Both the position numbers and the translations under genes were made by a program. Below the pieces are notes generated by a model. The model searched no databases. It was not told where the DNA came from and saw only the letters and a list, made by a program, of their open reading frames with translations. Shown here piece after piece: positions 1 to 64,000 of a stretch of DNA of 64,000 nucleotides. The stretch's first letter is position 1, and every line of letters begins with the position of its first letter. This stretch comes from Calothrix membranacea FACHB-236 (lineage in GTDB: Bacteria; Cyanobacteriota; Cyanobacteriia; Cyanobacteriales; Nostocaceae), in contig NZ_JACJPX010000004.1 in assembly GCF_014696315.1 (NCBI RefSeq), positions 124,001 through 188,000 on the forward strand, read 5' to 3'.

Positions 1-1495
1 GACAGCCTGTCATCCTTACCACAAACTCTTCATTTTGTAAACCGACTTTATCTAAAACTGTGCCAATCCGTTCTAAAATCCCAGGAATTGCGCGTTCTGA
101 TTCGGTGATTGCCAAGCCGCAAGTTGGTAAAGCTGGACAAGCCATTGCTAGCCTTTCTAAACGGGCAATTTTGCTGGGGTCGGAGATGACACCGCGACGG
201 TCAAGAATATCTTGAATTGCCGCTTTATCTGCTGGTGCAATTTCGTAGAAAATCAGGTTTTGGTGCGCTGTAAGGCGGATGGGCAAGTTAAATCGCTCAA
301 CGATTTCCCGTAAGGCGGTTTTCAGTTGAAACGAACCTTCGTCTTTCACCCGACCGTTATCTATGGAAAGCCCTAAGAATAGCTTGCCATCGCCTTGTTC
401 ATGCCATCCCAGGAAGTCATGATATTTAAATTCTGGCAGTTCTTTAAAGGGAGCGATCGCTTTGCCAAAATATTCTTCGACTTTAGCGCGGAACTTTTCT
501 ACACCCCAATCGTGCAGTAAATATTTTAATCGGGCGTGACGGCGGTCAGAGCGATCGCCATAATCTCTTTGGGTGGCAACAATTGCTTTGACGATTTCGT
601 AAACATCTGCTTTGTCTACGTAGCCAATGGGATCTGCCAGCCTAGCAAAGGTTTCTTCTTTGTTGTGGGTTCTGCCTAAGCCACCACCAGCAAATACGTT
701 AAATCCTTCGAGTTCACCTTTTTCATTGGTAATCACGACTAAGGTGAGGTCTTGGGAATATAAATCAATCGAATTATCCCCCGGCACTGTCACGCTAACT
801 TTGAATTTGCGTGGCATATAGTAGGTGCCATAGATGGGTTCTTCAGTATTGCTGATGAGTGTCCCATTGGTATCGCGTTGTCGCGCTGCTTTGACTTCTG
901 GGCTTTCTTCCGCACTAATTGCCTTTTCACCATCGAGCCAAATTTCGTAATAAGCACCAGTTTGGGGCGACAATAAGTCAGCTATATTTTGGGCATATTC
1001 CCAAGCGTACTGGTATTCTGGGCGATTCTTCCAAGGAGCTGGCGGTGCCATGACGTTGCGGTTGATATCGCCACAAGCGCCTAAAGTGGAACCGAGATTT
1101 TTCACAATAGTAGCGATCGCAGTTTTGAGATTCTTCTTTAAAATCCCATGTAACTGAAACCCTTGACGGGTCGTTGCTCGCAATGTGTGGTTACCATATT
1201 CATCAGATAGCTTATCTAAAGCTAGATATAGCTGCGGCGGTACTAACCCACCGGGATTTTTTGTCCGCAGCATAAACTGGTAATCTTTCTCCTGCCCCTT
1301 GACGCGATTATCACGGTTATCTTGTTGATAAGATCCATGAAACTTCAGCAACTGCACTGCGTCTTCGCTAAAGTGAGTTGTATCCTGAAGTACTTCAGTG
1401 GCTACAGGTTCACGCAAAAAATTACTATTTTCCTTGATTCCTTCGACTTTGGAAGGCTTACGGCTTGCTATCGGGGAAGGAGGAGATTTAACCAT
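1..1495 (-). CDS. sir: Ferredoxin-sulfite reductase, N-terminal part (cut by window edge)
   Basis: Six-electron reduction of sulfite to sulfide with ferredoxin as donor, in assimilatory sulfate reduction in the cytosol. The first 498 residues are present; the 3' end lies left of position 1. Visible are the siroheme-domain stretch [12 protein letters not shown], the segment [11 protein letters not shown] that is typical of sulfite rather than nitrite reductases, and the first cluster-binding pair CPALPTC. The second motif begins as RMTGC exactly at the window edge. The start is the ATG at 1493-1495, just after an A/G-rich stretch. Nothing looks broken. Ferredoxin-nitrite reductase is the closest alternative but fits less well. 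The upstream gap of about 300 bp separates it from the next minus-strand gene, which has its own terminator, so sir is probably transcribed from its own promoter. Confidence 0.93.
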
Positions 1496-1799
1496 TAGAG
1501 TTGTAGACTATTCTGAATAAAGATCAGTAAAGGCCGAAGTTGCAAATTTAAAAGCACTTATTCGGCAAGATGATCCCCGGATATCCGGTCGGAATTATGA
1601 TGAATATTTAATTCTAACATAGCAAAAAGCTGGCTTTGTCAGTGATGTAACACTTCACAAAACCAGCATACATATATTTCGGTAATCAGGGAACCAGTAA
1701 AAAATAATGATTTCCCTGGTCTCAATATTTGTTCAGTTCAGGGAATAAGAGGAATTTTTTCGCTTTAACGTTCACCTTTTTCCCTTTCCCTAATAGTTG
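1496..1799. other. Intergenic region upstream of sir
   Basis: About 300 bp. It holds the sir promoter region, which I could not pin down, and the rho-independent terminator of the gene at 1800-2336. A second imperfect dyad (TTCCCTG near 1712 and CAGGGAA near 1739) is also present. No gene seen. Confidence 0.6.
1623..1667 (-). terminator. Rho-independent terminator of the beta-barrel-like gene
   Basis: Read on the minus strand, a long stem starting GCTGGTTTTGT and closing with ACAAAGCCAGC (loop around TTACAT) is followed by TTTTTGC. It lies about 130 bp past the stop codon of the gene at 1800-2336 and is oriented for it. Confidence 0.75.
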
Positions 1800-2336
1800 T
1801 TATCTAAAGCGATAACCTAGACCACCTTGGATGCTAACAGCAGAAGCAGGGCTATTTTGGTAAGTCTTCATACCTACGGTAGCATTACTGTAGATCAAAA
1901 AGTTTTTAGCAACTTCTGACTCTACACCAGCAGTCAGTGCTACTCCATTTCTATCACCCAGGGGAGTTTGTTTACCATTAGCTTCAACAAAAGAATAACC
2001 AGCACCTAAAAAGACGTTAGTTCCTTTAGCAATTGGTGCGTCTACGGAAACTTGAGGGATGATTGCTGTCGTCTGATCTGTAAATAGGATTTGTGTGCGT
2101 GCAGAAAATGGAGTGGGGCCCAATTTTAAACGTCCGCTAACGTTACCACCAAATTGAGCATCCTGACCAACTTGTCCGCCATTAGTAACACCACCTGCAA
2201 CACCCGCACCAATATAGCTAGCATCAGTACCTTTTTGTGTTTGTGCAGATGCTTGTCCAGCATTTAAAAAAAGCGGAGCTACTACCAAAGAAGACAATGC
2301 AGAAATTGTCACAAAAGATTTAACAATACCTTTCAT
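1800..2336 (-). CDS. Secreted, probably outer-membrane beta-barrel-like protein
   Basis: No named family recognised. From the ATG at 2334-2336 (MKGIVKSF) the protein has 178 residues and opens with a clear Sec signal peptide: basic start, hydrophobic core, and AGQASAQ as the likely cleavage site near residue 30. An in-frame start 18 codons upstream would place 18 extra residues before the signal peptide and is less likely. The mature part is rich in Gly, Ser, Thr and Ala, has alternating polar/hydrophobic stretches, and ends with the aromatic-rich GGLGYRFR; a terminal aromatic is typical of outer-membrane strands. This suggests an 8-strand barrel or periplasmic protein, but that is inference from composition. 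It stands alone, with its own terminator at 1623-1667. Confidence 0.7.
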   Translation of the reverse strand: MKGIVKSFVTISALSSLVVAPLFLNAGQASAQTQKGTDASYIGAGVAGGVTNGGQVGQDAQFGGNVSGRLKLGPTPFSARTQILFTDQTTAIIPQVSVDAPIAKGTNVFLGAGYSFVEANGKQTPLGDRNGVALTAGVESEVAKNFLIYSNATVGMKTYQNSPASAVSIQGGLGYRFR

Positions 2337-2729
2337 AATCTTGCCCAAAAATTGTGAATTATGCTGATAAATTATTAGTCGCAAACTCACAAGAAAGGTT
2401 CCTATTATTTGGCAATTTATATTTAATCATTGTTGCTATTGATGCATATAACTTTAGTCATGGTATTCATTTAATTTTTATATAAAAGAGTTATGGTTAC
2501 AAAATATTTTGCCTCTGTCCGGTACTTTTACCAAAAAATAGACGGTTTTTCAACTGGCACAATAATTAGCAATACAAATTATCTAATTTGAGGTTGCTCG
2601 ACTAACCCATTACCTGATAAATAGGTTATTTTTACAGAGAATGAAATCATCGGTTGTAGCAGCTATTGCAACAAGCTCTAGAGGGAATATATAAAGTAAA
2701 GTTTTGGGAGCTTCTATGGAGACTAAACA
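2337..2729. other. Divergent intergenic region, nothing specific seen
   Basis: AT-rich spacer of about 390 bp between divergently transcribed genes; it must hold both promoters. I see no gene, RNA or strong dyad. Confidence 0.5.
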
Positions 2730-3671
2730 ATGCTAACCGCTGCAAAAACATTGTCTGGTTTGATGGGTTTATGTGTCGGTGATGCGTTGGGTGTGCCGGT
2801 GGAGTTTACCAGCCGCGCCGAACGGGTGCAATCTCCAGTTACCAAGATGCTGGGTTATGGCACATGGAACCAACCGCCAGGAACTTGGTCAGATGACAGT
2901 TCTTTGACGTTTTGCCTGGCAGAAACTCTTTGTCGAGGGTATTCCTTGGATGCTATAGCCAATTCCTTCTGGCGCTGGTACAAGCAAGCTTACTGGACTC
3001 CCCGTGGTGAACTCTTTGATATTGGACATACCACCCATGCCGCGATTATGCGCTTAAAGCAGGGTATTTTGCCCCGGGAAGCGGGGGGAAAAATCGAAAA
3101 TACCAATGGTAATGGTTCGTTGATGAGAATCCTGCCAATGGCTTATTGTCACAAGATACTCACCTTCAGTGAATTAATCGCACGGGTACATGATGTTTCT
3201 GCAATTACCCATGCTCATGCGCGATCGCTAATGGCTTGTGGTATTTATATCACTATTGCCGTTGCTTTACTTGAAGGGGCCGACCCGCAAACAGCTTATC
3301 TACAAAGCTTACACAAGCTGGAGCCAATTTACTCGCAGCGCGAATATTTATTGGAGAAACACCATTTTGCCAGAATCTACAGTGGCACAATTGCTCATTT
3401 ACCAGTAGAAGAGATTAATTCTGGTGGCTATGTCATCGATACCCTAGAAGCTGCGCTGTGGTGCTTTTTAAATAGTTCTTCCTACTCAGAAGCGGTATTA
3501 ACAGCAGTTAACTTAGGCGGAGATACAGACACCACCGCCGCCGTTACTGGTGGGTTAGCAGGAATCTACTATGGGGTAGAAAATATCCCCCAAGCATGGG
3601 TTAATCAAATCGCCCGCAAACAGGACATTATTAACTTAGCAACTCGGTTTGCGGCTGCTGTTTATAGTTAA
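2730..3671 (+). CDS. ADP-ribosylglycohydrolase (DraG/ARH family)
   Basis: Hydrolyses ADP-ribose from modified proteins or small molecules, using two Mg/Mn ions. All landmark motifs of the family are visible: GLCVGDALGVPVEF near the N-terminus, the metal-binding TWSDDSSLT around residue 55, NGNGSLMRILP around residue 127, ITHAHARS, and the C-terminal metal site NLGGDTDTTAAVTGGLAG around residue 258. The length (313) is normal. The ATG at 2730 has a GGAG about 10 nt upstream; the ATG at 2716 is out of frame. It is not next to nif genes or a DraT partner, so a link to nitrogenase regulation is not supported here. Substrate unknown. Confidence 0.9.
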   Translation: MLTAAKTLSGLMGLCVGDALGVPVEFTSRAERVQSPVTKMLGYGTWNQPPGTWSDDSSLTFCLAETLCRGYSLDAIANSFWRWYKQAYWTPRGELFDIGHTTHAAIMRLKQGILPREAGGKIENTNGNGSLMRILPMAYCHKILTFSELIARVHDVSAITHAHARSLMACGIYITIAVALLEGADPQTAYLQSLHKLEPIYSQREYLLEKHHFARIYSGTIAHLPVEEINSGGYVIDTLEAALWCFLNSSSYSEAVLTAVNLGGDTDTTAAVTGGLAGIYYGVENIPQAWVNQIARKQDIINLATRFAAAVYS

Positions 3672-3693
3672 GGGAGAGAATCAACAGCCGTAG

Positions 3694-3748
3694 AGACGCG
3701 ATTAATCGCGTCTGCAAAAGAGTCGGAGAGACGCGATGAATCGCGTCT
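3694..3748. repeat. Two copies of a 20-bp palindromic interspersed repeat
   Basis: AGACGCGATT followed by AATCGCGTCT forms a perfect 20-bp palindrome at 3694-3713. A second copy with GA at the centre lies at 3729-3748. The same element recurs at 8224-8243 and, with one change, at 22880-22899. Here it sits between convergent genes, where it could also act as a bidirectional terminator stem. Confidence 0.85.
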
Positions 3749-3800
3749 GTACAAGAGTAATTTTCTCCCTTATCTCTCATATCCCATTCCCCAGTTCCCA

Positions 3801-4859
3801 CTACACAGGAGATAAAGAATATACCTGACCATCAATCAACAGCCGCGTAATACCTTTAGCTTGAAGATGAGTCCGAGCCTTTTGCAGCATTTTACTATCA
3901 GGGACTTTAATCACGCGATCGCGCTTGGTGGAAAAGCGCTTGGCTACGCGGTGATTATCGAATATTGGTAGTGTTCTTTGCTGGGTTTCTAAGCTGGGAA
4001 TTTGCCCCAAATCGCCAAAGTCTTTCAGCGGGCGGGTAATCAATTCTGATGACCTATCGATGACCAAATAGCAGGTTTTGGGCAAGTGCGCTGAAGACAA
4101 TGGTAAAACTTGAACAGGCGCTTCACCAGGTCTGCGTCTTGTGACTAGAGGTCTTGATTCCTCAAAATCATATTCCTCATCGTCATCCTCGAAGTCATCA
4201 TCTTCTAAATCGTCGTCTAAATCGTCCAAATCTTCAGACTCATCTAGCAAGTCTTCGCCTAGCATTTGAGCTAAAACATTGGCTTCTGGACGTTCATCCT
4301 CTAACAAAGGGCTAGAAATACTCGCAGGTTCTTGCCGCTTGGGAGTGGGAAGACTGGGCATTTCCGGCGGTTTGGGACTGGGAATGCTGACGATTTCAGG
4401 TAATTTTTTGGTGGGTAAAATCTCTAACTGCTCTGCTGCTGGAGGCTCTTGTGTTCCTTCTGCAGAAGAGCGTCGCCGTACCCGCCTGATAGGAGGAGCA
4501 ATATCCCGACTATCCCTGTCCTCAGACCTCGCTACTATTGGTTCTGGCTCAACTGTCGGCAACTCTACAGGGCGACTTTCTGCGTGAGGAATGTCTATTT
4601 CTGGCTGTGGTTTACTCAACAGTGGTAACTGTTCATAGTTTACCTGCGCCCTACCCTCAGGAGTTCTCGCAGCACGTTTTAAAGAAACGAGGTATTCATA
4701 CTCGTCTTCTGGTAACGTACTTTTGAGCAGGCGGCTAATTGTCGAGTTACTAACGTCATAGCGCTCTGCCAAAGTTGAGGTGGTTTCGGCAGTCTCTCGA
4801 TATAACTTAAGAATTTCTTGTTTGTCAGAATCTGTTAATTTTCTCACGGTAGACACCAA
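3801..4859 (-). CDS. HTH-domain protein with long acidic, Pro-rich middle region
   Basis: Function unknown. Residues 1-60 look like a Trp-repressor/transposase-type helix-turn-helix: KLTDSDKQEILKLY, then TLAERYDVSNSTISRLLK. A Pro/Glu-rich linker follows (about residues 65-190), then a very acidic stretch of Asp/Glu (about 200-235). A C-terminal domain of about 110 residues begins at PLSSAHLPKTCYLVID and ends with DGQVYSLSPV. It resembles conserved cyanobacterial proteins of unknown role. The start is non-ATG (TTG at 4859, or GTG at 4856) and no strong ribosome-binding site is visible. It begins 9 bp after the stop of the membrane-protein gene upstream, so the two are very probably co-transcribed. 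It is a single HTH domain, not a transposase remnant, since no catalytic domain is present. Confidence 0.8.
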   Translation of the reverse strand: MVSTVRKLTDSDKQEILKLYRETAETTSTLAERYDVSNSTISRLLKSTLPEDEYEYLVSLKRAARTPEGRAQVNYEQLPLLSKPQPEIDIPHAESRPVELPTVEPEPIVARSEDRDSRDIAPPIRRVRRRSSAEGTQEPPAAEQLEILPTKKLPEIVSIPSPKPPEMPSLPTPKRQEPASISSPLLEDERPEANVLAQMLGEDLLDESEDLDDLDDDLEDDDFEDDDEEYDFEESRPLVTRRRPGEAPVQVLPLSSAHLPKTCYLVIDRSSELITRPLKDFGDLGQIPSLETQQRTLPIFDNHRVAKRFSTKRDRVIKVPDSKMLQKARTHLQAKGITRLLIDGQVYSLSPV

Positions 4860-4868
4860 AAATCTTTT

Positions 4869-5720
4869 TTATGCTCGTTTGCGTCCGCGTTCCCGCCGCG
4901 AGCGGCTCAATGATGCCTCATATTCTAGAGCAGCGCCCATACCAAATAAAACTCCACTAAAAACCCAAAACACTTCTAATATTTCTCCACTTTGATAATT
5001 GGGACCTTGGGCGTATTTAAACCACATATCTGCAATGTATAGCGAAAACGCTGCGGCTGCAATCATTCTCCAAGACTGGGCAACTTTTCCTCCCCAAAAG
5101 GCTAAGAGCAAAGTCGTAGCAATAATGAGAATAGCTACATCGCTAACGATGTAAAACCAATTTAATACAGTGCCTAGCAAATCCAGAGGTTTTGGCTGTT
5201 GCAGAGAAATCCACCAAGCTAGCAAACTACCAAACACGCCAATAGCTAAGACAACTAACCATTGCCATTTTTCGAGATTGATTCGCCTGTGAGCCGCTGC
5301 TAAAATCATGCCTGTACCAAGACACAGATACGTTACTACAAAAAACACATCACCAATAGAAACATCCGGTTCTTCTTTTAAGATTATTTCCGTATAACCG
5401 AAAAATATCCCCCCCAGGAAATAAGACAGCATACCTATGCCAATAGCGAGCCAAACATTTCGACCACTGACAATTTGTTGGCTACGCCAATTCCTCAAGC
5501 ATAAGATACCGGCACCCAGGTAAGCTAACGCTTCAAAAATATTTGTACCAATTACATACCACTCAGCACGACTTTCTATGCCATCTGCACCTGGGACTTT
5601 AGCACTAAACAATAAAAAGTATAACAGTGCCAGTACAGCCCAGCCAATGCTAATTAAGACTATGTTTCCTGTACTGAAGATAGATTTAGAACGGTAGGAG
5701 TTTTCGTAAGAACTACTCAT
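4869..5720 (-). CDS. Multi-pass membrane protein, 7TM-sensor-like
   Basis: About eight hydrophobic helices fill the 283 residues, and the tail is strongly basic (SRSRRERGRKRA). The pattern around DVSIGDVFFVVTYL, followed by a helix and HRR, recalls the membrane sensor half of some cyanobacterial GGDEF/EAL and kinase proteins, but no output domain is attached. The family is not recognised with certainty. The start ATG at 5718-5720 encodes MSSSYENSY. It is the first gene of a two-gene unit with the HTH/acidic protein 9 bp downstream, which suggests a membrane protein paired with a DNA-binding partner. That pairing is inference from spacing. Confidence 0.75.
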   Translation of the reverse strand: MSSSYENSYRSKSIFSTGNIVLISIGWAVLALLYFLLFSAKVPGADGIESRAEWYVIGTNIFEALAYLGAGILCLRNWRSQQIVSGRNVWLAIGIGMLSYFLGGIFFGYTEIILKEEPDVSIGDVFFVVTYLCLGTGMILAAAHRRINLEKWQWLVVLAIGVFGSLLAWWISLQQPKPLDLLGTVLNWFYIVSDVAILIIATTLLLAFWGGKVAQSWRMIAAAAFSLYIADMWFKYAQGPNYQSGEILEVFWVFSGVLFGMGAALEYEASLSRSRRERGRKRA

Positions 5721-6040
5721 AATATGACTTGACTATGTAAACACACTTTGGCAGGATTTTGACTGATAAGGCTGTGTGAGAAGCTTTTAAGATGAAAATC
5801 AACTAGTACAGCCCGTTGGAAATGGAATTCGTCAGAGTAGCTGCCTAGCATCTACAAAACAGCCAAAAAGCTCAAAATATAGGTTTTTGAACGCCAATGG
5901 CGGCAACACGAATCGTCGTGTTACGCACTGGCTGCTTTTGACTTCCGCACAGATGTACTAGTCAATTGCTCTACCAAACGATGCATAATTAAATGCCAAG
6001 AGCAACTATCCCTGGCAGTATTTTTCCCAATTTGTGAATG
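5721..6040. other. Intergenic region with a small hairpin
   Basis: About 320 bp. A perfect 7-bp dyad AACACGA/TCGTGTT with a 4-nt loop lies at 5905-5922, beside GC-rich sequence. No gene seen. Confidence 0.5.
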
Positions 6041-6700
6041 CTATTGCCACAGTTTACTCATTGGAGATTGATTTAGCCAACTGATAAACAGCGATCGCTC
6101 TCCTTCTGGTAGATCTTGTAAGCGATCAACCACTGGATGGGCGAAGTTAGCATTACCAAAATAAGTTTTCCCTAGTTTATGGAGTTCTTGTAACAGAGTA
6201 ATTACATGATTTTCTTGCCAAGAAGGCAGACTGGTTGCATCCAGAGGGTCTTCATTGAGCAAATATTTTACGGCTTCTGGCGAAGATGCTTGTGGCAATT
6301 GCTTCTGCCGCAATACTTCCGTAATATCTTTTTCAAATAAAGCTGCTTGTTTAGAACCTAAAAAATCTTCTATTTCTAGATAGACTGCTTGTAGCAGCAA
6401 AATACTAGCTTGGATAAATACTCCTGTCTTGCTATGGACATCTGTGTCAGAACCTAACTGGTCTAAACGGATTTTTCCCCAAATGCTATAGCGGTCTGGT
6501 TCTTCTAACAAGACACAGGCTTTACCTCGCCCGTCTGTTAATTCTCTCCACAAGGCTCTGGCTTCTTCCTCTTGACTAGCTTTAAACACATTAATCAAGC
6601 GGAAAGTTTGCCCCTGATAGTGGAGGACTGGCATTGGCTGATCTCGCTTAGGGTGCGGAATGCTTGATATTTCTACATCCTGCCGTTTGAGAATAAACAT
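6041..6700 (-). CDS. Conserved cyanobacterial hypothetical protein
   Basis: 219 residues, soluble, mixed charge, no signal peptide or membrane segment. I think it belongs to a family restricted to cyanobacteria (annotated after a Nostoc punctiforme locus, Npun_F0813-like), but I cannot confirm this. Features that can be seen: an N-terminal segment MFILKRQDVEISSI, a YQGQTFRLI stretch, KACVLLEEPDRYSIWGK, and a Leu-rich helical middle part. The start is the ATG at 6698-6700; a GAGGAG lies about 15 nt upstream, rather far. It is alone on its strand, with non-coding sequence on both sides. Role unknown. Confidence 0.75.
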   Translation of the reverse strand: MFILKRQDVEISSIPHPKRDQPMPVLHYQGQTFRLINVFKASQEEEARALWRELTDGRGKACVLLEEPDRYSIWGKIRLDQLGSDTDVHSKTGVFIQASILLLQAVYLEIEDFLGSKQAALFEKDITEVLRQKQLPQASSPEAVKYLLNEDPLDATSLPSWQENHVITLLQELHKLGKTYFGNANFAHPVVDRLQDLPEGERSLFISWLNQSPMSKLWQ

Positions 6701-7056
6701 GGCACTAGCAAATAACTCCTCTCAGGGGCGTTCTCAATATGCGATCTATAATCTGATTTCAAAGCATCGCCAAGAGTGCGATTACCTAGCGTAAAGTAGG
6801 GGTCAGCCTCGCGATCGCCAGAGGTTGCTCTACAGTAATTCGCCCAAAGGTGATTTACGCCAATACCTAAATAACCCATTGACCACACAATATATTTAAC
6901 AAATAGTCCATTTACTTCGTTTTCAGTGTACAGTGACTAACTAGCGACTAGCATCTTAGCCTTGCTACTAGCAAATCTGCAATTTTCGATTGCTTCTTGC
7001 TAGAGAAAACGATATAATTAGGAAGATGACTCTTTAAAGAGCCACAGTATTGTATT
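6701..7056. other. Intergenic region upstream of tRNA-Arg
   Basis: About 350 bp separating a minus-strand gene from tRNA-Arg. It holds the tRNA promoter near 6990-7018. No gene supported. Confidence 0.5.
6990..7018 (+). promoter_or_regulatory. Sigma70-type promoter of tRNA-Arg
   Basis: TTGCTT (6990-6995), a 17-nt spacer and a consensus TATAAT (7013-7018), about 39 nt before the tRNA. Position and spacing are ideal. Confidence 0.7.
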
Positions 7057-7129
7057 GGGCGCGTAGCTCAGTGGATAGAGCCACGGATTTCTAATCCGTT
7101 GGTCGCAGGTTCGAACCCTGCCGCGCTCG
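7057..7129 (+). tRNA. tRNA-Arg (anticodon TCT)
   Basis: A 73-nt cloverleaf with acceptor stem GGGCGCG/CGCGCTC (one G-T pair), D-arm TAGCTCAGTGGATAGAG, anticodon loop TTTCTAA within stem ACGGA/TCCGT, and T-arm with TTCGAAC. CCA is not encoded. It reads AGA codons. Confidence 0.97.
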
Positions 7130-7140
7130 TTTTGAATTAA

Positions 7141-7160
7141 AATGCCAAAACTTTGGCATT
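7141..7160. terminator. Bidirectional terminator-like hairpin after tRNA-Arg
   Basis: AATGCCAAA and TTTGGCATT form a compact hairpin between the tRNA and the convergent microprotein gene. On the minus strand it is followed by TTTTAATT. It could end both transcripts. Confidence 0.55.
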
Positions 7161-7171
7161 ACCAAAATAAC

Positions 7172-7279
7172 CTACTTTTTCCAAGGTAGCTTTGTACCCA
7201 TCTCAGTTAATGCTGAGAAAAATAGATATACGATCAATAGACCAGCAGTAATCAAAAATAGAACAATATCGTTATTCAT
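7172..7279 (-). CDS. 35-residue single-helix membrane microprotein
   Basis: Too short for ordinary ORF calling. The ATG at 7277-7279 opens MNNDIVLFLITAGLLIV, which runs into a hydrophobic helix of about 20 residues and then a hydrophilic tail ending TKLPWKK, with a TAG stop. The organisation (short N-terminus, one membrane helix, basic tail) resembles small subunits of photosynthetic, NDH-1 or Kdp-type complexes, but the sequence matches none of the Psb, Psa, Pet or KdpF proteins I know. No clear ribosome-binding site is seen. It sits alone, convergent to tRNA-Arg with a hairpin between them, which supports an independent transcription unit. Confidence 0.6.
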   Translation of the reverse strand: MNNDIVLFLITAGLLIVYLFFSALTEMGTKLPWKK

Positions 7280-7691
7280 TTTTTGTACAAGCACTCTAAA
7301 AGATAAATTATCTCAATTTTTGCACTCGACAGGAGTTTTCCTTCTGCTTCTCAGTCCTGAATACACAAAATATTGATTTTTGAAGTGCAACCTCCCAAAG
7401 GAGTATTTTTTAGCAACTTAACCAATTTTTGTTCAGCAATTAACCCAGTGTAAGTCTCAAGGAGGGCTAAAGAGCGATCGCTTGTATTTGGGTAACCTTG
7501 TTTTCGTGACTTTTTGTAACGCTTTTTTATACAGAACCCCCCGAGCGTGGGCGACTGTGTCACACTGGGAGTGGAGAGTTAATTCGGCGACCGCGTTTGT
7601 TTTTATTATTTACAGGCTTTTTCCTTTTGGTATTCACAAACTTTTCTCCGAAATCTAAATCTCTACACCGTTTTGATTTTGGAGACGACTT
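7280..7691. other. Intergenic region with the leader of the first RRM gene
   Basis: About 410 bp. The 3' part (from about 7575) is the conserved leader described separately. In the rest, a 70-codon minus-strand frame at 7351-7563 has no protein-like features. Nothing else seen. Confidence 0.5.
7575..7691 (+). promoter_or_regulatory. Conserved 5' leader of RRM protein gene, copy 1
   Basis: Three blocks are identical to the leader of the other RRM gene (50411-50484): 23 nt at 7612-7634 beginning ACAGGCTTTT, 24 nt at 7645-7668 beginning TCTCCGAAAT, and 12 nt at 7675-7686 (GATTTTGGAGAC) that carries the ribosome-binding GGAG, 7 nt before the ATG. The upstream TTAATTCGG is shared too. Conservation of non-coding sequence between paralogues points to a regulatory RNA element. 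In Anabaena, rbp leaders are known to take part in cold regulation. Confidence 0.8.
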
Positions 7692-8006
7692 ATGTCAGTT
7701 TATGTAGGCAATCTTTCCTACGAAGTTACAGAAGAAAGCTTGAATGCTGTATTTGCAGAATATGGTTCTGTAAAGCGCGTTCAGCTGCCTACTGATCGTG
7801 AAACAGGTCGTTTACGCGGCTTTGGTTTTGTAGAGATGAGTTCCGAAGCTGAAGAAGCAGCTGCCATTGAAGCACTTGATGGTGCCGAGTGGATGGGACG
7901 TGACCTAAAAGTCAATAAAGCTAAGCCTAAGGAAGATAGAGGTTCCTTTGGTGGTGGTGGTGGTAATCGTGGTGGCTACGGTGGTGGTTCTCGTAATCGC
8001 TACTAA
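7692..8006 (+). CDS. rbp: Gly-rich RRM RNA-binding protein, paralogue 1
   Basis: Cytosolic single-stranded RNA-binding protein of the cyanobacterial Rbp family, implicated in cold acclimation and mRNA binding or localisation. 104 residues: one RRM (about 1-80) with RNP2 VYVGNL near residue 3 and RNP1 RGFGFVEM near residue 41, followed by a short Gly-rich tail ending GGGSRNRY. Length and layout are normal for the Gly-tailed subgroup. It closely resembles the gene at 50490-50810, including leader and terminator stem, so the two arose by a duplication that carried the whole transcription unit. Regulation through the shared leader is likely. Confidence 0.95.
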   Translation: MSVYVGNLSYEVTEESLNAVFAEYGSVKRVQLPTDRETGRLRGFGFVEMSSEAEEAAAIEALDGAEWMGRDLKVNKAKPKEDRGSFGGGGGNRGGYGGGSRNRY

Positions 8007-8072
8007 GCTACTGTGGTGACATAACAAAATAGAGGTTATTTGTTCTTCAATTAGCCTATTAATATATGAACC

Positions 8073-8101
8073 AGGCTCAGGCGAAATGCTTGAGCCTTTT
8101 T
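8073..8101 (+). terminator. Rho-independent terminator of RRM gene 1
   Basis: AGGCTCAGGC pairs with GCTTGAGCCT around a GAAAT loop and is followed by five T. The stem closely matches the terminator of the second RRM gene. Confidence 0.85.
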
Positions 8102-8397
8102 GCTGACAGTAAAAATGCGTACCCCGAATTTCTCACCAGATTAGTAGGTTGATTAAGTGCAGCGCAACCCAACATGCAATACGGTTCGGTTAAGAATTTT
8201 TCGTTATGATTTTGGGTTTGTAGAGACGCGATTGATCGCGTCTCTACAGGATTTAAACGTCAATCGATTTGTCTTATCCAAACTCTATTGACCCAACATG
8301 GATCTTGAAAGCTTAACTTATATTTCGGTGTTGGGTTTCCTTACGTCAACTCAACTAGTTCTTACTCATTGCTAATCAGGAAACAAAGCCCACAAAA
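8102..8397. other. Convergent intergenic region with one palindromic repeat
   Basis: About 300 bp between convergent genes. It contains one copy of the AGACGCGATT palindrome, here extended to 26 bp (8221-8246, TAGAGACGCGAT arm). Otherwise AT-rich, no gene seen. Confidence 0.6.
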
Positions 8398-10083
8398 TCA
8401 AGCCAATATAACTTCAGTGCGGACAACTCCAGCACGTTCATGACGGGCTAAAAGTTGAACTTTGCTACCCACAGCCCCATGCACAATCCATTCAACTTTT
8501 GCGCGGTCTTGGGTTGGGTCACTTTGTCTCCTAGTAGGATATGAAGGTTTATAGGCGCGTCCCTCCAATTGTCCTAAGTCTTTACGGAGTTTTCCTGTTG
8601 CTAAAGTTACGCCCTCAGGTAATTCAATTTCACAAATACAGCCTTTGACTAGCTTTTTCTCTAGGGCTTTTTGGGTAACGTAGGTGGGTAGCCAACCTGT
8701 ATTTTGCACTACTAAATCTAGCCGATATATCTCATTACCTAAATTATGGACATTAGTTTGATAAATCTCCAAGCGAGGAGAGATTAACAGATGCCATACT
8801 AACCAATCAGGAAATTGAGCTATCTCCCGTTCTAAAAACTCTGGGGGTGGATTAACCCAAGCATACATGGTATCCCAACCACCTAATTCTATTTGACCTA
8901 GTTGGGGATGGTCGAAGGCATACCAGTCTACATAACCTTTGCCAGAGAGTTGTTCATCGTTCCAGCGCAACAGCTTTAATTCATCTTCTAAAGGGTGTTG
9001 GCGTTGCCATTCAACGTGTTTATAGTCTTTAATTCCTGCTTGGCTTTGCGGACTCCAAACTTCTACAGTCCAAGCAAATACTCCCTGTTCATCATAGGCC
9101 CAGTCGTCGAAAGTCCCAGAGATAAAATCTTTGGGGTCATAGCGGAAATCATGAAAAGCAGAAATTGCTGGGTATGTTGTAAATTCTGTGCCTTTTTGAC
9201 CAATGTACTGATAAGTGCGGAGGTCATTAACCGGGAATTCCTCATCGCTGTGATAGCTGAAAGGGCGGATGATTAAACCGCCAAAAGTATGGAAAGATAC
9301 AGCCCCAGTGATATTAGGATGGCTAGTAATAAATTCGACAAGCGATCGCACTTCTGTTTCTGATGCTGGATAAGGCCCCGCCCCTGGCTGCTGAAATTCT
9401 TGCCGCCACATCACCGGAAAATTGCGATTTAAGTCTAACCCCTGTTGCGGAGGCTGAATATTAATCTGAACTCCATCGTAATTTTCTATACGTCCCTCCG
9501 GCAAAATTCGGTAATATTGACCGCCTATTTCTGTGGGTTCACGGCGCATTAATAAACGGGGTTCAGTAGGGCAAATTTTCCATGCGCCATTAGCATCAGG
9601 AATACGCATGAGTAAAATTCGATTATCGCCATCGATGTCTTCCATGATTAAGCCATCATTGCTTTCCCTACCTTCAGGATAGGGACGGGTAGCAGAACGA
9701 ATAAATTTTGGTTTGTCAGCCAAAGCCCACTCCGCACCATCAGGGTTAACACGGGGGCAAATATAAAAGGTGTGGCTGTCCAAACAACGAGTAATATCTG
9801 GCTGAGTACCATAAGCTGTAACTAATGTTTGCAGCAGATACAGGCAAACAATTGAGGGAGCTAATTCCGTAGCGTGGATATTGCCATCAACCCACAAAGC
9901 AGGTTTTTCTGCATCTGTTCCAGTAACAAAATTTGTAACAGTCAGCAGCCAAATGTCCCGATTTTCATAACTCTTGCCGATGCTTTCAATGCTTACCAAG
10001 TGAGGAAATTCCTCAGCATAACTATGCAAGATATTGGTCAATTCTTCGTAACGATAATACTTGTTAAACCGCACATCTGGCAT
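8398..10083 (-). CDS. M14-family zinc carboxypeptidase
   Basis: Zinc exopeptidase that removes C-terminal residues from peptides. Family hallmarks: YYRYEELTNIL at the N-terminus; zinc ligands in GNIHATELAPS (H and E, about residue 70); substrate-binding GLDLNRNFP; third zinc ligand in SFHTFGG; and the catalytic Glu in FAWTVEVWSPQ. The C-terminal third (from about residue 400) is an extra domain with strand-rich sequence. The frame is open for another 32 codons, but the ATG at 10081-10083 is preceded by GAGAGGG, and the M14 fold begins directly after it, so I chose that start. No signal peptide, so probably cytosolic. 561 residues. Divergent from the DUF427 gene. Confidence 0.9.
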   Translation of the reverse strand: MPDVRFNKYYRYEELTNILHSYAEEFPHLVSIESIGKSYENRDIWLLTVTNFVTGTDAEKPALWVDGNIHATELAPSIVCLYLLQTLVTAYGTQPDITRCLDSHTFYICPRVNPDGAEWALADKPKFIRSATRPYPEGRESNDGLIMEDIDGDNRILLMRIPDANGAWKICPTEPRLLMRREPTEIGGQYYRILPEGRIENYDGVQINIQPPQQGLDLNRNFPVMWRQEFQQPGAGPYPASETEVRSLVEFITSHPNITGAVSFHTFGGLIIRPFSYHSDEEFPVNDLRTYQYIGQKGTEFTTYPAISAFHDFRYDPKDFISGTFDDWAYDEQGVFAWTVEVWSPQSQAGIKDYKHVEWQRQHPLEDELKLLRWNDEQLSGKGYVDWYAFDHPQLGQIELGGWDTMYAWVNPPPEFLEREIAQFPDWLVWHLLISPRLEIYQTNVHNLGNEIYRLDLVVQNTGWLPTYVTQKALEKKLVKGCICEIELPEGVTLATGKLRKDLGQLEGRAYKPSYPTRRQSDPTQDRAKVEWIVHGAVGSKVQLLARHERAGVVRTEVILA

Positions 10084-10235
10084 AACTGCCCTCTCATGGG
10101 CCAGGTGAACATCCTTTACAATACCATTGACTGGTAATAGGTAATGGGTAAAAACTTTGTCGCAATTACCAATTAGCAATTACCTATTACCAAATTCCAA
10201 CACTATATCTACGTTAGCTAGCAACTTAGGTGATT

Positions 10236-10733
10236 ATGGCTTATCCCCAACGCATAGAACCCTTACCTGGACAAGAATCAGTGTGGGATTATCCCCGTCC
10301 ACCACGTCTTGAGGATACAAGCAAACATATTCAAATTATTTTTAATGGCGTAACAATTGTAGACACCCACTCTGCCAAGCGTGTGTTAGAAACTAGCCAT
10401 CCCCCGGTTTACTATATACCGCCTGGGGATATCAAAATGGAATACCTGTTGCTAACACCACAATCTAGCTTTTGTGAATGGAAAGGAAGTGCAGGTTATT
10501 ACACTTTGCGTGTTGGGGATAAAGAAGTTCAAAATGCTGGTTGGTTCTACTCTAATCCCACACCAGCTTTTGCATCTATCAAAGATTATGTAGCTTTTTA
10601 TGCTCATATCATGGATGCTTGCTATGTCGATGGCGAAAAGGTACAACCGCAACCAGGTAATTTTTATGGTGGTTGGATTACCAGTGATATTGTTGGGCCT
10701 TTTAAAGGTATTCCTGGTAGTTGGGGATGGTAA
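10236..10733 (+). CDS. DUF427 domain protein
   Basis: 165 residues. The DUF427 fold is recognised from SVWDYPRPPRLE, then IFNGVTIVDTHSAKRVLETSHPPVYYIPPGDI, and CEWKGSAGYYTL, ending with FKGIPGSWGW. (The second of these spans about residues 35-70.) The biochemical role of the family is unknown; members are small cytosolic proteins in many bacteria. The ATG at 10236 has AGG 6 nt upstream and is preferred over the GTG at 10230. Divergently transcribed from the M14 carboxypeptidase. Confidence 0.88.
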   Translation: MAYPQRIEPLPGQESVWDYPRPPRLEDTSKHIQIIFNGVTIVDTHSAKRVLETSHPPVYYIPPGDIKMEYLLLTPQSSFCEWKGSAGYYTLRVGDKEVQNAGWFYSNPTPAFASIKDYVAFYAHIMDACYVDGEKVQPQPGNFYGGWITSDIVGPFKGIPGSWGW

Positions 10734-10839
10734 GGGCCTTTCGATTAAGAATATATTCTATTGCTTTATTGGCAGGGGGGACTCGGGGCCCTCTTTGGGG
10801 ATTGAGGGGGATGAAGGAGACAATACCAAAAGACAAATG

Positions 10840-10874
10840 ACAAATACCCAATTACCAATTACCAATTACCAAAA
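10840..10874. repeat. Tandem heptamer repeat (AATTACC type)
   Basis: Several consecutive copies of AATTACC (one variant) sit between convergent genes. The same unit recurs near 10166, 24357 and 58678-58707. This is the short tandemly repeated repetitive (STRR) class known from Nostocales. Confidence 0.8.
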
Positions 10875-13800
10875 TTAAGAGGCGTTTACAGGCAACTTGA
10901 TAATAAATTCTGTGCCTTTTCCGAGAACAGAATCTACGCTGATCGTGCCTTCGTGTCGTTCTACGACGATTTGGCGGGCGATCGCTAATCCTAAACCTGT
11001 ACCTTTACCAACGGGTTTGGTAGTAAATAGATGATCGAAGACTTTGGCTTTGACTTCTGGTGTCATTCCTGTACCGTTGTCCTTGATGCGAATTTCAACA
11101 TGGGGAGTAGAGTTACTATCGCTCTCGGGAATGTATACAGTTTTAATGGTAATTTGGTGGGAATGGGGGCGAAATTTACCTTGAGCGCGTTGCTGATTAA
11201 ATTCTTCTAAACTATCGATGGCATTTGCCAAGATGTTCATAAACACTTGGTTGAGTTGTCCGGGAAAACATTCGACTTCGGGTAAATTGCCGTAATTTGT
11301 AATTACATCAATTGCGGGACGACTTTCGTTAGCTTTGAGGCGATGTTTGAGAATTAAAATTGTACTTTTGAGACCTTCGTGAAGATTAAAGAGAATTTTG
11401 TAATCTTTATCGGCGCGGGAAAAGTTTCGCAGGCTGATACTAATATTGCGGATGCGATCAACACCAAGTTTCATAGAGTCAATGAGCTTGGGTAAGTCTT
11501 CACGAATATATTCCAAATCAATGGCTTCTATTTCATCGGTAATGACTGCACCAGGATTGGGAAATTGTTGCTGATACAAATCGAGTACTCCTAACACATC
11601 GTTAATGTAATCTCGCGCCGGTTGCAAGTTACCGACGATAAATCCTACGGGATTATTAATTTCATGAGCAACACCAGCTATAAGATTCCCCAAGGCAGAC
11701 ATTTTCTCACTTTGCACCATTTGTAGTTGGGTTTGTTGCAAGTCTTGCATGGCTATTTCTAATTCTTGGGCTTTTTGCTGCGCTTGAGCTTCAGCTAGTT
11801 TACGTTCACGAAGTGCAGCTTGCTGTTCGCTAATATTAATCGCTGTGCCAATTAATTGATGAATTCTCCCAGTGCGATCGCGCAGGGGATTAAAGGTTGT
11901 CAGCCACCAAGTTATTTCGTTATCAAAGGTAAGACATTGCTCAATGGTGATGCTAGTTCCTGCGGTGATGCAACTGAGATATTGCTGTCTGACTACAGCG
12001 CTTTCTGCCTCTCCATGAATCTGTTCGGGAGTTTTGCCGAGTACATCGTCTGGTGCTATACCTGTAACCCTAGCTGCCGATGGGTTCCAGCCTGCATAGA
12101 AAAAGTCTTGCTCTGGCGTAACATTGATGACAAAAATAGGATGATCGACACCATCATAGATACTGCGGAGAAATTGTTCTTGGGCGCGGATTTTTTCTTC
12201 AGCTAAATGGCGATCGCTCACATCGATGACAATGCCATCCCACATAATTGAACCATCAGCTTGCTGCTGGGGTTGCGCTGCAGATTGAATCCATTTGACG
12301 ATGCCTGAAGGTGTGATAATCCGCCATTCATGTTGAAATGACGTTAAATTTTGAGCAGAATGAGTAATTAACTCAGCAACCTCTGCTATATCGTCGGGAT
12401 GATTCATTGCATATAGGTTTTCTTTACCTACCATCACATCTTCTGCTGACACCTCATAGATTTCGTAGCAGCCAGAACTGACGTAGGGTGTAGATGTGGA
12501 ACCATCAGCAGCTAAGCAAAACTGGTAAATCATCCCTGGAATGTTATCTGCAAGGTTCTGGAAGCGGGTATCACTTGCCCTTAGTTCGTCTAGGGATTGC
12601 TCTAACTGCTGGCTGTAAAGTTGAGCTTGTTGATAAAGGTGGGCATTTTCTAAGGAAATCGCCGCTTGAGTACAAAGCAAATTTAGGAGTTCCACGCGAT
12701 CGCTAGTAAAGGCGGCTGTGGCTTCTTTATTTTCTAAATATAAAATCCCTAAAAGTTTGCCCTGATACATAATTGGTGTACATAATATGCTTTTGGGCTG
12801 GTAACGGAAAATATAGGGGTCGGCTGTTAATAAAGGATGGGTAATAGCATCGATTAATACCGCAGCTGTCAAGGTTCTTTTGACAGTATTAATTAAGCAC
12901 ACGGGTACTTCTTGACTATTTTCTAGGGGAACTGATTGCAGCACTGCTGATTGTTGTCCTAGTGCAATCGTCGCTTCAATAGTTAGCTTGCCCTGTTTTT
13001 GTAGCAATAAAACACATTTATCTGCACCTGCATTTTCTAATACTACTTGCAATAATGTAGAGAGTAATTTGTCCAGATGAATTTCGCTGGCTAACATCTG
13101 AAAAGATTTCAGGACAGTGGCTAAATCTAAGGCAGCAGATACGCCATTGCTACTATAATTTGTAGTTTGGCTACTGTCATTTGATTTAGATACCATTTCT
13201 GCTAATGGGATAGTGACATCAGATGAAAAACTGATGCTATCTGGTTGCAAAATGGGAATCAGAAACTGCGGATAGTTTTGTTCTAGTTGTTTGACTTTGG
13301 CAGTTGCACCCCAACGCGCATAGCCATAGTAAGCACTTAATAAATATTCTTGAACAATGTTATTTTTACCCCATGCTAAATAGAATTTAGCAGCGAGTTC
13401 ATTGGCTAGGGCTTCTTCGTGAGGGTAATTATTGTCTTTGGCTGTAGAAATTGCCAAATCATATAATTCAATGGCTGCGGCTTTGTTATGTAAAATGCGA
13501 TGGCGTTCTGCTTCCACTAAATAAAATCTATGCAGATGATTACCTGGGGCAGAATTAGCCCACTTCTGCATTTTTTCTTGGTTGCTGCTAACTCGCTGTT
13601 TAATGCGTTTTTGTTCGGCTGAAGAAACTTGCGGATAAATTGCCAGATGTGCCAGCGAATCGTAAGTATAAAAGCTAGGAACGATAAACAATCCGGTAGC
13701 TGCACCCAAGTAATTTTCTGTAGCGATCGCAGCGGTTACTGCTGATTCAAATTCTGCAAATAAATAATAAAGAAAAAGTTTTTGATAATGGAAATAGCAT

Positions 13801-16800
13801 AGGCCTGTTTGATCACCACCCTGTTCGAGAATTGGCAGCATTTGCGCTTCATTAAAAGCATCGCCTTCAAATTGCCAAACTTCCGTACTATCTCCCAATA
13901 AATTTAAAATTGCTTGCTGAAAAATAGCAATTTGATTGACTAGTGCTGCTTGTTGAAGTTGAGTTAACTGGGCACAAAAAGCAGTAGCATCTCGGTTGAT
14001 ATCGTTCAACTCTTGTCCTGCCAACCAAGAATGCATAATGTAAATAATGCCGCAAATACTAGTCCATACTAAATCGCCATTGTCTAAGCCACTTTGATAG
14101 CCTGTCTTCAGCAATGGTAAGGTCTGGATTACAGGTTCTTGCCAATGCAATGTACCAAGACAAACTTCTCCATAAGTTCTTGCTTTTTGTTCTTTGAAAT
14201 TGAATTTTTCGAGTAACTTCAGCGCTAGTTTGCCAAATTGATAGCCCAAGTCAATATCTCCTTGGACTCCACACAATAACTGTCCATAACAACCATAGCT
14301 GTAAGGAGAAAATGGTGTATTACCATAGGTAATTGATAAGTTAACTTGCTCTAAGATAATTAACGGAAATAATTGCGGAACCGCAATATAAACAGAAGCA
14401 GAAACCGCTGCCATAATTTTGATTGCGGCCAATTTTTCTGGTTCTGTCATTTGGGGCAGATTGACTAAGTCTAATGGTTGTCTACCTGCTAAATTGTTTT
14501 TAGTTTGATGCAGTGCTTGTATAATATCTAATTCACTGGGTTGCTCCGGAAATTTGATACTCAAAAGTTGCAGAATTTTCAGAGCAATTTTGACTGCCGC
14601 TAAGGGTTGATTCTGTGCTTGCAGCGCTTGAATTTGAATTTCATAGGCTTTTATCTTATCTAATAAACTGTTAGCGCTTTCTAAAATTACATCTGCAAAA
14701 TTTGTCATTTGCTCTAAATTACTACTCAAATAAGCGGCTTCAGTGGCAGATGCATAAAGCGCTAAAGTTAACTCATACTGCGTTTGCCATTGATTTTCTG
14801 GTAGTAAGTTAATACCTGTAATAAAATATTCTAAAGCTGCTGTATGAGCAGTTGCAGTTTTAGCTTTTTTGCCAGCTTTTAGGTTCAGTTGAGCAATTTG
14901 AGTATGCTGAATGTCTTGCCCAATCCAATTTTTACCAATATTAAATTGATTAACAATCTCAAATAATTTTTCTTCTTGTTCTGCAACAGTAGTTTTATGC
15001 AGTAGTAGTTTGCCAATATTTAGGTGAGTAACTTGTTTTTGTGGTTCGGGAATGAGAGAATAAGCTGCTTGCTGGACGCGATCATGTAAAAACTTGTAAT
15101 GAGCTACTGGATTACCCATCGTAGGTAATGGGCATGATCCATTGTGATGCTCACAATCTTGAAAAAATTTATAAACTTCATTAGTAGGTAAAATTAACCC
15201 GGATTGCAGTGCTTTCCATAAATCTGCGGCTGTCTCTGGCTGGGATTTTTCATAAACAATTGCTAAGGTTGATAAGTCGAAATAATTACCGATACAAGCA
15301 GCCAATTTCAACACAGTTTGAGTAGCTGGAGGTAATTTTTGAATCTGATGTGCCATGAATTCGACAACATCATCAGTTAAAGCTAATTCTTTAATTTCGG
15401 CAATATTACCTTGCCAGCAACCAGTATTAATATCAAAAGTAATTAATTGATCTATATATAATGCCTTGAGAAATTGTGTAGCAAAAAAAGGATTACCTTG
15501 GGTTTTCTGATAAACTAATTCCGCTAAAGGTGCAGCAATTTCATCTGGACAACTAAGAGTATCAGCAATTAAATGATTCAAATCACATAATTGCAAAGGA
15601 GACAGAGTAATGCTATTAACAATTGCTGGAGATTTGTGAATTTCATCTAATGCCAACATTAATGGATGAGCAATTGATACTTCGTTATTACGGTAAGCAC
15701 CAATTAGTAGAAGATAACCTGTTTCTGCTTCACTAACTAACAATCGCATCAACCTCATTGATGCTGAGTCTGCCCATTGCAAATCATCTAAGAAAATTAT
15801 TAGGGGATGGCTGGGAGTGGTAAAAACTCGAATAAATTTTTGAAACAGCAAATTGAAACGAACGTGTGCTGCATCTCCCGATAATTCCACAACCGGAGGT
15901 TGTTTGCCAATAATTCGTTCTAGTTCTGGAATAACCTCAATGATTACCTGTCCGTTATCGCCTAAAGCCGAGAGAATTTTATCTTGCCATTTCTCTAATT
16001 GGCTATCTGTTTCTGTTAGCAATTGTGCCATTAAATCGCGTAATGCTTGCACAAATGCCGAAAACGGAATATTGCGCTGGAACTGGTCAAATTTACCTTT
16101 AATGAAATAACCCCGTTGCCGGACAATCGGTTTATGAACTTCATTGACGATCGCAGTTTTGCCAATACCCGAAAAGCCTGCAACTAACATCAGTTCGCTT
16201 CTCGCATTGGTTGTGCTGGCTACCCTCTCAAATGCATCTAGTAACTGCTGAACTTCAGCTTCCCTACCATATAGTTTTTCCGGGATGAGAAAGCGATCGC
16301 ACACATCTCGGCTACCAATGGCAAAGTCTACAATCTTACCCGTTGTTTGCAGTTGTTCTAGGCAATTTTCTAAGTCAAATTTCAGCCCTAAAGCACTCTG
16401 ATAGCGGTCTTCGGGGTTTTTCGCCATCAGCTTACTCACAATATCGTAAAGTACCTGCGCTCTTTTTTCCCTTTCCCCTTTCCCCTTTCCCCTTTTTCTT
16501 TTCGCCAATACTATAGGCATTTTCGCAATATGAGAGTGAATCAACTCCATTGGGTCATGAGACTGAAACGGAAGTTCACCTGTCAGGAGTTCAAATAAAG
16601 TAATCCCTAAAGAATAGAAATCACTGCGATAGTCAATCCCCCGATTCATCCGTCCAGTTTGTTCGGGAGAAATATAATTGAGGGTTCCTTCTAAAACATT
16701 GGGATTTTTAATTTCCTGAGTTTCTCTTGGTAGCAAAGAGGCAATACTAAAATCAATCAGCTTAACTTCTTTGGAGGAAGGATTGATTAAAATATTGTCA

Positions 16801-17213
16801 GGTTTGAGGTCTTTGTGAATAACTCGATACTGATGTAAGTTATGTAAAATCTCAACTATTTGCAATGCGATCGCTAAAAATTCACTTACTTCTAGTGGCT
16901 GTTTTTTGGTATAATCTTGCAGCGGAATTCCACCAAAATCTTCCATTACTAATATATAGCTATTGCGATATGCTTCCAGGCTGTAGTGGCGCACTACCCC
17001 AGGGAAGTCAAGATTTTTGGCGATCGTATATTGGTTGCGGAACTGCAACAATTCATGAAAACTTGGGTAATCAGATTTCAGGTATTTGATGATTACAGGT
17101 TGCTGATTAGTAAGTCGAATGCCTCGATAGACAATTGTTCTGGAACTAAAGTGCAGTTGTTCTACAACTCGATATCCTAAAATTCTGCATTCTAAATCCA
17201 GCCCTGCAATCAT
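10875..17213 (-). CDS. HstK-type dual Ser/Thr and histidine kinase with AAA ATPase, GAF and PAS domains
   Basis: Giant cytosolic signalling protein of 2112 residues. Order: Ser/Thr kinase (about 10-285) with Lys43, catalytic loop HKDLKPDN (133-140) and DFS at 154; AAA/STAND ATPase from about 315 with Walker A GFSGIGKT at 346-353; a long helical TPR-like region (about 700-1350); GAF (about 1370-1525); two PAS domains (about 1550-1670 and 1675-1800); and a histidine kinase with H-box GVAHEINNP (His near 1850), N-box ILANAIDSL and G2 GKGTGLGLA. All core catalytic residues seem present. This matches the HstK family of Nostoc/Anabaena. No receiver or response regulator lies nearby. Oddity: residues about 237-252 (RKRGKGKGEREK) are encoded by a tandem TTTCCCC tract and replace a normally Pro-rich kinase segment. 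Target unknown. Confidence 0.93.
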   Translation of the reverse strand: MIAGLDLECRILGYRVVEQLHFSSRTIVYRGIRLTNQQPVIIKYLKSDYPSFHELLQFRNQYTIAKNLDFPGVVRHYSLEAYRNSYILVMEDFGGIPLQDYTKKQPLEVSEFLAIALQIVEILHNLHQYRVIHKDLKPDNILINPSSKEVKLIDFSIASLLPRETQEIKNPNVLEGTLNYISPEQTGRMNRGIDYRSDFYSLGITLFELLTGELPFQSHDPMELIHSHIAKMPIVLAKRKRGKGKGEREKRAQVLYDIVSKLMAKNPEDRYQSALGLKFDLENCLEQLQTTGKIVDFAIGSRDVCDRFLIPEKLYGREAEVQQLLDAFERVASTTNARSELMLVAGFSGIGKTAIVNEVHKPIVRQRGYFIKGKFDQFQRNIPFSAFVQALRDLMAQLLTETDSQLEKWQDKILSALGDNGQVIIEVIPELERIIGKQPPVVELSGDAAHVRFNLLFQKFIRVFTTPSHPLIIFLDDLQWADSASMRLMRLLVSEAETGYLLLIGAYRNNEVSIAHPLMLALDEIHKSPAIVNSITLSPLQLCDLNHLIADTLSCPDEIAAPLAELVYQKTQGNPFFATQFLKALYIDQLITFDINTGCWQGNIAEIKELALTDDVVEFMAHQIQKLPPATQTVLKLAACIGNYFDLSTLAIVYEKSQPETAADLWKALQSGLILPTNEVYKFFQDCEHHNGSCPLPTMGNPVAHYKFLHDRVQQAAYSLIPEPQKQVTHLNIGKLLLHKTTVAEQEEKLFEIVNQFNIGKNWIGQDIQHTQIAQLNLKAGKKAKTATAHTAALEYFITGINLLPENQWQTQYELTLALYASATEAAYLSSNLEQMTNFADVILESANSLLDKIKAYEIQIQALQAQNQPLAAVKIALKILQLLSIKFPEQPSELDIIQALHQTKNNLAGRQPLDLVNLPQMTEPEKLAAIKIMAAVSASVYIAVPQLFPLIILEQVNLSITYGNTPFSPYSYGCYGQLLCGVQGDIDLGYQFGKLALKLLEKFNFKEQKARTYGEVCLGTLHWQEPVIQTLPLLKTGYQSGLDNGDLVWTSICGIIYIMHSWLAGQELNDINRDATAFCAQLTQLQQAALVNQIAIFQQAILNLLGDSTEVWQFEGDAFNEAQMLPILEQGGDQTGLCYFHYQKLFLYYLFAEFESAVTAAIATENYLGAATGLFIVPSFYTYDSLAHLAIYPQVSSAEQKRIKQRVSSNQEKMQKWANSAPGNHLHRFYLVEAERHRILHNKAAAIELYDLAISTAKDNNYPHEEALANELAAKFYLAWGKNNIVQEYLLSAYYGYARWGATAKVKQLEQNYPQFLIPILQPDSISFSSDVTIPLAEMVSKSNDSSQTTNYSSNGVSAALDLATVLKSFQMLASEIHLDKLLSTLLQVVLENAGADKCVLLLQKQGKLTIEATIALGQQSAVLQSVPLENSQEVPVCLINTVKRTLTAAVLIDAITHPLLTADPYIFRYQPKSILCTPIMYQGKLLGILYLENKEATAAFTSDRVELLNLLCTQAAISLENAHLYQQAQLYSQQLEQSLDELRASDTRFQNLADNIPGMIYQFCLAADGSTSTPYVSSGCYEIYEVSAEDVMVGKENLYAMNHPDDIAEVAELITHSAQNLTSFQHEWRIITPSGIVKWIQSAAQPQQQADGSIMWDGIVIDVSDRHLAEEKIRAQEQFLRSIYDGVDHPIFVINVTPEQDFFYAGWNPSAARVTGIAPDDVLGKTPEQIHGEAESAVVRQQYLSCITAGTSITIEQCLTFDNEITWWLTTFNPLRDRTGRIHQLIGTAINISEQQAALRERKLAEAQAQQKAQELEIAMQDLQQTQLQMVQSEKMSALGNLIAGVAHEINNPVGFIVGNLQPARDYINDVLGVLDLYQQQFPNPGAVITDEIEAIDLEYIREDLPKLIDSMKLGVDRIRNISISLRNFSRADKDYKILFNLHEGLKSTILILKHRLKANESRPAIDVITNYGNLPEVECFPGQLNQVFMNILANAIDSLEEFNQQRAQGKFRPHSHQITIKTVYIPESDSNSTPHVEIRIKDNGTGMTPEVKAKVFDHLFTTKPVGKGTGLGLAIARQIVVERHEGTISVDSVLGKGTEFIIKLPVNAS
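16469..16492. repeat. TTTCCCC heptamer tract inside the HstK kinase domain
   Basis: Just over three copies of the 7-nt unit (plus strand CCCTTTC repeated) lie inside the coding sequence. Three units make 21 nt, so the frame is kept. They encode a Lys/Gly-rich stretch between the kinase helices. Confidence 0.85.
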
Positions 17214-17736
17214 GTGTACTTACCTCATCTGCAAAGTTGTAATTTTTTATATCTTTGATAATCCCAGTATTCCCATGAGCTAGCTTTTTCTAACTAGCAT
17301 GAACCGCGTAAACTTATCATGCATAAAAATGACAATACAGGGTGGGGGCTAACACCACTAATCAGAATGCAAAAGCATTGAATTCCAAGCTTTTACACTG
17401 TTTTAAATTGTAGTTTTATTTATCCCTCTCTGTAGTGATCTGTATACTTAATTTGTATGATTTGGTTGCGCTAGACTCTATGCCATAATCCCTAGTCAGT
17501 AGTTTTTTGGCGCTGGATGATACCAGATATGTGGCTCAAACACTGAATAATAACGAGTACCAACCCTACTCTTGGCTCGCCCCTAGATCTGAAGTCAGGA
17601 AAAATCAGAAAAAATCAGGTAAATCTCAATAAAGGCAGTGAAAAAAGTAAATAGGCTTAAAATCAGCTTTATAAATTAAATCCCATCGCCAATAACTGGG
17701 ATTATTTATTTCTTGCAGCCTTTGGGAGCCATAGAT
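17214..17736. other. Divergent intergenic region between HstK and NB-ARC genes
   Basis: About 520 bp with both promoters. GGGAG at 17724-17728 is the ribosome-binding site of the gene starting at 17737. I see no small gene or clear RNA. Confidence 0.5.
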
Positions 17737-20700
17737 TTGACTTTTGAACAAGCAATGCTAGTTTTAGATCTAGTATTACAGCACAAGCATTTAAGTGATA
17801 TTCAAGAGTTAGTCCTCCGCCAGTCTTGGGAAGGTTATACTTATGCAGAGATGGCTCAAAGCTCCGGTTATGACGATGATTACATCAGAGATGTGGGCTT
17901 TAGGTTGTGGCAGACTCTCTCTAAAGCATTGGGAGAAAATGTCAATAAAAGTAATATCAAATCTGTCCTGAGACGGCGTTATGCTAGTATTCCGCCAAGT
18001 GAATTACAAATGTCTCCCGCAGTCATGGAACAAACACCTAAAACTGGCCCGCAACAAGATTGGGGAGAAGCTATTGATGTTTCTATCTTCTATGGACGCA
18101 TAGCAGAGCAAGCTCAGCTACAACAATGGATTGTACAGGAAAAATGCCGTTTAGTAGCTTTGCTTGGTATGGGAGGAATGGGTAAAACAGCCTTATCTGT
18201 GAAATTAGCAGAACAGGTACAGAATGATTTTGATTATGTTATTTGGCGCAGTTTGCGGAATGCACCACCAATTATGTCTCTGCTGAAAAATATCATTTTA
18301 TTTCTTTCTCAACAGCAAGAAATAAATATTCCGGAGACTATAGAGGAGCATATTTCTTGTTTAATGAAATATCTCCGTTCTCAACGTTGCCTGATAGTCT
18401 TAGATAATGCTGAATCAATTTTAGAAAGTGGCAAAGCTTCTGGTTGCTATCGTTCGGGATATGAAGGATACGGGCAGCTTTTACGCAGGGTAGGTGATGA
18501 ACGCCATCAAAGTTGTCTCATATTTACTAGTCGCGAGAAACCAATTGGTTTTACAGCCAGGGAAGGAGTAAATTTACCTGTGCGATCGCTGCAATTAACT
18601 GGTTTATCTTTAACAGAATCCCAGCAAATTCTCAGCATCAAAGGATTAGTAAATGCAACTGATGCACGTGATAACTTAATTCAGCGCTATACAGGTAATC
18701 CTCTAGCTTTAAAAATTGTTGCTACAACAATTCAGTATTTATTTGATGGTAATATTCTACAATTTCTTGGGCAAGCTCCAGTTGTTTTTGGCGATATTAG
18801 AGAAATATTAGAGCAACAGTTTAATCGCTTGTCATTTAACGAAAAGCAAGTGATGTACTGGCTAGCAGTGAAACGAGAATGGGTCACTATCACCGAATTA
18901 CAAGAGGATATCGTTCCGAAAATCTCTAAGCGAGAATTGCTAGAAGTATTGTTATCTTTGCAAGGGCGATCGCTCATAGAAATGCATTCAGGTAGCTACA
19001 CTCAACAACCTGTAGTCATGGAATATGTCACAGCCCAACTCATTAAAAAGGTATGTAGTGAAATTTACTCAGGGGAAATCCAACTATTGAATTCCTACGC
19101 CTTAATGGAAGCAACTGCTAAAGATTATGTCCGCGAAAGTCAAAGGCGGGTAATTTTAGAACCGCTATTGAATCGCTTAAAAACTCGTTTGGCAAATCCC
19201 TTGGCAATTGAAAGGAGATTAACAGAAATTATTGCTATTTTACAAGAAAAATTTTCTTCAATACCTGGATATGCTGGCGGCAATATTATTAATCTTCTGC
19301 GGCAGCTAAATGTTGATTTTACTAACTACAATTTTTCGGGTTTAACAATTTGGCAAGCTTACCTACAGGGTATTAATTTGCATCAAGTAAATTTGAGTAA
19401 TACTAATGTGAAAAACTCAACTTTTAGTGATGCTCTCGTCAATATTTTAGTAGTAGAATTTAGCCCTGATGGTAAGCATTTAGTCACAGGTGATGCTAAT
19501 GGTGGTGTGCGCCTGTGGAATATAGAAGATAGTGAACAAATGCGGAGCTTTGAAGGCCATACTGGCTGGGTTTGGCTAGTTAACTTCAGCAGAGATGGCA
19601 AAACTCTAGCAAGTTGTTGTGGAAATGGCATCATCAAACGTTGGGATGTCAACACTGGGCAATGTCTACATACTTTACAAGAAGATACAGTCCGTGGTTG
19701 GTTATCGCGCTTCAGTCCGGATGGAACGCTTCTCGCTAGCAGTAGCCGAGATAACACAATTAAACTCTGGGATATCCACAGTGGCGAATACTTAAAATCC
19801 TTACAAGGACACACAAACATTGTTGGCCCAGTAGACTTTAGCCCAGATGGAACACTTCTGGCTAGCGGTAGTGAAGATAAAACAGTGAAAATTTGGGATG
19901 TGAGGACAGGTGAATGTCTGTATACTTTGGCTGAACACACTCAAGCAGTATGGTCAGTTAGCTTCAGTCCCAATGGACGTATTCTAGCCACTGGTAGTGA
20001 AGATAACACTGTAAAGTTGTGGGATGTCCGCACGGGGCGATGCCGGAAAACATTGCAGGGAAAGGTTATTGAGTTAATTTGGTCAATTGCCTTTAGTCCC
20101 GATGGTCAAACGTTAGCGATCGCAGGTGAAGCCTCAGTTATTAGTTTATGGGATATTAAAACTGGACAGTGCATTAAAACTCTCTCAGGTCATACCACTC
20201 GTGTATGGTCAGTAGCCTTTAGTCCTGATGGGCAACTGCTTGCTAGCGGTGCTGAAGACCAAAGTATTAGGTTATGGCAGGTGGCTACAGGAGAATGCAT
20301 GAAAACCTTACAGGGTTATCCCAGTTTTATTGATTCCGTAGCTTTCAGCCCTGATGGTGAGTTATTAGCAGGAAACACAGGCTTTACACTCAGATTGTGG
20401 GATGTTGCCACAGGAAATTCCCTCAAAAGCTTTTATGGTCATAGTCGCGAAGTCATGAGCATTGTTTACGGTGCCGATGGTCATATATTAGCTAGTGGTA
20501 GCCTTGATCGCACAATTCGTATCTGGAATGTGACTACAGGGAAATGTTTGAGAACTTTAACAGGACATACAAGTTTCATCTTTTCCTTAGCCTTTAGTCC
20601 CAATGGAAGTACTCTTGTTAGTGGCAGTGCAGACAAGACAATCAAACTTTGGGATGTCAAAACTGGAGAATGTCTCAGAACTTTAGCAGGGCATACAGAT

Positions 20701-21291
20701 TGGGTATTTTCTGTTACCTGGAGTCCTAATGGTAAATATTTAGCCAGTAGCAGCGACAATAGCATTCGTCTCTGGGATGTAGCTACAGGGGAATGTTTGA
20801 AAATATTAGAAGAAAAACAAAGTTGGTTTAGTTCTATTGCTTTCAGTCCAGACAGCAGAGTTTTAGCTGTTGGCGATATCAGCTATAAAATCAAATTTTG
20901 GGATATTAGTACAGATAATAGTTGGCAAACATTGCAGGGACATACAACCACTGTCACCGAAGTCAAATTTCACCCCCAAGGAGATTTAGTTGCTAGTGTC
21001 AGCCACGACCAAACAATCATACTTTGGCATAAGGAAACTGGGGAATGTCTGAAGAGACTGCAAGGACATAGTAATTGGATTTGGGCGATCGCATTTCATC
21101 CTCACAGACCAATTTTAGCCAGCGGTTCTCAAGATGAGACAATTCGGCTATGGGATATCGCCACAGGGGAATGCTTGCAAATTTTGCGATCGCCTCGTCC
21201 TTATGAAGGAATGAACATTCAAGGTGTTACGGGTTTAAGCGCTACTCAAAAAGCAACTTTAAAAATTCTCGGTGCAGTTGAAATGTCTTGA
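17737..21291 (+). CDS. NB-ARC (STAND) NTPase with 14 WD40 repeats
   Basis: 1184 residues. N-terminal HTH-like domain (about 1-85, RQSWEGYTYAEMAQSSGYD), of the type often fused to cyanobacterial STAND proteins; NB-ARC domain with Walker A GMGGMGKT near residue 143 and Walker B CLIVLDNAE near residue 220; a helical region; and 14 WD40 repeats from about residue 565 to 1170 (many contain FSPDG and IKLWD), enough for two seven-bladed propellers. Start choice: TTG at 17737 gives MTFEQAMLVLD, which fits the family start, with GGGAG 8 nt upstream; a TTG at 17713 would add 8 residues without such a site. STAND proteins switch by nucleotide-driven oligomerisation; some bacterial relatives act in signalling or phage defence. 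No effector domain is recognised here. Confidence 0.9.
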   Translation: MTFEQAMLVLDLVLQHKHLSDIQELVLRQSWEGYTYAEMAQSSGYDDDYIRDVGFRLWQTLSKALGENVNKSNIKSVLRRRYASIPPSELQMSPAVMEQTPKTGPQQDWGEAIDVSIFYGRIAEQAQLQQWIVQEKCRLVALLGMGGMGKTALSVKLAEQVQNDFDYVIWRSLRNAPPIMSLLKNIILFLSQQQEINIPETIEEHISCLMKYLRSQRCLIVLDNAESILESGKASGCYRSGYEGYGQLLRRVGDERHQSCLIFTSREKPIGFTAREGVNLPVRSLQLTGLSLTESQQILSIKGLVNATDARDNLIQRYTGNPLALKIVATTIQYLFDGNILQFLGQAPVVFGDIREILEQQFNRLSFNEKQVMYWLAVKREWVTITELQEDIVPKISKRELLEVLLSLQGRSLIEMHSGSYTQQPVVMEYVTAQLIKKVCSEIYSGEIQLLNSYALMEATAKDYVRESQRRVILEPLLNRLKTRLANPLAIERRLTEIIAILQEKFSSIPGYAGGNIINLLRQLNVDFTNYNFSGLTIWQAYLQGINLHQVNLSNTNVKNSTFSDALVNILVVEFSPDGKHLVTGDANGGVRLWNIEDSEQMRSFEGHTGWVWLVNFSRDGKTLASCCGNGIIKRWDVNTGQCLHTLQEDTVRGWLSRFSPDGTLLASSSRDNTIKLWDIHSGEYLKSLQGHTNIVGPVDFSPDGTLLASGSEDKTVKIWDVRTGECLYTLAEHTQAVWSVSFSPNGRILATGSEDNTVKLWDVRTGRCRKTLQGKVIELIWSIAFSPDGQTLAIAGEASVISLWDIKTGQCIKTLSGHTTRVWSVAFSPDGQLLASGAEDQSIRLWQVATGECMKTLQGYPSFIDSVAFSPDGELLAGNTGFTLRLWDVATGNSLKSFYGHSREVMSIVYGADGHILASGSLDRTIRIWNVTTGKCLRTLTGHTSFIFSLAFSPNGSTLVSGSADKTIKLWDVKTGECLRTLAGHTDWVFSVTWSPNGKYLASSSDNSIRLWDVATGECLKILEEKQSWFSSIAFSPDSRVLAVGDISYKIKFWDISTDNSWQTLQGHTTTVTEVKFHPQGDLVASVSHDQTIILWHKETGECLKRLQGHSNWIWAIAFHPHRPILASGSQDETIRLWDIATGECLQILRSPRPYEGMNIQGVTGLSATQKATLKILGAVEMS

Positions 21292-21353
21292 AGATATTTT
21301 TGACTGTTGACAGAGAATATAGGAATCCGATTTGATTTACAACTTAGTCATTA

Positions 21354-22853
21354 TTAAGAGCGTTTCACCGGATTCATCCATGCTTCTAAACGACTAAATG
21401 CTTGGGAAGAAAGCAGTGTTAAGCATAGATAAACGACAGCAACAGCTGCATAAATTTCAAAGGCACGATAGTTATCTGCAACAATTAATTGTCCTTTGCG
21501 GAATAATTCTTCAAATCCGATGACTGCAACTAAGCTAGTATCTTTCAATAAACTAATAAATTCATTACCTAATGGTGGAATCATCCGCCGTAAAGCTTGG
21601 GGAAAAATTACATAGCGCATGGTTTGTACAGCACTTAATCCGAGGGATTGGGAGGCTTCGGCTTGTCCTGGTTCAATTGATTGAATCCCAGCGCGGACAA
21701 TTTCTGCAATGTAGGCGGCGCTATTCAAAGTTAAAGCACCTACTCCAGCAACTAAGCGATCAAATGAGAAAGTAAAACCCAATTCTTGCGCGATCGCAGG
21801 TATGCCAAAATAAATCATAAAAATTTGCACGAGTAAAGGCGTTCCCCGAAAGAAATCAACATAGGCCCGCGCTAGCCAACGCACAGCTTTAATCCGAGAC
21901 AGGCGAACAATACCAATCAGGGAACCAATTAATAAACCAAGTATGACAGAAAGTACTGTCAGCTGTAGCGTCACCAATACTCCTTGCAATAGGGTAGGCA
22001 AAGCCCGCCATATTACACCAAATGGGGCAAATATGCCCTTTATCTCGCTATTTTGGTTTTCAAAGAGTGTTGTAGCTGGTAAAGTTGGAGGCTCGGCTTT
22101 AAACCATTTTCGGTAAATTTGGGCATAAGTGCCATTTTTTATAACTTTATCAATACCATTATTAATTAGTGCAAGGTTAGGTGAGTCTTTTGGTGTGGCA
22201 ATGCCGTAATATTCTTCTGTGAGCAATTGCTCTACTACTTTCAGTCCCTGAAGACTACCTGTATTAATTGCGTATAAAGTAACGGGTGCATCATTAATTA
22301 CTGCATCGACATTACCATTAGCTAATTCTTGCAGAGCTAGAGGTGCAGAATCAAAAATGCGAATTTTTGCTCCGGAAATATCCTGGGCTTTTTTGGCTCC
22401 TGTAGTACCGATTTGTACAGCAATTCTTTTATTTTTGAGACTCTCAAAGTTAGTAATATCTTGATTATCGGTGCGAATAGCGATCGCCAACCCAGCCTTA
22501 AAATAAGGACGGGAAAAAGCAACAGTTTTTGCTCTCTCCTCGGTAATCGTAATCGAACTAATGGCCGCGTCTACCGTCTTGGCTTGCAAAGCTGGGATAA
22601 TGCCATCAAATGGCACACTTTGATAATTAATTTTAAAATTAGCCGCAGTTGCGATCGCATTCATTAAATCAAGAGAAAAGCCTTGTGATTTACCGTCAGT
22701 TCCCAAAAACTCAAAAGGTGGAAATGCTGGTTCATTCGCAACCCGCAGGATTTTTTCTGAACTCGGATTAATACTACAGCCTACAAGTAACAATAAACTC
22801 AAAGCTGTAGCCAGAAACGAGTTTAGCCAACGAACCCAAGCAAATCCAGCCAT
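21354..22853 (-). CDS. Polar amino-acid ABC transporter, fused substrate-binding protein and permease
   Basis: 499 residues in two halves. Residues 1-260: signal sequence with lipobox LLLLVGC, then a periplasmic family 3 solute-binding domain (EPAFPPFEFLGTDGKSQGF; later ITEERAKTVAFSRPYF). Residues 280-499: HisM/GlnP-type permease with LVTLQLTVLSVILGLLIG, the FRGTPLLVQI stretch and the ATPase-coupling EAA loop EASQSLGLSAVQTM. Such fusions are common in cyanobacteria (compare the BgtB system for basic amino acids and glutamine). Substrate not determined from sequence. Its ATPase is encoded divergently 77 bp away. Confidence 0.92.
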   Translation of the reverse strand: MAGFAWVRWLNSFLATALSLLLLVGCSINPSSEKILRVANEPAFPPFEFLGTDGKSQGFSLDLMNAIATAANFKINYQSVPFDGIIPALQAKTVDAAISSITITEERAKTVAFSRPYFKAGLAIAIRTDNQDITNFESLKNKRIAVQIGTTGAKKAQDISGAKIRIFDSAPLALQELANGNVDAVINDAPVTLYAINTGSLQGLKVVEQLLTEEYYGIATPKDSPNLALINNGIDKVIKNGTYAQIYRKWFKAEPPTLPATTLFENQNSEIKGIFAPFGVIWRALPTLLQGVLVTLQLTVLSVILGLLIGSLIGIVRLSRIKAVRWLARAYVDFFRGTPLLVQIFMIYFGIPAIAQELGFTFSFDRLVAGVGALTLNSAAYIAEIVRAGIQSIEPGQAEASQSLGLSAVQTMRYVIFPQALRRMIPPLGNEFISLLKDTSLVAVIGFEELFRKGQLIVADNYRAFEIYAAVAVVYLCLTLLSSQAFSRLEAWMNPVKRS

Positions 22854-22879
22854 ATTGATTTTCCTTGACTTTTGAGTAC

Positions 22880-22899
22880 AGACGCGATTAATTGCGTCT
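22880..22899. repeat. Palindromic interspersed repeat, copy in ABC divergent region
   Basis: AGACGCGATTAATTGCGTCT differs from the 3694 copy by one base. It occupies a quarter of the 77-bp divergent promoter region between receptor/permease and ATPase, so it must overlap control elements. Confidence 0.8.
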
Positions 22900-22930
22900 T
22901 TGCGACTTTTTACCTTTACCCTTGACTTTT

Positions 22931-23692
22931 ATGAACAATTCCACCCCCGCGATTATTTTTGAAAATCTCGAAAAAAGCTTTGGTTCTCTGAAAGTCCTCA
23001 AAGGGATCTCAGGGGAAATTAAGCGGGGAGAAGTGGTTGCTGTGATTGGTTCTTCTGGGTGTGGTAAAAGCACTTTACTACGATGTTTCAATCGTTTAGA
23101 AAGTATAAATCATGGGCGTTTAATAGTTAACGGTATCGACTTATCCCACCCTAAAATTAACTATGGTCAATTGCGAGAACTCAGAACCCAAGTAGGTATG
23201 GTTTTCCAGCAATTTAATCTATTTCCTCATCTCAGTGTACTGGAGAATTTGACACTCTCCCCCCGCAAAGTTTTAGGGAAAACACCCAAAGAAAGCGCCC
23301 AATTAGCAGGATTGTATCTTGAAAAAGTCGGTCTTTTTGATAAAGCATCTGCCTATCCTGAGCAACTTTCTGGAGGACAAAAACAACGAGTAGCGATCGC
23401 CCGTAGTTTATGTATGAATCCTCAGATTATGCTATTTGATGAGCCTACCAGTGCTTTAGATCCAGAATTGGTAGGGGAAGTTTTGCAAGTCATGCAACAA
23501 TTAGCCGCAGAAGGGATGACAATGGTGGTTGTGACCCATGAAATGCAATTTGCTCGGGAAGTAGCCCATCGGGTGATATTTTTAGACCAAGGACTGGTAA
23601 TAGAAGAAGGTGTGGCGCATGAAGTTTTGACTCATCCCCAAAGCGATCGCCTGCGTACTTTCCTCAGCCGTCTCAATGCTGGTAAGTTGTAA
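22931..23692 (+). CDS. Polar amino-acid ABC transporter ATPase
   Basis: 253 residues, GlnQ/HisP type. All nucleotide-binding motifs are intact: Walker [11 protein letters not shown]-loop [13 protein letters not shown], signature LSGGQKQR, Walker [13 protein letters not shown] and switch His in VVVTHEM. The ATG at 22931 ([13 protein letters not shown]) is a better start than the in-frame upstream TTG at 22892, which lies inside the palindromic repeat. It works with the receptor/permease fusion encoded divergently, giving a complete importer from two genes. Confidence 0.93.
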
Positions 23693-23879
23693 ATTACTTA
23701 GTAATCAGTCTGAAGATTAAAATAAATAGTAAAGCCAGGCTGAGATTTTTTGACTTTATTTATCATTACTAAACAATCTATTAAACATTAAGATACATAA
23801 TTCCGTATTTGCAGACCTCACGCACCAGATAAATATATTTTTATTTTATTTTTATTAATTACTGAACACTCAGCAATAC

Positions 23880-24080
23880 TTAAAGATATTCACGTAGGAA
23901 GTCAAAAGGATCATCACCCCAACAAGGTTCAGGTATCATGAATAGCAAGCTTTTCACGATATCAGCTTCAATTTCTTCACTATCTTCCCTGTCAAACAAT
24001 TCTGTCATTGCTTTCCAGTCACGTTCTTCCAAAGAAGCAATAGCTGGGGCATATATATGTACATTTCCTGGATAATTCAC
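23880..24080 (-). CDS. Small hypothetical protein, uncertain
   Basis: A 66-codon frame with GTG start. The translation is protein-like: acidic, with SLEERDWKAMTELF, EEIEADIVKSLLF and a C-terminal WGDDPFDFLREYL. No family recognised, no clear ribosome-binding site, and it stands alone in an AT-rich gap. It may be a real small gene or the tail of a decayed one. Confidence 0.35.
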   Translation of the reverse strand: MNYPGNVHIYAPAIASLEERDWKAMTELFDREDSEEIEADIVKSLLFMIPEPCWGDDPFDFLREYL

Positions 24081-24399
24081 ACGCTAAATTTAGAGTAGAA
24101 TAAAGCGAAAATAATTAGTATATTTTGTTGATAAACAATCATATTCTAACTTGGACATTGAGCCATAGATGCAAATCATAGCAATCCTCATCTAGCAATC
24201 CTCTATTATTCTTGGAAAATTAATAATTACCAGCAATACCCACTAAAACACACATATGTGACTATTGCCCAGGTGGGGATGAGGGGGATGAGGGGGCTGA
24301 GGGAGATGAGGGGGATGAGGAAGCCGGGGAAGTAGAGGAGAAATAACAGCCAACTACCAATTAGCAATTACCGATTACCCATTACCAAACCCCAAACTG
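24081..24399. other. Intergenic region with two repeat tracts
   Basis: Contains a GATGAGGGG nonamer tract (24275-24321) and AATTACC-like heptamers (about 24357-24385). No gene seen. Confidence 0.6.
24275..24321. repeat. Tandem nonamer repeat GATGAGGGG
   Basis: About five consecutive 9-nt units, one variant (GCTGAGGGA). The reverse complement of the same unit is repeated five times inside coaX (55020-55064). Confidence 0.85.
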
Positions 24400-25071
24400 C
24401 TACTTGTAGAGAAATTCTTTATCTACGGATTCAACCAATTCCACTGCAAAAACTTCCGCAAAGGACTTTGCTATCTGGGGACGCACTTGTTCACAGGTAA
24501 TGTTAGGAATCCATTCGGCTAAACTGGCTACAGGTTTATCAGCTATCCCGCAGGGGACAATTTGATTAAAGCCTGTCATATCAGGACAGACGTTGAAAGC
24601 AAAGCCGTGCATTGTAATCCAACGGCTGACTTTAATACCAATAGCAGCCACTTTACGTCCTTCTACCCAAACACCTGTAAAACCGGGAATTCGTTCGCCT
24701 TGCAAGTTGTAAACGGCTAATACCCGAATTAAAACTTCTTCTAGTTGGCGCAAGTACCAATGCAAGTCTTTTTGATGGCGTTGCAGATTTAAAATTGGAT
24801 ACCCCACCAGTTGACCGGGACAATGGTAAGTAACTTCGCCGCCACGTTCGACTCTATGGACATCAAATTTAGATTGGTCAGGGTCAAATTTGAGAAATTC
24901 TGGTTTAGCACCTTGTCCCAAAGTATAGACCGGCGGATGCTCTAGCAAAATTAGCACGTCATCGAGATGGGGATTTTGAATGCGATCGCGCATTAGCGAT
25001 CGCTGCCATTCTAGCGCCTCTAAATAAGGTAACAATCCCTGGTTATATAACAAACAACGATAACGATACAT
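24400..25071 (-). CDS. lipB: Octanoyl-[acyl-carrier-protein]:protein N-octanoyltransferase
   Basis: Transfers octanoyl from ACP to lipoyl domains, the first step of lipoate synthesis, in the cytosol. 223 residues from the ATG at 25069-25071. Motifs: [30 protein letters not shown], then [22 protein letters not shown] with the catalytic-site Lys, and [14 protein letters not shown] with the nucleophilic Cys. One family oddity: the usual HGPGQ is HCPGQ here. The frame continues 19 codons upstream, but [12 protein letters not shown] matches the family start. lipA is not in the window. Confidence 0.93.
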
Positions 25072-25701
25072 TTTCTTACTACGGATAAGACCAAAAATCA
25101 ACTGGTTTTGGGACGAAATATATTTCAAGTAGGCGGGTTTGAATCAACAATTGTCAAGCTATGCAAAGGATCTTAAAGGAACATCAAGGGAATTGGCGTT
25201 AGAAAATACAAAGTGCTAGCTTGAATATATAACCTGAATGGTTCTAGGAGGAATTTTCTGCAATAAGCATCACGCCAAACAAGAGGAAGAAATGCACTGG
25301 CTGATGACGTCTAAATAAATAAATTGTTTGCATCGACAACAAGAGTATTCTCTATCCCACGTGAGCAAACCACCTGTAATATTAGCGGAACAACTACTCC
25401 TATTTATGTAAAGATTGTTCCAAAATCCCTAGCAGGTAAGGGGCAAGCTGCTCAGACTACCTCTATTAGGTATCTCGCCTTGGTTTATCAATTGCCTGAC
25501 AACCAGTTGTAAACCTATGCAGAGATAGAGAAAATCATCAATTGAACGCGCAGTCATAAAGATACAACAATGATGATGGTAGGCGTACCGGTAGTACATA
25601 AAAATGCTTCAAATATTGTTTTGGCGGCAGTGATAGACCTTACCGCAATTTCGTTACAAAACCAAACCAATTCATATTAAATATTGAGCGGGAGAGTTTA
25701 C
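25072..25701. other. Long divergent region, probable hpf/lrtA leader
   Basis: About 630 bp upstream of hpf. The cyanobacterial lrtA message is known for a long, light-dependent leader, and this gap is large enough to hold one. A 62-codon plus frame at 25324-25512 has no clear ribosome-binding site and no recognisable features. Confidence 0.45.
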
Positions 25702-26364
25702 ATGAAGCTTGTCATCCACGGCAAAAATATTGAAATCACCGATGCGATTCGGGATTATGTGCATCAAAAAATCGAAAAGGCAGTTAGTCACTTTCAGAAC
25801 ATCACCAATGAAGTGGATGTGCATTTAAGCGTAGCTCGCAATCCCCGAATTAACCCCAGACAGGCGGCTGAAGTGACTATTTATGCCAATGGTAACGTCA
25901 TCCGTGCCGAGGAAAGCAGCGAAAATCTATATGCCAGTATTGACTTGGTAGCAGATAAAATTGCTCGTCAACTGCGTAAATATAAAGAAAGACGACACGA
26001 TAAGAAAACTCAAAGTCAACCAACTAATGAGGTAGTAGTTCCCCAACCAGTAGTTGCAGATTTAATTGGCGATCGCACTCCAGAATTACCCAACGAGATT
26101 GTCCGCACCAAGTACTTCTCGATGCCACCAATGACTGTTACAGAAGCTTTGGAACAGCTGCAAATGGTTGGGCATGACTTTTATATGTTCCTCAATTCTG
26201 AGACAGGTGAAATCAACGTAATTTATGAACGTAACCACGGTGGTTACGGTGTAATTCAACCACGTCACAACAACGGCCATACCAACGGTCATAGCAATGG
26301 TAAAAATGGCAAGACAGCTAATGCTAATTTTGTCATTTCGGAAAAACCGTTTTTGACTAAATGA
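25702..26364 (+). CDS. hpf: Ribosome hibernation promoting factor, long form (light-repressed protein A)
   Basis: Binds the 30S subunit and promotes 100S dimers or stabilises idle ribosomes in the dark or stationary phase. 220 residues: N-terminal S30AE domain (about 1-105; [20 protein letters not shown] and [15 protein letters not shown]), a basic linker ([10 protein letters not shown]) and the C-terminal dimerisation domain with [20 protein letters not shown]. The Gly/Asn/His-rich stretch after residue 190 ([15 protein letters not shown]) is an extra tail. The ATG at 25702 follows GGGAGAG. The cyanobacterial name is lrtA. A strong terminator stem follows at 26437-26470. Confidence 0.93.
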
Positions 26365-26436
26365 GAAACCGGGGATTGGTTATTAAGGAATATAACAGCA
26401 ACTTCAGGCACGGAGGATAAAAAGACAAGCAATATA

Positions 26437-26470
26437 AGAAGGACAAGGGAGAGTTTCCCCTTGTCCTTCT
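26437..26470. terminator. 13-bp stem between hpf and prxQ
   Basis: AGAAGGACAAGGG (26437-26449) pairs perfectly with CCCTTGTCCTTCT (26458-26470) across an 8-nt loop. A second, imperfect inverted repeat (GGGAAAAGGTTAAGGGT near 26506, matching arm near 26552-26570) follows. The genes are convergent, so either stem could terminate both. Confidence 0.7.
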
Positions 26471-26583
26471 CTCTTTGTAGATTCAATAGACTTCTTGCAG
26501 AAGTAGGGAAAAGGTTAAGGGTCAAGGGGGAAAGGTTTTGTATTTTCCCCTTACCCTTTAACCTTTCCCCTTTTTCCAATTAC

Positions 26584-27045
26584 TTAGACAGCTTGCAGCT
26601 GTTGCAGCTTTTTCAAAGCCTCTTCAACATGACCCTGAAAGTTAAACATTGAATCAAAAACATATTGCACAACTCCCTGTTGGTCAATTACATAGGTGAC
26701 TCGTCCAGGTAATAAACCAAAGGCTGCTGTTGCTCCGTATTCCTTACGAACTTTGTCGCCTTTGTCACTCAATAGAATAAAAGGTAAATTGTACTTGGCA
26801 GCAAATTGCTGATGCGATTGATTAGAATCACCACTCACACCAATCACCTCAGCGCCGACGTTTTTAAACACTTCATAGCGATCGCGAAAAGCGCAAGATT
26901 CAGCAGTACATCCTGGTGTATCATCCTTGGGATAAAAGTACAGCACAACAGCACTTTTACCGCGAAAATCTCTCAGGCTAACGGTTTCACCATTTTGAGC
27001 AGGTAAGCTGAAATCAGGAGCAGTATCTCCAACTTTAACTGGCAT
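26584..27045 (-). CDS. Peroxiredoxin Q (BCP type)
   Basis: Thioredoxin-dependent peroxidase that reduces H2O2 and alkyl hydroperoxides. 153 residues, normal length. The active-site segment [15 protein letters not shown] has the peroxidatic Cys and, five residues on, the resolving Cys typical of PrxQ. The start [16 protein letters not shown] is standard. Cytosolic, no transit or signal sequence. Confidence 0.95.
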
Positions 27046-27427
27046 AGTCTTAAAAAAAATTAATACTCAAGTTTCAAACACTATTAGGGATTCTAATTGA
27101 TTGCAGAGAAATTTGTTTAGTTTTGTAACTTGAGTACTGCTAGATATTTCATGCAAAGCCTTATGGGAGGTAGACTCTAGCAAACATACTGTGATCTTGG
27201 CTTGACACTCAATGTTTGCCTGAGAGTGTCTTGGTTGAGTAAAAAATGGGATGCGATCGCAACTTTTAGCTGGATGACAAAATCAGGTTGACTGTATCTG
27301 TGCAAAAATCGCGGTATAGCTGAATTTGAGTTTAAAAAATTTTAACTTCTGTGTTTGTCTGAATATTTTCCTTGCTCGTCAGCACTAGCAGGAGTAATGT
27401 TAGATCTCTAAAGACAAATTTCTCTTT
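27046..27427. other. Divergent intergenic region with a dyad
   Basis: About 380 bp. GACACTC (27204-27210) and GAGTGTC (27224-27230) form an inverted repeat with a 13-nt loop, a possible operator or stem. No gene seen. Confidence 0.45.
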
Positions 27428-28555
27428 ATGCGCCTGACCTCACTAGATGTTTTTCGAGGCATTACTATCGCTGGTATGATTCTCGTCAATATGGCGGGAG
27501 TTGCTGATGATAAATATCCTCCCTTAGACCATGCCGCATGGAACGGCTGCACGCCAACGGATTTGGTTTTTCCCTTCTTCTTATTCATTATTGGTGTGGC
27601 GATGACTTTCTCGCTGTCAAAGTACACCGAAGGGGACAAACCGCAATCGGCTGTTTACTGGCGGATTTTGCGTCGTGCGGCAATTCTCTTCGCTTTGGGT
27701 TTGCTGCTCAATGGTTTCTGGAATAAAGGGATTTGGACTTTTGATTTCAGCAGCATCCGGTTGATGGGAGTGTTACAACGCATCGGTCTGGCTTATCTAT
27801 TTGCTTCCTTAATAGTCCTGAAGTTACCGCGTAAAGGTCAATGGATATTAGCCGCCGCCATACTCATTGGCTATTGGCTGGCGATGATGTATCTACCCGT
27901 ACCTGGTTATGGTGCTGGCGTTCTCACCAGGGAAGGCAACCTTGGCGCATATATTGACCGCTTAATTATACCGAAAGCCCATCTGTACAAAGGTGATGGC
28001 TTCAACTTCATGGGCGACCCAGAGGGAATTTTTAGTACGATTCCCGCAATTGTTAGTGTCCTAGCTGGGTACTTTGCAGGTAATTGGATACGCTCTCAAA
28101 CAGTAAAATCACGCATAAGTATTGGCTTAGCTTTATTTGGAATTGGTTGCTTAATTGTGGGTTGGGCGTGGGGGTGGACATTTCCCATCAACAAAAAAAT
28201 CTGGACGAGTTCCTATGTTGTCTTTACCAGCGGTTGGGCGTTACTGTTGTTAGCTGCTTGTTACGAACTCATCGAAGTCAGACAGATACGTCGCTGGAGT
28301 AAACCATTTGAGATTATGGGATTAAATGCGATCGCGCTTTTCGTTGCATCTGTCTTACTCATTAAAATCTTAGTGAGAACCAACTTCGGCACTGGTGAAA
28401 CAGCCCCCAGCACCTACAATTGGATTTACCAAAATGTCTTCGCTTCCTGGGCCGGAACCTTCAACGGTTCACTATTATTTGCCCTTGTCACCGTTTTATT
28501 TTGGTGGGTAGTCGCTGCAATTCTGTATCATCAACGCTGGTTTTTCAAAGTCTAA
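27428..28555 (+). CDS. HGSNAT-like acyltransferase-family membrane protein (DUF5009 type)
   Basis: 375 residues with about ten membrane helices. The N-terminal signature RLTSLDVFRGITIAGMILVN and the segment LDHAAWNGCTPTDLVFPFF, followed by FIIGVAM, are typical of bacterial homologues of heparan-alpha-glucosaminide N-acetyltransferase. These are presumed to acetylate sugars across the membrane, but the bacterial substrate is unknown. It is complete and ends with a hydrophobic helix. Monocistronic, divergent from prxQ. Confidence 0.87.
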   Translation: MRLTSLDVFRGITIAGMILVNMAGVADDKYPPLDHAAWNGCTPTDLVFPFFLFIIGVAMTFSLSKYTEGDKPQSAVYWRILRRAAILFALGLLLNGFWNKGIWTFDFSSIRLMGVLQRIGLAYLFASLIVLKLPRKGQWILAAAILIGYWLAMMYLPVPGYGAGVLTREGNLGAYIDRLIIPKAHLYKGDGFNFMGDPEGIFSTIPAIVSVLAGYFAGNWIRSQTVKSRISIGLALFGIGCLIVGWAWGWTFPINKKIWTSSYVVFTSGWALLLLAACYELIEVRQIRRWSKPFEIMGLNAIALFVASVLLIKILVRTNFGTGETAPSTYNWIYQNVFASWAGTFNGSLLFALVTVLFWWVVAAILYHQRWFFKV

Positions 28556-28581
28556 AATTAATTTGTCAAGATGTAGGGTGT

Positions 28582-28599
28582 GTTGTCGCGTAGCGCAAC
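28582..28599. repeat. Short hairpin repeat (GTTGTCGC-GTA-GCGCAAC)
   Basis: A compact GC-rich hairpin between convergent genes. The sequence around it (GGGTGTGTT... CGCAACGCAC) is of the kind repeated in many cyanobacterial intergenic regions. Confidence 0.5.
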
Positions 28600-28668
28600 G
28601 CACAAATCCACCATCAACAATTCAAGGTGCGTGAGCTTAAGGCTGAATTTTTGAATTTTGAATTGTTA

Positions 28669-29256
28669 TTACTCTTGCTCAGCATTAAAATCAACTTTGT
28701 CGTAAATATCAGCCAGCGTAATCTGAAAAGAAACAGCAGCAAGGGATAAAATTACATCCCCATCCTCATATTCAGAAAATATCCATTTATTGTTTTCTGT
28801 TTTAAAATACTGCTCAACGTGCATCCTATATTGGTCAATCAACACATACTCTTGAAAGCTAGGAATAGTCCGATAAGCAGCAAACTTTTCATCCCTGTCA
28901 TAGCTTTTAGTAGATTTTGACAAAACCTCAGCAATAAATATTGGATTGACCAGAGTATCACGTCTTCCTTCTTGATATTCCAAAGGTGTTTTTACTATCA
29001 TCACATCAGGGTAAGTATGAATTCTCTTATTAGGAATCCATAAACGTTGGTCAGTTACAAAAGCTTGATAAGGTTGACGCTTGAGCACAAAATTTAGCGC
29101 ACCGCTAAAGTTTAAAGTAATTTGATTATGATTTGGTGTTCCGCCTGTCATAGGGATAATTTGACCATCAATATATTCATGGCGTTCCTCAGAATTAACC
29201 TCTAATTCGAGATACTCTTCAGGTGAATAATATTGTTGTGTCTGTGCAATAGTCAT
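28669..29256 (-). CDS. Uma2-family (DUF820) putative endonuclease
   Basis: 195 residues. PD-(D/E)XK-like fold with YIDGQIIPMTGGTPNHN, the Asp in TYPDVMIV and the Glu in IFIAEVLSKST. The family is expanded hugely in cyanobacteria; its cellular role is unclear. It starts 10 bp after the obg stop on the same strand, so it is probably read from the same message. The start MTIAQTQQYYSPEEYLELE is typical. Confidence 0.87.
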   Translation of the reverse strand: MTIAQTQQYYSPEEYLELEVNSEERHEYIDGQIIPMTGGTPNHNQITLNFSGALNFVLKRQPYQAFVTDQRLWIPNKRIHTYPDVMIVKTPLEYQEGRRDTLVNPIFIAEVLSKSTKSYDRDEKFAAYRTIPSFQEYVLIDQYRMHVEQYFKTENNKWIFSEYEDGDVILSLAAVSFQITLADIYDKVDFNAEQE

Positions 29257-29266
29257 AGGATTTCAC

Positions 29267-30295
29267 CTAACCCAATACTTCTGCTTCTTCAATAGCATTA
29301 ATTTGGTCAAGAATTCCCCAAAGCTCTTGTAACATTGGTTCTAACCCAGTACGGGTAACAGCTGAAATTAAGAAAACTGGGGCATAAGAGAGGTGATTTA
29401 GTTGAGTCGCCAATGCATCTAAATCTACAGTTTCTAGATCTACAGCATCAATTTTATTCAGCGCCAAAATTTGAGGACGTTCTGCTAAACCCCGTCCGTA
29501 TGCTTTTAACTCTTGCTGAATTGTGTTGAAATCACCTATTACATCTTCGCTTGTCGCATCAATTAAATGTAGCAACACTCTTGTTCGTTCAATGTGGCGC
29601 AAAAAGTCATACCCCAGCCCCGCACCATGCGAAGCCCCTTCAATTAATCCAGGGATATCGGCAAAAACTGTACCATCACCAGAAGGTTTACGTACTACAC
29701 CCAAATTTGGAATCAAGGTAGTAAAAGGATAATCAGCAATCTTAGGACGTGCTGCTGACAAAGATGAAATTAAGGTGGATTTACCAGCATTTGGTAACCC
29801 AATAATTCCTACCTCAGCTAACAGTTTCAATTCCAAACGTAATACCTTCATTTCCCCAGGTAACCCGGGAAGTGCATATTCTGGGGCGCGGTTGCGGTTA
29901 CTCAAAAAATGTTGATTTCCTAATCCACCTTTACCACCTTCCGCAGCCCGAAATTTTTGTCCAGGTTCGATTAAATCTCCTAATAAAGCACCTGTTGCTG
30001 CATCATAAATAGCGGTACCACAAGGAACTTCGATAATTAAATCTTTGCCAGCAGCCCCAGTACAATTATTTGGGCCGCCTCGACCCCCATTTTCTGCCTG
30101 GAAACGGTGATTATAGCGAAAATCCAGCAAAGTTTGCAGGTTCTCTACAGCTACGAAAATTATTGAACCACCACGCCCACCATTTCCTCCAGAAGGGCCG
30201 CCTGCTGGTACATACTTCTCTCGCCGGAAAGCGACAATACCATCGCCACCTTTACCAGCTTCTACTTCGATAACTGCTTGATCAATAAATTGCAT
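29267..30295 (-). CDS. obgE: Obg-family GTPase (ribosome assembly/stress)
   Basis: 342 residues: N-terminal Gly-rich Obg fold (about 1-158; [22 protein letters not shown]), and a GTPase domain with G1 [10 protein letters not shown]3 DIPGLIEG, G4 ALNKIDAV and G5-like ISAVTRTG. Acts on the 50S subunit during assembly and in the stringent response. It lacks the long C-terminal domain of some Gram-positive members, as is usual in cyanobacteria. Uma2-family gene directly downstream. Confidence 0.96.
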
Positions 30296-30598
30296 ATTTT
30301 TAAAGTGCTGAGTCCTGAGTCCTGAGTTAGAGTTCTAAATTATAAGTTTTCTTGAGACCACAATCTTGCTTGCGTTCTGATTTGCGCTCAACAAAATACA
30401 GCGGCTAAGGAGGTTAGGGGGTAAAGGGACAAAGGGAAAGATATTTTCTTTCCCCAAGCCAAACTATGAGTTCAAAATACTTAACCGAGTAGTATTGCCT
30501 TTACTCTTTACTCTATCGTTTTAACTCAGCACTCAGCGAGAAGTTGGAGCAGCTGCTAGCCGCAAGTATCTGAACTTCGGTGACTCAGCACTCAGCAC
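30296..30598. repeat. Intergenic STRR tracts (CTGAGTC / CTCAGCA types)
   Basis: Upstream of obg. Heptamers of CTGAGTC type lie at about 30308-30330, and ACTCAGC-type ones at about 30520-30545 and 30580-30597, with simple G/A-rich sequence between. No gene in these 300 bp. Confidence 0.7.
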
Positions 30599-31312
30599 TT
30601 AAATATATGGCGAAATATCCTCACCACAATCATCTGCTAGATAAGAGAGGGCACGAAAACGTAAGCCTACCATTTGTTCATAAAGCGGATTAATTTTACA
30701 TAATGGCGGAATATGTACAATTTTACGACCAAACAACTTCACATCCCGTTCAAAAGGGCATTGTGAAGGAATCATTTTACATAAGAAGCGAGCAACTCTA
30801 GGATCTTGAATATCTAATCCATCCATCCAATGGCGCAGGGGGGTGAGTGCATCATGGGTAGGTGCATAGGGCGCAATTGTTAAGGAAGGGTTTTTAGATG
30901 CTTCTCGCTGTAGAAAACTATCTACAGGATCTACATCATCTATATGTTCTATGGTATGACGTAGGGCTTCGATTAAATCCTTTGGCTGCCCCAAGGCGTG
31001 ACACAACTCTTGCAGAACTTGGTCTTCGCTGGGAGAATATGTCCCATCTGCGATCGCTACCATCACTGCAGTACGCAAAAAGTTTTCTGCTGCTGTTGTA
31101 CCTTTGCCCAAAATGGCGGCTAATTCCTCTGGCTTGATAACTTCCAGGGAATCGAATTGAATTCCCGGGGCCAATTCTTCCTCTGTGATACTAGCAATCA
31201 ACTGCTGTTCATGAGGGTCAAAGTTACCATCGGCCCAAGCTATAGTCAGCAATCCACGTAGCCAAGCTGCAACTTGTTCACTACTGTAGGGGGATTGAAC
31301 GACACTTTTCAT
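30599..31312 (-). CDS. TerB-like plus Mo-dependent nitrogenase C-terminal domain protein
   Basis: 237 residues. The N-terminal half (about 1-130) is helical and TerB-like (LLTIAWADGNFDPHEQQLI, then MVAIADGTYSPSEDQVL). The C-terminal part (about 155-237) matches the Mo-nitro_C domain: PLRHWMDGLDIQDPRVARFL, CPFERDVKLFGR, HIPPLCKINPLYEQMVGLRF and YLADDCGED. The domain name comes from an association with nitrogenase; the function is not known, and no nif genes lie here. Conserved Cys in CPFERD and PPLCKINP may bind a metal (inference). Confidence 0.85.
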   Translation of the reverse strand: MKSVVQSPYSSEQVAAWLRGLLTIAWADGNFDPHEQQLIASITEEELAPGIQFDSLEVIKPEELAAILGKGTTAAENFLRTAVMVAIADGTYSPSEDQVLQELCHALGQPKDLIEALRHTIEHIDDVDPVDSFLQREASKNPSLTIAPYAPTHDALTPLRHWMDGLDIQDPRVARFLCKMIPSQCPFERDVKLFGRKIVHIPPLCKINPLYEQMVGLRFRALSYLADDCGEDISPYI

Positions 31313-31901
31313 AAACTATGCCTCAAGCTGTCCTCAGTCCATACACTAAATACTAAGCTACGTTCAAGGTAATTAAACTGTTACACATTTAACTTTAGAG
31401 ACTGTAAAAATTGGTTTTTTGTTAGCCCCAAGAATAAATTTACTTTCATTTATGCCTTAGAGGCGCAGGAAGCAGCAGGAGAAAGCTTTTTTGCATATTT
31501 TGCACCAAACAGGAGAATTATCACTAAATTGCTGCAACTGGATATGACTTACCAAAGAAGGGAACAGTGTTTCTCTTAGCCCTTCTCTCTTTAGCATTAT
31601 TCAAACATATTTATCAAAAAATATTGATAATTTTTATATTTAAACTAGCTGCATCTCAAATCATCTTTATCACTTTTGAGCCTCAGAGCGCAGACTAATC
31701 ATAGGATTTTCTGAATCGGTTGAGATTTTTGCAGCAATTAATTACATATTTGTTACACTAGCTATTGCAAAAGTATCTCACTTAGCTAAGGGAGATGAGG
31801 ATTTCAAAACTCTATCCTCATAAAAAATACCTGTGGAGAGGAGTTTCCAACAATCTCTCAGCATTCAAGTTGAGCTGAACGCCAAATATTTAAGGAATAT
31901 A
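31313..31901. other. Intergenic region, nothing specific seen
   Basis: About 590 bp, AT-rich. The frame of the next gene is open from a GTG at 31833, but I place its start at 31902. No RNA, repeat or gene recognised. Confidence 0.45.
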
Positions 31902-33008
31902 ATGATGTTTTTTTTCGGCATTGAACATGAAGTTGCTTTTCTGAATCAAGCAGGAAAGTTTGCTGATTTTTCTCAAACAAAATATGCTGAATTCAATGAA
32001 ATTGTGGAAAGGCTACCTACATATCCTAATGATTATTCTCAGCTACGTATTGGTGATGCTGGTATTAAAAAGAAGAGATGGTATATTGAGGGATTTGAAA
32101 GATTCGCTGACTCAGATAAAGTAATCGATTGCTTACCAAAAGGTATTGAAATTAGAACAACAATACATTCTCATATTCAAGGTGCTATTGATGAATTAAC
32201 AGAAAGTTTTTGCTTATTGCGGGAAGTTGCTGCGGATTATGGCTTCTCACCTGTTTTAACAAGTTTTAATCCTTATAAAACAATTTTTGAACCAAACCCA
32301 CCATTAAATGATTATGAACTGCAGCAGCTACAGTCTTATCCTGACGAACATACTGCCAATATTTACATGGTGACTTACGGGCCAGATTTAAATATTTCTG
32401 TAGCTAACTTGTCTGTAGAAAAACTAATTGATATTGGTAGAAAGTTAACTTTTTACAGCCCCTATCTAGTTCCTTTTAGCTATAGTGCGCCTTTTTATAA
32501 GGGTAATTTATGGGAAGGACTTTCTGTAAGAACTTTTGTGAGAACTGGACAAAGACCAGCTACACTAGTATTTGTAGAAAAAGCAGAACAATTAATTGCC
32601 AGTATCCCTTCATTAACAAAAGTAGCACGTATACCTGCTGAAGTTGGACGAATTGAGTTTAAGGCTTTTGATAGTTGCGATGATTTTTCACTTTATGCAG
32701 CCTTATTAGCTTTGTTAAAAGGTTTAGTTTTGGATGAATCTCTAACAGGTAGAGCAACTATTCCAGATGCAAGTTTACATCAACTTTCGGCAAGAAAAGG
32801 CTTTGAGAATGAAGAGATTTTTATCAATGCCGAAAAAATTTTACAAGCTGCAGAATTAGCGCTCAAAGATGACCCAGATATTGATTTTTTAACGCCACTA
32901 AAAATTATTTTAGAGCAGGGAGAAACAAAATCTCACGCACTCATCAAACAATATAATCGCTTAAATTCTATAGAAGAAGTTTTGAGAAAAACTTACTCAC
33001 AATTTTAA
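31902..33008 (+). CDS. GCS2-like carboxylate-amine ligase family protein
   Basis: Distant member of the glutamate-cysteine ligase / carboxylate-amine ligase superfamily, judged from the N-terminal FFGIEHEVAFL (the Glu-x-Glu-type metal/ATP strand, here EHE), PKGIEIRTTIHSHIQG, and VGRIEFKAFDSCDDFSLY. 368 residues from the ATG at 31902, which has AAGGA 6-7 nt upstream; a GTG at 31833 would add 23 residues with no family resemblance. The standard cyanobacterial gshA product looks different, so the substrate is open. It is fairly AT-rich and monocistronic. A peptide ligase making a small amide is the best guess. Confidence 0.65.
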   Translation: MMFFFGIEHEVAFLNQAGKFADFSQTKYAEFNEIVERLPTYPNDYSQLRIGDAGIKKKRWYIEGFERFADSDKVIDCLPKGIEIRTTIHSHIQGAIDELTESFCLLREVAADYGFSPVLTSFNPYKTIFEPNPPLNDYELQQLQSYPDEHTANIYMVTYGPDLNISVANLSVEKLIDIGRKLTFYSPYLVPFSYSAPFYKGNLWEGLSVRTFVRTGQRPATLVFVEKAEQLIASIPSLTKVARIPAEVGRIEFKAFDSCDDFSLYAALLALLKGLVLDESLTGRATIPDASLHQLSARKGFENEEIFINAEKILQAAELALKDDPDIDFLTPLKIILEQGETKSHALIKQYNRLNSIEEVLRKTYSQF

Positions 33009-33520
33009 GTAAATCAAAGGTAAAAAGTTAACTTTTTATCGCCATCTAATTTAATTTGGAGAAAATACTTAATGCATAAACATATAGGCAATCTGATAAT
33101 TTAAGTAAAAGTTAGGATAGGCACTAGTACAGCACGGCGTAAATAAACAGACCATACCCTACGGGAAGCCCTTCGGGTTCGCAGTCGCTCATGGGGGAAA
33201 CCCTCAAGACCGCGCTGGCTCACCGCTTTGCGTCTACAAAATCAACAAAAAGCTGACTCTATCTGAATTTTGAATTTTGCGTACTCCTGCGGAGAAGCAA
33301 GCTACGCGTAGCGTGTCGTTGGCGCAGCCTTTCGTAGAGAAGACAAAAGTTGCGTGGGCGGGTTTCCCGACTTGAGCAAACTTTCCTTGGCGTAGCCTCT
33401 CCCTTTGGGAGAAGACGAATTTTGAATTCCGCCTTGCGGTACTAGCTATTTTTCAGGCTTAAACCAAATATTTAACAGTGCCTACCCTGACGATAGAACT
33501 TAAATACCAATTAGCTTACT
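33009..33520. repeat. Intergenic region with GC-rich palindromic repeats
   Basis: From about 33150 to 33435, several GC-rich modules with short inverted repeats lie in AT-rich surroundings: CCCTACGGGAAGCCCTTCGG, TACTCCTGCGGAG, CTACGCGTAG, and CTCTCCCTTTGGGAGAAG. Similar modules occur at 58428-58545. This is the kind of interspersed element common in Nostocales; no coding potential. Confidence 0.75.
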
Positions 33521-34066
33521 TCATTGCACTCCCCGCAGCTTGCGAGTGTTGTCAACTAGACTTTGAGCAAATTGATCAAAGCGTTGGGAGAGTTTTTCAT
33601 CTAACAGCTTACCTTCAGCGTTGAACGCGCCCCATGCTTGTCCAATGGCAATTTGTTCTGGAATTACCCAACCATGTACCCAACGCAAAATTAATCGCAG
33701 TTCATTGAGGGCATTACTATTAGACTGTCCCCCTAAAACGCTAACTACTCCTGCGACTTTACCAGACAGTTCGTCAAAGCTTAACAAATCTAGTGTATTT
33801 TTTAGTACACCACTAACGCCACCATGATATTCAGGTGTAGCCAAAATTAACCCGTCAGTATTAGTTACTGTATCTCGCAAACGCTGAACATCTGGGTACT
33901 CGGAATAATCTTTACCACCATTGCAAAATGGTAGCTGCATTTGCCGCAAATCAAGAATTTCTACTTCTGCACCTAATGCTTCTACCCTTTGTGCTGCAAC
34001 TTGTAAAGCAATTTGGGTATAAGAGTTAGGTCTTAAACTACCACCAATGCCAACAATTTTTACCAT
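33521..34066 (-). CDS. NAD(P)H-dependent FMN reductase
   Basis: Flavodoxin-fold oxidoreductase, 181 residues. N-terminal phosphate loop GIGGSLRPNSYTQIAL, the active-site strand TPEYHGGVSGVLKNTLDLL, and VSVLGGQSNSNALNELRLIL are typical of the NADPH-dependent FMN/quinone reductase family (SsuE/ArsH relatives). The ATG at 34064-34066 is preferred over an in-frame GTG three codons upstream; GGTGGA precedes it. Substrate (FMN, quinone, azo dye) unknown. Monocistronic. Confidence 0.9.
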   Translation of the reverse strand: MVKIVGIGGSLRPNSYTQIALQVAAQRVEALGAEVEILDLRQMQLPFCNGGKDYSEYPDVQRLRDTVTNTDGLILATPEYHGGVSGVLKNTLDLLSFDELSGKVAGVVSVLGGQSNSNALNELRLILRWVHGWVIPEQIAIGQAWGAFNAEGKLLDEKLSQRFDQFAQSLVDNTRKLRGVQ

Positions 34067-34654
34067 AAAATCCACCCACAGGCTAAATAAATTTACTAAT
34101 TAGAGGACTGGGAATTTGGGAACTAGGGATAACTAAGCAGTGGAAGCAGGGGAGAAATAACAAACGCCAAATGCTAAACCCCAAATGCCAAGTATGAAAT
34201 GCCAAAAACCTCTGCCCATCCTGCTATAAGCAGTAATGGCTAGCAGTAACAAATTTTGAAAAGCGGAATCATTACGATTATGTTTATCTTAGCGATTTGT
34301 TGCGTAATATGTCAAATTACATCTCCAAGAAAATTTGATGTTAAGCGAGTAAAAGCCCCAGCTAAGACAGAATTTTGTCAGAATAGTTACTATGTACGCA
34401 GCCTCAAGAGGAATGTAAGGACTTAGCACCCCAGGAAACTCAAAGCCAGTTTTCCGGTTCATTCCCCTAATAGGTGAATTTCCCCTTGTAGATAGGAGCG
34501 TATTCCTGAAAGCTGATAGAGAGTTTGGGAAATGGTTTTATGTGGAAGTTAAACTAGATAAGAATTCAATTATTTCCAGTTATTTCAATTTCTTCTAGAA
34601 GAATAGGCATAAAATCAGCGCTCAGCTTTTGCCAGCAGGAAAAGGGTAATTATT
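34067..34654. other. Divergent intergenic region upstream of ftsH
   Basis: About 590 bp with low-complexity remnants (CCAAATGC-like heptamers near 34165-34205). It must hold the ftsH promoter. No gene recognised. Confidence 0.5.
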
Positions 34655-36541
34655 ATGACAAATTTAGGGAAAAAGGCATTGAACAAACAGCGAACGGCAA
34701 AGCGTGTTCCTTGGACTGGTGCAGTAGCAGCCAGCTTAATATTATTGCCAGGCATTTTAGGTGGAAACCCGGCTTTGGCGCAAAAAGCAGAGCGTAACTC
34801 TTTGACTTATGGGGAGTTGATTAAAAAAACCGAAAGGGGAGAAGTTGCAAAAGTCGAGTTGGATGAAACTGAACAGATAGCCAAAGTTTATTTGGTTGGA
34901 CAAAAATCAGATTCACCCATCCAGGTAAAACTGTTAGAGCAAAACCCAGAGTTAATTAATAAACTCAAAGAGAAAAATGTGGATTTTGCGGAAGTTTCCT
35001 CTGCTAACAGTAGAGCGGCTGTTGGGTTATTGATTAACCTGATGTGGATTTTGCCACTCGTAGCTTTAATGCTCTTGTTCCTCAGACGCTCAACTAATGC
35101 TTCTAGCCAAGCAATGAACTTTGGCAAATCTCGCGCTCGCTTCCAAATGGAGGCGAAAACAGGCGTAAAATTTGACGATGTCGCCGGCGTAGAAGAAGCC
35201 AAAGAAGAATTGCAAGAAGTTGTTACCTTCCTGAAACAACCAGAAAGATTTACAGCTGTAGGCGCAAGAATTCCTAAAGGTGTACTGTTAATTGGCCCTC
35301 CTGGTACAGGTAAAACTTTACTGGCAAAAGCGATCGCAGGGGAAGCGGGTGTTCCATTCTTTAGCATTTCCGGCTCGGAATTTGTGGAAATGTTTGTGGG
35401 TGTAGGTGCATCCCGCGTCCGTGACTTATTTAAGAAAGCTAAAGAAAATGCCCCTTGCCTGATATTTATTGATGAAATTGACGCTGTAGGTAGACAAAGA
35501 GGCGCAGGAATTGGTGGTGGTAACGATGAAAGGGAGCAAACCCTCAATCAGCTGCTCACCGAAATGGATGGTTTTGAAGGTAACACTGGCATCATTATTA
35601 TTGCTGCTACCAACCGTCCCGATGTCCTTGATGCTGCGTTACTTCGTCCCGGACGCTTTGATCGGCAAGTAATGGTTGATGCACCAGATTTAAAAGGTCG
35701 CCTGGACATTTTGAAAGTTCATGCCCGCAATAAGAAAATAGATCCTAGTGTATCCTTAGATGCGATCGCGCGCCGCACACCCGGATTTACAGGCGCAGAT
35801 TTAGCTAACTTACTCAACGAAGCTGCAATTCTCACTGCCAGACGTAGAAAAGAAGCAGTTACCATCCTAGAAATTGATGATGCAGTAGACCGAGTAGTTG
35901 CAGGGATGGAAGGAACGGCCTTGGTTGACAGCAAGAGCAAACGCCTGATAGCCTACCACGAAGTTGGACACGCTTTAGTCGGCACCTTAATTAAAGACCA
36001 CGACCCAGTCCAAAAAGTCACACTCATCCCCCGCGGACAAGCACTAGGATTAACTTGGTTCACTCCCAACGAAGAACAAGGTTTAATCTCTCGCGCCCAA
36101 ATTATTGGCAAAATTACTTCAATTTTAGGTGGTCGCGCCGCCGAAGAAATTGTTTTTGGTAAGCCAGAAGTTACCACAGGTGCAGGAGATGACTTGCAAA
36201 AAGTGACGAACTTAGCACGCCAAATGGTAACAAGATTTGGGATGTCCAGCTTAGGCCCATTGTCCCTAGAAAATCAGGCTGGAGAAGTCTTTTTAGGACG
36301 CGATTGGATGAATAAATCAGAATATTCTGAAGAAATAGCTGCCAAAATAGATGTCCAAGTCCGGGAAATTATTAGCCAAAGCTATCAAACAGCAAAAACA
36401 ATTTTGACCGAAAACCGCATAGCCTTAGAACGTCTTGTTGATTTGTTATCAGATCAAGAAACAATTGAAGGTGAACTATTCCGTCAAATTGTTGCTGAAT
36501 ATAATCAGGTAACTGATGAAAAAATAGCTGTATCTCATTAA
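34655..36541 (+). CDS. ftsH: ATP-dependent zinc metalloprotease FtsH
   Basis: Membrane-anchored AAA+ protease that degrades damaged membrane proteins; in cyanobacteria FtsH hexamers replace photodamaged D1 or act in stress and acclimation. 628 residues: N-terminal membrane segment (about 20-42), periplasmic/lumenal domain, second membrane helix (about 122-142), AAA+ module with Walker A GPPGTGKT, Walker [13 protein letters not shown], second region of homology RPGRFDRQV, and the zinc site [10 protein letters not shown] with a downstream acidic ligand. Start MTNLGKKAL with AGGAAAAGGG upstream. Cyanobacteria have four FtsH types; I cannot assign which one this is. Confidence 0.95.
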
Positions 36542-36585
36542 GTAATTACTAATTAGTAGTTGCTACATTTTGAGTTTAATTCTGC

Positions 36586-36625
36586 TACCCTACAGTAACG
36601 CCAAAGTGCAGGTTACTGTAGGGTA
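36586..36625 (+). terminator. Perfect 14-bp hairpin after ftsH
   Basis: TACCCTACAGTAAC (36586-36599) and GTTACTGTAGGGTA (36612-36625) pair perfectly around a 12-nt loop, 45 bp past the ftsH stop. No long T tract follows, so this could be a terminator, an mRNA 3' stabiliser or a mobile palindrome. Confidence 0.6.
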
Positions 36626-36682
36626 TTATGCATAAAAGATTTACAATTTCTGGTAAATACAGCAAATCTAGGTGTAATTTCT

Positions 36683-36955
36683 ATGCAATCAATTTTCTGG
36701 ACTGTAGAAGAAGTAGCCCGAAGAGCTAAGGAATTTTATGAAAACGATATTCGTCAAAAAGTTGAGTATGGTGACAATATCGGCAAGATGATTGTAATTG
36801 ATGCAGAAAGTGGTGAATATGAAATTGATCAAACTGGTATAGAAGCAGCATTAAAGCTAAAACAGAAAAACCCAAATGCTAGGTTATTTACTATACGAAT
36901 TGGTTATGATGTAGGTGTCAGTTTTGGTGGTGCAATGGAGCGGACTGCTGGATGA
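36683..36955 (+). CDS. Small hypothetical protein paired with retropepsin-like protease
   Basis: 90 residues, no family name recognised. Helical N-terminus (FWTVEEVARRAKEFYENDI), then a strand-rich part (KMIVIDAESGEYEIDQTGIEA) and NARLFTIRIGYDVG. The ATG at 36683 has AGGTG 8 nt upstream. Its last codons overlap the start of the protease gene by 4 nt (ATGA), so the two are translationally coupled. In cyanobacteria such small proteins are often found before clan AA proteases, and the pair is reminiscent of toxin-antitoxin layouts, but no such activity has been shown. Confidence 0.75.
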   Translation: MQSIFWTVEEVARRAKEFYENDIRQKVEYGDNIGKMIVIDAESGEYEIDQTGIEAALKLKQKNPNARLFTIRIGYDVGVSFGGAMERTAG

Positions 36956-37317
36956 TTCATGGAAAAGTAATTGATGGTAAAGCAATCATTCCAGTAGTTT
37001 TTCGCTTACCTTTGCAGCCAGAATTTTCTTTAGATTTTGTGATTGATACCGGATTTAATGACCATCTGACTTTACCACCACAGGCAGTCAGTGCAATGAA
37101 TCTTCCCCTATATTCAACTACATCTGCAAGGTTAGCCGATGGTAGTGAAGCTTTATTATCTATACATTTTGCAACAATTTTATGGGATAGTATAGAAAAA
37201 TTAGTACCAGTTTTAGCTGCTGGTTATAAACCTTTGCTAGGAACTGCTCTGATGGCAGGATATCATTTAGAAGTAAATTTTCAAGAGAATGGTTTAGTGT
37301 CATTAGAAAAAATTTAA
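36952..37317 (+). CDS. Clan AA (retropepsin-like) aspartic protease
   Basis: 121 residues with one aspartic-protease half-site: the catalytic motif is in FVIDTGFNDHLTLPP (DTG), and the second conserved part is PLLGTALMAGYHLEVNF, equivalent to the family's LLG...L motif. A single-lobe enzyme must dimerise to be active. No membrane segment. The natural substrate is not known. It overlaps the upstream 90-residue gene by 4 nt (ATGA), implying co-production. Confidence 0.8.
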   Translation: MIHGKVIDGKAIIPVVFRLPLQPEFSLDFVIDTGFNDHLTLPPQAVSAMNLPLYSTTSARLADGSEALLSIHFATILWDSIEKLVPVLAAGYKPLLGTALMAGYHLEVNFQENGLVSLEKI

Positions 37318-37421
37318 TCAATTATTTATTGTTGGGGTAGGTTTATTCATTATTAAAATCTCATCCAATGTTATGAAAAATAACCTACTCCCGCCAGAGT
37401 CTTTAACCACAATAAAATCCT

Positions 37422-38597
37422 ATGCTTGATCTGACAAAACTAGCGCGACAAATGCAAGGTTTAAGTCAGCATCTTACCGTAGAAGCTGCTGCTAGCCGTC
37501 AGCGTTTAGAATTAGCACAAAAACATCTGCAACAAGCTTACGAATTTCAAAAAGATTTAATTGATCGACAGGAAAAATGGCGCGATCGCATTCTCTTTGC
37601 TAATGCTACTCCCATTGAGCCGTTAGAAACCTGCATTGATATTCCAGTTCCCCCAAAAATTCATACTGTCATTGCTACGGATGGTTCGCAAATTGCGCCT
37701 AACCATCACGAAATTGCTTACTGTTATTTGCTCAATATTGGCAGAGTCGTCTTACACTACGGACAAAATCGCCATCCTATATTAGATAGCTTGCCAGAGG
37801 TATTTTACCGCCCAGAAGATTTATATATGTCGCGGCAGTGGGGAATTAGGACGGAGGAATGGATGGGCTATCGCCGCACTGCTAGTGAAGCAACAGTATT
37901 AGCAGAACTGGCTTGTGCTGTGAAGGAAGAAGCACCATCTCTCGCAATGGTAGATGGTTCCTTAATTTATTGGTTTTTGGAACAGTTACCTATTGATGCA
38001 CGCGATCGCATCTTACCCCCGATTATCGAAGCTTGGCAAAGACTGCGCGATGCTCACATTCCGCTTATGGGCTATCTTAGTGCCTCACGCAATGTTGAAG
38101 GTATGAACTTTCTGCGCCTGTTAGCTTGTCCCCATCCCGTACCAGATTGTATAAGTTATTGCCCCAACCAGTTAGAAAAAATACCTTGTAAAATCTTTGA
38201 GCCTTTACGAGATACATCCCTTTGGTCAACTCAACTCAAACCAGGACAGCGCGGCCCTTTGTGGCGCAGTAATGCCAGAATTTTAGATTTATATGAAGAC
38301 CAAACAATTTACTTTTGCTATATCCATGTTGGCACCGAAATTGCGCGGATAGAAGTTCCAAAATGGGTAGCAGAAAATACAGAAATGTTTGACCAAGCTT
38401 TAGGACTGATGTTAGCACAGGTACAAAAAGGCTATGGCTACCCAGTTGCGATCGCAGAAGCACATAATCAGGCTGTAGTCCGCGGTGGTGACAAAGCGCG
38501 TTTCTTTGCTCTCTTAGAAAAACAAATGATTAAAGCCGGCTTGAAAAATGTCGGTACCTCTTACAAAGAAGCCCGCAAGCGCGGAAGTATCGCCTAA
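37422..38597 (+). CDS. nurA: NurA-domain nuclease
   Basis: 391 residues. NurA domain: first metal-binding strand VIATDGSQIAPNHHE near residue 85, SLAMVDGSLIYWFL near residue 178, and the late motif AIAEAHNQAVV near residue 350. In archaea NurA works with the helicase HerA to resect DNA ends; the bacterial role is less clear, and no HerA-like gene lies in this window. The N-terminal 60 residues are helical. Length is as usual for cyanobacterial members. It converges on the ribosomal-protein operon. Confidence 0.88.
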   Translation: MLDLTKLARQMQGLSQHLTVEAAASRQRLELAQKHLQQAYEFQKDLIDRQEKWRDRILFANATPIEPLETCIDIPVPPKIHTVIATDGSQIAPNHHEIAYCYLLNIGRVVLHYGQNRHPILDSLPEVFYRPEDLYMSRQWGIRTEEWMGYRRTASEATVLAELACAVKEEAPSLAMVDGSLIYWFLEQLPIDARDRILPPIIEAWQRLRDAHIPLMGYLSASRNVEGMNFLRLLACPHPVPDCISYCPNQLEKIPCKIFEPLRDTSLWSTQLKPGQRGPLWRSNARILDLYEDQTIYFCYIHVGTEIARIEVPKWVAENTEMFDQALGLMLAQVQKGYGYPVAIAEAHNQAVVRGGDKARFFALLEKQMIKAGLKNVGTSYKEARKRGSIA

Positions 38598-38632
38598 TCG
38601 TGTGACTCAATTGCTAAATGTGGAGAAATACC

Positions 38633-38659
38633 AAAAAAAGGAGCCTAAATCAGGCTCCT
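38633..38659 (-). terminator. Rho-independent terminator of the rplK-rplL operon
   Basis: On the minus strand AGGAGCCT pairs with AGGCTCCT (loop of 5) and is followed by seven or more T. It lies 28 bp past the rplL stop. A textbook terminator. Confidence 0.92.
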
Positions 38660-38686
38660 CATTCAAACACAGTAATGAAAAATTAA

Positions 38687-39079
38687 TTACTTCACTGTTA
38701 CTGTACCACCAGCTTCTTCGATGCGCTTCTTAGCATCTTCAGCAGCTTCCTTCGCAATACCTTCCTTAACAGGCTTGGGCGCAGCTTCTACCAAATCTTT
38801 GGCTTCTTTCAGACCCAAACCAGTGATTTCCCGGACAATCTTCAGTACAGCAATCTTCTTGTCAGCAGGAACTGATTCAAGAATCACGTCGAATTCGGTC
38901 TTCTCTTCTACTGCTTCAGCGGCAGGAGCAGCACCAGGAGCTGCCATCATCATCATACCGCCAGCAGGTGCAGCTGCACTTACGCCAAAAGCTTCTTCAA
39001 TTTGCTTAACTAATTCAGCAGCTTCTAGCAAGGTCAAGGATTTCAATTGTTCCAGAATGTTATCGGTTGTAGCAGACAT
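38687..39079 (-). CDS. rplL: 50S ribosomal protein L7/L12
   Basis: Stalk protein that recruits translation GTPases. 130 residues: N-terminal dimerisation helices ([24 protein letters not shown]), Ala/Gly/Met-rich hinge, and the C-terminal domain [22 protein letters not shown], continuing into [15 protein letters not shown]. Last gene of the operon; terminator 28 bp downstream. Confidence 0.98.
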
Positions 39080-39165
39080 TAATATAACTCCTGTGATGTT
39101 TGATTTAGTTATTAGTCATCAGTCATTAACTGTTGACTGTTGACCGTTGACTGTTTGACTTTTTT
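39080..39165. repeat. Heptamer tract (TGTTGAC type) between rplJ and rplL
   Basis: Imperfect heptamers (TGTTGAC, CGTTGAC; TCATTA/TCATCA variants nearby) fill most of the 86-bp gap inside the operon. Confidence 0.75.
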
Positions 39166-39717
39166 CTATTCGCCAGCACTATCAGCGCTACCGCCTTTTT
39201 CTGCATCAGCCACTGCTTGCAAAGCACGCGCCAGTGAACCAGGAACTTCGTTGATACCAACAGCAATCTTGGTAGCCAAAGCGTTGATTGCTCCAGCAAT
39301 TTGACCCATGAGTTGTTCCTTAGATGGCAAGTCTCCTAGAGCCTTAACATCGGGTTCCTTCAGCAAGCGACCTTCCATAACGCCGCCACGAAGTTCTGTC
39401 TTCTTGGTGGCTTTTTGGAAATCTTGGTAAGCCTTAATAGCAGAAGAGAAATCTTCTTTAACTAGCAAAAAGGCAGAAGAACCTTTGAGCAGTTCTGATA
39501 GGGGTTGCCATTTTTCTTGATCTTGAATGGCAATACCCATCAGGGTGTTCTTGGTCACCTTACAGACGGTACCGCTCGGACGCAATCGCCGCCGCAAGTC
39601 GCTGATTTCAGCAACAGTTAAACCCTGGTAATCAATTACCAGTGCCAATGTTGACTCACTCAAAGTTTCTTTGAGATCGGCTACTATCTCTTGTTTGTTT
39701 TCTAGCGTTCTTCCCAT
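39166..39717 (-). CDS. rplJ: 50S ribosomal protein L10
   Basis: Stalk base protein that anchors L7/L12 dimers on 23S rRNA; its complex with L12 represses its own operon through the leader. 183 residues, normal: [33 protein letters not shown], and [12 protein letters not shown], with the C-terminal helix that binds L12. Follows a 300-bp leader region. Confidence 0.97.
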
Positions 39718-40017
39718 CTTTATTTCACCTCCTAGGGCAAAATCATTAATTTCCCCTACCTGTGCGTTTTGTTATGACTTACCCAAACAATAAACCCCAG
39801 CTTTCCGGGCCGGGGTTTAGTAGCAAGACTCTTGCTGCCATAGCAATTACACCATTACTGGTGGAAGTTTAGGCAATTTAGAGCTTCAACCTCGGCAGGA
39901 TATTAAGCTTTTGGCTCCTGCTGTCTCCGGCTTTATCTATTCGATTACGATTGGGTATTGGTCATTGGGCATTGGGTATGGTGGCTTAATCTTTTAGCCT
40001 CTAACCTCTATCCTCTA
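39718..40017 (-). ncRNA. Putative L10 leader region (autoregulatory RNA) with attenuator-like hairpin
   Basis: 300 bp between rplA and rplJ. On the minus strand, TAAACCCC pairs with GGGGTTTA (39791-39819), giving a strong stem 70 bp before rplJ and followed by TTGTTTG. Upstream of it (about 39820-39935) is a structured stretch where L10/L12 binding leaders are found in many bacteria. The part next to rplA (about 39955-39980) is ATTGGGT-type heptamer repeat. Confidence 0.55.
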
Positions 40018-40734
40018 TTACGCGGCTTCGCTCAGTTTCAAATCCCGTAGAGCACTGATATCGACTTTAATCGATGGCCCCATTGTGGAAGATACGTACA
40101 CTGTGCGCCAATAACGGCCTTTAGCACCTGAAGGGCGGTTACGATCAATTGTCTCTTGCAACGCCTTCAAGTTAATTAACAAATCTTCTGGTGAGAAGGA
40201 TGCCTTACCAAACATAACATGGACGATGCCTGTCCGGTCAGCACGGAATTCTAATTTACCAGCTTTGAATTCTGCGATCGCACTGGCAATGTCAAATGTC
40301 ACGGTTCCACCTTTAGGTGATGGCATTAAACCCCGAGGCCCAAGCAATTTACCCAGCTTCGCTACCTGAGGCATCACATCTGGTGTGGCAATTAGCTTGT
40401 CAAAATCCATTCTACCTTTTTGGATTTCGTCAATTAGCTCTTCTGATCCAACAATATCCGCACCAGCATTGCTTGCTTCGTTAACCTTTTCACCTCTAGC
40501 AATTACTGCCACACGTACTTCTTGTCCTGTACCTTTGGGCAGTGCTACAGTTGTCCGCAATTGTTGGTCTGTATACTTGGGGTCAATTCCCAAGCGAATA
40601 TGCGCTTCAGCAGCTTCTGGAAATTTTGCTGTTGCTGTTTCTTTTAGGAGGTTTAGCGCCTCTATAGGTGCATAATCTCTATCTTCTACTTTTGCTTGCA
40701 ATGCCTGCAAGCGACGTGATATTTTTTTTCCCAT
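40018..40734 (-). CDS. rplA: 50S ribosomal protein L1
   Basis: Primary 23S rRNA-binding protein at the L1 stalk and usual repressor of its operon. 238 residues from the ATG at 40732-40734 ([12 protein letters not shown]), preceded by GGAGAGA; the longer frame to 40791 is not needed. Diagnostic [14 protein letters not shown], then [20 protein letters not shown], and [14 protein letters not shown] are all present. Confidence 0.97.
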
Positions 40735-40799
40735 CTTTCTCTCCTGGGGTAATTCCGAAGCTTTGCCTCTCCCCCGATAAATTTTTGTCAATTATCATT

Positions 40800-40862
40800 T
40801 GTCCTTTGTCTTTCGTCATTTGTACTTTGTTCTTGTACTAATGACTAATGACTAATGACCAA
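40800..40862. repeat. Heptamer tract (TAATGAC type) between rplK and rplA
   Basis: At least four near-perfect TAATGAC units (about 40838-40868) and TTTGTCC/TTTGTCT-like ones before them occupy the 131-bp gap. Confidence 0.8.
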
Positions 40863-40865
40863 TGA

Positions 40866-41291
40866 CTAATCTGCTATAGTTACGCCCATATTCTTGGCAG
40901 TACCTTCAACAATCTTCATCGCTGCTTCTATATCGTTGGCGTTGAGATCAGGTAGTTTGGTTTGAGCAATTTCTTGTAATTGCGCTCTGGTGATTTTACC
41001 AACTTTCTTTTTGTTGGGTTCATTGGAGCCGCGCTCAATCTTCGCTGCCTTGCGAATCAATACTGATGCTGGCGGGGTCTTGAGTACAAATGTAAAACTC
41101 CGGTCTTCAAATACCGAAATTTCTACAGGAATAACCATTCCAGCTTGGTCTGCTGTTTTGGCGTTGTACTCTTTGCAGAACATCATGATGTTAACGCCAT
41201 GTTGACCCAAAGCGGGCCCAACTGGCGGTGCTGGGTTGGCTTTTCCAGCATTCAGGGCCAGTTTAATGACCGCTACTACTTTCTTTGCCAT
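40866..41291 (-). CDS. rplK: 50S ribosomal protein L11
   Basis: Part of the GTPase-associated centre, needed for the stringent factor response. 141 residues: [35 protein letters not shown], and the C-terminal rRNA-binding domain ending [10 protein letters not shown]. Begins 6 bp after nusG. Confidence 0.98.
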
Positions 41292-41297
41292 TTTTAT

Positions 41298-41930
41298 TTA
41301 GCTCTGTTTTTCTACCTGATTAAATTCCAACTCTACTGGTGTATCTCGTCCAAAAATCGATAGCAAGGCTTTGAGCTTACTCCGCTCTGGAGAAACTTCA
41401 ATTACCTCACCTTCAAAGTCTTTAAACGGCCCAGAAAGCACAACTATCTTATCACCAGTTGCCATATCAATCTTGACTACTGGCTCTTGTTCGCTAGTCT
41501 GTTTGAATATACGTTCAACTTCTGAATGACCCAGAGGTACTGGCTTAACGTGACCACGACCTTTACCGCTGCCACGTTTTTGTTCTGCTCCCACAAAATT
41601 AATTACATGGGATGTGTTGCGTACTACCTGCCAAGTATCATCATTCATGATCATTCGCACCAGCACATAACCAGGGAAAACTTTTTCCTCTGTATGCTGA
41701 CGACTACCATCTTTACGGATCTTTACCGCTGGCGTGTGCGGAATTTCGACTTGGACAATTTTGTCAGCAACATCAAAGGTTTGGATGCGCTGTTCCAAGT
41801 TTGTTTTAACGCGCTTTTCACAGCCTGAGGCTACTTGCACCGCATACCACCGTGCTTCTTTGAGCGCAGCTTCTGCAGCTTCCTCTGACTGCAACGTTGA
41901 GTCGCGTGGTTCGTCTGTTGCAAAAGTCAT
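41298..41930 (-). CDS. nusG: Transcription termination/antitermination factor NusG
   Basis: Binds RNA polymerase and couples it to Rho or ribosomes. 210 residues from the ATG at 41928-41930 (MTFATDEPRDSTL): an acidic N-terminal extension, NGN domain (RWYAVQVASGCEKRVKTNLE, VFPGYVLVRM), and KOW domain (GDKIVVLSGPFKDFEGEV). The start overlaps the secE stop by one base (TGATG), so the longer frame to 41954 is unlikely. Confidence 0.96.
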   Translation of the reverse strand: MTFATDEPRDSTLQSEEAAEAALKEARWYAVQVASGCEKRVKTNLEQRIQTFDVADKIVQVEIPHTPAVKIRKDGSRQHTEEKVFPGYVLVRMIMNDDTWQVVRNTSHVINFVGAEQKRGSGKGRGHVKPVPLGHSEVERIFKQTSEQEPVVKIDMATGDKIVVLSGPFKDFEGEVIEVSPERSKLKALLSIFGRDTPVELEFNQVEKQS

Positions 41931-42151
41931 CAGAACACCTGTTTTGCTGCCCACCCAAATAATCCATCAACCAAATATATCAAAGATGCGGAGAGTGTCA
42001 CCATTAACAAAACAGCTGCTGATTCGCTCACCAGTTGTTTGCGACTCGGCCAGACTACTTTCTCAAGTTCTTCTTTAGTTCCTTGAAAAAAGTTATTTAA
42101 GGCTGACCCATTAGTGTTTTCTGGGATTTCCGCTTCGTTTTTTTTGGCCAC
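41930..42151 (-). CDS. secE: Preprotein translocase subunit SecE
   Basis: Small essential subunit of SecYEG in plasma and thylakoid membranes. 73 residues: charged N-terminus, amphipathic segment ELEKVVWPSRKQLVSES, one membrane helix (AAVLLMVTLSASLIYLVDGLF). GTG start with GGGGGT about 11 nt upstream. First protein gene of the ribosomal operon; stop overlaps nusG. Confidence 0.95.
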   Translation of the reverse strand: MAKKNEAEIPENTNGSALNNFFQGTKEELEKVVWPSRKQLVSESAAVLLMVTLSASLIYLVDGLFGWAAKQVF

Positions 42152-42318
42152 AGCCGTTCATACCCCCGTTTTTTGATTCAGGTTTACAGCTTGACTCAAT
42201 CCCAACTTAAATCTGGAAGCAAAAAAGCTGCAAACATAATTATACCCGAAAATATCAATACTAACTGCTAATTATAGCAGCTGTGTTGTTATTTCGGGCT
42301 TTGTTTTGTGCTTTTGAG

Positions 42319-42391
42319 CGCGCCCTGGAGGACTTGAACCCCCGACATCAGGTTTTGGAGACCTGCGTTCTACCAACTGAACTAAGAGCGC
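42319..42391 (-). tRNA. tRNA-Trp (anticodon CCA)
   Basis: A 73-nt cloverleaf. Acceptor GCGCTCT/AGGGCGC with one T-G pair, D-arm TAGTTCAGTTGGTAGA, anticodon stem-loop around CTCCAAA, and T-arm GGGGGTTCAAGTCCTCC. It lies upstream of secE, a usual arrangement; CCA is not encoded. Confidence 0.97.
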
Positions 42392-42490
42392 ACAAGCTGT
42401 CTTCGATTCAGTGATTGCGCTGAACTTGTTTTATTAGTCTAACGCAATTCAGAATCTTATCTTACCTTAAATATTTCTAGAGGGCAAGTG

Positions 42491-42513
42491 AGCGGCAGAT
42501 GCCGCTTTTTATT
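42491..42513. terminator. Hairpin with T tract between rplS and tRNA-Trp
   Basis: AGCGGC-AGAT-GCCGCT followed by TTTTATTT on the plus strand. The orientation of the T tract does not suit rplS, so it may act as a weak rplS terminator or only as a structural repeat. Confidence 0.4.
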
Positions 42514-42543
42514 TAATACATCTCCCATACCTGTAATTGCGAA

Positions 42544-42906
42544 TTACAGAGGGCGATCAAAGCGTTGCTTGATCCGGGTTGCTTTACCAACACGTTGACG
42601 GAGATAGTAGAGCTTAGCACGACGTACTTTACCACGACGCATTACTTTGATGCTTTCAATTCGAGGCGAATGCAGCAGAAATACTCGCTCAACGCCCACA
42701 CCTTGAAATACTCGGCGCACTGTAATTGTTTCGTTAATGCCGCCATTGCGTCTGGCAATTACTACACCTTCATAGGGTTGAACGCGGTATTTATCGCCTT
42801 CTTTAATTTTCACACCGACTTTAACTGTGTCGCCCACATAAATTTCGGGCAGATTGGATTTTAATTGTTCCGCTTCAATGGAACGGATGATCTCTTGAGC
42901 GTTCAT
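42544..42906 (-). CDS. rplS: 50S ribosomal protein L19
   Basis: At the 30S-50S interface. 120 residues: [56 protein letters not shown], and [21 protein letters not shown]. Standard length and start. It stands alone upstream of tRNA-Trp and may share transcription with it. Confidence 0.98.
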
Positions 42907-43357
42907 TGCCTGTCCGGTTTAAAAAACTCACGATCATCAATCATAAATCTATTCCAGCCTGACAGTCCAGTAATTTTCAGTTGATGATTTTTCTGATGCG
43001 TAAGTTCTGTTAGAGAAAAAATGTTACATAACATTGTGAAAAATTTTATGTGAAACGGGAACTATAAAGCTGAAACTTGGTGTTTCCAATTACCTTTGGC
43101 AGTAAATGCACTTGATAGCGGAGTTATAACTAGTGTAATTGGCAACATATTATTAATTTAGGCAATTAATAATCCATTTTCCAAATAGAATTTATTAAAT
43201 TTTGCTCAAGAGTCAAAACAAAAGAGTCATGAGGTTTTGCGTATACCTTCTTTCTCACTTTAACTTTGCCTTCCCGCTCCTTTGTGCCTTTTATCCTCGC
43301 TTTCGCTAATCCAGCCCTAAATCAGGGCTCCACCGTAAACCTTAATTGGTTTCAATT
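42907..43357. other. Divergent intergenic region between rplS and glycosyltransferase
   Basis: About 450 bp. An imperfect dyad CCAGCCCTAAATCAGGGCT lies near 43310-43330. No gene or RNA recognised. Confidence 0.45.
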
Positions 43358-44350
43358 ATGAAATTTAGTGTCGTCATCACTACTTATAATCGCTTAAACT
43401 TACTTAGACGAGCTATTAATTCAGCTCTTGACCAAACGCTTCCCTGTGAAGTTGTAGTGGCTGATGACTGTTCTTCTGATGGAACTGAAGCTTATGTCAA
43501 AAGCTTAGGTAACTCCGTTATTTATCATCGCAATGAGATAAACAAAGGCCATGCGGCTACAGTAAATGTCGGAGTTGCAAAAGCAAGTGGCGACTGGATT
43601 AAGTTTTTGGATGATGACGACTATCTTGCGCCCAATTGTCTAGAAGAAATGGCAAAAGCAATTTCACTTCATCCTAGTGCTGTTATATGTTCTTGTATTG
43701 CTTCTCAAGTAGATAGTAATGAAGTAGAACTCAGCCACACACCAAAAATTGGGCCTGGATTAGCTTTTTATATTCCCCAAGCTGATATTCATTACGGTAT
43801 GCTTTTAGAGCTTGTACCTTTTGGCACACCTGTACAAGTAGCTTGCTGCCGTGCTACCTTCTTGAAAACTGGTGGTTGGAACCCCCAGCTTGATGCCAAT
43901 TGTGATGATATTGATTCTTGGATTCGCATTGCTCAGTTTGGCGATGCTATTTTCTTAAATCAACGCCTAGCTTATCGCACGATCTGGCCTGGCGCTTATA
44001 ATCAAAAATTTTCGCTATTTAGGCGGTTAGATACAAATATTTTGATGAAAGAGAAGATTTACGCCTTAGTTGAGCAAAAACATTATGCTCATCTACCTAG
44101 CCTGGAAAATACGAGAAATTATGTAAAATTACACTGGTTTTTTGTAGCAATTAAGCATGGCAATTTAAAAGAACTTTTCACTATGATAGATGCTGCGATT
44201 TTATCTCCCATTGCTTGGTGGGTTTTAGTAACTGCTGCTTTATCACGCCGTCTTAATTACCGTAATTCCCATCTCAACAAGTTTGTATTGATTAATGTTA
44301 ATCAGAAAGTAAATATGGGAAGCGAGGTTTGGCGAGATGGTAAAGCATGA
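43358..44350 (+). CDS. Family 2 glycosyltransferase
   Basis: GT-A fold enzyme, 330 residues. Start MKFSVVITTYNRLNLLRRAI at 43358 (an in-frame start four codons earlier is unlikely). Sugar-nucleotide site: VVVADDCSSDGTEAY, then the metal-binding FLDDDDYL near residue 90. The later part has NCDDIDSWIRIAQFGD, a typical acceptor-side motif. No membrane anchor, though a hydrophobic segment near residue 290 might associate with the membrane. Donor and acceptor unknown; no polysaccharide cluster around it. Confidence 0.9.
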   Translation: MKFSVVITTYNRLNLLRRAINSALDQTLPCEVVVADDCSSDGTEAYVKSLGNSVIYHRNEINKGHAATVNVGVAKASGDWIKFLDDDDYLAPNCLEEMAKAISLHPSAVICSCIASQVDSNEVELSHTPKIGPGLAFYIPQADIHYGMLLELVPFGTPVQVACCRATFLKTGGWNPQLDANCDDIDSWIRIAQFGDAIFLNQRLAYRTIWPGAYNQKFSLFRRLDTNILMKEKIYALVEQKHYAHLPSLENTRNYVKLHWFFVAIKHGNLKELFTMIDAAILSPIAWWVLVTAALSRRLNYRNSHLNKFVLINVNQKVNMGSEVWRDGKA

Positions 44351-44457
44351 GTGATTATCTAGTCCTGAAGCTTCTATTAAATATTTATTTTTTAGGATAA
44401 TCAAGAATAAAAAGTTAGATTTACTCTTGATTATAAAAAAGCTAGCTTAAGAGTATG

Positions 44458-47400
44458 TCACGAAAAATTTTTCTTCCATAAACGCAGTTGTATAAAGATG
44501 GGTTTTGTCCAACCCCAACTAAAAATATCGTGTAGCAGGGTATAAAAGCAAGGAATAATAAATAGGGTCAAGAGTGTTGCTAAGGACAAACCAGAAAACA
44601 CTACTACGCCTAATGGTTGCAAAAATTCCGAGCCTTCCCCAATTCCTAAAGCCAAGGGAAACATCCCTAAAACTGTGGTAATTGTGGTCATCAATACTGG
44701 ACGCAAGCGTTGCGGAGCAGCTTGTAAAATGGCTGTTTTGCGGTCAACTTTGTCTCGTTCTAGAATTTGATTTGCCAGTTCTACCATGATGATGGCATTG
44801 TTAACGACAATACCCACTAACAGCACAGCACCGACAATAACAGTTGCACCAATAGCTGTTTTGGTAATGTAAAGTCCAAAAATACCCCCAGCTAATGCTA
44901 AAGGAATTGTAAACATAATTACTAACGGGTCAATGAGGGAATTGTATTGCACCGCCATGACCACAAAAACTAAAAAGGTAGCTAATCCTCCTAACAGTTG
45001 TAGTGAGTTTTGCAGTTGTTGATTAGATTCAACGGCTGCACTTGGTAAAATACTGACACCTTCGGGTAAATCAAGACCATTAATAACTGTATTTACCTGT
45101 GCTAAGGCATTACTCAAACTTGCGCCTTCACTCAAATTACCAGCTATTAGGAAAACCTGACGTTGATTAATCCGTTGCACTTCTCCTGGTGCTTGAGCTT
45201 CGATAATGGTGGCGACATCACTCAAACGGACTTGGCGATTGTTCTCAACAAATAAAGGTAACCTTTCTAATTGCGAAGGTGCTTGTACAGAGCTTTCATT
45301 TAACTGCACCCGCACATCTACTAAACGATTACCACGTTGTAGTTGAGTGGGAATACTACCTTCGATCGCAGTTTGAATTGTGTCCCCGATTTCTTGAGTA
45401 GTCAATCCAACTGCTGCAACCCTCTCCCAGTCGGGACGAATCTGAATTTCTGGTTGTCGGTCATCAGCATCAGGACGGAATCTGGCTAGGGTGGCTTGTT
45501 CTTCTAAGGCTGCTAATACTTGACGACCGGCTTGTTGCAGTGTCTGTGCATCATTTCCCTGAAGAATCACATCAACATCAGCACCTCGTACCGGAGAGTT
45601 GTTGACAATTAAACCCCTGACTTGGCCAGGTGCAAGGCGCAGACGAATTCCTGCTAAATTCAGCTTGTTAAACTCTTGGGTAACTCGTTCGGTATAAGCT
45701 TCGACATCTGTACCTGGTTTGAGAGTAATGTTACTGGTACCTCTGAGGGGGTTGGCATTGGTCGTATTACCAAAAAGCGCGCCACCGATTGTAGAAAAGA
45801 CATATTCGGTTTCTGGTTGGTTGCGAAGAATTTCGTTCACCGCATTCATGACTTTTTGGTTTGTTTCTAGGGGAGTACCTGGAGGAAACTGAGCGTTTAA
45901 GTTTGCTTGTCCAGTATTAATCCGGGGGAGAATTTCTTGGGGGATTTGGGGAGCCATCCATAAACTACCACCGCCGAACAGCAGCAGCGCTAGACTGACG
46001 GTAACCAATCGCCAGCGTAATATACCAGACAAAAACCGACCATACCCTCCGGTCGCAGCATCAAAACGGCGATTAAACTGTTGCAGCAGCCAAAATTCGC
46101 TCAATCGGCTAGAAAATCGCCATGCTAGCATTCGCGAAGCCAGCATCGGGACAACGGTGACTGCAATCAAAATTGAGGCAGCGACGGAAAAGCTAATGGT
46201 GAGAATCAACTCATTAAAGAGTAAAGCGATAAAGCCGCCAATGAGCAAAAACGGTAACACCGCCACCAAGTTGGTACTGGTGGAAGCAATGAGAGCGGAT
46301 TCTACTTCTTGACTACTTTGTTCTGCTTGGGAAATTAGTTGCTGAGAACTCAAACGGGTTTTTGTATCTTTACCCGGAGTCATTCCTGCACCCTCGGCAA
46401 TGTTCTCCAACATCACGATGGAGTTATCTACGACAATCCCTACACCCAACGCCAAACCACCCAAGCTAAAAACGTTGAGGGATAAGCCAAACATTCCCAT
46501 CAAGATAATTGCTGCGAGAGTTGCTAGGGGAATAGCAATGACGATAATAAAAGTTTGTCTGAGAGAACCAAGAAATAGTAAAACTGCGATCGCGGCTAAT
46601 GCAGTACCCACCAGTCCCGAACTGGTAACATTAGAGATGGAATTACGGATAAATCTTGATTCATCTAAAGTTGGTGTGAAAATTGTTCCTTCAGGAATGA
46701 CACTAGATTTTCGCAATTCTTCTAAACGTTTTTTCACACCATCTACAACATCAATGGTGTTAGCATCTGGCTGCTTTTGAATACTGACTTTTACGGCTTC
46801 TTCTCCATTGAGGAGGACGTAAACTCGCTGTTGTTCTGAGCCATCAATGACTTCGGCAAAATCTCGCAAATATACGCGGCGCTGAGGAACTGTAGTTTGG
46901 GAACTGCTAGCTGAGTTAGCAGATGAAGTAGAGTTTACCTCAAACGACAAATTTCTAATTTCGTCAGCGCCTTGAAAACGCCCAACAGTGCGGGTTAAAG
47001 GTTCGGAATTTCTCCCCAAAATCCGACCGCCAGAAACATCGACATTACGGTCTCTCAGTTCATCTAAGACATCGGTTAAACCTACACCCAAGGCTTGCAA
47101 GCGATCCAAATCAATATTAATTCTGACCTCTTCTTGCACTCCGCCTGATACATCTACCCCTGCGACTCCTGGGACAACACCCAATTCTCGGGCTAGTTCT
47201 TCTTCGGCAAAAACCCGTAAATCAACACCTGTTAAAGAAGGTGAGGTTAATGCCAACTCATAAACAGGTAACTGGGAAGGATCGACTTTAAATAAACGTG
47301 GTTCTTCAATGGTGTCGGGTAAGGTGCTTCTGGCTCTGTTAAAAGCTGCTGTCGCATCATTTAAAGCTTGGTCAATATTACCTCCTGGTTGAAAAAACAA

Positions 47401-47703
47401 ATCTATACTGATTTGTCCTTCACGTGTTTGCGAAAAAACCTGTACTACGCCCTCCGTGGCGGAAAAGGCTTCTTCTAGAGGTTTGGTGACTTCATCAACT
47501 GCTACTTCTGGGGATACACCGGGCGCTTGTACCCGCACCCCAATCCGGGGATAAGTGATTGATGGTAGTAAATCTACTGGGAGTTTTACAATAAAAAATA
47601 TACCTAGCACTACTACAGCCAGAGTGAGCATAAGTGTGCCAATGTGTTGGCGGATAGAAATAGCACTAATACTGAATCCGCTGCTGTTTTTTACCTGCTG
47701 CAT
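44458..47703 (-). CDS. RND-family efflux transporter permease (AcrB/MexB-like)
   Basis: 1081 residues; inner-membrane proton-driven exporter. Hallmarks: N-terminal helix and RQHIGTLMLTLAVVVLG, LPVDLLPSITYPRIGVRVQAPG, two large periplasmic loops, the family stretch ALGVGIVVDNSIVMLENI near residue 410, and a matching TTVLGMFPLALGIGEG near residue 1010. Complete. Substrate class unclear (hydrophobe/amphiphile or heavy metal); the sequence LGVGIVVDNSIVM favours the hydrophobic-drug type. Starts 51 bp after its adaptor gene; no outer-membrane channel gene is in the window. Confidence 0.95.
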   Translation of the reverse strand: MQQVKNSSGFSISAISIRQHIGTLMLTLAVVVLGIFFIVKLPVDLLPSITYPRIGVRVQAPGVSPEVAVDEVTKPLEEAFSATEGVVQVFSQTREGQISIDLFFQPGGNIDQALNDATAAFNRARSTLPDTIEEPRLFKVDPSQLPVYELALTSPSLTGVDLRVFAEEELARELGVVPGVAGVDVSGGVQEEVRINIDLDRLQALGVGLTDVLDELRDRNVDVSGGRILGRNSEPLTRTVGRFQGADEIRNLSFEVNSTSSANSASSSQTTVPQRRVYLRDFAEVIDGSEQQRVYVLLNGEEAVKVSIQKQPDANTIDVVDGVKKRLEELRKSSVIPEGTIFTPTLDESRFIRNSISNVTSSGLVGTALAAIAVLLFLGSLRQTFIIVIAIPLATLAAIILMGMFGLSLNVFSLGGLALGVGIVVDNSIVMLENIAEGAGMTPGKDTKTRLSSQQLISQAEQSSQEVESALIASTSTNLVAVLPFLLIGGFIALLFNELILTISFSVAASILIAVTVVPMLASRMLAWRFSSRLSEFWLLQQFNRRFDAATGGYGRFLSGILRWRLVTVSLALLLFGGGSLWMAPQIPQEILPRINTGQANLNAQFPPGTPLETNQKVMNAVNEILRNQPETEYVFSTIGGALFGNTTNANPLRGTSNITLKPGTDVEAYTERVTQEFNKLNLAGIRLRLAPGQVRGLIVNNSPVRGADVDVILQGNDAQTLQQAGRQVLAALEEQATLARFRPDADDRQPEIQIRPDWERVAAVGLTTQEIGDTIQTAIEGSIPTQLQRGNRLVDVRVQLNESSVQAPSQLERLPLFVENNRQVRLSDVATIIEAQAPGEVQRINQRQVFLIAGNLSEGASLSNALAQVNTVINGLDLPEGVSILPSAAVESNQQLQNSLQLLGGLATFLVFVVMAVQYNSLIDPLVIMFTIPLALAGGIFGLYITKTAIGATVIVGAVLLVGIVVNNAIIMVELANQILERDKVDRKTAILQAAPQRLRPVLMTTITTVLGMFPLALGIGEGSEFLQPLGVVVFSGLSLATLLTLFIIPCFYTLLHDIFSWGWTKPIFIQLRLWKKNFS

Positions 47704-47753
47704 CTTTCTAATTTATTTTTCAAAAATTACTGTTGATTCCCCCTAGGGGTGGA

Positions 47754-49157
47754 CTAAGATTTTTCTGAAATAATTGAAAGACGCACAGCGTCTCCATCTT
47801 TTAGCGGCTTACCACTACGCACTACATAGCGATCGCCTGGCTGTAACCCAGATAAAATTTCGACTTTGCCATCACCTCTTTTCCCTAGAGTGACGGAACG
47901 GGCTGTTACCTTGGCCTTACCTTCAACATTGGTTACTACAAACAAAGTTCCAGTTTGGTTATCTGACTCTTGTTTACTTGTTTTAGGCTGGGAAGAGGCT
48001 CGATTTGTTGCTTCTTTCTGAATAGCTGTTTGCGGTACTACTACTCGCTGTGCTGCTTGGGTGGCGAAATTGACACGTGCTAACAGTCCGCTACCAATTT
48101 TGCCATCTCTGTTAGAAATCACTACTTCTATTGGGATTAAACGAGCGGTAGCATCGGCGGTTGGGGAAATGCGTGTCACTTTTCCCGTTAATGTTTGGTT
48201 AGGAAAGGCATCTAAACGGACTTGTACAGATTGACCAACACGAATTTGTGCTAGTTCTAATTCGGAAACTTGGACTACGACTTTTATTTGGTTAAAATCA
48301 GCAATTTTTAAAACTTCACCGCCTGCTTGCAGCAAATTACCCGGTTCTGTGACCTTTTCGGTAACGACACCAGTAATAGGAGATGTCAACCGGGTGTAGG
48401 ATCTGCGTTCTTTAGCTTGGGCGACTACTGCTTGTTGGGCAATTACTCTACCTTGGGCGGCGGCGACGGCTTGCTGTTCTGTACGCACTTGCTCGGTAGC
48501 GGCTCGAAGGGCTTGCGCTGCTGTTTGGGCTTCCGTGCGGGCTTGTTGGGCAGTTTGCTCGGCGATCGCACCTTGTTTGACTAGTTGCTGCTGACGTTGT
48601 GAATCGGCTTGAGCTTGGACTACTTCTAGGCGCGCCCTTTCAACTTGGGCACGGGCATTACTTACTTGAGTTGTTGCCCTTGCTACTTCTGATTTGAGGG
48701 ATGCTAATTCTGCTTCTGCTTGTTTTAAGTCTGTGAGTAAGAGGACATCATCTAACTGGCCAATGTTTTGACCTTGCTTAACTCTATCTCCCACATCCAA
48801 ATTTAAACCCAACAGTCTTCCTTCGACTTGCGATCGCAGTGATACTGTCCGGAAGGGTGTGGTAGTACCTGTATACTCTGGTGCTGTCTGCAAGTTCTCT
48901 GTGCGGGCGATCGCCACATCTACAGGTGTTGCACCGCCTCCTTGTCTTGCACTATTGGGGCCTTGAGATTGGGCATCGGCTGATTCTTTGGGAGATGAAC
49001 CACAACCTGTTGTCAGCAAGCTCAAGCCTAGGAAGCAAGCAATAACTAAACTAGACTGCGATCCACAGAAATAGGGAAACTTCCGCCTATGTTCTTGATT
49101 ACTTGTGTGATGTAACTGAGAGTTGATTAACTGAGATGCTGCTATAGTATTTGGCAT
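47754..49157 (-). CDS. RND efflux membrane-fusion (adaptor) lipoprotein
   Basis: 467 residues. An N-terminal signal with lipobox SLLTTGC (about residue 50) predicts a lipid-anchored periplasmic protein. It then has the lipoyl-type half-motif GRLLGLNLDVGDRVKQGQNI, a long Gln/Ala-rich coiled-coil hairpin (about 135-230), the second half-motif SPITGVVTEKVTEPGNLLQA, and beta-barrel and membrane-proximal domains with VNFATQAAQRVVVPQTAI. Stop lies 51 bp before the permease, so operon with it. Confidence 0.93.
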   Translation of the reverse strand: MPNTIAASQLINSQLHHTSNQEHRRKFPYFCGSQSSLVIACFLGLSLLTTGCGSSPKESADAQSQGPNSARQGGGATPVDVAIARTENLQTAPEYTGTTTPFRTVSLRSQVEGRLLGLNLDVGDRVKQGQNIGQLDDVLLLTDLKQAEAELASLKSEVARATTQVSNARAQVERARLEVVQAQADSQRQQQLVKQGAIAEQTAQQARTEAQTAAQALRAATEQVRTEQQAVAAAQGRVIAQQAVVAQAKERRSYTRLTSPITGVVTEKVTEPGNLLQAGGEVLKIADFNQIKVVVQVSELELAQIRVGQSVQVRLDAFPNQTLTGKVTRISPTADATARLIPIEVVISNRDGKIGSGLLARVNFATQAAQRVVVPQTAIQKEATNRASSQPKTSKQESDNQTGTLFVVTNVEGKAKVTARSVTLGKRGDGKVEILSGLQPGDRYVVRSGKPLKDGDAVRLSIISEKS

Positions 49158-49621
49158 TTTTTAGAATTTGTGCGGGTGATTTCCGTCCAAAATCATTAGT
49201 TTCCCCCGACATCAGGCGGCTTTGAATGACAGCCGTCTAATATCGAGTAGTTTGAAATTATTCTTCAAAGAAATAAAGCAGAAAAAGTCCCTATGCTGTG
49301 CTGCTGATGCAGGGCCAGAGAATTTGATAGTACTGAATCCAATTGTAAATTTAGTATACGTATTTTTAGTATTTCTAAGATCTGTCGCAAGATATATGAC
49401 CGATCTAGATTACAAAAATACTTTTTTATTTTTTTGCTTCTATCTCCAGAAAGAAACAATTTGAAATTTCGATGTTTAGCATTGTAGCCAAACTATCAGT
49501 AATGCTTTTAATATCTAGTTTAGATTAAAAATAGTAAAGAAATTTGGTATTTGGTACAAACGTCATGTATCGAGTGTCAACACCCAAAAATCTCTATCAT
49601 TGTGCTTGAGGAAGGCAACTA
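49158..49621. other. Intergenic region, nothing specific seen
   Basis: About 460 bp, AT-rich. Frames of about 60-80 codons on both strands (49222-49464, 49265-49459) lack ribosome-binding sites and protein-like composition. Confidence 0.45.
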
Positions 49622-50179
49622 GTGACATTACCACTAAAAATTGCAAAAACCGTTGAAAAATCCCAGATTGTGGAATTTTTTCAGGAATCTGTGGGCAATT
49701 GGCAATCACAAAGGCGTTATTACACTCTTTCATCAGGAACTACCAAAGAAATTGCCAGTGCGATCGCAATTAGGTATTTAGAACAGGGATGCGAAGAATT
49801 GCAACAGCTAGCTAAGTTGCACGAATTACCAGATTTAGAAAGTTTAGTGTGTGGTACTGAAGTGAGCTGGGAAAGTACAGATTCAGTTACAGGCAAAAAA
49901 GAATCTCAAGGTTCAACTTTATTTGGTGCTTTAGGAAACATTTTGTATCGCGATCGCGGTTTTGCTACATCAAAACCTATCACCGCAGAATACTATTTTC
50001 CCAATCCCAAAACACTTTGTTTGCGAACAGAGTACAATAACTCAGTTTTTGAAGAAGAGTTAAAGCTAATTGGGAGTAAATACCGTACTCGCCAGACAAT
50101 CATCTCTCGTGCTGGTGAACAGTTGATGATTGGTCAGTATTTAGAAACTAGAGTAGAGAGTTTAAGTGTGATTCCATAG
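49622..50179 (+). CDS. CpcS/CpeS-family phycobiliprotein lyase
   Basis: Attaches phycocyanobilin-type chromophores to phycobiliprotein cysteines. 185 residues. Recognised by IVEFFQESVGNWQSQRRYYT at the N-terminus, a lipocalin-like strand pattern, and the C-terminal RAGEQLMIGQYLETRVES, typical of this family (CpcS/CpcU subgroup in particular). The GTG start at 49622 is preceded by GAGGAAGG at ideal distance. No phycobiliprotein genes adjacent, as is common for this lyase. The exact chromophore site cannot be assigned. Confidence 0.85.
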   Translation: MTLPLKIAKTVEKSQIVEFFQESVGNWQSQRRYYTLSSGTTKEIASAIAIRYLEQGCEELQQLAKLHELPDLESLVCGTEVSWESTDSVTGKKESQGSTLFGALGNILYRDRGFATSKPITAEYYFPNPKTLCLRTEYNNSVFEEELKLIGSKYRTRQTIISRAGEQLMIGQYLETRVESLSVIP

Positions 50180-50489
50180 GGGTAGTACAGAGGGCAAAGG
50201 GGACACAAAATTCCAAATTCCAAATGAAAAAGAGACTTTTAGCCCTAAGCCCTTAAATCTTGACGACCCTACACGACTTTCATAATTTAACTTTAATTTG
50301 TAACGGGTTACTTAAAAGTTTTTTTTAACCGTTCCTCTTAAACAGAGAGTTGCTATATCATTAATTAAAGATGAGAATTAATTCGGTGATAGTGGTTTTT
50401 GTTAGTATTGACAGGCTTTTTCCTTTTGGTATTTGCAGACTCTCTCCGAAATCTAAATCTCTACACGTTTATGATTTTGGAGACATTTT
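50180..50489. other. Intergenic region with RRM leader
   Basis: About 310 bp. From about 50370 it is the conserved leader; before that AT-rich sequence. No other gene seen. Confidence 0.5.
50370..50489 (+). promoter_or_regulatory. Conserved 5' leader of RRM protein gene, copy 2
   Basis: Blocks at 50411-50433, 50443-50466 and 50473-50484 are identical to the three blocks of the copy at 7612-7686, with nearly the same spacing (9 against 10 nt between the first two). GGAG at 50479-50482 is the ribosome-binding site. Confidence 0.8.
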
Positions 50490-50810
50490 ATGTCAATTTA
50501 TGTAGGTAACCTTTCTTACCAAGTTACAGAAGACGCACTGACTGCGGTTTTTGCAGAGTACGGTTCTGTAAAGCGAGTTCAAATACCTACTGATCGTGAA
50601 ACAGGCCGTGTACGCGGTTTTGCTTTTGTCGAGATGGGGTCAGATGATGAAGAAACAGCTGCTATTGAAGCACTTGATGGCGCTGAATGGATGGGCCGTG
50701 ACTTAAAAGTCAACAAGGCTAGACCAAAGGAAAATAAAGGTTCTTTTGGTGGTGGCGGTGGTGGCCGCGGTGGCTACGGCGGTGGCGGCGGTTCTCGTAA
50801 CCGTTACTAA
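50490..50810 (+). CDS. rbp: Gly-rich RRM RNA-binding protein, paralogue 2
   Basis: 106 residues, one RRM (IYVGNL as RNP2, RGFAFVEM as RNP1) and a Gly-rich tail ending GGGGSRNRY. RNP1 has Ala where paralogue 1 has Gly; the tail is longer by a few Gly. Same likely role as the protein at 7692-8006, with the same leader and a similar terminator stem, so they are likely to be co-regulated. Not linked to other cold or RNA genes here. Confidence 0.95.
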   Translation: MSIYVGNLSYQVTEDALTAVFAEYGSVKRVQIPTDRETGRVRGFAFVEMGSDDEETAAIEALDGAEWMGRDLKVNKARPKENKGSFGGGGGGRGGYGGGGGSRNRY

Positions 50811-50885
50811 GCTGTTTTATTAATGTTGGAAGCTATGGGGTGTTTTTCATCCCATTGGCACCATCAACTTAATACAATGTTGCAA

Positions 50886-50916
50886 AAGCTCAAGCAGTCA
50901 TGCTTGAGCTTTTTTA
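50886..50916 (+). terminator. Rho-independent terminator of RRM gene 2
   Basis: AAAGCTCAAGCA pairs with TGCTTGAGCTTT around a GTCA loop, followed by T's. Stem resembles that of the first RRM gene (8073-8101). Confidence 0.87.
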
Positions 50917-51042
50917 ATGGAATCAAAATAGCTTTTGGGAAAAAGGTTAAAGGTTAAGGGTGAAAGGTTGCTTCTTTTGAACCATTCCCCTTTTTCCCGT
51001 TAACCGAAAGGTATTAGATAGGGGTGGGTCAATCTGTCAACA

Positions 51043-52755
51043 TCAATAATGAGTTCCCGACTTACGATGATGAACTGCTGTGACACCATCTTGATTTAAG
51101 ACTTTCCCACTCTCGACAGTCGCATAAACCAGCCAGTGATCGCCAGATTCTAGCCGATTTTTCACAGAACACTCCAAATATGCCAAAGCATCATTGAGAA
51201 TAGGAGTACCGTTTTCAGTTTCTTCAAAGGAAACACCAGCAAATCGGTCTTGTGCTGGGCCAAAGGGTTTGAGGAAGTGTTTCATCAAACCTAAATGATT
51301 ACCTTCGTTGAGGATATTCAGAACAAATTTATTTCCTGAGTGCATCAGCAGTTCTAATGCACGGTCTTTAGCTACAGCTATGGTTAAACCAGGAGGACTA
51401 AAGCTGGCTTGAGCAACCCAAGAGGCTAACATTGCACTGGATATATCGTCTTGCTTGGCTGTAACAACGCATAGGGAACCGACAATTCGACCTACAGCTT
51501 GTTCTACATTGGTAGCCGGGACACTTTGCGATCGCACTTTTCTAGCTTTCTTCAATCCTTGTGCGAAGTCGGTTCCGGCTTCTTCACACAGTTGCAAGGT
51601 AGCAGCGTCGGGTTTGAATTTCACGCGGATGGTGTCAAAACCAAAGCGATAACCAGCGTCTTTGAGTTTTCCTTCAATTAAATCGACTGCTTCACCACTC
51701 CAGCCAAAGGAGCCAAATACCCCAGCCAGTTTATTAGTGGTAGCGGTGGAGAGTACAATCCCCAAAGCTGTTTGTACTGGTGTGGGTGCATGACCGCCAA
51801 GAGTAGGCGAACCGATGACAAAGCCAGCAGATTTCTCTACAGCAGCACGGATATCTTCTGGATCGGTGAATTCGCAATTAATTGATTCGACAGCAACACC
51901 AGCTTTAGTAATACCACGTGCGATCGCTTGGGCTAAGGTAGCTGTATTGCCATATGCAGATGCATAAATTAAAGCTACTGTCAAGTCTGCAGATGTTTGT
52001 TGCTGACTCCATTCGCGGTAAGCTTTGGTAAGTTCAATCAGCGCATAACGCACCAAAGGCCCATGTCCAGTGGCGTAAATTCTCGCTGGAAAATCAGCAA
52101 GTTTATCTAACGCAGTTTCCACTTGGCGCGCATGGGGAGCCATTAAGCAATCAAAATAATAGCGGCGGTCTTCGTTAATCGATTCCCACCCTTCATCAAA
52201 TACTTGATCGCCACAAATATGCGCCCCAAAGAACTTATCTGTGTAGAGAATTTCTGTTTGGGGGTCATAGGTGCAGAGGAGGTCTGCATAACGAGGATTA
52301 GGGGTAGGAATAAATTGTAAATCGTGACCCTTACCTAAATTTAGGGTTTCCTCTCCCCGCATCACCAAAATTTTTAGGTCTTGGTTTTCCAGCGCCCCAC
52401 GTAAATTGATCGCCCCTGGATTAGAACAGACAAAGGTAATTTGCGGTGCAACTTCCAGCAAAGCCTTTAAAGTAGCGGCGCGATTGGGATTGACGTGACC
52501 CAAAATTACATAATCAATAGCTTCGACATCAAATCTTTGCTGCAAAGCCTTTAAATAGATTTCTGTAAAAGTTTCTCCAGGCGGGTCAATCAGGGCCAGT
52601 TTATCGCCTTGAATCACATAAGAATTAGCAGTAGTACCCTTAGCCAAAGCATATTCAATTTCAAACCGTAACCTTGACCAACTGCGCGATCGCATTACGG
52701 TTGTATCTGTAGCTATGGGTAAAACTTGAACGTCACGAGGTTTATTTGTAGGCAT
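51043..52755 (-). CDS. Flavodiiron protein, Flv1-type (degenerate metal site)
   Basis: 570 residues in three domains: metallo-beta-lactamase-like (about 1-250), flavodoxin-like (about 255-405; IYASAYGNTATLAQAIA), and C-terminal flavin reductase (about 420-570; CVVTAKQDDISSAMLASWVAQASF). The iron-ligand motif HxExDH is here HVNPNR, and a later Asp is Lys (TDKFFG), as in Flv1/Flv2. It therefore likely works as a heteromer with the canonical partner upstream, reducing O2 to water. The frame runs 22 codons further, but those are STRR repeats (MPNAPSPMPNTQSP), so I start at ATG 52753-52755 (MPTNKPRDVQV). The adjacency of both genes suggests the heterocyst pair flv1B/flv3B (inference). Confidence 0.88.
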   Translation of the reverse strand: MPTNKPRDVQVLPIATDTTVMRSRSWSRLRFEIEYALAKGTTANSYVIQGDKLALIDPPGETFTEIYLKALQQRFDVEAIDYVILGHVNPNRAATLKALLEVAPQITFVCSNPGAINLRGALENQDLKILVMRGEETLNLGKGHDLQFIPTPNPRYADLLCTYDPQTEILYTDKFFGAHICGDQVFDEGWESINEDRRYYFDCLMAPHARQVETALDKLADFPARIYATGHGPLVRYALIELTKAYREWSQQQTSADLTVALIYASAYGNTATLAQAIARGITKAGVAVESINCEFTDPEDIRAAVEKSAGFVIGSPTLGGHAPTPVQTALGIVLSTATTNKLAGVFGSFGWSGEAVDLIEGKLKDAGYRFGFDTIRVKFKPDAATLQLCEEAGTDFAQGLKKARKVRSQSVPATNVEQAVGRIVGSLCVVTAKQDDISSAMLASWVAQASFSPPGLTIAVAKDRALELLMHSGNKFVLNILNEGNHLGLMKHFLKPFGPAQDRFAGVSFEETENGTPILNDALAYLECSVKNRLESGDHWLVYATVESGKVLNQDGVTAVHHRKSGTHY

Positions 52756-52756
52756 A

Positions 52757-52917
52757 ATTGGGAATTGGAAATTGGAAATTGGGGATTGGGTATTGGGCAT
52801 TGGGGATGGGGCATTGGGCATAGGGCATGGGGCATTGAGTCATTTTTTGTTGCTCCTCTGCTTCCTCTGCCCCTCTGCTCCCCTGCTTCCTAGTACCCAG
52901 TCCCCAGTCCCCAGTCC
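52757..52917. repeat. STRR tracts between the two flavodiiron genes
   Basis: Consecutive ATTGGGN/GGGGCAT-like heptamers (about 52757-52838) and CCCAGTC-type ones (about 52895-52915), with Cys-like CTCTGC repeats between. They cover most of the 162-bp gap and give an apparent N-terminal extension of the downstream gene. Confidence 0.8.
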
Positions 52918-54642
52918 CTAATAATGGTTACCAACTTTACGGTGATGTACGGCAGTTAAGGCTTCTGGTTTAGATACTCGTCCGGCGTAAACGGTGCTGT
53001 AGACTGCCCAGTGATCGCCGCAATCCATCCGGCTTTTGACTTCGCACTCTATGTATGCCAATGCATCGGTGAGGATGGGTGCGCCGTTTTCGGCTGGCTG
53101 AGTTTTGACACCTTCAAAACGATCTGCACCAGGGGCAAATCGCTTTAAAAAGTGCTTCATAAGTGTTTGATAATTGCCTTCTTCTAGGATGTTAAGCACA
53201 AAGCGATCGCCCACTTGCATGAGTGATTCAATCGCCCGGTCTTTGGCTACTGCAATGGAAAATCCTAGAGGTTTGAAGCTAGCTTGTGCTACCCAAGAGG
53301 CTAACATCGCGCTGGAAACATCGCCTTTTTTGGCTGTGATGATATATAAACCGCCGCTAAGTCTACCGAGTGCTTTGTCTAAATCAGCACCCAGAGATTT
53401 CATCGCTTTAATACTGCGATCGCGTGTTACCCATTGGGCTAAGTCTGTACCCGCTTCTTCACACTGTTTGTAGGTGATTTCGGTAGGGGTTTGTTTGATG
53501 CGAATTTCTGGGAAAACTGTTGTCAGCCCTAAGTTCCGGAATTTACTTAATAACGGATCTATCGGTTCATCATCGCCACCGCCAGTTTCAAATACGCCGA
53601 TACCTTGTTTTTCTTTGACAGATCCTAAAACGGTACTCAGGGCTGCTTGGATGTTGGGACTGCTAGAAACTGGCGGTACACCTAAAACTAATCCCGCACA
53701 ACGACCTGCCAATTCTCGCAATTCTTGTAAATCAATACCTGAACCCAAGTCTACCCATTCTACAGCTACCCCTACTTTGGCAATACCATTAGCAATTGCT
53801 TGTGCTAGGCGATCGCTATAACCATATTCAGAAACGTAAAATATTCCAATTACCGTTTCTGGCTTGGCTTGGGTTTGACTCCAAGTGCGGTAGCGTCGAG
53901 TTAATTCCTCAACATGATGAGATAGTAAGGGCCCGTGACCAGTCGCAATCATCCCAACACTTGGCAGTTCACCCATGCGCTTTAAAGCGGACAGCACTGA
54001 GCGCGCATTCGGCCCCATTAAGCATTCGTAGTAATATTTAAAATCCGGCTCAATCGCTTTTAAATCATCATCAAAGGTGCTTTCGGTGCAATAGTGCATC
54101 CCAAAAGCATCGCAGGTGTAGAGAATTTGGGTTTTGTGGTCGAAACTGAAAATTGTATCTGGCCAGTGGAGATTTGGCGCGATCACAAATTCAAATTCAT
54201 GACCATTACCAATATCTAAGCGATCGCCATTTTTCACAATCCGGCGTTTAAATGGCTGATGTACCAAATCTTCTAAAAACTGAATCGCCACTTTCGAGGC
54301 GACGACAGTAATATCAGGAGCCATTTGTAGCAAATCTTTGACCAAGCCGCTATGGTCTGGCTCGGTGTGACTCACAATTAAATAATCAATCTCTTTAGGA
54401 TTAATTAGCCCCGTCAGCGTGTCAAAATACAGCTGCCGAAACTTTTCGTGGGAAGTATCTACTAAAGCAGTCTGCTCACCGCGAATCAGAAATGAGTTAT
54501 AGGTCGTACCATTTTGTAGACCAAATTCAATATCGAAGCGATCGCGATCCCAATCCAAAGAGCGAATTGCTGTAGTACCTTGAGCAATCTCCACAGTTTG
54601 TATGGTGAGCCTTTTTTCAGTTCTTTCGGTGAGCGCTACCAT
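52918..54642 (-). CDS. Flavodiiron protein, Flv3-type (canonical metal site)
   Basis: 574 residues with the same three domains. Full iron ligands: HTEPDH (about residue 97), then YTCDAFGMH and ATGHGPL. Flavodoxin part has VSEYGYSDRLAQAIA; C-terminal flavin reductase part has YIITAKKGDVSSAMLASWVA. Four-electron O2 photoreduction protecting PSI or, in heterocysts, nitrogenase. Start MVALTERTEKRLTIQ at 54640-54642 with GGAAGGGAG just upstream; the six-codon longer frame is less likely. It is the first gene; the ligand-poor partner follows on the same strand. Confidence 0.92.
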   Translation of the reverse strand: MVALTERTEKRLTIQTVEIAQGTTAIRSLDWDRDRFDIEFGLQNGTTYNSFLIRGEQTALVDTSHEKFRQLYFDTLTGLINPKEIDYLIVSHTEPDHSGLVKDLLQMAPDITVVASKVAIQFLEDLVHQPFKRRIVKNGDRLDIGNGHEFEFVIAPNLHWPDTIFSFDHKTQILYTCDAFGMHYCTESTFDDDLKAIEPDFKYYYECLMGPNARSVLSALKRMGELPSVGMIATGHGPLLSHHVEELTRRYRTWSQTQAKPETVIGIFYVSEYGYSDRLAQAIANGIAKVGVAVEWVDLGSGIDLQELRELAGRCAGLVLGVPPVSSSPNIQAALSTVLGSVKEKQGIGVFETGGGDDEPIDPLLSKFRNLGLTTVFPEIRIKQTPTEITYKQCEEAGTDLAQWVTRDRSIKAMKSLGADLDKALGRLSGGLYIITAKKGDVSSAMLASWVAQASFKPLGFSIAVAKDRAIESLMQVGDRFVLNILEEGNYQTLMKHFLKRFAPGADRFEGVKTQPAENGAPILTDALAYIECEVKSRMDCGDHWAVYSTVYAGRVSKPEALTAVHHRKVGNHY

Positions 54643-54801
54643 AACTCCCTTCCTTAGCACAATGAGTATATTTTCCTCTGACTTTATTGTTACACGTCTT
54701 GAATGTTAATTTTTATTAAAAAATCTATAGACAACTTAAGAATTTTAAATTGGGGTATAAGGCATTGGAAAGAAAGATTTATATGAGTGCTGGTGTAATA
54801 A

Positions 54802-55659
54802 GTGAGTAAAAAAGATAATATTTGGCTAGCCTTGGAGATTGGCAATTCCCGGCTACATTGGGCATTATTTTTCGGCGCAAAGCTTCGCTGTACCTGGGAT
54901 ACTGACTATTTACCTGAGTCAGTCATACAGCAGTTAGCACAATGTCAAACCCTAGATGATTTACCACCAGCAGTTTCTCCCCCCATTTCCACAAAAGCCA
55001 ACAAGGAAAAATACATATCTCCCTCATCCTCCTCATCCCCCTCATCCCCCTCATCTCCCTCATCCCTTCCCCTAGCCATCGCCTCCGTCGTTCCAAGTCA
55101 AACAGCACTTTGGCAAACTTACCCTAATGTTCAGGTAATCACTTTAGATAAAATACCTCTCAAAGGACTTTATCCCACATTGGGAATTGATCGCGCCTTA
55201 GCTTTGTGGGGTGCTGGTAAAAATTGGGGATTTCCCATGCTGGTAATTGATGCGGGAACAGCACTAACTTTTACGGCTGCGGATGCTGACGAATGTCTAG
55301 TTGGGGGTGCGATTTTACCAGGATTAGGCTTGCAATTTACTTCCCTTGGTCAAAAAACCGGACAATTACCTTTAATAGAAACACAAGCAATTGCATCTCT
55401 CCCGCCACGGTTTGCATTAAATACACAAGAAGCCATACAAAGTGGTGTAATTTACACAATTTTGGCTGGAATAAAAGATTTTATAGAGAATTGGTGGCAA
55501 TTATTTCCGGAGGGCAAGATAGCGATTAAAGGAGGCGATCGCACCATACTATTAAATTATCTTCAAGCCTTATATCCGGCGATCGCATCTCGTTTGACTG
55601 TAGAACCAAATTTGATTTTTTGGGGCATCGAAAAAATAGTAACAAAGGCAGCACAGTAG
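54802..55659 (+). CDS. coaX: Type III pantothenate kinase with repeat-derived Ser/Pro insert
   Basis: First step of CoA synthesis, in the cytosol, ATP-dependent but K+-requiring type III enzyme. 285 residues, a little long. Motifs: [15 protein letters not shown] (phosphate loop), [26 protein letters not shown] (catalytic Asp) and [15 protein letters not shown] start. Residues about 73-90 ([18 protein letters not shown]) come from five copies of the nonamer CCCCTCATC (55020-55064) and have no counterpart in the family. They sit between N-terminal strands, where a loop could tolerate them. Converges with the HxlR gene 17 bp away. Confidence 0.92.
55020..55064. repeat. Nonamer repeat (CCCCTCATC) inside coaX
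   Basis: Five consecutive 9-nt units at 55020, 55029, 55038, 55047 and 55056, each three codons. The reverse complement of the unit is repeated at 24275-24321. Confidence 0.92.
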
Positions 55660-55676
55660 ACTGGGGAAATAAAGCT

Positions 55677-56057
55677 TCAAACTTCTGATTTCTGATTGCT
55701 CAGACGCATCTGGTAAATTAACCTCAATTCTTCTTGGTGTTGCCAAGCCCACTCTGCTAAACCTGCAATTGGTTCAATCAGCTTTTCACCAAAGGAAGTC
55801 AGGTTATATTCTACCTTGGGCGGCACAATTGGGTATACAGTCCGGTTAACCACACCTGCTGACTCTAAACGTCTGAGAGTTTGTGTCAGCATTTTTTTCG
55901 AGATTCCAGGAATTTGGCGTTGAAAATCAGTATATCGCTGAGTACCAGAAGAGAGGAGATACAGTATTGGCGGTGTCCATTTATCTCCTACCAAATCGAG
56001 CATATGCCGCATCGGACAGTCTGCGCTGAGAATTATTCGCTCATTTTGGGGAACCAT
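55677..56057 (-). CDS. HxlR-family transcriptional regulator
   Basis: 126 residues, winged-helix HTH. Family hallmarks: Cys in DCPMRHMLDLVGDKWTPPIL, GTQRYTDFQRQIPGISKKML, and TQTLRRLESAGVVNR. The single N-terminal Cys could be a redox or electrophile sensor as in HypR/QorR-type relatives (inference). It is divergent from the SDR gene across a 90-bp region with dyads, the usual arrangement of a regulator and its target. Confidence 0.92.
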   Translation of the reverse strand: MVPQNERIILSADCPMRHMLDLVGDKWTPPILYLLSSGTQRYTDFQRQIPGISKKMLTQTLRRLESAGVVNRTVYPIVPPKVEYNLTSFGEKLIEPIAGLAEWAWQHQEELRLIYQMRLSNQKSEV

Positions 56058-56058
56058 G

Positions 56059-56098
56059 AGGTAACTATATCACCTGAAAGTTCCTTCTTGTAAAGAAG
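56059..56098. promoter_or_regulatory. Candidate HxlR operators in the divergent region
   Basis: CTTCTT-GTA-AAGAAG (56084-56098) is a perfect 6-bp dyad. AGGT(A)ACTATATC-ACCT (56059-56075) is a partial dyad next to the hxlR start. Both lie between the divergent regulator and SDR genes. No direct proof of binding. Confidence 0.35.
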
Positions 56099-56147
56099 AA
56101 TCCAAATCAGGCACACTGCTTTAGTTAGTAAAAACGGAGAGATTTGG

Positions 56148-56903
56148 ATGAAACCGTTAGAAAACAAAGTTGCCCTTGTGACTGGTGGAACTTCTGGGAT
56201 TGGACGGACGACAGCGATCGCTTTTGCTCATGCTGGTGCCAAAGTTGTTGTTGTTGGGCGACGGGAAGAAGAAGGTAGTGAAACCGTCAGCTTGATTCAT
56301 GAAGTGGGAAGTGAAGGTTTATTTGTGAAAGCTGATGTCTCTCAAGAAGCAGACATCAAAGCAACTATTGCCGCCGTTGTCAATAAGTTTGGCAGGCTGG
56401 ATATTGCCTTTAATAATGCGGGGATGCTGGGTCAAAATGCCTTACTGGCAGAGCAAACAGAGCAAACTTATGACCGGGTTTTTGGAGTCAATGTCAAGGG
56501 AGTTTTTCTCTGTATGAAGCACGAAATTACCCAAATATTGGCTCAAGGTAATGGTGGTGCAATTGTCAATACATCTTCCATCAATGGTTTTCGTCCTTTA
56601 GCACCTGGCTTATCGATTTATGATGCCTCTAAAACTGCTGTGGTGATGTTAACAAAAGCCGCCGCATTAGAGTATGCAGGGCAAAAAATTCGCATAAATG
56701 CGATCGCACCAGGGCCAATTGAAACTGAAATGCTCTCTCAAGCAACTGGTGGTAATACCAAGGCTTTTGAAAATTTTGTTCCCGCCGGACGTTTAGGCAA
56801 ACCCGATGACATTGCTAATGCTGTGATCTGGTTGTGTTCTGATACTAGCGATTTTGTTAACGGACATACCCTTGCTGTCGATGGAGGATTACTGGCTGCG
56901 TGA
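56148..56903 (+). CDS. Short-chain dehydrogenase/reductase
   Basis: 251 residues, classical SDR with NAD(P)-binding TGGTSGIGRTTAIAFA, NNAG, catalytic Ser in NTSSINGF and the YDASK tetrad residues, and the C-terminal DGGLLA. Closest by motif to glucose/3-ketoacyl dehydrogenase-like SDRs; substrate unknown. The start MKPLENKVALVTGGTSG is standard, GGAGAG upstream. Likely controlled by the divergent HxlR regulator. Confidence 0.93.
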   Translation: MKPLENKVALVTGGTSGIGRTTAIAFAHAGAKVVVVGRREEEGSETVSLIHEVGSEGLFVKADVSQEADIKATIAAVVNKFGRLDIAFNNAGMLGQNALLAEQTEQTYDRVFGVNVKGVFLCMKHEITQILAQGNGGAIVNTSSINGFRPLAPGLSIYDASKTAVVMLTKAAALEYAGQKIRINAIAPGPIETEMLSQATGGNTKAFENFVPAGRLGKPDDIANAVIWLCSDTSDFVNGHTLAVDGGLLAA

Positions 56904-57071
56904 TCACATCTTTACGGAGTCAAGAGTCAAAGTTTTTTGATTTTTGACTTTCGCAACTTGGGTTTTCGTCAAAAACACATGAGAAAGTAATCATGAGCAG
57001 TGCTAAACCCAAAAAGCACCGACCTATTGACTCACGTTAAATTAAAAGTCGAACATTATCAAAAAGCAGCC

Positions 57072-57749
57072 ATGTACATACTAATTGGTGGATCTGGTTT
57101 AGTAGGATTAACCTTGGCGCAGAAATTAGTAGAACTAGGACACACCGTAGCTGTAATTGATATTGATCCTAATGCTTGTTGCTACGCACGGGAACAAGTG
57201 GGAGCAATGGCTTTTGAAGGTAGCGCCGTCAGTACGCAAATTTTATTAGAAGCGGGAATACGTAAAGCCAACGCCTTAGTCGCTGTGCTGCGAAGTGATG
57301 CATTAAACCTAGCAATGGTAACTCTTGCCAAACATTATGGTGTTCCCCACATTGTGACTCGGATGCGACATTCCGATTTTGCTGAACCTTTTCGATTAGC
57401 TGGAGCTAATCATATTATCGGTACTATTGAACTAGCTGTTTCCACAATGGTAAATGCCATTGAATACCCACAAGTAGAATCAATGATGCATTTTGAGCAA
57501 GGACAAATTGAAGTTTTAAAACTTTCAATTCCCAAAAATTGCTATGTTGTGAATCGTAGCGTTGCCGAAATTGCTCAAGATTCTCGCTTTCCTACAGGTT
57601 CTTTAATTATTGGCTATCAAGCCCATCCCCACGAAGATTTAACAATTCCTAACGGTAGTACAGTTTTAGAACCTGGTTCAACTGTTCTAGTTGTCACTAA
57701 ACCAGGCTCATTACGTCAAATGATTGATTTTATTGAAGGATGTAAGTAG
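57072..57749 (+). CDS. TrkA-like NAD-binding regulatory protein (K+ transport type)
   Basis: 225 residues: Rossmann TrkA-N domain (MYILIGGSGLVGLTLAQKLV, VIDIDPNACCYAREQVG, and GSAVSTQILLEAG) and TrkA-C domain (about 140-225) ending VVTKPGSLRQMIDFIEG. Cytosolic RCK-type gate protein of Trk/Ktr potassium systems; the membrane partner is not in the window. Start at ATG 57072 fits the family; a GTG at 57000 would add 24 residues. No strong ribosome-binding site. Confidence 0.87.
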   Translation: MYILIGGSGLVGLTLAQKLVELGHTVAVIDIDPNACCYAREQVGAMAFEGSAVSTQILLEAGIRKANALVAVLRSDALNLAMVTLAKHYGVPHIVTRMRHSDFAEPFRLAGANHIIGTIELAVSTMVNAIEYPQVESMMHFEQGQIEVLKLSIPKNCYVVNRSVAEIAQDSRFPTGSLIIGYQAHPHEDLTIPNGSTVLEPGSTVLVVTKPGSLRQMIDFIEGCK

Positions 57750-57794
57750 CTCACTGTTAAAAATTATCTTTATCCTCTCTCTCATTCATCCTTC

Positions 57795-58367
57795 ATGGTG
57801 CCAATGAAGCTATACTCACGCTTTTATTTAGTAGTTGCTTTAATTCTTTTAGTATCTTGCACATCACCAGCAAGTCAGCTGAAGTCCCAATCTGCAAATA
57901 ATCCAGCGCAAAAATCTCAACAATTAGTTACTCTAGATAAAAATTTTAAAATAGCAATGGGACAAACTATTTATGTCCCCATTTATTCCCATATTTATCA
58001 TAATGATGAACGCAAAATTTTAGATTTAGCAGCAACCCTAAGTATTAGGAATACAGATTTAGCCAATCCTATGATTGTTACTGCTGTTCGCTACTATGAT
58101 TCAGATGGAAAGTTAATTAAGCAGTATTTAGAGAAACCCATACAACTTAATGCTTTAGGTTCAACAGATTTTTTTGTAAATAGAACAGATACCAGTGGCG
58201 GTTTAGGAGCAAACTTCATTGTAGAGTGGGTATCCCCAAAAGTAATTTCTGAGCCGATAGTTGAAGCAGTCATGATTGCAACTGAATTTCAGCAAGGAAT
58301 TTCTTTTGTCAGTCCCGGTAAAGTAATAAAAACTCAAAAAAGCTCTCAATCTACACCTTCCAAATGA
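57795..58367 (+). CDS. DUF3124 domain lipoprotein
   Basis: 190 residues. N-terminal lipobox ALILLVSC suggests a lipid-anchored periplasmic/exported protein. DUF3124 signature: IYVPIYSHIYHNDERKILDL, AATLSIRNTDLANPMIVTAVRYYDSDGKLI, and LGANFIVEW. (The middle motif spans about residues 78-106.) Family function unknown. The ATG at 57795 or the one 9 bp on (57804) may start it. Follows the TrkA-like gene by 46 bp, same strand. Confidence 0.87.
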   Translation: MVPMKLYSRFYLVVALILLVSCTSPASQLKSQSANNPAQKSQQLVTLDKNFKIAMGQTIYVPIYSHIYHNDERKILDLAATLSIRNTDLANPMIVTAVRYYDSDGKLIKQYLEKPIQLNALGSTDFFVNRTDTSGGLGANFIVEWVSPKVISEPIVEAVMIATEFQQGISFVSPGKVIKTQKSSQSTPSK

Positions 58368-58427
58368 ACTAAGTAGGGCGGTGCAATTAAAGATAACTGG
58401 CCAGGGCTGTCATTCTTACAAAGTTCT

Positions 58428-58545
58428 GAGCGGAGGAAACCTCCGCTCAACGCCAGTTCGTTCAAGTCGGGAGACCCGTCCACACGACTGGCTCGACTTT
58501 GCGCTTTGTCCTACCCTGCGGGAAGCCGCTAAAGCGTCTATGTCA
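58428..58545. repeat. GC-rich composite palindromic repeat
   Basis: Within a 340-bp gap. GAGCGGAGG-AAA-CCTCCGCTC is a perfect 9-bp hairpin (58428-58448). It is followed by nested stems GCCAGT/ACTGGC (58452-58492 region) and CGGG-AGA-CCCG, and then ACCCTGCGGGAAGCCG, shared with the 33.15 kb repeats. After it, AATTACC-type heptamers run at 58678-58707. Confidence 0.8.
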
Positions 58546-58709
58546 TTGGTCATTGGTAAAGGTTTCAAGGCTATTTACGTTTCGTAACATAGTTTGGTTT
58601 ATTTCCATCGACTTACTTAATCTCTGCTAAGAGTTAAATGTTCATTAAATACTAGTGATGAAAATTGTTAATTTTCTAATTACCAATTACCAATTACCAA
58701 TTACCACTA

Positions 58710-60263
58710 TTAATCATCTTCTAATTGCAGTAATTGCTCATCAAGTTTTTTTAGCCGTTCATAAACAATCTCTTCTGAAAGAATTCGCTGACGTATAGCT
58801 TGACTTAGCGCTGCTTTCTCTGCTAGTAGCAATCGTCGGCGAATAGCATCTAGTTTACTTGATTCTCCTTTTGTCTTCTCCAACTCATCCGCACGGCGAT
58901 TATATAATTCTCGTAATATCTTTTCTGCACCTGCTATTTGTACTTGATAAGCTGCACGCATTTCTTCATAAACAGCTTTTGGTAATACACCTGTTTTTAA
59001 TAGAGTATCTAATTCATCCTGTGCTGCTTTACCCGTAATTAATTGCGCTTGCAATTCTTCAACCTGTTGACGAGTTGCTGATACTTGAGATAATTGCAAC
59101 CGCTTCACTAACCACGGTAAACTCACTCCTTGCCCTACTACAGATAGCAATACTGTGCCAAATACTATAGCAATCAGCTGATCTCGTTCTGTTATTGATG
59201 CAGGTATACTCAAAGCCAACGCCATTGACAGAGAACCCTTAATATTGCCAAAAAACAGAACATGTTGCCAGCGCCAAGGAACTGGACGGTCAAACCAACG
59301 TACGATAGCTAATAATGGATAGACAGAGACTATGCGTGCTATTTGATAAGCTGCGATCGCTAACAGCACAGCAGGTAGGGTTTGCCATAAAGTTGTTAAG
59401 TCAACTTCTATACCAATCAACAGAAAAATAAAGCTATTAACCCCAAAAGATATAGATTCCCAAAAGCTCAGTAAGGTCAACCTTGTAGAAGCCGATACTT
59501 TACCGGAAATTCCTACACTACCGACAATTAAGCCAGCAACAACCACCGCTACAACACCAGAAACACTAAACGATTGCCCAATTTGAAAAGCTCCCAAAGC
59601 CACAGCAACCGTGAGTAAAATACTGCTAAGTGGTTCATCCGCACGTACAAATAAGGCTGTACTCAAATACCCTACTGCTAACCCTACCAAACTACCACCG
59701 ACCACCACCACAAATAATTCTTGTAGTCCTGCGAGAAATGTCAGTGAGCCAGACTCATGCGCTTTTACAATTAGGCTAAATAAAACTAGCGCTACACCAT
59801 CATTAAATAAACTCTCTCCCTCAACAATGGTTGATAATCGAGAAGGGACAAGCACCTCCTTAAATACAGCAATCACAGAAACAGTATCGGTGATTGCCAA
59901 AATTACTCCAGCTAGTAGTGCAGCTGTCCAATTGAGACCTAATCCCCAATGCAAAAGTGCTGCTGTCACACCAGAAGAAATCACAATTCCTGGCCCAGCT
60001 AATAAACCAATTGGTTTGATAGTGCTACGAAGGCGGCTAATATCAGTATTAATAGCTGCCTCAAACACCAAAATTGGCATAAATAGATTCAAAATTAAAG
60101 AATCATTGAGACCAATATGTTGCGGTAAAAGTTCTGTAACTACTAAACCAGCTAAAACTAAACCTGCAACATAAGAAACTCGTAACCAGCGACATAGCAG
60201 TGCTACAACAGTGGCTACAAGCAGGAGAATAATTGAAACACTGACTAATTGAGCAACATTCAC
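58710..60263 (-). CDS. CPA1-family Na+/H+ antiporter
   Basis: 517 residues, about 11-12 membrane helices. Family motifs: FMPILVFEAAINTDI, ILAITDTVSVIAVFKEV (ion-binding Asp), GESLFNDGVALVLFSL, and a late GNIKGSLSMALALS helix. A C-terminal cytosolic coiled-coil domain of about 120 residues follows helix 12 (VEELQAQLITGK to the end), as in cyanobacterial NhaS-type members. GTG start. Ion selectivity not determined from sequence. Confidence 0.93.
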   Translation of the reverse strand: MNVAQLVSVSIILLLVATVVALLCRWLRVSYVAGLVLAGLVVTELLPQHIGLNDSLILNLFMPILVFEAAINTDISRLRSTIKPIGLLAGPGIVISSGVTAALLHWGLGLNWTAALLAGVILAITDTVSVIAVFKEVLVPSRLSTIVEGESLFNDGVALVLFSLIVKAHESGSLTFLAGLQELFVVVVGGSLVGLAVGYLSTALFVRADEPLSSILLTVAVALGAFQIGQSFSVSGVVAVVVAGLIVGSVGISGKVSASTRLTLLSFWESISFGVNSFIFLLIGIEVDLTTLWQTLPAVLLAIAAYQIARIVSVYPLLAIVRWFDRPVPWRWQHVLFFGNIKGSLSMALALSIPASITERDQLIAIVFGTVLLSVVGQGVSLPWLVKRLQLSQVSATRQQVEELQAQLITGKAAQDELDTLLKTGVLPKAVYEEMRAAYQVQIAGAEKILRELYNRRADELEKTKGESSKLDAIRRRLLLAEKAALSQAIRQRILSEEIVYERLKKLDEQLLQLEDD

Positions 60264-60380
60264 TTATAAATTGGGGAATAAAAGATATAAATGCCAAACA
60301 AGACAAATTTGCAGTAATTTTGTACTTGATGTTATATACCAGTAAATGTCTCTGTAAAAAATCTATATTTTGCAGGAAGA

Positions 60381-61190
60381 TTATTTTTTGATATATTCCC
60401 GAATATCCTCAGCCATTACCCCAGCACAAGATTCTGGTAAATCATTACCAGCATGAGCAATAATTTTAAACTCAGATTGAGGGATAAATTGAGCGTAAGT
60501 TTGACTTTTAGCAATAGCATCTGCCGTATCTTTACCACCCTGTAAGATTAATACTGGAAATTCAATTACGGACAATTGATTTTGCAGTAATTCTGCTTCA
60601 ATCTCTGGGGGCTTTCTATAAAATAATAATTGGCAACCTATAGGATATTGCAACATTAAATTATGTAGCTGCAAATATTGTTTAATTTTTTCTTGCAAGC
60701 CCACAATTTTAATTAATGGAGTGAGCAATTTTAATAGTTTAAATATTAAGGGTGGGCATTTAGCTAATCGCTGCATCCTCTGCCATCGCTTCTCTTGTCT
60801 TTCTATCTTTACCCCTTCTGGTGATAGCAGCACTAAACCATTAACTTGTTCTGGATACTTCAGCGCATAGCTAGCAGCAATCCAACCCCCAAGAGAATGT
60901 CCTACTAAATATACTTTTTCTAACTTCAATGCTTGCAAAAATTCAGCTAAACATTCTACTTCTAAATCTATTGAGTAATGAATATTAGGATTATCTGATT
61001 CTCCAAATCCTAATAAATCTGGTGCAAAGCAATGGAAATTGTCAGATAAAGAATCTATCAATGGTACCCATTGACTACTATCGTTCCATGCACCATGTAA
61101 TAAAATTATCGGAATACCTTGACCAGCTTCTCGCCAGAATAATAGTCCTTGTGAGAGTTTGCGCCGGGAGTTACGAAATAGCGTATCCAT
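60381..61190 (-). CDS. Alpha/beta hydrolase
   Basis: 269 residues. Oxyanion segment LLHGAWNDSSQW, nucleophile elbow VGHSLGGWIAA (Ser near 97), catalytic Asp in LQGGKDTAD and His in IIAHAGNDLPE. Similar to the MhpC/haloalkane-dehydrogenase-like branch. No signal peptide. Substrate unknown. Confidence 0.9.
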   Translation of the reverse strand: MDTLFRNSRRKLSQGLLFWREAGQGIPIILLHGAWNDSSQWVPLIDSLSDNFHCFAPDLLGFGESDNPNIHYSIDLEVECLAEFLQALKLEKVYLVGHSLGGWIAASYALKYPEQVNGLVLLSPEGVKIERQEKRWQRMQRLAKCPPLIFKLLKLLTPLIKIVGLQEKIKQYLQLHNLMLQYPIGCQLLFYRKPPEIEAELLQNQLSVIEFPVLILQGGKDTADAIAKSQTYAQFIPQSEFKIIAHAGNDLPESCAGVMAEDIREYIKK

Positions 61191-61421
61191 CTTAAATTTT
61201 AAGAGTTATAGCAATTATCACTTAATGATGTCAATGAATTTTGCCATGAAGAAATGGAGAACAGAGAACTGTTCCCTCAACACCAAAATTCTAATTACAC
61301 TCAAGTGTAAACCGCTTTAAGTTGTAGCATAGTTTGGCCAATAGTTGATAGTCATTAGTTGTAGGAAACACAAATAGAGCCAAAGGCTAATAACTAATGA
61401 CTAACGACAAACCAAATTTTG

Positions 61422-61916
61422 TTACGCCACTATTGTCAAGCCATTTAAATAGTCTTGCAACTGTTGATAATGGTCATGTGACATCGGTTCTAAAGGCAGA
61501 GAGTCAGGAGAGAATGCTTGGATATCTGTGACTTCCAAAATATCCTTAACCTCCATTTTTCCTTGTACTTCTGCTTCCACAGCAATACAAATTGAATGAA
61601 TTCTCGGATCTCGGGTTGGTGAAGAATAAACACCTACCAAACGCCGAATTTGCACCAATTCCAAGCCAGTTTCCTCTTGCAATTCTCGGCGAACTGTAGT
61701 GGGAATATCTTCTCCCCAGTCCACCATACCTCCAGGCAAACCCCATCGGCCATTGTCACTTCTCCGAATCAGCACAATCCGACCATCAGGTAAAATCGGG
61801 ATGATGCTGGTGCCAGTAATGGGATGACGGAATATAAGACCCAATACTGTTTGTCCAAAGCGCCATAAGCTACGTGTGGACTTGATAGCTATCGTAAACA
61901 AAGCAAGAACGTTCAA
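61422..61916 (-). CDS. Nudix hydrolase
   Basis: 164 residues. Nudix box GGMVDWGEDIPTTVRRELQE followed by ETGL fully matches G-x5-E-x7-REUxEExGU. Hydrolyses a nucleoside-diphosphate-X bond; substrate unknown. The N-terminal 35 residues (MNVLALFTIAIKSTRSLWRF) are hydrophobic and may anchor it to the membrane, which is unusual for the family. TTG start; no alternative ATG before the box. Confidence 0.88.
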   Translation of the reverse strand: MNVLALFTIAIKSTRSLWRFGQTVLGLIFRHPITGTSIIPILPDGRIVLIRRSDNGRWGLPGGMVDWGEDIPTTVRRELQEETGLELVQIRRLVGVYSSPTRDPRIHSICIAVEAEVQGKMEVKDILEVTDIQAFSPDSLPLEPMSHDHYQQLQDYLNGLTIVA

Positions 61917-62621
61917 TCTGCAAATGTTTTTATTGTATGCTATTTAGTTCTTGCCACTTAACATAGATGTCTAAATCTCAATTTACTTAAGTTAGTTATT
62001 ATACAGCTATGTTCAGGGCATGAGATTTTATTCTAGCATTTCCTTAAAATAACTTTATCCTATCATCCTACTTTAATATTTCAGTGTGTATCTTTATACA
62101 AGATAATCATTAAAAGGATGTTTTAATTTTTTGCTTTTATCTGTATTTATCATTGAAAATCATAGATAAAAAGCCCTTGACAATGATAAATATATATGTG
62201 TTACCTTCTAATTTTTAGAAAATCGACTTTTGCAAAAGGTGCGGCTGAATTGTAGTTCATAAATACTAATAATATTTATTAATTAAAGATAAATATTCTT
62301 GATTATGCTTTGAACTCAGCGTTTCTGGAACTCAATCAAATGTAATTTTGAAATAGCAGAAACCCTGAACCAGAAAAAATATATTTTGAAGTCTTCTTAG
62401 TACAGGTAATTAGCTATATCTCTAGAGAAATATTTAATCATAACTACTAGTTCATCAGAAAACTATTCAAAATTTAAGTTGACTTAAACAAATCAACTAG
62501 GCTATAATAGTATGCTGTTCAAACTGTGTGAATAGCTAGACTGGGCTAAAATTATATCAATAACAATGGTAGCTGATATTGCCTAGTGGCTTTTTTTTGT
62601 TGTTTATTTAATGAGGTGAAC
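61917..62621. other. Long AT-rich intergenic region, promoter at its end
   Basis: About 700 bp between a minus-strand and a plus-strand gene, the longest gap in the window. The only element I can support is the promoter at 62479-62508. An ncRNA is possible but nothing in the sequence demonstrates it. Confidence 0.5.
62479..62508 (+). promoter_or_regulatory. Consensus sigma70 promoter of the 54-residue basic protein
   Basis: TTGACT (62479-62484), 18-nt spacer, TATAAT (62503-62508). The transcript would start near 62515 and have a leader of about 107 nt before the ATG at 62622. Confidence 0.75.
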
Positions 62622-62786
62622 ATGGCTAAGCGCCGTAACCCGAAAAAAGAAAAGGCGCTACGGAACCAGGCATATGCCAGAAAGTTTCGTAAACGAACTA
62701 CTACAGGAAGAATGCAGAGAAGGTTCCAGCAAAGACCACCTAAGAGTGAGGAAGATGAGGGCGCAGCAGCAATTGATGCTGAGTAA
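62622..62786 (+). CDS. 54-residue highly basic conserved-looking small protein
   Basis: MAKRRNPKKEKALRNQAYAR opens a protein that is about one third Lys/Arg up to residue 40, followed by an acidic tail (EEDEGAAAIDAE). This basic/acidic layout fits a nucleic-acid or ribosome-associated factor (inference). I believe similar proteins occur in other cyanobacteria, but no named family is recognised. The ATG at 62622 has GAGGTG at ideal distance; the 12 codons upstream in frame are noise. Own consensus promoter and own terminator. Confidence 0.8.
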   Translation: MAKRRNPKKEKALRNQAYARKFRKRTTTGRMQRRFQQRPPKSEEDEGAAAIDAE

Positions 62787-62828
62787 GTCATCTAAATCAT
62801 ATTCTTGCTCTTTGAATCTTTAAATTTT

Positions 62829-62857
62829 GGGCGTACAGAGTTATGTACGCCCTTATT
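62829..62857 (+). terminator. Rho-independent terminator after the basic small protein
   Basis: GGGCGTACA and TGTACGCCC pair perfectly across a 6-nt loop and are followed by TTATTT, 43 bp past the stop. Confidence 0.85.
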
Positions 62858-62869
62858 TATTGGTATTTG

Positions 62870-62895
62870 GCAAGGGGCATGGGGCATGGGGCATA
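62870..62895. repeat. GGGGCAT heptamer tract
   Basis: Three successive GGGGCAT-like heptamers between convergent genes, the same unit type as at about 52797-52838. Confidence 0.7.
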
Positions 62896-63023
62896 GGGAT
62901 TTGTGAAAGGGAACGGGGAACAGTGTATTCTTTTGAATTTTGAATTGATTTGTTCCCCTTGTCTCTCTCATGCACCAATTTCCACTCCCTGCAGTCGTGG
63001 GGCCCGAATTCCGCAGTTCCCCC

Positions 63024-64000
63024 CTATTCAGCTATTTGAACACGGGCGGCTTGAATGGCTTTGCGGACTTGGGTAAAGCCAGTACCACCGTAACTGTTAC
63101 GTGCAGCGACTACTTGACGAGGGGATATTGCCTCATAAATATCGGCTGCAAACGCTGGATGGATTTGTTGCCATTCTTCTAAGGTCAAATCTTTGAGGAG
63201 TTTACCTGCGGCAATGCTGGTTTTTACAACTTTACCCACCATGTTATAGGCTTCTCGGAAGGGCACACCTCTTGCAGCTAAGTAGTCTGCTACGTCTGTG
63301 GCATTAGAAAAGTCTTCTGTAACTGCTTGTGCTAACCGCTGGGGACGAAACTCTAAGCCCTCCCGCAACAAAATTGTCATCGCTTCTAGGCAAGCTTTGA
63401 CTGTGTTAACGCTATCAAATATACCTTCTTTGTCTTCCTGTAAATCTTTGTTATATGCCAAGGGTAGCCCCTTCATAATCACCAGCATTGCTTGCAGATG
63501 ACCAAATACACGCCCTGTTTTTCCCCGTACCAGTTCTGGCACATCGGGGTTTTTCTTTTGGGGCATGATGCTGGAACCTGTAGCACAGGTATCTTTGAGA
63601 GTAACAAAGCGAAATTCCTCTGATGACCAAAGGATCACCTCTTCTGAAAGGCGGCTGAGGTGAACCATAATTAAACTGGCAGCACAGAGAAATTCGATCG
63701 CAAAATCGCGATCGCTCACACCATCAAGGCTATTAGCATAAATCTGCTCAAAATTCAATAGTTCCGCTGTGTAGCGGCGATCAATGGGGAAAGTAGTTCC
63801 TGCCAAAGCACCACACCCTAAAGGTGAAATATTCACCCGGCGATAAACATCTCCTAAACGTTCCCAGTCACGTTGCGCCATCTGGAAGTATGCCAAGAGA
63901 TGATGGGCTAAACTCAGAGGTTGGGCGCGTTGCAAGTGCGTATAGCCAGGAATTAGGGTTTCAACGTTTTTTTCGGCTATATTTAGTAAAACTGTTTGAA
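63024..64000 (-). CDS. argH: Argininosuccinate lyase, C-terminal part (cut by window edge)
   Basis: Last step of arginine synthesis: cleaves argininosuccinate to arginine and fumarate. The N-terminal part lies right of the window. 325 residues are present up to the TAG stop at 63024. Diagnostic segments: [19 protein letters not shown] (His and Thr/Ser of the active site), and the superfamily signature [19 protein letters not shown] with the catalytic Ser. The frame is open without interruption to position 64000, so the frame start at 63935 is not the gene start. Confidence 0.95.

Follow-up and report, generated by a model that had tools for sequence, protein, structure and literature searches.

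A conserved 5' leader of cyanobacterial rbp genes is predicted to bury the Shine-Dalgarno sequence in a hairpin

Leaders of the Escherichia coli cspA type precede genes for cold-induced nucleic-acid-binding proteins, are long and have competing pairings. Compared by description only, the 5' leaders of cyanobacterial rbp genes resemble them in the kind of gene, the long leader and the competing pairings. A second parallel is the L10 leader (RF00557), likewise a 5' RNA element before the gene of an RNA-binding protein, for which feedback is known, whereas for rbp it is only proposed; the rbp hairpin is simpler, matches no Rfam family and has a ligand that is only proposed. An L10 leader is also found at 39780-39948 of the window, that is, of the whole 64,000-nt stretch of Calothrix membranacea FACHB-236 analysed here. 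An engineered Musashi-1 repressor in E. coli, as outlined in PMC10942595, provides a case of an RRM protein controlling bacterial translation; that system is synthetic, whereas the rbp leader is linked to RRM proteins by location only.

The closest described system concerns the same genes and the same leader region. Cyanobacterial RRM proteins respond to cold and UV (PMC9333190, PMC10989929), and conserved 5'-UTR "boxes for cold response" of rbp genes are in print (PMC9333190, citing Maruyama, Sato and Ohta 1999; Hamano 2004). Like the cold boxes, the element analysed here belongs to the 5' leaders of cluster I rbp genes. As cited in PMC9333190, that work names conserved boxes, which are hence already known; what is added here is the hairpin anatomy, with a predicted Shine-Dalgarno (SD)-burying hairpin, the fit between its arms, its restriction to RRM genes and a counterpart in family f37.

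Two rbp leaders in the window

This genome encodes nine RRM genes, and two of them, 43 kb apart in the window, present the following features:

7572..7691, + strand: leader of rbp gene 1 (5' end inferred from alignment; conserved GAGAGTTAATTCGG to ATG in Nostocaceae-type leaders)
7579..7587, + strand: 5' box TTAATTCGG, candidate partner of the anti-SD strand
7612..7634, + strand: 23-nt U-rich block of leader 1 (exact letters mainly in close relatives)
7645..7655, + strand: anti-SD strand of the predicted hairpin of leader 1 (TCTCCGAAATC)
7656..7674, + strand: hairpin loop of leader 1, with conserved core TCTCTAC at 7660-7666
7675..7685, + strand: SD strand GATTTTGGAGA of leader 1, with Shine-Dalgarno GGAG at 7681-7684
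7692..8006, + strand: rbp gene 1 (ATG 7692), RRM and glycine-rich tail, 104 aa, Pfam RRM_1 79.2 bits
8073..8101, + strand: terminator of rbp gene 1, from the scan
50370..50489, + strand: leader of rbp gene 2 (5' end inferred)
50378..50386, + strand: 5' box TTAATTCGG of leader 2
50411..50433, + strand: 23-nt U-rich block of leader 2
50443..50453, + strand: anti-SD strand of the predicted hairpin of leader 2
50454..50472, + strand: hairpin loop of leader 2, with TCTCTAC core
50473..50483, + strand: SD strand of leader 2, with Shine-Dalgarno GGAG at 50479-50482
50490..50810, + strand: rbp gene 2 (ATG 50490), RRM and glycine-rich tail, 106 aa, Pfam RRM_1 73.8 bits
50884..50915, + strand: terminator-like stem of rbp gene 2 (AAAAGCTCAAGC / GCTTGAGCTTTT), read from the sequence, 3' arm as in gene 1

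The scan found no sigma-70 promoter match upstream of rbp gene 1. The first-pass annotation had described three shared leader blocks of 23, 24 and 12 nt without a mismatch. Pairwise alignment of the leaders reproduced the first two (7612-7634 = 50411-50433 and 7645-7668 = 50443-50466), extended the third to 13 nt (7674-7686 = 50472-50484) and outlined an additional exact 9-nt match further 5', TTAATTCGG (7579-7587 = 50378-50386). The blocks follow the same order in both leaders, with spacing that differs by only 1-2 nt; in 3000 random pairs of 122-nt segments from the window, the longest exact match had a median of 7 and a maximum of 13.

Over the final 122 columns of the leader alignment 99 are identical, versus 73 of the 196 further upstream. 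Between the two coding regions, 35 of the 104 third codon positions are changed, as are 20 of the 52 fourfold sites, the latter a higher proportion than the 23 differing columns of the leader (Fisher p = 0.008), in agreement with the earlier claim that silent sites have drifted and the leader has not. The terminator stems (8073-8097 and about 50884-50913) had been said to match as well, which holds for their common 3' arm ATGCTTGAGC but not for the 5' arms; the second stem was read by eye, and the terminator scan did not list it. Versions of the leader are present on seven of the nine RRM genes of this genome and the pair in the window is not special; the weakest version, at locus L001, falls within the noise range with 19.7 bits.

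Distribution of the element

A covariance model (R1) was built from 32 hand-picked canonical leaders, comprising 30 named loci and the two leaders of the window. R1 matched 40 of the 67 MS-type rbp genes (34 genomes), in other genera and families. Overall, 41 of 96 loci were matched, all 41 just upstream of the gene and on its strand. No match was obtained at 43 other RRM loci (cluster II, picocyanobacterial and f37); the 29 cluster II loci outside family f25 likewise had none. Among the 27 MS-type genes without an R1 match, some fold another SD hairpin and others none. Of the 25 sampled families with MS-type genes, 21 have the element upstream of rbp genes.

Genome-wide searches in the 34 genomes, covering the best 150 first-look candidates of each, returned 58 matches at E<=0.1, of which 41 adjoin an RRM gene. 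All 32 matches of at least 25.7 bits adjoin one, so that among these candidates strong matches are found only before the gene family of the proposed ligand, as in autogenous leaders; the 17 matches not adjoining an RRM gene score at most 23.8 bits, and nine of the 41 matches at loci, scoring at most 23.6 bits, fall inside this genome-wide noise range. A wider regulon beyond RRM genes was rejected, with no match above 23.8 bits elsewhere among the same candidates. Also discarded was L100, the only non-rbp match among the top eight of this genome (23.1 bits), which has no gene in the right place. Matches in AT-rich genomes of the same phylum are noise (best 27.1 bits; 10 of 12 such genomes lack an RRM gene), and the 117 of 291 genomes with a match at E<=0.05 therefore overstate the spread; the noise maximum in these AT-rich genomes exceeds the weakest of the 32 strong matches (25.7 bits). 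The 23-letter sequence CTCCGAAATCTAAATCTCTACAC had no exact match in viral contigs. Left out of the analysis were G048:C4 (a 93-nt RRM match with two stops) and the unparsed loci L209, L288 and L289.

Family f37, of the sister class, has no Photo_RC genes in the eight genomes tested. A differently spelled SD hairpin was identified there on 15 of 23 RRM genes, with the exact pattern CTCTTT..AAAGAGGA before 15 of the 23 and 11 other strand matches, against 12 for the reversed pattern. The SD is predicted to be less than 5% unpaired at 30 C in 13 of the 18 parsed leaders (L294, L304, L305, L307 and L316 were unparsed). The f37 alignments are out of register on the 3' strand and hence yielded no f37 covariance model. 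The likeness between the cyanobacterial loop UCUCUAC and UCAAGUAC in f37 is suggestive only. In the other sister-class families an SD hairpin is not clearly shared (shuffle p<0.05 in 4/31 leaders of f39, 1/3 of f42, 0/4 of f40, 0/2 of f44 and 0/1 of f45); these loci were taken from a longer list by top score or by hand, with uncertain start codons and with L341 and L344 of 43 unparsed. A hairpin spelled with other letters in the sister class suggests that this putative control is either very old or has been invented more than once.

Predicted hairpin, arm pairing and temperature

A hairpin of 41 nt with a fixed loop is predicted, one strand being the 24-nt block and the other the 13-nt block; it would bury the Shine-Dalgarno GGAG and present UCUCUAC in its loop. 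The proposal that the shared blocks are the actual element thus stands for these two; the 23-nt U-rich block retains its exact letters mainly in close relatives, with looser versions in a few other families (L190, L215, L231), and leaders of the short class are devoid of it. In 78 of 89 leaders (80 named loci and nine from this genome), at least 75% of the SD-like core is paired in the minimum-energy fold, any partner counted, with a mean z of -1.5; at L001 and L009 of this genome the hairpin folds weakly. No Rfam 15 family matched the rbp leaders at gathering score.

Folding, swap and shuffle tests are consistent with a stable stem that covers the SD and has arms fitted to each other. Across 114 cluster I leaders, the anti-SD/SD duplex has an energy of -12.65 kcal/mol, versus -10.35 kcal/mol with halves swapped between families; in the control, 34 cluster II leaders, the values are -9.39 and about -9.3 kcal/mol. 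This better fit, together with recurrence in 21 of 25 families, supports the earlier suggestion of selection on the leader RNA. The shuffle test reached p<0.05 in 30/67 MS-type, 46/80 named, 5/7 own and 11/18 f37 leaders, versus 0/33 cluster II, 2/28 MT/other and 1/7 picocyanobacterial leaders. In 113 leaders, contiguous outer pairs beyond the SD core average 1.48, against 1.05 in shuffles (sd 0.065; best of 2000, 1.33), but only two of five outer positions exceed every shuffle, and these shuffles ignore relatedness. Alignment A6, which was fitted to the model, has a covariation score of 0.092 versus 0.071, and none of 500 shuffles reach 0.092. RNAalifold found no compensated pair, and the CUCC/GGAG core hardly varies; the two pairs changed on both sides and the further pair types do not rise above shuffles in two runs (194 and 76 of 500, and 269 and 233 of 500, reach them).

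A 5' TCGG[TC] box lies upstream in 50 of 67 MS-type leaders, versus 4 of 33 cluster II leaders. In the 42 of 67 MS-type leaders with all anchors present, its distance to the anti-SD strand peaks at 62 nt, and minor groups lie at 29-30 and 35-40. With the SD strand removed, folding predicts that the anti-SD strand is held by the box in 45 of the 47 leaders used (these 42 and five from this genome, all anchors present), with a mean of 0.95 versus 0.43 for permuted boxes. Covariation between box and anti-SD strand gave no gain in the 42 MS-type leaders (own -6.88, permuted -6.96), and the letters are nearly fixed. That the box acts as an alternative partner of the anti-SD strand is possible, if rather doubtful.

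In four of the seven leaders of this genome, the SD is predicted to be less than 5% unpaired throughout 10-65 C. For gene 1, the unpaired fraction is 0.1-1.7% (10-65 C), or 2-21% (10-38 C) with 4 nt more of 5' sequence, and because the two folding runs disagree for this gene, absolute accessibilities are soft. In contrast to the cspA type, no consistent cold-open state was found in the predicted folds, the second run covering 41 of the 67 MS-type leaders. In the first run the predicted SD exposure barely responds to temperature, which leaves cold induction unexplained by folding of the hairpin.

Proposed mechanism and rival explanations

At the sequence level, the potential to form the hairpin is conserved, its arms are mutually fitted and, across the searched genomes, every strong match precedes an RRM gene. 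The leader probably controls cluster I rbp genes in cis at the RNA level, as an SD-burying translational off-switch. The anti-SD strand UCUCCGAAAUC would pair with the SD strand GAUUUUGGAGA across the conserved UCUCUAC loop, and since the ribosome-binding site would be buried, the proposed default is low translation. Expression would rise once the hairpin is opened, either by a factor or by the 5' UCGG box competing for the anti-SD strand. We are highly confident that the predicted hairpin forms in the cell, and consider it quite likely that it lowers translation or couples translation to mRNA stability. The likeliest trans-acting factor would be Rbp, which might bind the loop or U-rich single strands and either hold the hairpin shut or melt it, thereby exerting feedback; this role of Rbp as regulator of the leader is put forward tentatively. 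The RIP-seq section of PMC9333190 names other enriched mRNAs, and rbp mRNAs are unmentioned in that section.

A two-fold model would add that the 5' UCGG box of the emerging RNA first pairs with the anti-SD strand, leaving the SD free, and that the anti-SD strand later shifts onto the SD and shuts the gene. Its broadest version, in which an ancient feedback leader with two alternative folds precedes RRM genes in photosynthetic and non-photosynthetic members of the phylum alike, with Rbp setting the balance at a UCUCUAC-type loop (UCAAGUACCU in f37), is a speculative and unlikely extension.

Among other explanations, the strongest is that the leader governs mRNA stability: the hairpin and the U-rich block would determine cleavage by a nuclease, RNase E or another, that slows in the cold, with SD occlusion as a side effect. 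According to its title, Ehira 2005 deals with how the 5'-UTR contributes to the low-temperature accumulation of rbpA1 transcript (PMC6091082), the U-rich block adjoins the hairpin, and a U-rich site in the 5'-UTR of RNase E mRNA is reported to be cleaved in Synechocystis (PMC10989929); the block is, however, poorly kept beyond close relatives, whereas SD pairing is kept more widely. We regard this explanation as unlikely to be the main one, and it is compatible with a translational off-switch, because an SD hairpin can act through decay.

It is more improbable that the leader is mainly a DNA element, either an operator or a supercoiling-sensitive start region with a warm-bound repressor, and that the hairpin is a by-product of operator letters. 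In warm-grown cells, Sato and Nakamura (1998) reportedly observed proteins bound to the 5'-UTR region of rbpA1, and the letters of the 5' box and of the loop are kept without evidence of pairing. Gyrase inhibition is described as preventing cold-induced transcription of rbpA1, which points to DNA-level control (PMC3264485). An operator, however, predicts neither arms that fit beyond the SD core, nor an SD-covering stem just before the start codon, nor a differently spelled SD hairpin in f37.

A plain RNA thermometer is very improbable and was rejected: the AU-rich stem over the SD is zipper-like, but the predicted SD exposure does not change strongly over the physiological range (from 2% to 21% in gene 1, at 10-38 C, and below 5% in the four leaders mentioned above), and such a device would turn on by heat, contrary to the reported cold induction. 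Recent gene conversion or duplication, without RNA selection, would fit two paralogs on one contig with 99 of 122 identical leader columns, but is scarcely credible given that the same blocks precede rbp genes in other genera and families and that 20 of 52 fourfold coding sites differ.

The off-switch reading makes the leader an apparently old RNA control element before cyanobacterial genes for small RNA-binding proteins. RRM proteins have multiplied in cyanobacteria, and a conserved leader predicted to bury the SD bears on how the amount of Rbp is set. The 41-nt hairpin, with its fixed loop, provides a concrete and mutable target, and if Rbp binds it, the Rbp binding site and the RNA targets of these proteins would become predictable.

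Predicted leader hairpin of the window rbp genes

The first-pass annotation held that the leaders of the two rbp (RRM) genes of the window, at 7692-8006 (gene 1) and 50490-50810 (gene 2), are alike while silent sites have drifted, and both observations were borne out. The leaders present common blocks of 23, 24, 13 and 9 nt in the same order, far exceeding chance (longest exact match in 3000 random pairs: median 7, maximum 13), and the genes differ at 20 of 52 fourfold sites. The 24-nt block starts with an anti-SD strand, UCUCCGAAAUC, predicted to pair over 11 positions, one G-U among them, with an SD strand, GAUUUUGGAGA, inside the 13-nt block. The predicted pairing buries the Shine-Dalgarno (SD) GGAG, which ends 7 nt upstream of the ATG. 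The loop between both strands contains UCUC, invariant in the seven leaders of this genome and conserved at 90% or more in 32 leaders; the UAC after it is less strictly kept. In paralogs, a G-C pair replaces the G-U (UUUCGGAG in L006; UUCGGAG in L003).

Nine RRM genes are encoded in this 8.8 Mb genome, and seven present a recognisable version of the leader (73.6, 72.6, 65.1, 53.7, 49.2, 39.2 and 19.7 bits); the lowest score, at L001, falls in the noise range and was counted because the match lies directly 5' of an rbp gene. No version was found at L007, of the short MT type, or at L008, a cluster II gene with a PDPRWA tail. L006 and L009 are two rbp genes on the same strand, about 1 kb apart (G000:C133:32875-34081); the second is divergent, with no glycine-rich tail, and still has the element (39.2 bits). 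At 7597-7640 and in relatives, Nostocaceae-type leaders contain TATTGACAGGCTT / TATTTACAGACTT, apparently duplicated in tandem; in some other families, the second copy lies immediately 5' of the anti-SD strand. No Rfam family matched the rbp leaders, one of the searches covering the first leader only. Other elements of the window are:

3693-3714, palindromic repeat GAGACGCGATTNATCGCGTCTC, up to 2 mismatches
3728-3749, palindromic repeat GAGACGCGATTNATCGCGTCTC, up to 2 mismatches
8223-8244, palindromic repeat GAGACGCGATTNATCGCGTCTC, up to 2 mismatches
39780-39948, (-) strand, ribosomal protein L10 leader (RF00557, 64 bits)

No copies of GAGACGCGATTNATCGCGTCTC are expected by chance, as against the three detected. 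Near copies also occur in locus L100, and GAGACGCGATTNATCGCGTCTC is likely to be a repeat scattered through this genome.

Distribution across cyanobacteria

The covariance model search proposed with the original observation was run, and the element recurs before rbp genes in other genomes. The model (R1) was built from 32 leaders and applied to different loci, namely RRM matches from 34 genomes picked for family diversity (139 matches, 138 retrieved); the named cyanobacterial rbp loci are the best 80 of at least 577 relatives. With four loci from two genomes of family f37, the survey comprised 142 loci, of which 139 were parsed (67 MS, 28 MT/other, 29 cluster II, 11 picocyanobacterial f25 and 4 f37). 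R1 matched 41 of the 96 first-batch loci (67 MS, 28 MT/other, 1 f25), 40 MS and one other, always immediately upstream of the RRM gene on the same strand, and none of the remaining 43. Scores reached at least 25.7 bits in 32 matches and 18.4-23.6 bits in nine, and matches were present in 21 of the 25 families having MS-type genes.

In a genome-wide search of the same genomes (E<=0.1), scoring was limited to the 150 top first-look candidates of each genome. Among the candidates scored, 41 of 58 matches, including all 32 at or above 25.7 bits, lay directly 5' of an RRM gene on its strand; the other 17 scored at most 23.8 bits. In a wider search, the best 29 newly found loci (L109-L137) all precede RRM genes. 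MT-type genes (L007, on G000:C125; L064, L072, L073, L088) mostly lack the hairpin and often have no SD at all, and several present a different common leader, in which CTGAAC-like and GATCGA-like words precede the ATG. Across the 28 MT/other loci of the 34 genomes, these words occur in 13 and 9 leaders, respectively, and an SD-like word in 14.

Support for the pairing and a counterpart in family f37

Swapping hairpin halves between families cost 2.3 kcal/mol in cluster I versus less than 0.1 in cluster II, and a shuffle test was significant (p<0.05) for 30/67 MS-type versus 0/33 cluster II leaders. Contiguous pairs outside the SD core exceeded 2000 shuffles overall, with only 2 of 5 positions doing so singly. 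In A6, an alignment fitted to the model, pairing is possible in 91.4% of cells, a share that drops to 25-67% on sliding by 1-3 columns. Its covariation score exceeded 500 shuffles; counts of pairs altered at both positions and of additional pair types did not exceed shuffles in A6 or in another alignment. RNAalifold detected no compensated pair, because the hairpin core is fixed. The predicted hairpin is well supported at the sequence level, and core covariation provides no proof of it.

Family f37 belongs to the same phylum as the window genome and to a different class; Photo_RC was absent from all eight f37 genomes searched, and the family is therefore probably not photosynthetic. RRM genes were detected in 10 of 11 f37 genomes (23 matches), and many of their leaders contain UCCUCUUU ... 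AAAGAGGA across the SD, with a loop resembling GUUNUCAAGUACCU. The exact pattern CTCTTT-N22-36-AAAGAGGA lies just 5' of 15 of the 23 genes; it has 11 further strand matches, versus 12 for a reversed control. R1 matched none of the four f37 leaders examined, and the f37 hairpin is therefore a second spelling, reflecting either common descent with rewriting or convergence. It is rare or absent in other families of that class. At loci L317-L339 and L350-L359, mostly of family f39, strong hairpins of other kinds are common near the RRM gene start (e.g. L333, L338), with no SD clearly covered.

The 5' box and putative regulation

Cold regulation of rbp genes and conserved boxes in their 5'-UTRs are already known from earlier reports (PMC9333190, PMC3264485, PMC6789579, PMC10989929, PMC3610870, PMC6091082). 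In searches of a mainly open-access literature, no title or abstract opening listed described an SD hairpin on rbp genes. A TCGG[TC] word, the 5' box, lies upstream in 50/67 MS versus 4/33 cluster II leaders. It keeps characteristic spacings to the anti-SD strand, with which it is predicted to pair before the SD strand is made; no covariation between them was found. In predicted folds of 41 full-length leaders, both pairings compete with mixed outcome between 10 and 38 C: anti-SD:SD pairing exceeds 0.5 in 28 to 32 leaders and box pairing in 8 to 12, and no consistent opening in the cold was observed. Predicted box pairing for gene 1 increases with temperature, from 0.15 (10 C) to 0.80 (38 C); for gene 2 it never exceeds 0.05.

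The plainest reading is that, with the SD buried in the hairpin, repression would be the default state of these genes. Rbp may act as its own regulator, a suggestion that comes only from the location of the leader.
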